Source of the DNA: a virus
Virus record (IMG/VR): IMGVR_UViG_3300024518_000326
Coordinates: 1 to 28,485 of that record
DNA: 28,485 nucleotides
Strand: one strand, 5' to 3'
This document shows positions 1 through 28,485 of this stretch, in pieces. Both the position numbers and the translations under genes were made by a program. A model generated the notes under the pieces. The model did not search any database. It had not been told where the DNA came from and was given only the letters and a program-made list of their open reading frames with translations. Positions within the stretch are counted from its first letter, which is position 1; each line of letters begins with the position of its first letter.

Positions 1-163
1 AGTAAAAAATCAAGGTGAAGTAGTAATTGGTGGTGGCGAAGCGTTAGGTCTTAATCAAACATCAATAGTACAACTTGCAGGAGAAACATCAGGTTGGTAT
101 AATACAATGTCTTTAGATTTTGACGGCACGAATGACTATGTAGATGTAAGTGGTGTAGATACA
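1..163. repeat. Terminal direct repeat, left copy (genome closure overlap)
   Basis: These bases match 28323-28485 at 160 of 163 positions. The three differences (127, 130, 151) are all third codon positions and silent in the fibre reading frame. The open frame that runs off the right end continues in phase here, so I read this as the overlap of a circular or circularly permuted genome, with strain-level variation or sequence error at three sites. A true second fibre copy is the less likely alternative. Confidence 0.85.
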
Positions 164-1132
164 ACTATTGACGAAGATATTGGTAGTGTTTCAGCTTGGG
201 TAAAATTAGATACAGTTGGTGTTAGTGTTACTGTCTTTATGGCTTCAATAGATGCTAATAATTTTATTAGATTATGGTATAAGAATAGTGATACTACGTT
301 AAGATTTCAAATGAAAAGAGGTGGTACAAATTTAAGTTATTCAGCAGTTACTTCTATTGAGAATGACGGAAATTGGCATCATTTATCTATGACTTGGAGT
401 GTTAGTGCTAACGAAATAAAAGGATATTTAGATGGTGCTGAAGTGGCATCAGGAACTATTAGTGGTACTTGGGCAGGAACAATAGATACAGTTTATATAG
501 GTAGAACTACAACGAGTTCTGTTGGTTATTGGTTGGGTAATATAGATGAAGTTTCATTATTTACATCAGTTGCTAATATCAGTACATTGTATAATAGTGG
601 AACGCCTAACGAACCAAGAAATATAAGTAACTTAATTGGATATTGGAGAATGGGCGAAGGTTCAACATATCCAACAATAGATGACGATAGTTCAAATAGT
701 AATGATGGTACAATGACTAATATGCTTGTTGGTGATATTGTATTAGATGTAAAAACAAGTGTAGCAGATACTAATATTGCAAAATTAACTACACAAGGTG
801 ATGGAACGAATTATATAACAGTACAAAACAATTCTATATTAGGATTTGAAGTAAAAGTAATAGGACTTTGTAAAGGTGGTGGTTTAGGAACGGCAGGTGA
901 CTATAAATATATAGAAATAAAAGGTGCAGTACAAGTAGATGACGGCTACAATTTAACTTGGTCGCAAAGCTCTACTACAATAGCAAGTTCAGGTACGACA
1001 GGAACAGCAGTAATGGCTGCCGTTAGCGACCCTTATATAACAGTAGAAGCAACAGGAACTGATGGCATAGACATAGAATGGTTTGCGTCAGTAAAATTAA
1101 CAGAAAAGAAATTAACAAGCGAAACATTTTAA
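2..1132 (+). CDS. LamG-domain tail fibre/adhesin, C-terminal part (5' partial)
   Basis: The frame is open from base 2 with no start, and it joins in frame to the gene starting at 27952, giving about 500 residues in the closed genome. Residues are numbered in that joined protein. The end of a Gly/Asn-rich N-terminal region is followed by a LamG/concanavalin-like fold at about 161-370. Its landmarks are DGTNDYV, GNWHHL, YNSGTP and a closing GYWRMGEG...NSNDG block. A beta-rich tail follows. LamG domains commonly bind glycans, so host-surface recognition is the likely role. ATG 107 lies inside this frame and would make only a truncated form. The gene ends 3 bases before the tape measure gene. It is a clear paralogue of the 9195-9920 protein. 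Confidence 0.8.
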   Translation, partial: VKNQGEVVIGGGEALGLNQTSIVQLAGETSGWYNTMSLDFDGTNDYVDVSGVDTTIDEDIGSVSAWVKLDTVGVSVTVFMASIDANNFIRLWYKNSDTTLRFQMKRGGTNLSYSAVTSIENDGNWHHLSMTWSVSANEIKGYLDGAEVASGTISGTWAGTIDTVYIGRTTTSSVGYWLGNIDEVSLFTSVANISTLYNSGTPNEPRNISNLIGYWRMGEGSTYPTIDDDSSNSNDGTMTNMLVGDIVLDVKTSVADTNIAKLTTQGDGTNYITVQNNSILGFEVKVIGLCKGGGLGTAGDYKYIEIKGAVQVDDGYNLTWSQSSTTIASSGTTGTAVMAAVSDPYITVEATGTDGIDIEWFASVKLTEKKLTSETF

Positions 1133-1135
1133 ATT

Positions 1136-2728
1136 ATGGCTGAAGAATTAAAATTTAATGTAAAGACTAACATAGATGACGCTGCAAAAGACGCAGAAAA
1201 GTTAGGCGACAATATAGAAAAAGCAAAAGACGAAACTGCAAAACTTGAAGGTGCTACCAAAAAAGGTGCAAAAGGGTTTAAAGGTTTAGGAACAGCAGTA
1301 AAAGGCGTAGGTATGGCTTTAAAAGCAGCAGGTATAGGAATAGTAGTTGCTTTAATGGCTAAACTTATGGATGTCTTTAGTAAAAACCAAAAGGTATTAG
1401 ATACTTTTAATACTGCTATGGAAGTTTTATCTATTGCTTTTAATGACTTGTTTAGTTTTATAAGTGATAATATAGGAAACATTACAGGTTGGTTCAAAGA
1501 TATATTTGAAAACCCACAAGAAAAACTTAAAGATTTTGGTACAGCTATTAAGGAAAACCTTATAGAAAGGTTTAATAGTTTGTTAGAAGTGTTTGGTCAT
1601 TTGGGCAAGGCGTTAGGACACTTATTCAAAGGTGAATTTGCAAAAGCGGTTGATAGTGTAAAAGAAGCAGGTAAAGAAATGGTAGATGTCGCAACAGGTG
1701 TGGATGGTGCTTATGAAAAAATAGGTGAAGCAGTAAAAACAGCAGGTGCGGCTATTGTAGATTATGGTAAAAAAACTTTAAAAACTGCAAAATCAGTAAT
1801 TGAATTAAACAAAGCGTCAGAATTAGCAGCAGTACAAGTACAAGGAATAATTGAAGAATACGACAGACAAGCCGAGAAACTTCGTCAAGTAAGAGATGAC
1901 GAAACTAAGACCTTTGCAGAAAGAATAGAAGCCAACAAGAAGTTAGGCGAAGTCTTAAAAGAGCAAGGCGAAGAAATGCAAAAGTTAGTAGATATACAAG
2001 TAGCAGCAGCACAAGTAGAATATGATAAGAATAAAAGTCAGGAAAATCTTATAGCCCTAACAGAAACATTAAACGAAAGAAAAGCAGTAGAAGCACAAAT
2101 TACAGGTTTTCAATCTGAACAGCTTACAAATCAAGTAGCGTTAGAAAAAGAACTATTAGAAGCAAAGAACGAAGTTTTAGCAGGTGGTCTTTCAGGTATA
2201 GAATTAGAATTAGCAGAATTAGAAAACGCTTATAAGTTAAAACTTGATATGGCACGAAAAGCAGGTGAAGATACAGTCGCTATTGAAAAACAATTTGCAA
2301 AACAAAAGAAAGACATAGTAAGAGAAGGTGTAAATAGTCAATTAGAAGCGTTTTCAGGTTTAGCAGGTGCTTTAGGTGATTTAGCAGGTGAAAGCAAGGA
2401 GTTAGCAATAGCACAAGCTATCATAGACACTTATGTAGGTGCAACAAAAGCGTTTGCACAAGAAGGAACTTTAGGTTTTATATCAGGGGCTGCAATTTTG
2501 GTAGCAGGTCTTGCGAATGTTAAAAAGATAATGGAACAAGATGTTGGTAGTGGTGGTGGTGGTTCTGTTTCTGCAGCACCCACAACACCAAGAACAACAG
2601 TAGCAAGTGGTGCTTTTACTTTAGAAGGTGGTGTAGAACCTGAACCTGCAAGGGCTTATGTAGTATCTGACGACATTACAGACAGTCAAAACAAATTAGC
2701 CAACATTAGAAGAAGGGCTACAATATAA
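1136..2728 (+). CDS. Tail tape measure protein
   Basis: This 530-residue, largely helical protein sets tail length in siphoviruses. A Gly/Ala/Lys-rich N-terminus leads to a hydrophobic segment at about 57-82 (GVGMALKAAGIGIVV). Long charged coiled coil fills the middle, with a second small-residue hydrophobic segment near 446-462 (SGAAILVAGLANVKKI). The AIAQAIIDTYVGATKAF stretch before it is typical of tape measure C-termini in Bacteroidota phages. At the usual 0.15 nm per residue the tail would be about 80 nm, which is short. It follows the LamG fibre by 3 bases and lies about 7 kb downstream of the tail chaperone, an unusual position because the two are normally adjacent. Confidence 0.85.
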   Translation: MAEELKFNVKTNIDDAAKDAEKLGDNIEKAKDETAKLEGATKKGAKGFKGLGTAVKGVGMALKAAGIGIVVALMAKLMDVFSKNQKVLDTFNTAMEVLSIAFNDLFSFISDNIGNITGWFKDIFENPQEKLKDFGTAIKENLIERFNSLLEVFGHLGKALGHLFKGEFAKAVDSVKEAGKEMVDVATGVDGAYEKIGEAVKTAGAAIVDYGKKTLKTAKSVIELNKASELAAVQVQGIIEEYDRQAEKLRQVRDDETKTFAERIEANKKLGEVLKEQGEEMQKLVDIQVAAAQVEYDKNKSQENLIALTETLNERKAVEAQITGFQSEQLTNQVALEKELLEAKNEVLAGGLSGIELELAELENAYKLKLDMARKAGEDTVAIEKQFAKQKKDIVREGVNSQLEAFSGLAGALGDLAGESKELAIAQAIIDTYVGATKAFAQEGTLGFISGAAILVAGLANVKKIMEQDVGSGGGGSVSAAPTTPRTTVASGAFTLEGGVEPEPARAYVVSDDITDSQNKLANIRRRATI

Positions 2729-2743
2729 AACAAACAATAATTA

Positions 2744-2756
2744 TTTCTATTATATA
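2744..2756 (+). promoter_or_regulatory. Late motif copy 1 (TTTCTATTATATA)
   Basis: One of five exact copies of a 13-base motif. It sits in the 44-base gap between the tape measure gene and the coiled-coil gene at 2773, with 16 bases between the motif and the ATG. A role as a phage late promoter core is inferred from repetition and placement only. Confidence 0.6.
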
Positions 2757-2772
2757 ACACAAAAACTATATT

Positions 2773-3147
2773 ATGTATAAAGAATACCTACAAAAATTAG
2801 AAAAGCTTAAAGGTACTGAACTAAAAGGTACTGAATTAAAAAGCTATAAAATAAACTTATCTAAAATAGACGATATTGATGAAAAAATTGGTCAGGGATA
2901 TTTAAGCGACTTTGTAGAAGAAGCGTTAGACGACGCAACTGTTTTAATTACAAAAGCAAGAGATATAGTAAAATTTGATATGACTGATGCATACACAGAA
3001 GCAGAAGGTATGTTAAACGAACTTGAAGCAGATATTAAAGCGTTAGGTATAGACGCACCTGCCGAAGTAAAAACATTAAGAAAGAACTTAAATGATTTAG
3101 ACAAAGAGATTGACAAATGGGAAAGCAAAGTAAGGTCTTTCGGATAA
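2773..3147 (+). CDS. Small helical coiled-coil protein, probably virion-associated
   Basis: This 124-residue protein is almost wholly helical and charged, and I do not recognise the family. It begins with an imperfect internal repeat, LKGTE-LKGTE-LKSY (residues 12-25). Near the C-terminus it has an ALGI segment (IKALGIDAPAEV) before a final coiled coil. Similar ALGI segments occur in the C-terminal part of the protease at 3157 and in the protein at 4146, so the three may share an ancestral helical module. It is the first gene after late motif copy 1 and lies 9 bases before the protease gene, which points to a head assembly or structural role. Function is not established. Confidence 0.7.
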   Translation: MYKEYLQKLEKLKGTELKGTELKSYKINLSKIDDIDEKIGQGYLSDFVEEALDDATVLITKARDIVKFDMTDAYTEAEGMLNELEADIKALGIDAPAEVKTLRKNLNDLDKEIDKWESKVRSFG

Positions 3148-3156
3148 AATTATAAT

Positions 3157-4122
3157 ATGAAAAAGAAAACAAGGATTGTAGAATTAGTTATTTCAGACGA
3201 TAGCCAAGAACTAACGATAGACGCTATCAGTTTAGTATCAAGTCCTGCTATTGAAGAAGATTTTGTATTTTTTGGAAAAGAAAAGAACAATCTAACTTTC
3301 GCAAAGGTTGATGAAGAAAAAAGAATGTTAATCAGTCCTGCTCTTATACCTAACAAACAGATTTTCAGATACGACCCACAGACAGACACCGACTACTATG
3401 TTTACTTCTCAAAAGAAACGGTAGCACAAGCAGCAGCGTTATACTTAAAACACAATAACCACCACAAAGCGACTTACGAACATTCTGATAGAGTTTCAGG
3501 AGTTTTAACTATTGAATCTTGGATAAAAGAAGGCGAACAAGACAAGTCTAAAATGTACGGCTTTGATTTGCCTATCGGCACTTGGTTTGTTAAGATGAAA
3601 ATAGAGAATGACGAACTTTGGGAAAGAATAAAATCAGGCGAACTTAAAGGACTTTCAATAGAAGGGTATTTTATAGACCGTATGGAAACTATGAGTAAAG
3701 CAATAACTGACGAACAAATAAGAACTGCATACAAAGAACTACAAGCAGAAGGTAAGGTTAAGGTTGAGTTGGCTTTAATAGATGATATGGAAACTGCTTC
3801 TGATAGATTGAATAATTTTTTTGGAGAATCAAATAAATCTATACAAGCTGCAAGTTCTTTAGATGACCAATTAGATTCCTTAAAAACAAAAGCAAAAGCA
3901 GCGATAAAAGATTTGAACTTTGACAGTTCTGATATAAATAAATGGAGAGATAATGGCAAGAAATTAATATCTAAATTTGAAAAAGCAGCAAAAGAATTAG
4001 GGATTAATCCTGCACAAAATACAGAATATAAAATGTTGTTAAAAAAGATTGAAGAAGGTTATCAGCGTGATTTAACTATAAAAGATTGGGTTAGAGCTAC
4101 AAAAGAATCATTCAAAATCTAA
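3157..4122 (+). CDS. XkdF-like prohead protease with helical C-terminal extension
   Basis: Residues 1-180 match the pattern of XkdF-type head maturation proteases of Bacteroidota phages and PBSX-like elements: LVSSPAIEEDF, LIPNKQIFRYD, a YVYFSKETV block, then TYEHSDR and GLSIEGYF. By analogy with HK97-fold capsid proteases, His109 and Ser167 are the best catalytic candidates. It would process scaffold and capsid during prohead maturation. Residues 215-321 form a separate helical, lysine-rich region with an AKELGINP segment, resembling the neighbouring coiled-coil proteins. This could be an internal scaffold-like part removed on maturation. Coiled-coil, scaffold and major capsid genes follow, as expected for a capsid module. 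Confidence 0.85.
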   Translation: MKKKTRIVELVISDDSQELTIDAISLVSSPAIEEDFVFFGKEKNNLTFAKVDEEKRMLISPALIPNKQIFRYDPQTDTDYYVYFSKETVAQAAALYLKHNNHHKATYEHSDRVSGVLTIESWIKEGEQDKSKMYGFDLPIGTWFVKMKIENDELWERIKSGELKGLSIEGYFIDRMETMSKAITDEQIRTAYKELQAEGKVKVELALIDDMETASDRLNNFFGESNKSIQAASSLDDQLDSLKTKAKAAIKDLNFDSSDINKWRDNGKKLISKFEKAAKELGINPAQNTEYKMLLKKIEEGYQRDLTIKDWVRATKESFKI

Positions 4123-4142
4123 AATTAAATTAAAATTAAATT
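4121..4142 (+). repeat. Tandem 11-base A/T repeat in leader
   Basis: AAAATTAAATT occurs twice in tandem, followed by AAAATG, and fills the gap before the 4146 start codon. It probably acts as an unstructured A-rich translation leader of the kind used in Bacteroidota, which lack a strong Shine-Dalgarno system. Confidence 0.7.
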
Positions 4143-4145
4143 AAA

Positions 4146-4724
4146 ATGAAAGAACAAATATTAAAACTTCAAGAGGTCTTTGCAAAAGCAAAAGGCATAA
4201 GTATTGAATTGCAAGACTTAAAAACTGTTGAAAAACAAATGAAAGAAGTTGGCAGAAAAGCATCAATCATTGAAACTATTTTTAATGCTTTAGATGGTGA
4301 AATGCTTGACAGAAGGGTTTTAAGAGAAGATGCAGAAGAACAATTACAAAACGCTGATGATTATAAGCAAAATATAAAAGGTTCTAAAGAAGAAGTAGAA
4401 TTAGCGAAAAGTAGATTAGACAAAGCAAAGGACGAACTTAAAGATGACCAAGACGGATATAAAGAAGAAAACGATAAGTATAAAAAATTAGATGACAAAG
4501 TAAAAGCCAAAGAAAAATTAGTTAAAGCAAGACAGAAACAATATATTACAGAAAGCAAATCATTAGGCAAAGATGTATCTAAACTAAAAAAAGCGTATGC
4601 TGATTTACAAAAAGCAGGGAAGGCGTTAGGTATTGCTAAAATTCCTGTTGAAATGTATAATGAGTATTTAGCAGATGGGGAAGAATGGGGAACAGGTAAA
4701 TTGCCTTCAGGATTTACAGACTAA
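4146..4724 (+). CDS. Coiled-coil protein in capsid module
   Basis: This 192-residue protein is rich in Lys, Glu and Asp. A continuous coiled coil spans about 60-150 (many KxxLxxK/E heptads), followed by a KALGIAKIPVEMYNEYL segment and a short Gly-rich end. I do not recognise a named family. It lies between the XkdF-like protease and the acidic scaffold-like protein, so it may be an internal core, scaffold or minor capsid protein. The ALGI segment links it to the 2773 protein and to the C-terminal region of the protease. It is translated from an A/T repeat leader. Confidence 0.7.
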   Translation: MKEQILKLQEVFAKAKGISIELQDLKTVEKQMKEVGRKASIIETIFNALDGEMLDRRVLREDAEEQLQNADDYKQNIKGSKEEVELAKSRLDKAKDELKDDQDGYKEENDKYKKLDDKVKAKEKLVKARQKQYITESKSLGKDVSKLKKAYADLQKAGKALGIAKIPVEMYNEYLADGEEWGTGKLPSGFTD

Positions 4725-4750
4725 TCTAAAAATCAAATAGACTAATAACT

Positions 4751-4763
4751 TTTCTATTATATA
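4751..4763 (+). promoter_or_regulatory. Late motif copy 2 (TTTCTATTATATA)
   Basis: Exact copy of the five-member late motif, in the 88-base gap before the scaffold gene. It lies 10 bases before the ATG of an 11-codon poly-lysine ORF and about 50 bases before the scaffold ATG. Confidence 0.6.
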
Positions 4764-4773
4764 ATAAGTAAGA

Positions 4774-4809
4774 ATGCCTAAAAAGAAAAAAAAGAAAAAA
4801 AAATATTAA
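4774..4809 (+). CDS. Mini-ORF encoding MPKKKKKKKKY, possible leader peptide
   Basis: ATG, Pro, eight Lys codons (AAA/AAG), Tyr and TAA form an 11-residue ORF ending 3 bases before the scaffold ATG. Runs of AAA lysine codons are known to slow or slip ribosomes, so it could act as a translational leader that tunes scaffold output. It might equally be a tiny DNA- or RNA-binding peptide, or a chance reading of an A-rich leader. The ordered ATG-CCT start and in-frame stop favour a real ORF only modestly. Confidence 0.35.
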   Translation: MPKKKKKKKKY

Positions 4810-4812
4810 ATT

Positions 4813-5448
4813 ATGGAATTAAAGAAACAAATCTTACAAGCGTTAGGACTTGACAAAGAAGTTAATCTTGAATACCAAGACAAATTAGCAGACGGAACTA
4901 TTATAGTTTCGGAAGCTGACGAACTTGCAGCAGGAATTTCTATTTCTATCTTAACAGAAGACGGTACACAAATACCTTTACCTGTAGGGCAGTATGAAAC
5001 AGAAGGTGGTCAGGGTTTTTCAGTAGAAGAAGAAGGTATCGTCAAGGAACTTTACGAAAGTGAAGACGAAGAAGAAGTAGTAGAAGAAGAAGTAGAAGCA
5101 ACAGAAGAAGAAAGACAACCTAAAAAAATCAAAGAAACTAAAGAAGTTGAATTTGATAAGGTAGCTTTTATTGACGAAGTAAAGTCTGTAGTAGATGAAT
5201 TAGTAGCAAAGACAGAAAAAGATATTGAAGAATTAAAATCTGAACTTAACGACTTGAAAGAAGCAAACGGAAATCTTGAAACAGAAAAAGAAGAATTAAA
5301 ATCAGAAGTTGAAAAACTTTCTAAAGAACCTGCTGACAAACCTGTTAAAACTAACAAGTTCAAGTCTGAAAGAAAAGAATTATCTACTAACGAATATAGA
5401 AAACTTACACGACAAGAGAAGTATTGGTATAATATAAAAAATAATTAA
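4813..5448 (+). CDS. Acidic capsid scaffolding protein
   Basis: This 211-residue protein has a small folded N-terminal part (about 1-75), a very acidic stretch of repeated Glu/Asp/Val (about 80-100), a coiled coil (about 125-175) and a basic C-terminus. That layout and its place immediately before the major capsid gene are typical of scaffolding proteins of HK97-type phages whose capsid protein lacks a built-in delta domain. The basic C-terminal end is where such scaffolds often contact the capsid shell. It is probably cleaved or expelled by the 3157 protease. No family name is certain; the call rests on composition and context. Confidence 0.7.
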   Translation: MELKKQILQALGLDKEVNLEYQDKLADGTIIVSEADELAAGISISILTEDGTQIPLPVGQYETEGGQGFSVEEEGIVKELYESEDEEEVVEEEVEATEEERQPKKIKETKEVEFDKVAFIDEVKSVVDELVAKTEKDIEELKSELNDLKEANGNLETEKEELKSEVEKLSKEPADKPVKTNKFKSERKELSTNEYRKLTRQEKYWYNIKNN

Positions 5449-5467
5449 TAAATAAAAATTTAAAAAA

Positions 5468-6334
5468 ATGGGATTAACAATAACGAGTTCAACGTATAGC
5501 GGTTCACAAGCGGGGGCTTATTTACACGCAGCACTTAAAGGTGCTGATAGTTTAGAGTACGCTACGGTTCGTGACGCAGTAAACTACAAAGAAGTATTAA
5601 ATACTCTAACTAATTCAAATCTTGTTAAAGACGCAACTTGCGGCTTTGATGAGCAATCTTCTACTTTAACTATGACAGAAAGCGTTTTAGAAGTAGAGCA
5701 GTTTCAAATTAACCAAGACATCTGTCGTAAAACTTTACTTTCAGATTGGTCTTACTCACAAGAAGACGACTTTGTTGCTTTCGCTATGGCTTATTCAGCA
5801 GGAGTTATCGCTGACGGTATTGAAGGTGCTTTTTGGGCAGGAACAACAGCTACATCAGGACAATTTAATGGTATTACTACTTCTTATTCAGGTAGTATGA
5901 CAGCTTCAAGTGCTTCAGGTGCTTATACAGCAGCTAACATTATTGCAAATTTAGGAACTTTAGTAGCGAATATTCCTACTTCTGTTTATTTAAAAGATGA
6001 CTTATATATTTATATGAACAAAAAGCAGTACAGATTTTACATTCAAGCAATTTCTGCTTTAAGTGCTTTTCCTTTTAACCATATGGGAGAATACACACCT
6101 GAATTTGAGGGCGTAAAAATTGCCGTTGTAAGTGGTCTTGCTGACAATAAAATGTATGCAGGACAAAAATCTAACTTATTCTTTGGAACTTCAACAGCAC
6201 TTGATATGGATTTTAACGAAGTTAAAGTTTTGGATATGTCAGGAGTTGATGGTAGTCAAAATATAAGATTAGTAAGTCGTTGGACGGCAGGGGTGCAAGT
6301 AGGTGTAGCTGCTGACTTTACTTATCAATCGTAA
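5468..6334 (+). CDS. Major capsid protein (HK97 fold, Bacteroidota phage type)
   Basis: This 288-residue protein begins MGLTITSSTYSGSQAG and lacks a charged helical N-terminal delta region, consistent with a separate scaffold gene just upstream. The pattern of early helical segments, mid-protein Gly/Ser/Ala-rich strands (TTATSGQFNGITTSY) and a late strand-rich region (VKIAVVSGLADNKMYAGQKSN) resembles HK97-fold capsid proteins of flavobacterial phages. The KMYAGQKSNLFFGT segment recurs in this group. The gene sits after protease and scaffold and before the tail tube gene. The leader is purely A/T with no Shine-Dalgarno, so high expression would depend on an unstructured leader. Confidence 0.85.
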   Translation: MGLTITSSTYSGSQAGAYLHAALKGADSLEYATVRDAVNYKEVLNTLTNSNLVKDATCGFDEQSSTLTMTESVLEVEQFQINQDICRKTLLSDWSYSQEDDFVAFAMAYSAGVIADGIEGAFWAGTTATSGQFNGITTSYSGSMTASSASGAYTAANIIANLGTLVANIPTSVYLKDDLYIYMNKKQYRFYIQAISALSAFPFNHMGEYTPEFEGVKIAVVSGLADNKMYAGQKSNLFFGTSTALDMDFNEVKVLDMSGVDGSQNIRLVSRWTAGVQVGVAADFTYQS

Positions 6335-6358
6335 TAGTAACTTTAAAAACTAAATAAA

Positions 6359-6916
6359 ATGGCTTGTGATTTAATAAAAGGACATAGCATATCTTGTCGG
6401 GATGGAATCGGGGGTGTTAAAGCCATCTACTTAGGACAGTTTGAAGAAATTACTTTAACTGCTTCAGGTGGTGAAGTTACCGATATTGAAATGGGTACAG
6501 ATACTTTGTTTAAATACACTTGTAAGCGTGGTGTAGCAAGTATCACAGAAACCGTAAATGCTTCTTCAGAGGCAGGTACAGTTTTTTACACTCATTCTTG
6601 TAACTTCAAATTTAACAAACTTAGTAAAGAATATCAAAACGAGTTGCGTATGTTAGCACAAAACCGACTTATAGTTTTTGCCGAATTAAACGAACTTAAT
6701 AATGATGGGTACAATACTATTATGTGCTTAGGTGGTACTAACGGCTTAGAACTAACATCAGGTACAGGTGCTTCAGGTGCTGCTCTTGGTGATATGAACG
6801 GTTATGATTGGACATTAGAAGGTACTGAAAATAATCCTATGGACGAAGTTACTAATGATGCAGGTGCAGGTTTAGGTAATGCAGCGTTTACAATGGGTAC
6901 AATAGTAACAAGTTAA
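6359..6916 (+). CDS. Probable major tail tube protein
   Basis: This 185-residue protein starts MACDLIKGHSISCRDGIGG, an opening I associate with an abundant structural protein in Bacteroidota siphophages, usually considered the tail tube. It is beta-rich, with a paired strand region (ITETVNASSEAGTVFYTHSCNFKFNKL), an RMLAQNRLIVFAEL helix and a Gly/Ala-rich end. It directly follows the capsid gene and is followed by a strong terminator, fitting a highly expressed virion gene at the end of a transcript. The tail tube call is inference from pattern and place; a head-associated structural protein remains possible. Confidence 0.65.
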   Translation: MACDLIKGHSISCRDGIGGVKAIYLGQFEEITLTASGGEVTDIEMGTDTLFKYTCKRGVASITETVNASSEAGTVFYTHSCNFKFNKLSKEYQNELRMLAQNRLIVFAELNELNNDGYNTIMCLGGTNGLELTSGTGASGAALGDMNGYDWTLEGTENNPMDEVTNDAGAGLGNAAFTMGTIVTS

Positions 6917-6958
6917 AAAAACTTCTCAAAGTTTTATACTTTGTTTTCATAAACATTA

Positions 6959-6983
6959 GGGGGTTCGCAAGAACCCCTTTTTG
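6959..6983 (+). terminator. Rho-independent terminator after tail tube gene
   Basis: GGGGTTC, a GCAA tetraloop and GAACCCC form a perfect 7-bp stem, followed directly by TTTTTG. It lies 43 bases after the stop of the tail tube gene and about 45 bases before late motif copy 3. A transcript therefore ends here and a new one may begin just downstream. Confidence 0.9.
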
Positions 6984-7027
6984 TTTTATAGACAGATTAC
7001 TAACAGAATACAAATAATTACAAAGTA

Positions 7028-7040
7028 TTTCTATTATATA
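7028..7040 (+). promoter_or_regulatory. Late motif copy 3 (TTTCTATTATATA)
   Basis: Exact copy of the late motif, directly after a strong terminator and 14 bases before the ATG at 7055. A start signal is needed after a terminator, so this copy is the best single argument that the motif is a promoter. With the next bases it forms CTAT-TAT-ATAG, a small dyad. Confidence 0.65.
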
Positions 7041-7054
7041 GTAAGAAAGAGAAT

Positions 7055-7549
7055 ATGCTACATATAACTTACGGTTCAACAGGTACTTTTTATGTAACGA
7101 CTGAAGAAAAGCGAATAGATACTTCTGTAGTTACAAGTAAAATTCGGCTATTGTTTAAGTTTACAAACGACTTAGATAAAAGAATAGTCTATGCTTACGG
7201 ACAAGTCTTGGTTCATAATGACAGTATAAGAACTTATCAAAGATATACAAGAGCAACAATAGGACACAACACGACTGAAAATGTATTTACAGGTATGGTA
7301 AATTTCAAGCCCTTTGGTTATTGGAAATACGAAATCTATGAAGTTAGTTGGATAGGTACTGTAAGTTTAGCAGACGGTAGGTCGCCTTCTACAGAAACAG
7401 AGGTGTTATCAGTAGAAGATAATAACGGAGTAGTACAGGGCAAAGTAGAAACAGGAAAACTTTATGTAACAGAAACAGACGGAAGCGAACAAATAAAATA
7501 CACACAACACCCTGAACCATCAGGAACAAATTATATATGGACGAATTAA
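7055..7549 (+). CDS. Beta-rich virion protein of unknown function
   Basis: This 164-residue protein has alternating strand-like segments and no membrane segment or signal peptide. Two features stand out: a KFTNDLDKRIVYAYGQ segment near the N-terminus and a FKPFGYWKYEIYEV segment near residue 90, where a structural protein sheet would be expected. I recognise similar proteins only by their place after the capsid and tail tube genes of flavobacterial phages. It is the first gene after the terminator and late motif copy 3, and precedes a run of small and glycan-binding-like proteins. Head decoration or head completion are possible roles, but unproven. Confidence 0.7.
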   Translation: MLHITYGSTGTFYVTTEEKRIDTSVVTSKIRLLFKFTNDLDKRIVYAYGQVLVHNDSIRTYQRYTRATIGHNTTENVFTGMVNFKPFGYWKYEIYEVSWIGTVSLADGRSPSTETEVLSVEDNNGVVQGKVETGKLYVTETDGSEQIKYTQHPEPSGTNYIWTN

Positions 7550-7560
7550 AATAAAAAATT

Positions 7561-7860
7561 ATGAGTTTAATTGACAACAACAACACACTATTAAGAGAAA
7601 TGTTAGGCAAAGGCAAATGTGATGTAATAGCAACTACTGCTATGACAGGCAAGGACTATTACGCAGTACATTTTGTAACAGAAAGCGTTATTACTTCTAT
7701 TGCTATTGCAGGTGCAACTACTGCAACAGGTTCTGCTATTGCAAATCTTAATACAACTATTCCTGCAGGAACGGTTATCTATGGCAGAGTAACTGCTATA
7801 AATTTAGCTTCAGGTGTAGCAATATGTTATACTGAAACTGACGAAAAAGCTGCTGAATAG
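7561..7860 (+). CDS. Small beta-rich structural protein, possible decoration protein
   Basis: This 99-residue protein has a short helical start (LLREMLGKGKCDVIA) and then a strand-rich core full of Thr, Ala and Ile: ITSIAIAGATTATG, TTIPAGTVIYGRVTAI. The PAGTVIYGRVTAINLASG segment is typical of phage structural proteins that bind on the outside of capsids or tails. It overlaps the GTG start of the next gene by one base, so the two are likely translated together. The decoration role is inferred from size, composition and neighbourhood. Confidence 0.65.
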   Translation: MSLIDNNNTLLREMLGKGKCDVIATTAMTGKDYYAVHFVTESVITSIAIAGATTATGSAIANLNTTIPAGTVIYGRVTAINLASGVAICYTETDEKAAE

Positions 7861-8720
7861 TGTTAGGACTAAAACAAAGTTTAGCAATAGGTAAAAAGCG
7901 AACTGCTTCAGGTGGTATTGTTGATGCACCTGTTACAGATGGGCTTATAGGTTATTGGAGAGGTGGCGAAGGTATAACTACCGATACAAGCGGTGGTACT
8001 ACAACAGTTAGTCAATGGGATAACATAGCAAGTGATAGAGGCGGTGAAGCAAGTCAAACTTGGCATATGACACAAAGTACAAAAGCAGACCAACCTACAT
8101 ATGATGCTACTAATGAGGTACTTAATTGGGCAGGGGGTTCAGATAAACAAATTTTAACTTTTGACGCTACTAAAATAGATTATAATACAACTTGGAGTGT
8201 TGTAGTTTTACTAGATATATCTGATATAAATAATGGTATTTTGTTTGGACACGCAAGTGCAGTACAAGGTAAAATGACTTTTTATAATAGTCAAGATGGC
8301 GGTGCAGTAAGATTTCAAGGAACAAGTGTCTTTTATCCACCACACGATAGTTCAGCTTCTCCACTTGAAAATGCTAATTTTAATATAATAGGACAAACTT
8401 ACGCTGCTAGTCCTTCAGATGCAACAGGTATGGGTTATATATCAAATCAATATTTATTTTTAGCTTCAAATTCTGCACACAACAATCCTGCAATAAATAG
8501 TGGAAATCCTTATTTTGGTTCTCCTTCAAGCAAACCTTATTCACGCTTTGGTGGATATGGGGGACAAAGTAGTAGTTTTGATGCAATGGACATAAAAGAG
8601 GTTATGATTTTCAATAAACAACTAAACCAAACTGAAGTTACAGCCATACATAGTTATATGAACGGTATAGTAACCTTAAATGTGCTTCCTGACGGTTTGG
8701 ATTATTTTGGTTCAGAATAA
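7860..8720 (+). CDS. ConA/LamG-like virion protein with MLGLKQSL N-terminus
   Basis: This 286-residue protein starts at a GTG overlapping the previous stop. Residues 1-8 (MLGLKQSL) and a short KK linker match the start of the 9195 protein, suggesting a shared attachment peptide. The rest looks like a concanavalin-type beta sandwich: DGLIGYWRGGEG near residue 26, a central TWSVVVLLDIS strand, and an EVMIFNKQLNQTEV...IHSYMNG ending typical of LamG-like folds. It probably displays a glycan-binding domain on the virion. It lies in the head module, between capsid and portal, rather than with the tail fibres. No enzymatic motif is visible. Confidence 0.7.
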   Translation: MLGLKQSLAIGKKRTASGGIVDAPVTDGLIGYWRGGEGITTDTSGGTTTVSQWDNIASDRGGEASQTWHMTQSTKADQPTYDATNEVLNWAGGSDKQILTFDATKIDYNTTWSVVVLLDISDINNGILFGHASAVQGKMTFYNSQDGGAVRFQGTSVFYPPHDSSASPLENANFNIIGQTYAASPSDATGMGYISNQYLFLASNSAHNNPAINSGNPYFGSPSSKPYSRFGGYGGQSSSFDAMDIKEVMIFNKQLNQTEVTAIHSYMNGIVTLNVLPDGLDYFGSE

Positions 8721-8731
8721 AAAATAGTAAT

Positions 8732-8959
8732 ATGTTCTTATACAGTACAGATAAAACAAAATTAGAAGCAGCAAACGCAGCAATAGATAGTGGATTAGAT
8801 TATCCGTTTGGCAAGACAACGACTTGGTCACAAATTACAGAAAGTGATAGTAATACTTATTTAATGGACATATCAGAATTTACTAAACAATATTTAACAT
8901 CTGAACAGTTAGATTTAGTAGTAAACGACCTTCCTAATGAATTTGTAACAGAAGAATAA
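8732..8959 (+). CDS. Small acidic protein between the two LamG-like genes
   Basis: This 75-residue acidic protein has no recognised family. It has a helical start (DKTKLEAANAAIDSGLDYPFG) and a C-terminal helical part rich in Leu, Asp and Glu. Its stop overlaps the start of the next gene by one base (TAATG), showing translational coupling. Its place between two MLGLKQSL proteins suggests it assists assembly or display of those proteins, as a chaperone or linker. That is inference from context only. Confidence 0.6.
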   Translation: MFLYSTDKTKLEAANAAIDSGLDYPFGKTTTWSQITESDSNTYLMDISEFTKQYLTSEQLDLVVNDLPNEFVTEE

Positions 8960-9195
8960 TGGCACACCATAATAGAAAATACATAATAATAGACGCTTCA
9001 GAAGTTAGCACGATTGACTTCTCACAAGTAAACGAAACATCAGAAAATACTTTAAGGTATTCACTTGACGGTTCACAAACTTTTGTAAAATTTGACGGTG
9101 ATACACCAAGTTTTTTAGAAGGTAAAACATCATATACTCATAGTGAAATACTTACCATTTTAGACGGTACTGATTGGACTGAAGAAATAGAATAA
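8959..9195 (+). CDS. Small acidic hypothetical virion-region protein
   Basis: This 78-residue acidic protein is probably mixed alpha/beta. It contains IIIDASEVSTIDFSQV, then NTLRYSLDGSQTFVKF, and ends in a YTHSEILTILDGTDWTEEIE-like helix. No family is recognised. It is joined at both ends by one-base TAATG overlaps to its neighbours, so the four genes 7860-9920 form a tight translational unit. The SLDGSQTFVKFDGDTP strand pattern suggests a small folded domain rather than a peptide. Confidence 0.6.
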   Translation: MAHHNRKYIIIDASEVSTIDFSQVNETSENTLRYSLDGSQTFVKFDGDTPSFLEGKTSYTHSEILTILDGTDWTEEIE

Positions 9196-9920
9196 TGTTA
9201 GGACTAAAACAAAGTTTAGGTATAGCTAAAAAGAAAACTGCAACAGCAGCAGGTTCAAGTTTTGCTGATGATTATTCAATACTTCTTGACGGAACAAATG
9301 ATTATGTTAATTTAGCTGACGCAGCAAGTGAAGTTAGCGGTGTAACAGGTAGTATTTCGTTTTGGTTTAAAAGCCCCAATACTGGTGGCTATCCTTTTGA
9401 AATAAAAGTTGACACAAACAATTTTATTGTTGCATACTACGCATATGATGTTATGAACACACAACGTAGGTGTGCGGGGTCAAATAATTCTGCTACTGCA
9501 TTTTCTGATGGTAGTGGGGATGATGGGAATTGGCATCACCTTGCACTTACTTGGAGTGAAACGGCAGATAGACTAATATCATATGCAGATGGTTCTGCTG
9601 AAACAACAACAACCGGTATTGAAACAAGTTTTGCAGGAACTCCAAGTATTTTTACTATTGGCAAGCACTCCGGACATTGGAGTGGTGGGTATATGTCAGG
9701 TAATATAAATGATGTTTCGGTATGGAGTTCAGCGTTATCAGCAGGTGAAGTAGCTGCAATATATAATAGTGGAACACCAACCGATTTAAGTAGCGAAGAT
9801 GACTTAGTGGGGTATTGGAAGTTTGAAGAAAATACAGGTACGACAGTAGCAGACAGCTCAGACAATAGTAATGACGGAGCACTTGTTAATGGAACTGCTT
9901 GGAGTTCAACTACACCTTAA
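9195..9920 (+). CDS. LamG-domain virion protein with MLGLKQSL N-terminus
   Basis: This 241-residue protein starts MLGLKQSLGIAKKK, nearly identical to the start of the 7860 protein. It then carries a full LamG domain (about 27-235) with landmarks LDGTNDYVNL, SISFWFK, DGNWHHLALTW, IYNSGTPTDL and LVGYWKFEENTG...NSNDG. The domain is clearly homologous to that of the tail fibre at 27952/2-1132. It probably binds surface polysaccharide from the virion surface. It is the last gene of a coupled set and lies 12 bases before the portal gene, so it may be a head fibre or decoration protein. Confidence 0.75.
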   Translation: MLGLKQSLGIAKKKTATAAGSSFADDYSILLDGTNDYVNLADAASEVSGVTGSISFWFKSPNTGGYPFEIKVDTNNFIVAYYAYDVMNTQRRCAGSNNSATAFSDGSGDDGNWHHLALTWSETADRLISYADGSAETTTTGIETSFAGTPSIFTIGKHSGHWSGGYMSGNINDVSVWSSALSAGEVAAIYNSGTPTDLSSEDDLVGYWKFEENTGTTVADSSDNSNDGALVNGTAWSSTTP

Positions 9921-9932
9921 AATAAAATAATA

Positions 9933-11795
9933 ATGGATAATAAAATAGAACTAAGCGTAGTAGAGTTAGCCGCACAAACTTCACCTGTTATAAAAGAAGC
10001 ATACGGAAAAGATTGGATTGAATACGGTACAGAAGACTATAGAAACCTTTACCCACAGTTCTTAATAGACCTTTACTACAACAGTTCTACACACGCTGCA
10101 ATCGTTAATCAGACAGCGTCAATGATTGCAGGAAGCGGCTTACAAATAGAAGACGAAACAAATCTTGAAGCTTTAGTACGACTTAAAAAGTTTATGGCTC
10201 AAGCGAACTCAAAAGAAACCTTACAGGAAGTTATAACTAAGATTAGTTTTGACCTTAAACTTCAGGGGGCTTACGCCCTTAATATTATTTGGTCTAAAGA
10301 CAGAACCGAAATATCAGAAATCTACCACATTGGGTGCGAGAAAATTAGGGCAGGAATACCTAACGAAATGGGCGTAGTAGATACTTATTATGTTTCTGCT
10401 GATTGGTCTAACCCAAGACAAAAAAATAACCGACCTACAGCTATACCTGCCTTTAATATGAAAGACAGAACTTCACCAAGTCAAATACTTTATTCAAGTC
10501 TTTATAGTCCTTCTATGCAGGTCTATGGAACGCCTGATTATAGCGGTTGTACTAATTGGTGTTTGACCGACCAATACGTAAGCGAGTTCCACTTGTCTAA
10601 TATAAAGAACGGCTTTGCAGGTTCTTATTTTATAAATTTTAACAACGGAGTACCGACAAGAGAAGAAAGAGTACAAGTAGAAAAACAAATAGCCGATAAG
10701 TTTTCAGGTGCTACAAATGCAGGAAAATTCGTACTTACTTTTTCAGACAGTAAAGACCGTGAACCTTCAATAACACCTATAAGTGTTTCTAACGCAGATA
10801 AGCAGTATCTTGCCTTACAAGAACTCTTAGTTCAAAACATCTTAACAGGACACCGAGTGGTTAGCCCAATGCTTTTTGGAATTAAAGGTGATGGTTCAGG
10901 GTTTGGCAATAACGCTGAAGAAATATCCACTTCTTACGAATTGTATCTTAATACAGTAGTCAAGCCATTTCAAGCAAATATCTTAAAGACTTTATCTAAA
11001 ATCTTTGAAGTAAATCAAATGAACCTACCTGTATCTATCAATCAGTTTACACCTATTTCTACTAAGTTTGATGACGAAACTCTTAAAGAAGTAATGACAC
11101 AAGACGAATTAAGAGGTGAATTAGGGCTTGAACCTTTAACAGACGAAGATACTGCTAACGAAGAATTTAGTCAAGAGAAAACAGAACTTGATAACTTTAT
11201 TGACGAATACGGAGAAGACGAACCTGAAGGTTATGACTTAATAGACGAAGAAATAGTAGAGTTTGAAGAAGAAGATTTTGACTTTGAAAAAGAACTAAAC
11301 GAAAAGCATAAAGTAAGATTTGCTTCAGTAGGTAGGGCTTATCCTGACGCACCTTCGTCTGAAATAGGTGAAGAAGGTTTTGATAGAGAATACAATTTAT
11401 ATAGAGTAAGATACGAATATGTAGAAGACGGATTTTTAACAAGAAAGTCAGGTAAGACAAGAGAATTTTGCAAGAAAATGATGTCAGCTAAAAAGATATA
11501 CCGTAAAGAAGATATATTAAGAATGGAGAATATGGGTGTAAATAAAGGTTGGGGTAAAGGTGGTGCAGACAATTACAATATCTTCTACTTCAAAGGTGGT
11601 GGTAACTGCCATCACTATTGGTTAAGGAAAATCTATTTCTTTAAGTTAGGTGAAGCAAGAGGTAAAAAACTAAAAGACGCTACTTCAATAGTAGGTATAA
11701 CAAAAGCAAGAAACAAAGGATTTTATCCTAAAGCAAATGACGCAAGAGTTTCAAAACCACCTAAGAGAATGGCTAATAAAGGATTTATAAAATAG
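9933..11795 (+). CDS. Portal protein with extra C-terminal Cys/His domain
   Basis: This 620-residue protein has a portal core at about 1-410. It includes DLYYNSSTHAAIVNQTASMIAGSGL, FDLKLQGAYALNIIWSKD, and a late SPMLFGIKGDGSGFGNNAEEI segment typical of Bacteroidota phage portals. A very acidic linker (about 415-465) joins a second domain with FCKKMMSAKKIYRKEDI, VNKGWGKGGADNYNIF and GGGNCHHYW. That domain resembles one I associate with protease or minor head proteins of related phages. The portal forms the 12-mer DNA gate at one capsid vertex. No separate minor head protein of the MuF type is seen here, so the fused domain may take that place. The connector gene follows after 4 bases. Confidence 0.85.
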   Translation: MDNKIELSVVELAAQTSPVIKEAYGKDWIEYGTEDYRNLYPQFLIDLYYNSSTHAAIVNQTASMIAGSGLQIEDETNLEALVRLKKFMAQANSKETLQEVITKISFDLKLQGAYALNIIWSKDRTEISEIYHIGCEKIRAGIPNEMGVVDTYYVSADWSNPRQKNNRPTAIPAFNMKDRTSPSQILYSSLYSPSMQVYGTPDYSGCTNWCLTDQYVSEFHLSNIKNGFAGSYFINFNNGVPTREERVQVEKQIADKFSGATNAGKFVLTFSDSKDREPSITPISVSNADKQYLALQELLVQNILTGHRVVSPMLFGIKGDGSGFGNNAEEISTSYELYLNTVVKPFQANILKTLSKIFEVNQMNLPVSINQFTPISTKFDDETLKEVMTQDELRGELGLEPLTDEDTANEEFSQEKTELDNFIDEYGEDEPEGYDLIDEEIVEFEEEDFDFEKELNEKHKVRFASVGRAYPDAPSSEIGEEGFDREYNLYRVRYEYVEDGFLTRKSGKTREFCKKMMSAKKIYRKEDILRMENMGVNKGWGKGGADNYNIFYFKGGGNCHHYWLRKIYFFKLGEARGKKLKDATSIVGITKARNKGFYPKANDARVSKPPKRMANKGFIK

Positions 11796-11799
11796 AGTT

Positions 11800-12363
11800 A
11801 TGGCATACGTATTATTTATATCAGAGAATAAATTAAAGGACAGTACTGCTATCGGTGGCTCAGTTGATATGTCATTCTTGCTTCCTTACATTAAGGTCGC
11901 ACAGAAGAAAATAATTGAGAGTAAATTAGGGACGGATTTGTTTGAAGCACTACAAACTAAAATTACAGCAGGAAGTTTGACAGGTGCTTATCAAACACTT
12001 GTAGATGACTACATTCAGGACGCACTTGTACATTGGGCTTTTTACGAATGTCTGCCGTTTTTAAGGTTCAAAGTATCAAACGGAAATGTTTATTCAAAGA
12101 CAAGTGAAACAGGTACGGCTTTAAGTCAAGAAGAAGCACAACACCTTAGAGAAGAAATCCGTAACACAGCAGAGTTCTATACCCAACGCCTAATAGATTA
12201 TATAGTAAATAACACTTCAAGTTTTCCTGAATATTCTACAAACACAGGTGCAGATACAAGCCCTGATAAAGACGCATTTTATAGCGGAATAAACTTAGAG
12301 ATAAATCAAGAAGACAGACGAGGTATAACATTAGACGACTTCCTAACACCTGACTTACATTGA
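11800..12363 (+). CDS. Head-tail connector (adaptor) protein
   Basis: This 187-residue, mainly helical protein has the form of gp6-like connectors. An N-terminal helix bundle includes DMSFLLPYIKVAQKKIIESKLG; a YQTLVDDYIQDALVHWAFYECLPFLRFKV segment lies near the middle, and the tail is polar. I recall this pattern as a common family just after portals in Bacteroidota phages (possibly DUF6712), where it would sit on the portal ring at the head-tail joint. Its place 4 bases after the portal supports the call. The stop overlaps a possible TTG start of a small downstream ORF. Confidence 0.7.
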   Translation: MAYVLFISENKLKDSTAIGGSVDMSFLLPYIKVAQKKIIESKLGTDLFEALQTKITAGSLTGAYQTLVDDYIQDALVHWAFYECLPFLRFKVSNGNVYSKTSETGTALSQEEAQHLREEIRNTAEFYTQRLIDYIVNNTSSFPEYSTNTGADTSPDKDAFYSGINLEINQEDRRGITLDDFLTPDLH

Positions 12364-12512
12364 AAAAATACTATAAAGTAAAACCAAAAAACGAAGTCGC
12401 ATTAAGAAACTACTTAAAAGTAGATAAAAAAATAAAGAATGATGAAAGACACAGTACAAATAGTAACAGCAAATGTAAGTGCAATAGGAATATCACTTGC
12501 AAATGTAAATGA
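12360..12512 (+). CDS. Possible small basic protein (TTG start)
   Basis: An ORF of 50 residues begins at a TTG overlapping the connector stop (ATTGA). It is very basic (KKYYKVKPKNEVALRNYL...) and ends in a Cys-Lys tail (KCKC...CKCK). It overlaps the holin-like gene by 71 bases in another frame, and the Cys-rich end is likely just that gene read out of frame. The first 30 residues look protein-like. Real only at low confidence. Confidence 0.3.
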   Translation: MKKYYKVKPKNEVALRNYLKVDKKIKNDERHSTNSNSKCKCNRNITCKCK

Positions 12513-12582
12513 ATTACTAACGCTTATTTCTTTAAGTTTAGCTATCTGCTATACGGTTTGGAAATACACAAAGGATAAGTAA
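12442..12582 (+). CDS. Single-span membrane protein, holin-like
   Basis: ATG at 12442 (a second ATG lies one codon earlier) gives 46 residues: a short amphipathic start, then one membrane segment at about 25-41 (LLTLISLSLAICYTVWK), and a short basic end YTKDK. The layout matches small one-span holins or holin partners found beside lysis genes of flavobacterial phages. It overlaps the next small gene by one base (TAATG). The lysis role is inferred from size, membrane span and the DUF5675 gene 130 bases downstream. Confidence 0.6.
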   Translation: MKDTVQIVTANVSAIGISLANVNELLTLISLSLAICYTVWKYTKDK

Positions 12583-12704
12583 TGGCTAAAGTAAAACACT
12601 ATGTGTATAGGAAAGCTAAAACTAAAAAGCGTAAAGGCATTCATTCTAAAAATGCTAGTCATTCTCAAAACGCTTTTAAGAAAAAAAGTAGAGGTCAGGG
12701 TTGA
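12582..12704 (+). CDS. Small, very basic protein
   Basis: A 40-residue ORF starting with a TAATG overlap encodes MAKVKHYVYRKAKTKKRKG followed by a Ser/Asn/His region and ending KKKSRGQG. I recall similar tiny basic proteins with a KGIHSKN motif and an RGQG end next to lysis or structural genes in Bacteroidota phages, but know no function. Nucleic-acid or membrane-surface binding are both possible. Its existence shows that an upstream ATG at 12601 in another frame is not the start of the DUF5675 gene. Confidence 0.55.
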   Translation: MAKVKHYVYRKAKTKKRKGIHSKNASHSQNAFKKKSRGQG

Positions 12705-12708
12705 ACCT

Positions 12709-13113
12709 ATGATTAACCTATTACTTATTCGAGAAGTATTTACTGAAGAAAGCACGATAGGAACGCTTTACTTAAATGGTGAAAGAATGGCAGATACATT
12801 AGAAAACCCTTATTTAGACAATCAAAGAAACATATCGTCAATACCTTCAGGACAATATAAAGTCAGACTTCGGCTTGCAAGAGAATCAGCCACAAGAGAT
12901 TACTTACATCTATTAGTACAAGAAGTAAAGGACAGGTCTTATATCCTTTTTCATATAGGCAATACAGCAAAAGACACAAGAGGGTGTATCTTGGTAGGGT
13001 TAAGTCGTGAACAAGATAGAGTTAATAACTCTAAATTAGCTATGGACTTACTAATAAAAGAAATACTTATTTTAGGCGGTGAAAATATAGAACTAACAAT
13101 CAAAGATTATTAA
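12709..13113 (+). CDS. DUF5675-like protein, candidate lysis enzyme
   Basis: I start this gene at ATG 12709 (MINLLLIREVF, 134 residues), because the frame further upstream is occupied by a small basic gene and gives an odd hydrophobic N-terminus. Family features are LxRExFTEESTIGTLYLNG, DTLENPYLDN, SIPSGQYKV and, at 82-97, HIGNTAKDTRGCILVG. The His82...Thr-x-Gly-Cys93 arrangement resembles the active site of L,D-transpeptidase-like folds, so an enzyme acting on peptidoglycan is plausible. It lies between two holin-like membrane proteins, and no conventional endolysin was found in the window, so it is the best endolysin candidate. The activity is inference. Confidence 0.65.
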   Translation: MINLLLIREVFTEESTIGTLYLNGERMADTLENPYLDNQRNISSIPSGQYKVRLRLARESATRDYLHLLVQEVKDRSYILFHIGNTAKDTRGCILVGLSREQDRVNNSKLAMDLLIKEILILGGENIELTIKDY

Positions 13114-13130
13114 CCAATAAATTATATATT

Positions 13131-13322
13131 ATGTTTAAGAATTTCATTATCGGACAAATGTTAAAGTCAAAAAAGTTTTGGTATGCAGTAGTTGGTTGCT
13201 TGACTACTTTATTAAGCGACAATTTCGGACTTGACGCTACACAAACACAAAATATCTTAATGAGCGTAATTGCCCTTATATTAGGACAAGGTATTGCTGA
13301 TTTAGGTAAAGGTGCGAAATAA
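13131..13322 (+). CDS. Holin-like small membrane protein
   Basis: This 63-residue protein has two hydrophobic segments: about 16-30 (FWYAVVGCLTTLL) and about 42-57 (ILMSVIALILGQGIADL). They are separated by a polar turn, and both ends are basic (MLKSKKFW and GKGAK). The layout is that of small two-span holins, and the SKKFW start with a final LGQGIADLGK block is one I associate with flavobacterial phages. It would form lesions in the inner membrane to release the lysis enzyme. The GTG start of the phosphoesterase overlaps its 3' end by 11 bases. Confidence 0.65.
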   Translation: MFKNFIIGQMLKSKKFWYAVVGCLTTLLSDNFGLDATQTQNILMSVIALILGQGIADLGKGAK

Positions 13323-14028
13323 CAGATACAGACTTAAACCCCACGAAATAAAGGTACTTGAAGGTTTGCGAATGGCTAAACGAAACGTCTTGGTTATTGG
13401 CGACCTTCACGAACCTTTTTGTCTTGACGAATATCTTGATTGGTGCAAACAGCAGTATATCTATTGGGGTTGTACTGATGTGGTCTTAATTGGTGATGTC
13501 GTGGATAATCATTTTACTTCATTTCACGAAATTGATATTGAAGCAGAATATACAGGTAAGCAAGAACTTGAATATGCTATTAAAAGAATAGCAAGATGGT
13601 ATAAAGCATTTCCTGAAGCTACTGTAATTTTAGGCAACCACGACAGAATGATTATGCGTAAAGCCCAAACTTCTTTAATACCTTCTAAATGGATAAAGTC
13701 ATATAAAGAAGTATTAGAAGTACCTAATTGGGAGTTTGTAGATAGATTAGAAATAGACGGAGTGCAATACATTCACGGTGAAGCAGGAACAGCAAGAACT
13801 AAATGTCGTGCTGATATGATGAACACCGTACAAGGACACTTACACACACAATGTTATATAGAACACTATGTCGGACAGAACTTCCGTATCTTTGGTATGC
13901 AAGTAGGTTGTGGAATTGACCACGATAGTTACGCTATGGCTTATTGCAAAAGAGGTAAGAAACCTGCAATAGCTTGTGGAGTAGTTTTAAATGGTAAAGT
14001 ACCTATCAACCTTTTAATGCCTTTGTAA
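13312..14028 (+). CDS. Calcineurin-like metallophosphoesterase
   Basis: All metal-binding motifs of the family are visible: GDLHEP, GDVVDNH, GNHDR, an IHGEAG histidine and GHLHTQ. The GTG start overlaps the holin gene by 11 bases and gives 238 residues. A shorter start at ATG 13372 (MAKRNVLVIGDLHEP) would lose an N-terminal RYRLKPHEIKVLEGLR segment that looks like a small helical module common in phage members, so I prefer the longer form. It hydrolyses phosphoesters in the cytoplasm; the substrate (nucleotide, RNA end or protein) cannot be told. It is the last gene before the early promoter region. Confidence 0.85.
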   Translation: MRNNRYRLKPHEIKVLEGLRMAKRNVLVIGDLHEPFCLDEYLDWCKQQYIYWGCTDVVLIGDVVDNHFTSFHEIDIEAEYTGKQELEYAIKRIARWYKAFPEATVILGNHDRMIMRKAQTSLIPSKWIKSYKEVLEVPNWEFVDRLEIDGVQYIHGEAGTARTKCRADMMNTVQGHLHTQCYIEHYVGQNFRIFGMQVGCGIDHDSYAMAYCKRGKKPAIACGVVLNGKVPINLLMPL

Positions 14029-14175
14029 TATCAAACCTTCGTTTTTAGCACCCCCCCCTTGACGATTTAAGGCACTTTCTCTCACTTTAGGTAGTATACC
14101 CTTCAAAGCACTTACAAACGCTTATATGACACTATATTATTAACATCTAAATTGTTAATAACTTTGTTGAATTAG

Positions 14176-14206
14176 TTGTTAGAAATAAAAATAAGGTGTA
14201 TTTTTG
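14176..14206 (+). promoter_or_regulatory. Early promoter, Bacteroidota type (TTG-N20-TATTTTTG)
   Basis: A -33 TTG (14176-14178) is spaced by 20 bases from the -7 box TATTTTTG (14199-14206), fitting the TTG/TAnnTTTG consensus of Bacteroidota housekeeping sigma. Transcription would start near 14212, giving a leader of about 40 bases to the first early gene. Host RNA polymerase could therefore start early transcription without phage factors. Confidence 0.75.
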
Positions 14207-14220
14207 TACCAAGTTTTAAC

Positions 14221-14232
14221 GGCAATTTTGCC
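14221..14232 (+). promoter_or_regulatory. Short inverted repeat in early leader (GGCAATTTTGCC)
   Basis: GGCAA-TT-TTGCC lies just downstream of the predicted early start site. As RNA it is a weak 5-bp hairpin with a tight loop; as DNA it is a near-palindrome that a dimeric regulator could bind. Role unknown. Confidence 0.4.
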
Positions 14233-14252
14233 ACAGTTTAAAAAAAACAATT

Positions 14253-14603
14253 ATGAAAACATTTGAAAACCTACAAGCCGAAGTAGTAAAATTAGGCGAA
14301 CAATCAAAAGCAACTTCTGCTAAAATTGACTTAAAAGAAAGTTATGCAGGTGTTGAAACCTTTGACGCTGATTTAGTTATGAATGACTTAAACAGATTAG
14401 CGACTTTTCACGAAAACCTTTCAGTAAAGCACTATGAGTATTCAGAACAGAACTTAAACAATAGTGCAGATTGGTGGGCTGAAAATGCAGACGGACACTA
14501 CCAAGCTGCAAAAGAAGTTAGAGATACAATGTCTTATATTGTAAGAACTCAAAAGCAAAGGAACAGCAGAAGTTGGTCTAAAATTAGAAACAATGGAGTT
14601 TAA
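14253..14603 (+). CDS. First early protein, helical, unknown function
   Basis: This 116-residue protein is strongly helical, with helices at about 3-30, 38-65 and 75-103 and a basic C-terminus (KQRNSRSWSKIRN). It contains a tryptophan pair in NNSADWWAENADGHYQAAKEV. I do not recognise the family. As the first gene after the early promoter it would be among the first made after infection, so a host-takeover or regulatory role is reasonable, though not shown. It overlaps the next gene by 11 bases in another frame. Confidence 0.75.
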   Translation: MKTFENLQAEVVKLGEQSKATSAKIDLKESYAGVETFDADLVMNDLNRLATFHENLSVKHYEYSEQNLNNSADWWAENADGHYQAAKEVRDTMSYIVRTQKQRNSRSWSKIRNNGV

Positions 14604-14823
14604 AGACATAGTTAAAATAGACGGTATGCCGTCAGCAAGAGTTGAACAAACTACACCTAATGCAATCTGCCTTAAATTTGATGGTAAACACTCAACCGAG
14701 TGGTTGCCTAAAAGTCGATTAGAAGTTGTTTCTGAAAAAACTATTGTTCAGTCAGGAAAGAACGACCAAGTTGAGTATATTTGTAAACTACCTGAATGGC
14801 TAAAAGATAAGATTTACATATAA
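14593..14823 (+). CDS. Small early protein of unknown function
   Basis: This 76-residue protein is probably a small beta barrel or SH3-like fold. It alternates short strands (DIVKIDGMPSARVEQ, AICLKFDGKHSTEWLP) and ends with a LPEWLKDKIYI helix. The KFDGKHSTEWLPKSRLEVV segment is the kind seen in small nucleic-acid or protein binding modules, but no named family fits. Its ATG overlaps the end of the previous early gene, so the two are translated together, just ahead of the SSB-like gene. Confidence 0.65.
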   Translation: MEFKDIVKIDGMPSARVEQTTPNAICLKFDGKHSTEWLPKSRLEVVSEKTIVQSGKNDQVEYICKLPEWLKDKIYI

Positions 14824-14873
14824 AAGGGGAAGCCGAAAACCTTATAGAGTAGGCAACAATTAAAAATTGAATT

Positions 14874-15317
14874 ATGAAAAAAAGTAAAGTAACACAAGTA
14901 ACATCTAACGGAACTTGGGAAGGTAAGTTTGGACTTATGTATAAGTTTGAAGTATCTTTTGAAAACGGCGACACAGGAGAATACAGCAGCAAGTCGCAAG
15001 ACCAAACAAAATTCGTAGAAGGTCAAGAAGCTGAATACGAATACATAGACGGTAAATTTCCTAAAGTAAAACCTGTATGGGCAAAGCCAAGTAGTAACGG
15101 TTCTTTTAATTATAAAAAAGATGACAATGTGCAAAACCTTATTGTACGACAAAGTTCTTTAAAAGCAGCAGTTGATTATTGTAAAGGTAGTAATTGCAGT
15201 CCTGAAGAAGTTTGCGAAAATGCAGAACTATTTGCAGAGTGGGTAATGGGGAAAAAAATGGAAGTAATTAATGAAACTAACGAAGGAATAAAAGAAAGTA
15301 ATGACTTACCGTTCTAA
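14874..15317 (+). CDS. Single-stranded DNA-binding-like protein with SSB-type C-terminal tip
   Basis: This 147-residue protein has an N-terminal half (about 5-60) with strands resembling an OB fold: VTQVTSNGTWEG, YKFEVSFENGDTGEYSSK, GQEAEYEYIDGKF. The helical second half ends in an acidic stretch closing NDLPF, matching the acidic ...DLPF tip by which bacterial SSBs recruit replication and repair proteins. I infer a phage SSB that coats single-stranded DNA during replication. The final codons overlap the start of the DnaA-like gene by 17 bases. The fold call should be treated as likely, not certain. Confidence 0.6.
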   Translation: MKKSKVTQVTSNGTWEGKFGLMYKFEVSFENGDTGEYSSKSQDQTKFVEGQEAEYEYIDGKFPKVKPVWAKPSSNGSFNYKKDDNVQNLIVRQSSLKAAVDYCKGSNCSPEEVCENAELFAEWVMGKKMEVINETNEGIKESNDLPF

Positions 15318-15828
15318 TATAACTGACAAAGAAAAGTTTGAACACATCTGTAACCTTACTACTTCGTTAGTAGGGCTACGGAAGGGTTCGTTAAGATTTA
15401 AGACAAGGAAGCAGGAAATACAACTACCAAGACTTGTAGCAGCAAATATTGCACGACTTTCAGGAATACACCAAAGAGCTATTGCTGATGTGTTAAACCG
15501 TGACAGAAGTCTTATATATCACTATGAAACTACACATAAAGGAAACTATTGTAATTGGGCTGAATATCGTAAGATGTTTAATCTTGTATATAAGGCGTAT
15601 GAAACTATTGAAGATGTGAAACCTGCTTTTCTTGATAGCAAAGGAATGAAAAGACACTTGTTAGAGTTTGTAGAAGAAAGCGAACCTTACCAAGTTGAAA
15701 TCCTTATAACTTCAGGCGTGGTAGGTTGTAAAATAAGAACTTCTTATATAAAGTTTTCTTATGTCTTAAAAAATCTTAAGTTTGCTTTAGCGAATTATAA
15801 TCATTCAATAGAAATAAATTTATTGTGA
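15301..15828 (+). CDS. DnaA domain IV-like DNA-binding protein
   Basis: In this 175-residue protein, residues about 33-80 carry the helix-turn-helix signature of the DnaA C-terminal domain: a TRKQEIQLPRLVAANIARL helix, then AIADVLNRDRSLIYHYE, matching the RDHSTVxHA signature of DnaA box binding. There is no ATPase domain. The C-terminal part (about 110-175) is mixed alpha/beta and not recognised. It is likely to bind sites in phage or host DNA, for example the candidate origin in the next gene or host dnaA boxes, to direct or block initiation. It overlaps the next gene by 4 bases. Confidence 0.7.
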   Translation: MTYRSNITDKEKFEHICNLTTSLVGLRKGSLRFKTRKQEIQLPRLVAANIARLSGIHQRAIADVLNRDRSLIYHYETTHKGNYCNWAEYRKMFNLVYKAYETIEDVKPAFLDSKGMKRHLLEFVEESEPYQVEILITSGVVGCKIRTSYIKFSYVLKNLKFALANYNHSIEINLL

Positions 15829-16454
15829 AGAAACCAAATTACTACGCAGTTCTTTCGGCAGAGGTGAGATACGCAGACATTACACCAAACGCTAAACTTC
15901 TGTATGCAGAAATAACTGCTTTTTGTGATATGAACGGAGAATGTTTTGCAAGTAATAGATATTTTGCAAAGCTTTATAATAAGAGTAAGGTTACTATATC
16001 AAAGTGGGTAAGAGAACTTTCAGAAAATGGCTTTATTGAAACATCTTATACCTATAAAGAGGGTACTAAAGAAATTGATAAGAGGTATATAAGAATTATT
16101 GGGGGGGGTATTAAAGAAAAGTTAAGTACCCCCTTAAAGAAAAGTTTAAAGAATAACAATACAAGTATTAATACTACAAGTTTAATAATATATAATAAGG
16201 AAAAATTTATTTCTGAAGTTAATAGTTTCAAAGCATATTACACAAAAGAGTTAAAAGAAGAATTTATTGACTATTGGACAGAACCTTCAAAAAGTGGTAG
16301 GTTGCGGTTTGAAATGCAAAAAACTTTTTCTGTATCTTTGCGGCTGAAAAGGTGGGCGAAAAATTCAAAGAAATTTAATAAAGGAACTAAAGGAACTTCT
16401 AAAATAGAAAGTCAATTAAATGAATACTTAAAAGCAAAAAAATTATTAAAATGA
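15825..16454 (+). CDS. Winged-helix replication initiator (DnaD/replisome organiser-like)
   Basis: This 209-residue protein has a GTG start overlapping the previous stop. Residues 1-85 form a winged helix of the phage replication-protein type: YYAVLSAEVRYADITPNAKLLYAEI, CFASNRYFAKLYNKSKVTISKWV, LSENGFIETSY. A low-complexity Asn/Ser/Lys linker (about 95-125) leads to a C-terminal block, EFIDYWTEPSKSGRLRFEMQ then RLKRW, that is shared by many phage initiators and probably contacts the helicase or its loader. The N-terminal domain would bind the origin. The linker DNA has hairpin, direct-repeat and palindrome features that may be the origin itself. Confidence 0.75.
   Translation: MKKPNYYAVLSAEVRYADITPNAKLLYAEITAFCDMNGECFASNRYFAKLYNKSKVTISKWVRELSENGFIETSYTYKEGTKEIDKRYIRIIGGGIKEKLSTPLKKSLKNNNTSINTTSLIIYNKEKFISEVNSFKAYYTKELKEEFIDYWTEPSKSGRLRFEMQKTFSVSLRLKRWAKNSKKFNKGTKGTSKIESQLNEYLKAKKLLK
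16101..16200. other. Candidate replication origin inside initiator gene
   Basis: Within the linker-coding part of the initiator gene are a run of eight G (16101-16108), an inverted repeat GGGGGTA/TACCCCC (16104-16110 with 16127-16133), a direct repeat TTAAAGAAAAGTT (16111 and 16134), and a perfect palindrome AGTATTAATACT (16164-16175) flanked by ACAAGT on both sides. A very A/T-rich stretch follows. Lambda-type phages place the origin inside the initiator gene at the same relative position. This is inference from arrangement. Confidence 0.4.
16309..16340 (+). promoter_or_regulatory. Possible internal promoter (TTG-N21-TATCTTTG)
   Basis: TTG at 16309-16311 and TATCTTTG at 16333-16340 fit the Bacteroidota consensus and could drive 16451 onward. 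The bases also encode a conserved protein segment, so the match may be a by-product of coding. Confidence 0.35.
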
Positions 16455-16783
16455 ATGTAGATAATATATGTGAACTTATAGCAAAAACTTCTATTGAATT
16501 AGGATTAAGAACTGATGCAGAAACAATGGTTACACTTTCTAAACTATTCTTTCAGGATTTGCAAACAGACAAAATATTAAAGTCCTTATCCTTAGAACAA
16601 GTACAAACAGCTTTTCGTTTAGGTGTAAGGTATGACCAAAAAGAACCCTTTTTAAATATCAGGACATTTTTTCGTTGGTGTTTTAAACATAAGGAAAGAA
16701 TAAATGAAGCAAGATACCAAGTTGAAACCTTACATCAAAACCCTAAAGAAGTAGAATACTATCCTAAAAACTTATTGAAGTGA
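16451..16783 (+). CDS. Replication-associated helical protein, unknown function
   Basis: This 110-residue helical protein contains LFFQDLQTDKILKSLSLEQVQTAFRLGVRY and FLNIRTFFRWCFKHKERINEARY. The pattern of a helical core followed by an aromatic/basic segment resembles small proteins that follow the initiator in Bacteroidota phages and might load or modulate the helicase. No named family is certain. It overlaps the initiator stop by 4 bases and the next tiny ORF by 4 bases, so all are translated in series. Confidence 0.65.
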   Translation: MNVDNICELIAKTSIELGLRTDAETMVTLSKLFFQDLQTDKILKSLSLEQVQTAFRLGVRYDQKEPFLNIRTFFRWCFKHKERINEARYQVETLHQNPKEVEYYPKNLLK

Positions 16784-16878
16784 AAATACTTTTATTAATC
16801 TATTTAATAGTCATAATAATCTTACTCCTTGAAGCGTACTTTTGTACTGAACCTGTTGATGACGATTTTGAAAACTAA
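16780..16878 (+). CDS. Tiny single-span membrane peptide
   Basis: The GTG start overlaps the previous stop. The 32 residues are mostly one hydrophobic stretch (ILLLIYLIVIIILLLEAYF, about 3-21) followed by an acidic end (EPVDDDFEN). It would insert in the inner membrane with a short acidic tail. Its early expression fits a small host-membrane or exclusion factor, but that is speculation. It overlaps the next gene by 20 bases in another frame. Confidence 0.5.
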   Translation: MKILLLIYLIVIIILLLEAYFCTEPVDDDFEN

Positions 16879-17266
16879 AGAACTTAAAGTAATTCAAAGA
16901 CTTGCGAAAGTCAAAAAATCTATACAAGCAGTAAGCTATAAATATTCACGCTTTGATGCAATAGACAATAAGAATATATACGAAATTAAATGCAGGGAAA
17001 AGTTCTATGATAAAATCTTAATAGAGTTTGATAAGTATAGTTTCAATCTTATTTACGCACAAACATTTAATAAAAACTTTCTTTATGTAGTTGAAATGGA
17101 TAAGATTTATATTTTTAATATAAGTAAATTGTATATGTTTGACTATAATTTTAATTGGGAATGGAAAGACCTGCCGAACCAAACAGAATTTAATAAGAAA
17201 GAAAATATAAAAAAACTTGTAGGATATATTGATATTAGTCAAGCAATTTATGAAATCAATAAGTAA
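16859..17266 (+). CDS. Possible PDDEXK-type nuclease
   Basis: I start at ATG 16859 (MTILKTKELKV, 135 residues); an upstream TTG at 16829 lies inside the membrane peptide gene. After an N-terminal helix comes FDAIDNKNIYEIKCREKFYDKILIEFDKY, with Asp33/Asp36 and Glu42-x-Lys44 spaced as in PDDEXK nuclease cores. Strands FLYVVEMDKIYIFNI follow, as expected for that fold. The gene lies directly before ninG and overlaps it by 17 bases, so a role in recombination or DNA processing is plausible. Family assignment is tentative. Confidence 0.5.
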   Translation: MTILKTKELKVIQRLAKVKKSIQAVSYKYSRFDAIDNKNIYEIKCREKFYDKILIEFDKYSFNLIYAQTFNKNFLYVVEMDKIYIFNISKLYMFDYNFNWEWKDLPNQTEFNKKENIKKLVGYIDISQAIYEINK

Positions 17267-17654
17267 ACTAAAAAAAGAGTTAGACAAATGGTTCAGCTTA
17301 TTTATTAGGTTAAGATGGGCTACAAAAGAAGGGCTTTGTCAATGTGTAACTTGTGGTAAGACCGGACACTATAAAGAAATGCAAAATTCTCATTTTCAAA
17401 GCAGACGACACCACGCAACAAGATGGGACGAACAAAATTGTCAGGTCGGTTGTGTAAAGTGTAATGTCTTTAATTATGGTGAACAATATAAATTCTCTAT
17501 TTATTTAGAGGGTAGGTACGGAGAAGGAACTGCAAAAGAATTAGAGTATCTTGCGAAACAAATTACAAAGATTAGTCGTACAGACTATGAAGAAAAAATA
17601 ACTTATTACAAAGACCTTGTTAAAAAGTTGAAAGACGAAAAAGGAATAGAATAA
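17250..17654 (+). CDS. ninG: NinG-like recombination protein
   Basis: I start at ATG 17250 (MKSISKLKKELDKWFSL, 134 residues), which matches the usual N-terminus of the family. Diagnostic features follow in order: a LDKWFSLFIRLR helix, CVTCGK, a SHFQSRRHHATRWDEQN histidine-rich block, CVKCN and a YLEGRYGEGTAKELE helix. NinG (Rap in lambda) acts on branched DNA in recombination; the Cys pairs bind zinc next to an HNH-like site. It overlaps the end of the possible nuclease gene. Together with the NinB-like protein at 19396 it gives this phage two members of the lambda nin-region set. Confidence 0.85.
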   Translation: MKSISKLKKELDKWFSLFIRLRWATKEGLCQCVTCGKTGHYKEMQNSHFQSRRHHATRWDEQNCQVGCVKCNVFNYGEQYKFSIYLEGRYGEGTAKELEYLAKQITKISRTDYEEKITYYKDLVKKLKDEKGIE

Positions 17655-17663
17655 AATTATTCT

Positions 17664-17671
17664 TAAATTTG
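17664..17671 (+). promoter_or_regulatory. Possible -7 promoter box (TAAATTTG)
   Basis: TAAATTTG fits the Bacteroidota -7 consensus and lies in the short gap after ninG, but no TTG is placed 19-21 bases upstream. Transcription would begin almost at the ATG of 17676, giving a leaderless mRNA. Weak. Confidence 0.3.
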
Positions 17672-17675
17672 CAAA

Positions 17676-18029
17676 ATGGTAAAGCCGATAGGAATAAACA
17701 GACAGCACGAAGTTATTTTAGACACCTACCTACTAACAGTTTGCGAAAGTATGCGAGAACTTTCAACCGAAACCAAGTATAATAATTTCCTTGACGTAGT
17801 TGATATAATAGTAAAGTACCATAATGAGTATTCTGCTAAAAAATTAGGTGCTTATTCTGACTTTATGTCTATAATTCCAACAAATGTAACAAGTTGTTAT
17901 AGTGGCTTTATTGCAGGAGTTGAAACAAAGAATAATAGTTCAACTTGCAGGGCTTATAAAACTTTACTAACTGAATTAAGTCATAACATAATATCTGATT
18001 TAGAAAAACTAAGACTTGAAAAAGATTGA
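17676..18029 (+). CDS. Early helical protein of unknown function
   Basis: This 117-residue helical protein has segments HEVILDTYLLTVCESMREL, NNFLDVVDIIVKYHNEYSAKKL and LTELSHNIISDLEKLRLEKD. No family is recognised. It overlaps the TTG start of the sigma-like gene by 14 bases, so the two are translated together and it might modulate that factor. This is only a contextual guess. Confidence 0.65.
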   Translation: MVKPIGINRQHEVILDTYLLTVCESMRELSTETKYNNFLDVVDIIVKYHNEYSAKKLGAYSDFMSIIPTNVTSCYSGFIAGVETKNNSSTCRAYKTLLTELSHNIISDLEKLRLEKD

Positions 18030-18585
18030 TAAGATATATAAACTAATTGCAGACAACAGAGATAGATTTATAGCGGTTGCTTCAAGATACACAGAAGATA
18101 AAAATGTAATAGACGAAGTGGTGCAAGAACAGATGTTATACTTTATGCAAATGAACAAACAGACTTTAACAGACATCTACGACAAAGACGGACTTGAAGG
18201 GCTTGTTAAGTACGGTGCAGTAGCTATTCACAGAGCCGTTACAAGTCCACGAAGTAACTATTACTATAAATACAGGAAATACTATACAAAGATAGACGGA
18301 AGCTACACGAACTATAACAGTCCAAACTGCAGAGATATAAGTCAGATACCTGCCGTTAAAGACGATTATCATAAGCACGAACTTATGGATAAGATAGAAA
18401 ACGCCTTAAAGACTATGTATTGGTACGATAAGAAAGTCTTTGAAGTTTATTATAACGAAGGACACACGCTTGACAGTCTTGCGAAAAAGACAGGAATAAG
18501 CAGAAACTCTTTGTTCACTACATTAAAGAAAGTGCGAACAAAACTAAAAGAAATACTTGATGACGAAATATTTTGTGAAGAATGA
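18016..18585 (+). CDS. Sigma-like transcription factor
   Basis: This 189-residue protein has a TTG start overlapping the previous gene. The N-terminal part (about 10-85) looks like sigma-70 region 2: FIAVASRYTEDKNVIDEVVQEQMLYFM, then a GLVKYGAVAIHRAV helix. The C-terminal part (about 120-183) is a region 4 helix-turn-helix: YWYDKKVFEVYYNEG, then HTLDSLAKKTGISRNSLFTTLKKVRTKLKEIL. It probably joins host RNA polymerase and directs it to phage promoters. It is the last regulator-like gene before the late block, whose genes carry a motif unlike the host consensus, so it is the obvious candidate to read it. An unrelated helix-turn-helix regulator is the alternative. Confidence 0.7.
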   Translation: MKKIDKIYKLIADNRDRFIAVASRYTEDKNVIDEVVQEQMLYFMQMNKQTLTDIYDKDGLEGLVKYGAVAIHRAVTSPRSNYYYKYRKYYTKIDGSYTNYNSPNCRDISQIPAVKDDYHKHELMDKIENALKTMYWYDKKVFEVYYNEGHTLDSLAKKTGISRNSLFTTLKKVRTKLKEILDDEIFCEE

Positions 18586-18958
18586 AATACGAAAAGAACG
18601 TCTTGATATATGTAAGAGTTGTGAATACTATTTTAAGCCGACAGGAAATTGTAAAAAATGCGGTTGCTTTATGAGAATAAAAACCACTTTAAGTTTTACA
18701 GAATGTCCTATCGGACTTTGGCAAAAGACAGAAGAAGTAGAACAGCCAAAAGAAATTCCTGCACACTTAGTAAAAGAAGTCTTAGAGGTTATGCCTGATA
18801 TTAAAAACGCCCAAGCGAAAGACCACGAAACGAAGGCACGATTAATTGAGTTGTATAATACAATATACGGAACGACCTACAAAATAACTACTAACTGTTC
18901 AAGCTGCTTACAATCAGTTTGGAAAGGAATAACAGCAATATATACCAAGAACAAATGA
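18560..18958 (+). CDS. Small zinc-binding protein (T4-like phage type)
   Basis: I take the ATG at 18560 (133 residues); a GTG at 18575 is also possible. The N-terminal domain has four well-placed cysteines, ICKSCEYYF...NCKKCGCFM, followed by RIKTTLSF, ECPIGLW, a compact zinc-binding domain seen in several T4-like and Bacteroidota phages. The C-terminal part is helical with a KDHETKARLIELYNTIYG block and a final Cys pair (TNCSSCLQ). Function is unknown. The domain suggests binding to nucleic acid or to a polymerase. It overlaps the sigma-like gene by 26 bases. Confidence 0.65.
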   Translation: MTKYFVKNEIRKERLDICKSCEYYFKPTGNCKKCGCFMRIKTTLSFTECPIGLWQKTEEVEQPKEIPAHLVKEVLEVMPDIKNAQAKDHETKARLIELYNTIYGTTYKITTNCSSCLQSVWKGITAIYTKNK

Positions 18959-19140
18959 ACTATAAAACAATCAAGTGGGTTTTGCGAAACCACATTAAAA
19001 ACAAAGTAAAAGCTTTATGGACTTGGGAAGACAATAACTTTACCTGCATATACGAAAACTACTCACAGTCGGACAGAATATATACAGCCGAACAATTACT
19101 TAAAAAAATAGACAATGAAATACAAGTGCAAAAAGTGTAA
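18955..19140 (+). CDS. Small hypothetical early protein
   Basis: The start is ATG 18955, overlapping the previous stop (ATGA), giving 61 residues; an upstream TTG in frame lies inside the previous gene. The protein is basic at its start (YKTIKWVLRNHIKNKVKALW) with a tryptophan-rich middle and a YTAEQLLKKIDNEIQV helix at the end. No family is recognised. It overlaps the next gene by 26 bases. Confidence 0.55.
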   Translation: MNYKTIKWVLRNHIKNKVKALWTWEDNNFTCIYENYSQSDRIYTAEQLLKKIDNEIQVQKV

Positions 19141-19399
19141 AGAAGAAAAAGAGATAACTAAAGGAACAATAGGAATATTTGACGATAGGGTAATATGTAA
19201 ACAAGCGTTTTGTTGTGGTGAGTATATGAAAGACATAGAAGAAGAATTTAACGGATTTCCTACAATAATAAGAAACGAATACACACAAACAGATAGAATA
19301 ATACAACATAAAGCAAACCAAAAAGAAAGACGATTAAAGAAAGACGGCTACGATAAAAATAACCCTAATGACAAACCACCTAAAAGACGGATAAGGTGA
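19115..19399 (+). CDS. Small zinc-ribbon-like protein
   Basis: This 94-residue protein begins MKYKCKKCKEEKEI and has a second pair in VICKQAFCCGEYM, a zinc ribbon pattern (CxxC...CCG). The C-terminal half is highly basic (KERRLKKDGYDKNNP...PPKRRIR) and probably unstructured, as in nucleic-acid binders. Its GTG-coupled neighbour is the NinB-like gene. Role unknown; early recombination or transcription accessory is possible. Confidence 0.6.
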   Translation: MKYKCKKCKEEKEITKGTIGIFDDRVICKQAFCCGEYMKDIEEEFNGFPTIIRNEYTQTDRIIQHKANQKERRLKKDGYDKNNPNDKPPKRRIR

Positions 19400-19629
19400 T
19401 AAGAAGCGAAAGACAAAATAAATACTATTGGAAGTGTATAGTCAAGCCCCTGTCAGACTACACAGGTTATCATAAGTTTGAAATGCACTCCTGTTTGAAG
19501 GACTTGTTTATTCTAAGCACGACAAAAGAATTAGACAAACAAGAATTTAATCAGTTCTGTGAAGAAATAAGGGCTTGGGCTTCAACAGACTTAGGAGTAC
19601 ACTTACAAGCACCAAATGAATTTAACTAA
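19396..19629 (+). CDS. NinB-like recombination accessory protein
   Basis: This 77-residue protein starts at a GTG overlapping the previous stop. The sequence RSERQNKYYWKCIVKPLSDYTGY...FEMHSCLKDLFI followed by STTKELDKQEFNQFCEEIRAW and DLGVHLQAPNEF fits a short protein of the NinB/Orf family seen in phage recombination blocks. It is shorter than lambda NinB (about 146 residues), so it matches only the C-terminal core pattern. It is the last early gene: late motif copy 4 begins one base after its stop. Confidence 0.6.
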   Translation: MIRSERQNKYYWKCIVKPLSDYTGYHKFEMHSCLKDLFILSTTKELDKQEFNQFCEEIRAWASTDLGVHLQAPNEFN

Positions 19630-19642
19630 TTTCTATTATATA
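19630..19642 (+). promoter_or_regulatory. Late motif copy 4 (TTTCTATTATATA)
   Basis: Exact copy of the late motif in the 15-base gap between the early block and terS. Only 2 bases separate it from the terS ATG, so if it is a promoter core the mRNA would be leaderless or begin inside terS. That is a point against a simple promoter reading here. Confidence 0.55.
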
Positions 19643-19644
19643 CT

Positions 19645-20010
19645 ATGGAAGCACAAAAACGCACACAAGAAGCAAAAAAGAAACTGATAGCAGCACTTGA
19701 AAAGTCTTTAGGTATTGTTACCGAAGCTTGCGAAAAAGCAGAACTCAGTAGAAGACAGCATTATGTATGGTACAAAGAAGACGAAGACTATCGGAAGTCA
19801 GTAGATAGTATAGAAGGTAAGTATATTGACTTTGCTGAAACACATCTTAAAGAACAAATAGAAAAAGGTTCTACTCCTGCAACTATCTTTTACTTAAAGA
19901 CAAGAGGACGCAAAAGAGGTTATAACGACACATTAGATATTACTTCAGACAACGAACCTATTATTATCGAATTTAATATAGATGCGAGTAAGACCGAAAC
20001 TAACGAATAA
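19645..20010 (+). CDS. terS: Terminase small subunit
   Basis: This 121-residue protein has an N-terminal helix-turn-helix (KKLIAALEKSLGIVTEACEKAELSRRQHYVW) that would bind the packaging site. An oligomerisation helix region follows (SVDSIEGKYIDFAETHLKEQI), then TPATIFYLKTRGRKRGY, a segment common in small subunits of Bacteroidota phages. An acidic tail probably contacts TerL. It overlaps the terL start by 29 bases. The ring it forms recognises phage DNA and hands it to TerL. Confidence 0.85.
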   Translation: MEAQKRTQEAKKKLIAALEKSLGIVTEACEKAELSRRQHYVWYKEDEDYRKSVDSIEGKYIDFAETHLKEQIEKGSTPATIFYLKTRGRKRGYNDTLDITSDNEPIIIEFNIDASKTETNE

Positions 20011-21295
20011 ACAAGAAATTGCTTTCGCCTATCTTAAAGACAAAGAAACTACTGAAATACTTTTCGGTGGTGGTGCAGGGGGTGGTAAGTCTTGGTGGAT
20101 TTGTGCAGTTTTAATATCACAATGCTTAAAGTATAAAGGTATAAGATGTTTACTTGGTAGGGCAAAATTAGACACACTTAAAAAAACAACGCTAAATACT
20201 TTCTTTGAAGTTTGCCAACAATGGAATTTAAAAACACCTGAACACTATGCTTACAATGCTCAAACAAATATCGTTTCTTTTTTCAATGGTTCTGAAATCT
20301 ATCTTAAAGACTTGTTTCAATATCCTTCTGACAGGAATTTTGATAGTTTGGGTTCTTTGGAACTCACTCTTGCGGCTATTGACGAGTGTAATCAAATTAC
20401 TGAAAAGGCAAAGCAAATAGTCAGCAGTAGAATAAGATACAAGTTAGATAAATTTGACCTTACTCCAAAACTAATTCTAACCTGCAACCCTTCAAAGAAT
20501 TGGACTTATTCAGATTTTTATAGACCTGCTAAAACTAAAGAACTACCAAGTCATAGGAAGTTTGTAAAAGCGTTAGTAGATGACAACGAAAACATTTCTA
20601 AACACTACAAAGAACAATTAGGCAAGTTAGATAGACTAAGTAAAGAAAGACTACTATTTGGAAATTGGGAGTATGACGATAATGACGACAGTCTTATTCT
20701 ATACGATAAGATAATAGATTTATTCACTAACGAAGCACAGTTAGGTGATAAGCATATTACTTGTGATGTCTCAAGGTTCGGACAGGACAGAACGGTGATA
20801 ATGGTTTGGAATGGCTTACAGGTTATAGAGATAAAGACCTTTGCAAAGTCAAGCGTTACGGAAGTGGCTAAGGCAATAGAAGACCTACAGTTTAAGCACG
20901 AAGTTAAAAGGACTAACATAACAATAGACGAAGATGGTGTAGGTGGTGGTGTTGTAGATATGCTACCAAGTTGCAGAGGGTTTGTAAATAACAGCAGGGC
21001 TTTGAATAGTGAAAACTTTAAAAACTTAAAGACACAATGTTATTATAAGTTAGCAGAAAAGATAAACAAAAACGAAATAGGAGTAACCACTAACGACATA
21101 ATGATTAAACAATACATAATTGAAGAACTTGAAAATGTCAGAAGTAAAGACCACGATAAAGACACCAAGCTATCAATAGTAAGTAAAGATGTAATAAAGT
21201 CTTTAATAGGTAGGTCGCCTGATTTTGCAGATAGTCTTGCTATGCGTATGTATCACGAAGTACAAAAGAACTACGGTAGATACTTTGTTCAGTAA
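19982..21295 (+). CDS. terL: Terminase large subunit
   Basis: This 437-residue packaging motor has an N-terminal ATPase with a Walker A at 29-37 (GGGAGGGKS) and Walker B LAAIDE (Asp134/Glu135), followed by the LTCNP coupling motif near 166-170. The C-terminal nuclease of RNase H type has ITCDVSRFGQDRTV (Asp262, Asp269), TIDEDGVGGG (Asp316 region) and a final PDFADSLAM acid. It pumps DNA through the portal and cuts the concatemer. The gene starts inside terS in another frame, a common arrangement. Unusually, the portal gene is not next to it but about 17 kb further on around the circle. Confidence 0.95.
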   Translation: MRVRPKLTNKQEIAFAYLKDKETTEILFGGGAGGGKSWWICAVLISQCLKYKGIRCLLGRAKLDTLKKTTLNTFFEVCQQWNLKTPEHYAYNAQTNIVSFFNGSEIYLKDLFQYPSDRNFDSLGSLELTLAAIDECNQITEKAKQIVSSRIRYKLDKFDLTPKLILTCNPSKNWTYSDFYRPAKTKELPSHRKFVKALVDDNENISKHYKEQLGKLDRLSKERLLFGNWEYDDNDDSLILYDKIIDLFTNEAQLGDKHITCDVSRFGQDRTVIMVWNGLQVIEIKTFAKSSVTEVAKAIEDLQFKHEVKRTNITIDEDGVGGGVVDMLPSCRGFVNNSRALNSENFKNLKTQCYYKLAEKINKNEIGVTTNDIMIKQYIIEELENVRSKDHDKDTKLSIVSKDVIKSLIGRSPDFADSLAMRMYHEVQKNYGRYFVQ

Positions 21296-21309
21296 AGACT
21301 AAAAGAAAA

Positions 21310-21331
21310 AGCCGTGCCAAGCGACACGACT
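21310..21331 (-). terminator. Possible minus-strand terminator after terL
   Basis: AGCCGTG, an 8-base loop and CACGACT form a 7-bp stem with one mismatch on the + strand and a G-U pair on the - strand. Read on the minus strand it is followed by TTTTTCTTTT, a classic U-tract. No T-run follows it on the + strand. No minus-strand gene is seen that it could serve. Confidence 0.45.
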
Positions 21332-21402
21332 AATCCTCAAAACAAGTATTACGACAGGGCAAATATACATTAATTTTTCTATTTTAAACTAAATAAACAA
21401 AT

Positions 21403-21415
21403 TTTCTATTATATA
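21403..21415 (+). promoter_or_regulatory. Late motif copy 5 (TTTCTATTATATA)
   Basis: Exact copy, in the 127-base gap between terL and the tail chaperone gene, 7 bases before the ATG. A degenerate copy, TTTCTATTTTAAA (11 of 13), lies 27 bases upstream at 21376-21388. Confidence 0.6.
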
Positions 21416-21422
21416 GTACATT

Positions 21423-22058
21423 ATGAAAGTAAAGATTAAGAAGGGTAAAGAAACAAAGTCTTATAACATTGTAGATAGTTGGGCTGATGTTACTTTAGAG
21501 AAGTGGCAAAGACTTGCAATAGGGAAGAAGTACAAGTCAGAAGAAGCAGTAGAAACTATCAATGCTTTATCGGACATACCTAAGAAGTTGATTAAAGAAA
21601 TGGCTTTGTCAGATGTGGCTACGATTTTTGAAAGACTATCAAGACTTCAGGTCTTGGGTAAACACAAAAAGGTCTTTGAAATAGACGAAGTAGAATACGG
21701 ATTTATGCCTGACTTAGACGAAATAACATTAGGTGAGTACGCAGACTTAGAACACTATATAAAAGAAGGTCTTGAAAAGAATATGCACAAAATAATGGCA
21801 GTATTATTTAGACCTGTTACAAGTCGTGAAGGTAAGCTGTATTCTATTCAGGCGTACAAAGACGGACGACAAAGGGCAGAGAAGTTTAAAAAGAAAATGA
21901 ACGCAAGTCAAGTACAAGAAGCGTTAGTTTTTTTTTGGAATTTAGGAAAAGAACTATTAATGATTTTGCCGTCCTTTTTAATGCAGGTGATGACGAAGAT
22001 ACAGGCGGAAATAAATTTACCGAAAAGTGGGGTTGGTTCGGAATACTCTACCGATTGA
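21423..22058 (+). CDS. Tail assembly chaperone, short (gpG-like) form
   Basis: This 211-residue protein matches the tail chaperone pattern: an N-terminal folded domain (SWADVTLEKWQRLA, a run of helices with SDIPKKLIKEMALSDVATIF, LGEYADLEHYI) and a helical EALVFFWNLG region at about 167-176. Near codon 171 there is a T9 run and a second open frame that continues as the longer form. The residues after the slip (about 172-211) are made only in the unshifted product. Chaperones coat the tape measure during tail assembly. The gene follows late motif copy 5, but the tape measure is unusually about 7 kb away. Confidence 0.8.
   Translation: MKVKIKKGKETKSYNIVDSWADVTLEKWQRLAIGKKYKSEEAVETINALSDIPKKLIKEMALSDVATIFERLSRLQVLGKHKKVFEIDEVEYGFMPDLDEITLGEYADLEHYIKEGLEKNMHKIMAVLFRPVTSREGKLYSIQAYKDGRQRAEKFKKKMNASQVQEALVFFWNLGKELLMILPSFLMQVMTKIQAEINLPKSGVGSEYSTD
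21928..21936 (+). other. T9 slippery site for -1 ribosomal frameshift
   Basis: In the chaperone frame the codons read GTT TTT TTT TGG, containing the slippery heptamer T-TTT-TTT. A -1 slip moves ribosomes into the 21935-22189 frame. A homopolymer sequencing error is the alternative, but overlapping G/GT frames with a slippery run are the known design of this gene pair in siphoviruses. Confidence 0.75.
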
Positions 22059-22189
22059 CAGGTGGGGACTTTTCTAAATTAGACTTCATTACTAAACGAC
22101 CTTTGTTAGAAGCTTTAACTTGGTTATGTTATGAACTTGACTTAAACGAAACACAAAAAGTAAAAAGAAATGAGCATAGACGCAATTAG
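21935..22189 (+). CDS. Frameshift extension of tail chaperone (gpGT-like form)
   Basis: This -1 frame is open for 84 codons and has no good start of its own (only TTG 21935). Joined to residue 171 of the upstream gene it gives a product of about 255 residues spanning 21423-22189. The extension includes FTEKWGWFGILYRLTGGDFSKLDF and a PLLEALTWLCYELDLNETQ helix, a pattern typical of the T part in siphovirus tail chaperones, where the longer form is made as a minor share. It ends 20 bases inside the next gene. Confidence 0.75.
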   Translation: MEFRKRTINDFAVLFNAGDDEDTGGNKFTEKWGWFGILYRLTGGDFSKLDFITKRPLLEALTWLCYELDLNETQKVKRNEHRRN

Positions 22190-22679
22190 ATTTAAGACTT
22201 ACAACAATGTAATAGATACTATAAAATGTGTAGGTGAAGGACACCAACAAATACAAGCAGTAACGACAGGCGACATTTGGGAAGTAGATTTAAACAAAAA
22301 TACTTTATTTCCATTATTGCATATTAACATAGTAAATGTAAATGCAAGTAAAGGACAATTACAGCACAACTTTCAATTAGTCGTAGCTGACTTAGTAGAA
22401 CCTGACGAAAGCGAAAACGAACAGGAAGTATTGTCAGATACTCTTTCTATTATGTTAGACATAGTATCAATATTCAGAAACGGTGAAACACTCTATCACT
22501 ATAATACAGCAAACGGTGAAGAAGCGAGATATTGGACTTCAGACGACTTTACAATAGAGCCGTTTACAGAAAGGTTCGACAATGCTTTATCAGGGTGGGT
22601 AATGAACCTACCTATCGTTATAGAATTTCCTTACGATACTTGTAACATACCAACTTCAGGAGATATATGTGTAAAATAA
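22170..22679 (+). CDS. Tail completion/terminator-like protein
   Basis: This 169-residue protein is alpha/beta with strands TTGDIWEVDL, FPLLHINIVNVNA, HNFQLVVADLV and a C-terminal WVMNLPIVIEFPYDTCNIP block. I associate this pattern with a family found between the chaperone and neck genes of Bacteroidota phages, likely capping the tail tube (terminator role). Its ATG lies inside the chaperone extension (20-base overlap), so translation is coupled. Exact assignment to terminator or another connector remains open. Confidence 0.65.
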   Translation: MSIDAIRFKTYNNVIDTIKCVGEGHQQIQAVTTGDIWEVDLNKNTLFPLLHINIVNVNASKGQLQHNFQLVVADLVEPDESENEQEVLSDTLSIMLDIVSIFRNGETLYHYNTANGEEARYWTSDDFTIEPFTERFDNALSGWVMNLPIVIEFPYDTCNIPTSGDICVK

Positions 22680-22738
22680 AAATAGGCAGATTTACAATAA
22701 CATTAATACCACCAAAAATAATATATAAAATAAAATAA
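22667..22738 (+). CDS. Possible 23-residue peptide
   Basis: ATG at 22667, in another frame from the upstream gene, encodes MCKIKIGRFTITLIPPKIIY and a short end, then TAA one base before the ATG of the next gene. The peptide is basic and strand-like. It may be a real tiny gene or a chance ORF in an A/T-rich gap. Confidence 0.25.
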   Translation: MCKIKIGRFTITLIPPKIIYKIK

Positions 22739-22739
22739 A

Positions 22740-23189
22740 ATGGCAGATTTATCAGTAACAATTTCAGAGGCAGTAACTCTAAACGGAAGCGTCAGGGGAA
22801 CAACAAACACATTAACAGTATCAGACATTATAGATACTTTTGAAAGGGTAGTAACTTGCCCTGCTTTACAAACAACTACTATAGCTACATTTGCTACGAA
22901 TGTTTACGATAGTGTAGGGGCTATTGACACACAAAACGCAAAGTATGTAAGGATAACTAATTTATCAAGTGAATACGATATGGAGTTAGCAGTAGTAGGT
23001 GCAGCAACTTTATACCAAGTACATATAGTAGCAGGACATTCTCACATTATTTGCAGAACAGATGACGGTATGTTAGCAGAAGCAGATACTTCACCTTCAT
23101 TCGGAACTATGGCAGATATAGCAAGCATACAAGCAAGACCAACGGCAGGTTCAGATGTTAGTGTAGAAGTATTTGTAGCGAGTGTCTAA
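22740..23189 (+). CDS. Beta-rich tail-associated structural protein
   Basis: This 149-residue protein starts ADLSVTISEAVTLNGSVRG and is composed of short strands: TTIATFATNVYDSVGAI, KYVRITNLSSEYDMELAVVG and VHIVAGHSHIIC. It ends in DVSVEVFVASV. The composition, with no charged coiled coil, and the RITNLSS pattern resemble phage virion proteins of the tail tip or decoration type. No named family is certain. It overlaps the neck protein gene by 8 bases. Confidence 0.6.
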   Translation: MADLSVTISEAVTLNGSVRGTTNTLTVSDIIDTFERVVTCPALQTTTIATFATNVYDSVGAIDTQNAKYVRITNLSSEYDMELAVVGAATLYQVHIVAGHSHIICRTDDGMLAEADTSPSFGTMADIASIQARPTAGSDVSVEVFVASV

Positions 23190-23724
23190 ACTTAAAAAGA
23201 ATAGTACAGAAAATTATTTAAGACATTTTGCAAAGTCAGTATTAAGACAGGCAAAGAATATCTTAAAGAAGAAGAATAAGGTCGTTTCAGGGAAGCTTCT
23301 AAATAGCTTGAAGTATAGACTTGAAGCCACAAGCAAAGGTTATAACTTAATCTTTAAAGGAAGTAAACACGCAAGTTTTATAGATAAAGGAGTTTCAGGA
23401 ACTAAAGTAACAAGGACTTTTCAAAACATATTCGGTAAAAGACAAAGAAGCCCTTTTAAATACTCTAACAAACAACCACCTGCAAGTGCCTTAGATAAAT
23501 GGATAGTAAGAAAAGGAATAGCACCAAGAACTGAAACAGGGCAATTTATGAGTAGAAAGTCTTTACAATTTTTAATAGCAAGAAGTATAAAATCAAAAGG
23601 TCTTGCAGCTACTTCTTTCTTTTCAAAACCTATGAGCATAGAGTTAGCGAACTTTGATACTGAACTATTAAAAGCTTTTAAAACAGATGTAATAACACAT
23701 TTTGAAACAATAGAACTAAAATGA
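23182..23724 (+). CDS. HK97 gp10-like neck/minor tail protein
   Basis: This 180-residue basic protein starts at a GTG overlapping the previous gene. The family pattern is clear: an N-terminal helix with FAKSVLRQAKNILKKKNKVVSGKLLNSL, then FIDKGVSGTKVTR, SPFKYSNKQPPASALDKWIVRKGI and a TGQFMSRKSLQFLIARSI block. Such proteins sit at the head-tail joint. The stop overlaps the next gene by 4 bases (ATGA). Confidence is good for family, less for exact position in the virion. Confidence 0.7.
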   Translation: MSKLKKNSTENYLRHFAKSVLRQAKNILKKKNKVVSGKLLNSLKYRLEATSKGYNLIFKGSKHASFIDKGVSGTKVTRTFQNIFGKRQRSPFKYSNKQPPASALDKWIVRKGIAPRTETGQFMSRKSLQFLIARSIKSKGLAATSFFSKPMSIELANFDTELLKAFKTDVITHFETIELK

Positions 23725-25193
23725 CAATACAACAAATACCACTTTATAGAATGTTAGCTACTGACGAAGAAATAATCTTTGTAGTAGAAGACACAGCAAT
23801 AGTATCAACAAATTTTAAGGTAAAATTTATAGCGGAAGTGTACTTAGGGGCAACAGGTGCAAGCCCTTTTACACAAACTAAAATAGCAACTTTAAAGGTA
23901 ACACCGAACAACGCAGGTTCAGGAATATTTGACTTCTCAAGGATATTAGAAGCGTATGTAAGCCCTGACTACTTGGGTGGCGAAACGATAAACGCAGGTG
24001 GTACGCAATATTATTCACAATACAATACAACAAGTTTTTCAGACACCCAACCACACTCTATACATCAGATAGATAAACATTCTACGAATAGAAATGTATG
24101 TAAAATTTTCGCAGTTAAATTCAAAGTAGAATACGCAACTACACAGACAGGAACTTTAACAACTACTTCTCCGTTACTTTCACCTTTCTTCTATATTCAC
24201 AATGCAGTAAGACAAGAAGACGACACACTTGCTATTGAAAGTTCCTCAGGGTTTTTCGGATATAACTATCACTTTAATAATTATGTCCTTAACTCTACTG
24301 ACGGCAAGTTTTTAACTAACGCACCAACTACACAATATATAGGTCTTGCTGATTATTGTACTATTGCTTACTTTAATCAAAGTGACTCAGCAGCAGGAAG
24401 TAATAATGCAGGAACTTTATTAGGTGATATAGTAGGTACATCAGGTGCAGCAAGAAGATTAGTAAAAAAGATAGAAATTCAATTCTACTATAACGGAAGT
24501 ACAACAGGTAGCTCTATATCACACACTAACGCTACAAGTAATGGTTCTCTAACTTGGCAAACAACCACACCAAAAGCACGAATACAATATACAGGAATAG
24601 GAACGGCTAACATTATCGGTGCAGGTAATTCACTACCTGCGAATTGGGATTACTATACAGTAGTTGCTTATGATGACACAACTACAGTTATTTCAGACAC
24701 TTACAAGTTCTACAATCAAGAGGTCTGTAAAGGATTTGAGAAGTTTCGTCTAACTTGGCTAAATCGTTTAGGGGTTTGGGATTACTTTAACTTCACGAAA
24801 AAGAATGTACGCAAAGTAAATTCTAAAAGAGAAACCTACCAACAAATAAAAGGAAGTTGGAACGAAAAGACATATAAGAAGCACGGATATAAAGGTGGAA
24901 CTAAAACATTTTCTACAAACTCTAAAGAAGTAGTTACTTTACAAACCGACTTCATAACAGAAGAAGCAGCGTCTTGGTTAGAAGAACTATTTACAAGTCC
25001 TGATGTCTTTGTTTTGCAAGAACGAAGCACAGATAGTTCATTAGGTACAATAAAAAATTTAGTAAACAAATATGTTCAACCTTGTGTAGTTACGACTTCA
25101 AGTTATACAAAAAAGACAACTGCAAACGACAAATTAAAACAATACACAATAGATATAGAAATGTCGCACAATAAACGAATACAAAAAGCTTAA
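23721..25193 (+). CDS. Distal tail/minor structural protein
   Basis: This 490-residue, strand-rich protein begins with a small domain (IPLYRMLATDEEIIFVVED, then a GSGIFDFSRILEAYVSP segment). A Ser/Thr-rich middle follows, and a C-terminal part has FRLTWLNRLGVWDYFNF, which I associate with distal tail proteins in Bacteroidota siphophages. The end (AASWLEELFTSPDVFVLQERS) is typical of ring-forming tail proteins that link the tube to the baseplate. It lies between the neck protein and the largest tail protein, with one-base overlap to the latter. A Dit-like role is likely but not proven. Confidence 0.65.
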   Translation: MTIQQIPLYRMLATDEEIIFVVEDTAIVSTNFKVKFIAEVYLGATGASPFTQTKIATLKVTPNNAGSGIFDFSRILEAYVSPDYLGGETINAGGTQYYSQYNTTSFSDTQPHSIHQIDKHSTNRNVCKIFAVKFKVEYATTQTGTLTTTSPLLSPFFYIHNAVRQEDDTLAIESSSGFFGYNYHFNNYVLNSTDGKFLTNAPTTQYIGLADYCTIAYFNQSDSAAGSNNAGTLLGDIVGTSGAARRLVKKIEIQFYYNGSTTGSSISHTNATSNGSLTWQTTTPKARIQYTGIGTANIIGAGNSLPANWDYYTVVAYDDTTTVISDTYKFYNQEVCKGFEKFRLTWLNRLGVWDYFNFTKKNVRKVNSKRETYQQIKGSWNEKTYKKHGYKGGTKTFSTNSKEVVTLQTDFITEEAASWLEELFTSPDVFVLQERSTDSSLGTIKNLVNKYVQPCVVTTSSYTKKTTANDKLKQYTIDIEMSHNKRIQKA

Positions 25194-27952
25194 TGTCAGT
25201 ACAACTTATACTATACCCACAACACCACAACGGTTATTCCTTCACTACTCAAAATGTATTTAACGAATATGTAGCAGACGGATATTTTGCGAATGGGCTT
25301 GATTTAGTTTCAGGAACGACACATAGCCAACCATCACACGCAGTATTAGCGACTACTATTCCTATAAGTGCTTGGAGGGGGTGGCACTCTACAGGTGGTG
25401 GTTATTCAAGTACAACCGCCCCTTCAACAGGTTCAGCAGGTTTAACTTTAACTTCGTCAAGTGTAGATACATCAAGTACAGGAATATTCCAACTAATAGG
25501 AAATCTAACAGCAGGAGTATCTTATGAATTAACAATTACCATTTCTTCTTTTGCTTCAGGAATGTTATTTTTGGGCAACGTATGGAATAGTTTTTGGACG
25601 GTTGGGGGTACAGGTTACGCTAACTTAGCTAATAGTTCTACCGCCTTTGTTACAGGAAGTGTAGTAGCAGGAAAAATAACACATACTTTTACTGCTTTAG
25701 GAAGTGGTGATAATGAAGTATTAGTTTTGGACTATCAAAACGATAACGGTGCGAGTTTAATCATAGACAGTATATCAATAAAAGAAACACAAGCTGTACC
25801 GTCAGGAATTTACACAGACCTTTCAGACGGTCAAGTTATCTGCGACTTATACGAAGACGAAGCAATACCTTTAAGTTTAAGTATAGACGACTTTAAGAAT
25901 GTAGCAGAAAAGACACAGTCTTATTCAAAAGACTTTCACTTACCAAACACAAAACGAAACAACAAAATATTTAGTCATATATTTGAAGTAACAAGAACAA
26001 CAGACGCTTTTAGTTTCAACCCTTATGTAAAGACTAAGGCAATTTTAAAAGAAGATAGCTATACACTCTTTGAGGGGTTCTTACAGTTAATAGACATAAA
26101 CGACAAAGAAAGTGAAATAAGCTACAATGTCAATTTGTATTCAGAAGTAATAACTTTAGCAGATACACTTAAAGAAAGTAATTTATATGATTTAGATTTT
26201 ACCGAATTAGAACACGATTACACATCAACACAAATAAAAAATAGTTGGAATAACAGCGGAACAGGTGTAAGTTATAATAATGCAGGGACTTCAGGATTTA
26301 GAGATGCTAACGACACAGTAAAATATCCTTTTATTGATTGGACGCATACCTTCCTTATGGACGCAAATAATCTTCCTGAATTAAATTCTTTAGAAGAAGC
26401 ATTTAGACCTTGTATTCAGGTAAAATATTTGATAGACAGAATTTTTCAATCTACACCTTTTACTTTTCAAAGTACCCTTTTCGATAGTGCAGATTTTAAA
26501 AAGTTGTATATAGACTTTAATTGGGGTGGTGATAATGCTCCTTTTGATATACAAAATACAGAAAATGCAAGGACTAATGTTTCTACTTTAGCAGGTGGCT
26601 CTTATACAACTATGCCACAAGCTAATAATAATTTTAATTCAGATTTTGGATATAGTGCAGGAGTATATACTGCACAATATGATAATCAAACTTATGATAT
26701 TTCTTTCATTTTCACTACAAGACTTCAGAACCCTACAGGTTCACCACAAACTTTCACAGGTGACTCGAGGTGGAAAATAGTAAAGGGGGGTGTAACAACT
26801 TACTCAAATATACAATCATTTACAAGTATTATTCCTGCAAGTACCACACAAGACGCAATTTATTCAGGAAGTTTAGTAGAAACTTTAGAAGATGGGGACA
26901 CTTTAACACCTGAATTTAAAGAAAGCATAGCAGGTTCAATATTATGGACGAGTGAACCAAGTGCTACGACAGGTCAAACATTTGACACCGTAGTAAGTAT
27001 AAGTAGCCCAATTATTACAACAAGCATAATATTACAAACATTAAGAGGTGAATTAAGTCAATGGGAGTTTCTTAAAGGTATTATGACTATGTTTAATTTA
27101 ATCAGTATATCAGATAGAGATAATCCTAATAATATTATTATAGAACCTTATGCAGATGTCTTTATAACTAATTCAGATAGCACTAAGCATAATTGGACAG
27201 ACAAAGTAGATGTTTCAGAAATAAACTTAAAACCTTTGTCTAAACTAACTAAAAAAACAATATTCAAATTTGTAGAAGACGAAGACGACTATGCTTTTAA
27301 TAATTATAAAAATTCAGTAGGTGGTCATTTATACGGAAGTAAAATATATGACGCTTCAGCATTAACTTTATTAACAGGGGAAGAAGAAATAATAGCTGAA
27401 CCTTATGCAGCAACAGTAAGTAAACCTTTAATGCCGTATTTAACGAATTTTATAGTTCCTGCAATTTACTCTTTAAATGATGACGGAACTACAGAAGGTT
27501 TTGAAAATGAACCAAGAATACTATATAATAATGGTGTAAAAACATTACAAGTCGCAAATACATATAAAATACCTGCTCAAAATGGTGTAGTCGCAAGTAC
27601 AGAAACCGACTTTTTACAATTTAGTCATTTAACGGATATACCTACTATTGTGAGTTCACCACCTGTTGCTACCGACACAAGAGATTTTCATTTTGGCGAA
27701 TGTCAATTAATACAACCTATTGGTGACGCAACTATTAATAATTTATACAATATATATTATTCGCCTTATTATGACGAACTCTATAATTCTGACACCAGAA
27801 TAATGACTATGAAAGTCAATCTAACACCTGCTGATATTCAAAACTTTAAATTTTACGATACAGTAGTTGTTAAAAATAGAGAATACAGAGTAAACAAAAT
27901 AGAATATAAACCAAACACTTTAGCAAAAGTTGAATTTATACTTATACCTTAA
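25193..27952 (+). CDS. Large tail tip/baseplate protein with jelly-roll domain
   Basis: This 919-residue protein is the largest in the window. A beta-sandwich like a carbohydrate-binding module is seen at about 85-200 (FQLIGNLTAGVSYELTIT, LVLDYQNDNGASLIIDSISI). After it comes the family core: IPLSLSIDDFKNVAEKTQSY, SKDFHLPNTKRNNKIF, and a long series of strands ending in KFYDTVVVKNREYRVNKIEY, typical of the hub-like proteins of Bacteroidota phage tails. It probably forms the tail tip and may bind surface sugars. It overlaps its neighbours by one base at both ends (TAATG), so the tail tip genes are translated as a unit. Confidence 0.7.
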   Translation: MSVQLILYPQHHNGYSFTTQNVFNEYVADGYFANGLDLVSGTTHSQPSHAVLATTIPISAWRGWHSTGGGYSSTTAPSTGSAGLTLTSSSVDTSSTGIFQLIGNLTAGVSYELTITISSFASGMLFLGNVWNSFWTVGGTGYANLANSSTAFVTGSVVAGKITHTFTALGSGDNEVLVLDYQNDNGASLIIDSISIKETQAVPSGIYTDLSDGQVICDLYEDEAIPLSLSIDDFKNVAEKTQSYSKDFHLPNTKRNNKIFSHIFEVTRTTDAFSFNPYVKTKAILKEDSYTLFEGFLQLIDINDKESEISYNVNLYSEVITLADTLKESNLYDLDFTELEHDYTSTQIKNSWNNSGTGVSYNNAGTSGFRDANDTVKYPFIDWTHTFLMDANNLPELNSLEEAFRPCIQVKYLIDRIFQSTPFTFQSTLFDSADFKKLYIDFNWGGDNAPFDIQNTENARTNVSTLAGGSYTTMPQANNNFNSDFGYSAGVYTAQYDNQTYDISFIFTTRLQNPTGSPQTFTGDSRWKIVKGGVTTYSNIQSFTSIIPASTTQDAIYSGSLVETLEDGDTLTPEFKESIAGSILWTSEPSATTGQTFDTVVSISSPIITTSIILQTLRGELSQWEFLKGIMTMFNLISISDRDNPNNIIIEPYADVFITNSDSTKHNWTDKVDVSEINLKPLSKLTKKTIFKFVEDEDDYAFNNYKNSVGGHLYGSKIYDASALTLLTGEEEIIAEPYAATVSKPLMPYLTNFIVPAIYSLNDDGTTEGFENEPRILYNNGVKTLQVANTYKIPAQNGVVASTETDFLQFSHLTDIPTIVSSPPVATDTRDFHFGECQLIQPIGDATINNLYNIYYSPYYDELYNSDTRIMTMKVNLTPADIQNFKFYDTVVVKNREYRVNKIEYKPNTLAKVEFILIP

Positions 27953-28485
27953 TGGATTATAAAAAAGGACATACAATAAAACCTAAAGTCGTATTATCAA
28001 ACGGTGAAGTTGTTTTTACTGACGGAACGAATGATGTATCACCTAATCAAGTAAGTTGCGAAGCATACGGTTATACTTTTGACAAAACAACAGGAACTTG
28101 TAGTGCTTTTAGATATAGCCCAAAATTAAATAAAAGATTTGGAAATGAAGAAAATAGAAAACAAGGAAAAAATAATATAACCGAAACTAATACAATTAAT
28201 TCTTTTATTAATGGTCAAGAAAACAAAACAAAAGGTAATAATAGAAACTTACTGATAAATGGCGAAAACCACGAAGTCAGTAATGGAATAAATAACGCTT
28301 CAGTTTTTGGAACTTACGGAAAAGTAAAAAATCAAGGTGAAGTAGTAATTGGTGGTGGCGAAGCGTTAGGTCTTAATCAAACATCAATAGTACAACTTGC
28401 AGGAGAAACATCAGGTTGGTATAATACAATGTCTTTAGATTTTGACGGTACAAATGACTATGTAGATGTAAGCGGTGTAGATACA
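27952..28485 (+). CDS. LamG-domain tail fibre/adhesin, N-terminal part (3' partial)
   Basis: This open frame starts with a TAATG overlap and runs off the window; it joins in frame to base 2 of the window (about 500 residues in total). It begins MDYKKGHTIKPKVVL. A small Cys-containing region (residues about 36-56) is followed at about 70-145 by repeating Asn/Gly-rich units of 12-15 residues (INGQENKTKGN, INGENHEVSNG, VFGTYGKVKNQ, VVIGGGE). These resemble the coiled beta-roll of trimeric adhesin heads. The LamG domain begins near residue 161. It is a likely receptor-binding fibre, encoded next to the tail tip protein. Confidence 0.75.
   Translation, partial: MDYKKGHTIKPKVVLSNGEVVFTDGTNDVSPNQVSCEAYGYTFDKTTGTCSAFRYSPKLNKRFGNEENRKQGKNNITETNTINSFINGQENKTKGNNRNLLINGENHEVSNGINNASVFGTYGKVKNQGEVVIGGGEALGLNQTSIVQLAGETSGWYNTMSLDFDGTNDYVDVSGVDT
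28323..28485. repeat. Terminal direct repeat, right copy (genome closure overlap)
   Basis: Matches 1-163 with three silent differences (28449, 28452, 28473). See the left copy for the interpretation as a circular overlap. Confidence 0.85.

Follow-up and report, generated by a model that had tools for sequence, protein, structure and literature searches.

Predicted two-part late promoters and a candidate cognate sigma factor in a group of uncultured phages

Introduction

The use of a phage-encoded sigma-like protein for late genes is known from T4, whose late promoter (TATAAATA) functions with gp55, and from Bacillus subtilis PBSX with Xpf. Late transcription in T4 needs the sliding clamp and proceeds without a -35 element. 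A sigma-like protein for late genes is what the locus described here would have in common with both systems, to which it is unrelated in sequence.

The closest known case would be Salmonella phage 7-11, whose own sigma factor, SaPh711_gp47, recognises late promoters made of two elements, GTAAtg-(16)-aCTA (PMC8948821). As in phage 7-11, bipartite promoters are found here before late genes only and a phage-encoded sigma factor, in our case a predicted one, would act on the host RNA polymerase; the early genes, which phage 7-11 places under host sigma70 promoters, lie under a host-type promoter here as well. Phage 7-11 differs, however, in being a ~90-kb phage of Enterobacteriaceae with other promoter letters, and as far as tested its sequences bear no relation to those here. 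E. coli phage phiEco32 is partly alike, since its sigma factor gp36 redirects the host polymerase to middle and late genes (box tAATGTAtA), but its promoter consists of a single element because gp36 is without a recognisable region 4 (PMC8948821), whereas the window has the two elements as well as a region-4-like domain. The mechanism itself would therefore already be familiar from phage 7-11 and in part from phiEco32; new would be the promoter letters, the sigma family and the host group, possibly together with leaderless late mRNAs.

Late control in phages of Bacteroidota has hardly been studied, and the open-access full-text literature yielded nothing on sigma factors in Cellulophaga, Flavobacterium and Bacteroides phages. 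Housekeeping promoters of this phylum carry TTTG at -33 and TAHHTTTG at -7 and are recognised by sigma-ABfr (PMC6847099); the late element reported below has neither of these boxes.

We analysed a stretch of viral DNA of 28,485 nucleotides from IMG/VR, hereafter called the window. Its first and last 163 bases (1-163 and 28323-28485) agree at 98.2%, which indicates a near-complete genome with a circular map of ~28.3 kb. The reading that we favour, with a probability of roughly 0.87, is that five copies of a box in this window are the -10 boxes of late promoters used by the host RNA polymerase together with a phage sigma factor (ORF 18016-18585), early transcription starting from a host-type promoter at 14176-14206.

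Results

Copies of the late box and the host-type promoter in the window

Counting both strands, we found five exact copies of TTTCTATTATATA in the window, all on the plus strand (2744, 4751, 7028, 19630 and 21403) and all at the positions reported in a preliminary description of this DNA. The opposite strand held no exact copy, the reversed pattern had no match in the window, and 100 dinucleotide-preserving shuffles of the whole 28,485-base sequence produced none, which bears out the earlier claim that the repeat exceeds chance. That description had also placed every copy before late genes, left the early block free of them and noted a strong terminator ahead of the third copy. All of this was confirmed: a late-block ORF starts 2-49 nt past each box (16, 49, 14, 2 and 7 nt, in the order given above), no copy lies at 14.2-19.6 kb, and the terminator is among the features listed here, together with homologous sites in relatives (record:position).

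2727-2756, plus strand: predicted late promoter 1; upstream element AAAACAAA (2727-2734), 9 nt, box TTTCTATTATATA (2744-2756); predicted +1 at A2759, leader of ~14 nt; before ORF 2773-3147 and the head protease gene 3157-4122; homologous site G012:13381
4734-4763, plus strand: predicted late promoter 2; upstream element CAAATAGA (4734-4741, the weakest of the five), box 4751-4763; predicted +1 at A4766; before ORF 4813 and the major capsid protein candidate 5468-6334; homologous sites G005:24623, G007:1279, G011:27383, G012:14614
6958-6979, plus strand: intrinsic terminator (AGGGGGTTCGCAAGAACCCCTT and T-run) upstream of late promoter 3
7011-7040, plus strand: predicted late promoter 3; upstream element CAAATAAT (7011-7018), box 7028-7040; predicted +1 at A7043; before ORF 7055; homologous sites G005:26910, G007:3788, G011:348, G012:16982, G015:22608
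9933-11795, plus strand: portal protein gene, downstream of promoter 3 (Pfam Phage_portal, 4.6e-12)
14176-14206, plus strand: putative early promoter of the host (Bacteroidota) type, TTG-N20-TATTTTTG, heading the early block
18016-18585, plus strand: phage sigma-like protein, 189 aa, in the last part of the early block
19613-19642, plus strand: predicted late promoter 4; upstream element CAAATGAA (19613-19620), within the 3' end of ORF 19396; box 19630-19642; predicted +1 at A19645, which coincides with the first base of the start codon of the terminase small subunit gene (leaderless); homologous sites G012:2651, G013:17248, G003 and others
19645-20010 and 19982-21295, plus strand: terminase small and large subunit genes, behind promoter 4 (PHROG 4044, Pfam Terminase_6N)
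21386-21415, plus strand: predicted late promoter 5; upstream element AAACTAAA (21386-21393), box 21403-21415; predicted +1 at A21418; before ORF 21423; the element also occurs 3' of the terminase large subunit gene in ~45 relatives

Late promoter 2 is the only copy with a long leader. An 11-codon ORF (MPKKKKKKKKY, 4774-4809) lies between this promoter and gene 4813.

The motif had been described as unlike the host form TTG/TAnnTTTG. Consistently, the -7 element TAHHTTTG of the Bacteroidota housekeeping promoter is absent at all five late sites, and one clear host-type promoter instead precedes the first early ORF, where TTG-N20-TATTTTTG fits the TTTG / TAHHTTTG scheme. A similar host-type promoter was found at the same junction in three relatives (G012, 21844; G007, 9036; G013, 7763), and judging from the sequence this promoter is likely used for the early block. 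A scan for E. coli sigma70-type promoters gave 62 and 69 matches against ~50 expected in shuffles and was uninformative here.

A second element at a fixed distance from the box

Aligning 111 sites from relatives, we detected a second conserved block, [AC]AA[AC][TC][AG]AA, spanning -17 to -10 relative to the box. The full element comprises this block, exactly 9 nt, [TA]TTCTATTATATA and then n-T-purine. The 13-mer of the preliminary description is thus a real repeated element, but it represents the downstream half only, the upstream half having been missed.

The exact block AAACTAAA is present in 45 of the aligned sites, each time at the identical distance from the box. Using a scan of IMG/VR viral contigs for AAACTAAA-N(4 to 16)-TTTCTATTATATA, in which sites were not picked by eye, we observed a 9-nt gap in 117 of 119 among the matches listed (118 loci), even though any distance of 4-16 nt was allowed; the spacers of the 9-nt class comprised 52 distinct sequences among the matches listed. 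The upstream block was seen at three non-homologous kinds of junction, two of which are intergenic. At junction 4 its conservation is not independent, as the element overlaps codons for a conserved C-terminus.

Ranking window positions by a matrix that drew on relatives alone placed four of the upstream halves within the top 0.004-0.1% of positions, and that of copy 4751 was weak (6%). A matrix derived from the post-terminase sites alone transferred poorly to the structural-gene sites (best shift -4), because the latter carry CAAA in place of AAAC, and a matrix from the terminase-small-subunit side peaked at the right register in both other site classes. The degenerate copy that had been proposed at 21376 (TTTCTATTTTAAA) does not carry the upstream element at the required spacing, and we rejected it as a promoter of this class. 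Its upstream rank is 0.78, compared with 0.00004-0.06 for the five confirmed copies, and it runs at its end into the -35-like element belonging to promoter 21403.

Conservation in related phages

Relatives were retrieved using the large terminase and the sigma-like protein as queries. In the records with a sigma gene, the late strand bears repeated copies of WTTCTATTATAWA, with hardly any match to the reversed control pattern. One relative, G012, has all five sites at homologous junctions: before the terminase small subunit gene, 3' of the terminase large subunit gene, 3' of a tape-measure-like gene, before the homolog of 4813 adjoining the capsid gene and before the homolog of 7055. Subsets of these sites are present in G005, G007, G011, G013 and G015. 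Related phages accordingly keep the sites before homologous late genes, in support of the promoter function proposed at the outset.

In a diverged sister clade (G016/G017/G018, corresponding to L006, L009 and L010), the sigma-like protein is ~50% identical. As read in G016 and G017, the box at the same junctions is TTTCTATTACTnATTAA or a close variant, with a changed 3' half; the changed box of this clade is also given as TTTCTATTACTnATTAAGGA. In this clade the sites have thus stayed in place and their letters have drifted.

Taken together, these sequence comparisons strongly support the reading of the five copies as promoters.

No near-identical DNA was found in GenBank phages. Among named phages, Flavobacterium phage 11b and Cellulophaga phage phi10:1 encode the terminases nearest to that of the window, which suggests a host among the Flavobacteriia.

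A predicted sigma factor encoded in the early block

The product of ORF 18016 matches the sigma factor families PHROG 1190/1740. Pfam Sigma70_r4 was detected in 41 of 49 homologs, weakly and below threshold, the window protein itself lying below the curated cut-off, and Sigma70_r2 was detected weakly in three of the 49. A sequence search of solved structures returned only FliA, as a weak match, and tblastn of the protein against GenBank phages gave nothing at E 0.001. The gene is carried by hundreds of uncultured relatives.

A first structure model based on 12 sequences was poor (pLDDT 64) and was replaced by an AlphaFold model made with the 49-homolog alignment (mean pLDDT 81). This model comprises helices at residues 3-90, a low-confidence linker at ~97-116 and helices at 117-185, and predicts two domains, a sigma-2 and a sigma-4, with a short linker between them in the layout of ECF (group 4) sigma factors. 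Every one of the best PDB matches of the model was a sigma factor, and M. tuberculosis SigL and E. coli sigmaE ranked near the top; a hinge between the two domains accounts for the large rmsd over the whole model. Taken alone, the region-4 domain superposed on sigmaE region 4 bound to -35 DNA (2h27_D) with Z 10.0 and an rmsd of 2.1 over 69 residues. The sigma domain 2 predicted for residues 1-90 is supported mainly by the model.

Directly 3' of the sigma gene, 18557-18958 encodes a small cysteine-rich protein (Pfam DUF6171, 1.2e-6), a homolog of which follows the sigma gene in every whole relative in which that gene was located. This protein could possibly be a sigma partner or an anti-sigma factor.

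Linkage of the sigma gene and the promoter

Among relatives chosen by their sigma gene (110 loci), 72 exact copies of the box were on the strand of the sigma gene and one on the other. We also assembled 15 records of 19-31 kb picked by the promoter pattern alone. A sigma gene was present in 13 of these, the two exceptions being ~20-kb fragments with the promoter and no sigma gene in the stretch covered. No genome among the 15 records had promoter matches on both strands (41 matches in all), and wherever the sigma gene was found the matches shared its strand.

These data bear on the reading in which an alternative sigma factor of the host recognises the element and ORF 18016 is otherwise employed, for example as an activator whose DNA-binding domain resembles sigma-4. 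Bacteroidota commonly have ECF-type sigma factors, which would suit this reading, as would the fact that sequence searches firmly see just the region-4-like part of the protein. It is nevertheless improbable, since the element tracks the phage gene: all nine promoter-chosen records of at least 27 kb have the sigma gene, whereas ten terminase relatives in which no sigma gene was detected (15-31 kb, ~240 kb in total) showed one stray promoter match, the repeated motif being absent from all ten. The model moreover places the sigma-2 domain at residues 1-90 with high confidence. Within the clade, the co-occurrence of gene and promoter is partly a matter of shared descent; the sister clade, in which sigma factor and box have both changed, points in the same direction as a linkage of the two.

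The product of ORF 18016 is thus likely to be the reader of the five late promoters, a reading for which we infer sigma function, promoter activity, late timing and start sites. According to this model, the host RNA polymerase would first transcribe the early block from 14176-14206, and the early transcript would include the sigma gene near its end. The phage sigma factor would then redirect the host enzyme to the five late promoters, its domain 4 reading the upstream element and its domain 2 the TTTCTATTATATA box. Five late transcripts would result, covering the terminase, connector/tail, head protease and scaffold/capsid genes and the downstream genes from head to lysis. The sole ORF long enough for a T7-type RNA polymerase (25193, 919 aa) has no Pfam match and belongs to an unknown PHROG.

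Start sites and leaderless late mRNAs

In 45 of the 111 sites an ATG begins 2 nt past the box, and in 17 it begins 4 nt past it. The purine 2 nt past the box is conserved and is often the A of the ATG. Counting the first box base as 0, we found an A at +15 in 38 of the 41 ATG-distant sites and in all five window copies. The retention of this A suggests that it is the +1, and hence that the mRNA of the terminase small subunit (19645) is leaderless; late mRNAs would be leaderless wherever the ATG adjoins the promoter in this manner. In F. johnsoniae, leaders of >10 nt were reported for 87% of predicted transcripts (PMC6847099), so that leaderless mRNAs for key late genes, the terminase included, would set the phage apart from most host mRNAs. 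We consider it an even bet that a large group of uncultured marine Bacteroidota phages has a promoter class of its own, served by an undescribed sigma family and giving key late mRNAs that begin at the A of the AUG.

The repeats might instead be operators at which a phage regulator, by activation or by loading of an antiterminator, acts on otherwise host-type late promoters. Late genes of many small phages are governed by activators or antitermination, and further regulators are encoded here, such as the HTH proteins 15301 and 15825. We regard this as very unlikely, given that a host-type TAHHTTTG box with its partner is absent at the five sites and that the rigid two-part spacing and a box adjoining the start codon are features of a promoter itself. 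That the motif acts in RNA, as a translation enhancer or processing site, is hardly credible: its end lies 2 or 4 nt before the ATG in more than half of the sites, but the ATG lies anywhere from 0 to >30 nt away whereas the halves keep a fixed distance from each other, the upstream half extends into the preceding coding region, and the purine at position 15 is retained where no ATG is present.

Implications and further observations

On the favoured reading of a phage sigma factor with its own late promoters, a defined promoter and a candidate sigma factor are available together with hundreds of natural variants, one clade of which has diverged in both. As the sigma gene is found in hundreds of uncultured relatives, the early-late switch of the group is open to testing, and late operons could be annotated in hundreds of uncultured marine phages. 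The sigma factor and changed box of G016-G018 would form a natural swap pair with the window sigma factor and TTTCTATTATATA, and the system may offer an orthogonal expression pair for Bacteroidota. Likewise, leaderless translation becomes testable in a phylum that lacks Shine-Dalgarno sites.

Two contigs (L122 and L123) from metagenome-assembled genomes called Pseudooceanicola and Euryarchaeota also have this sigma gene along with the post-terminase promoter; these contigs look like wrongly binned phage DNA. Finally, the window contains two laminin-G-like ORFs (107-1132 and 9195-9920) that are apparent paralogs, each matching the same stretches in relatives as the other, and this suggests a family of surface or tail adhesins.
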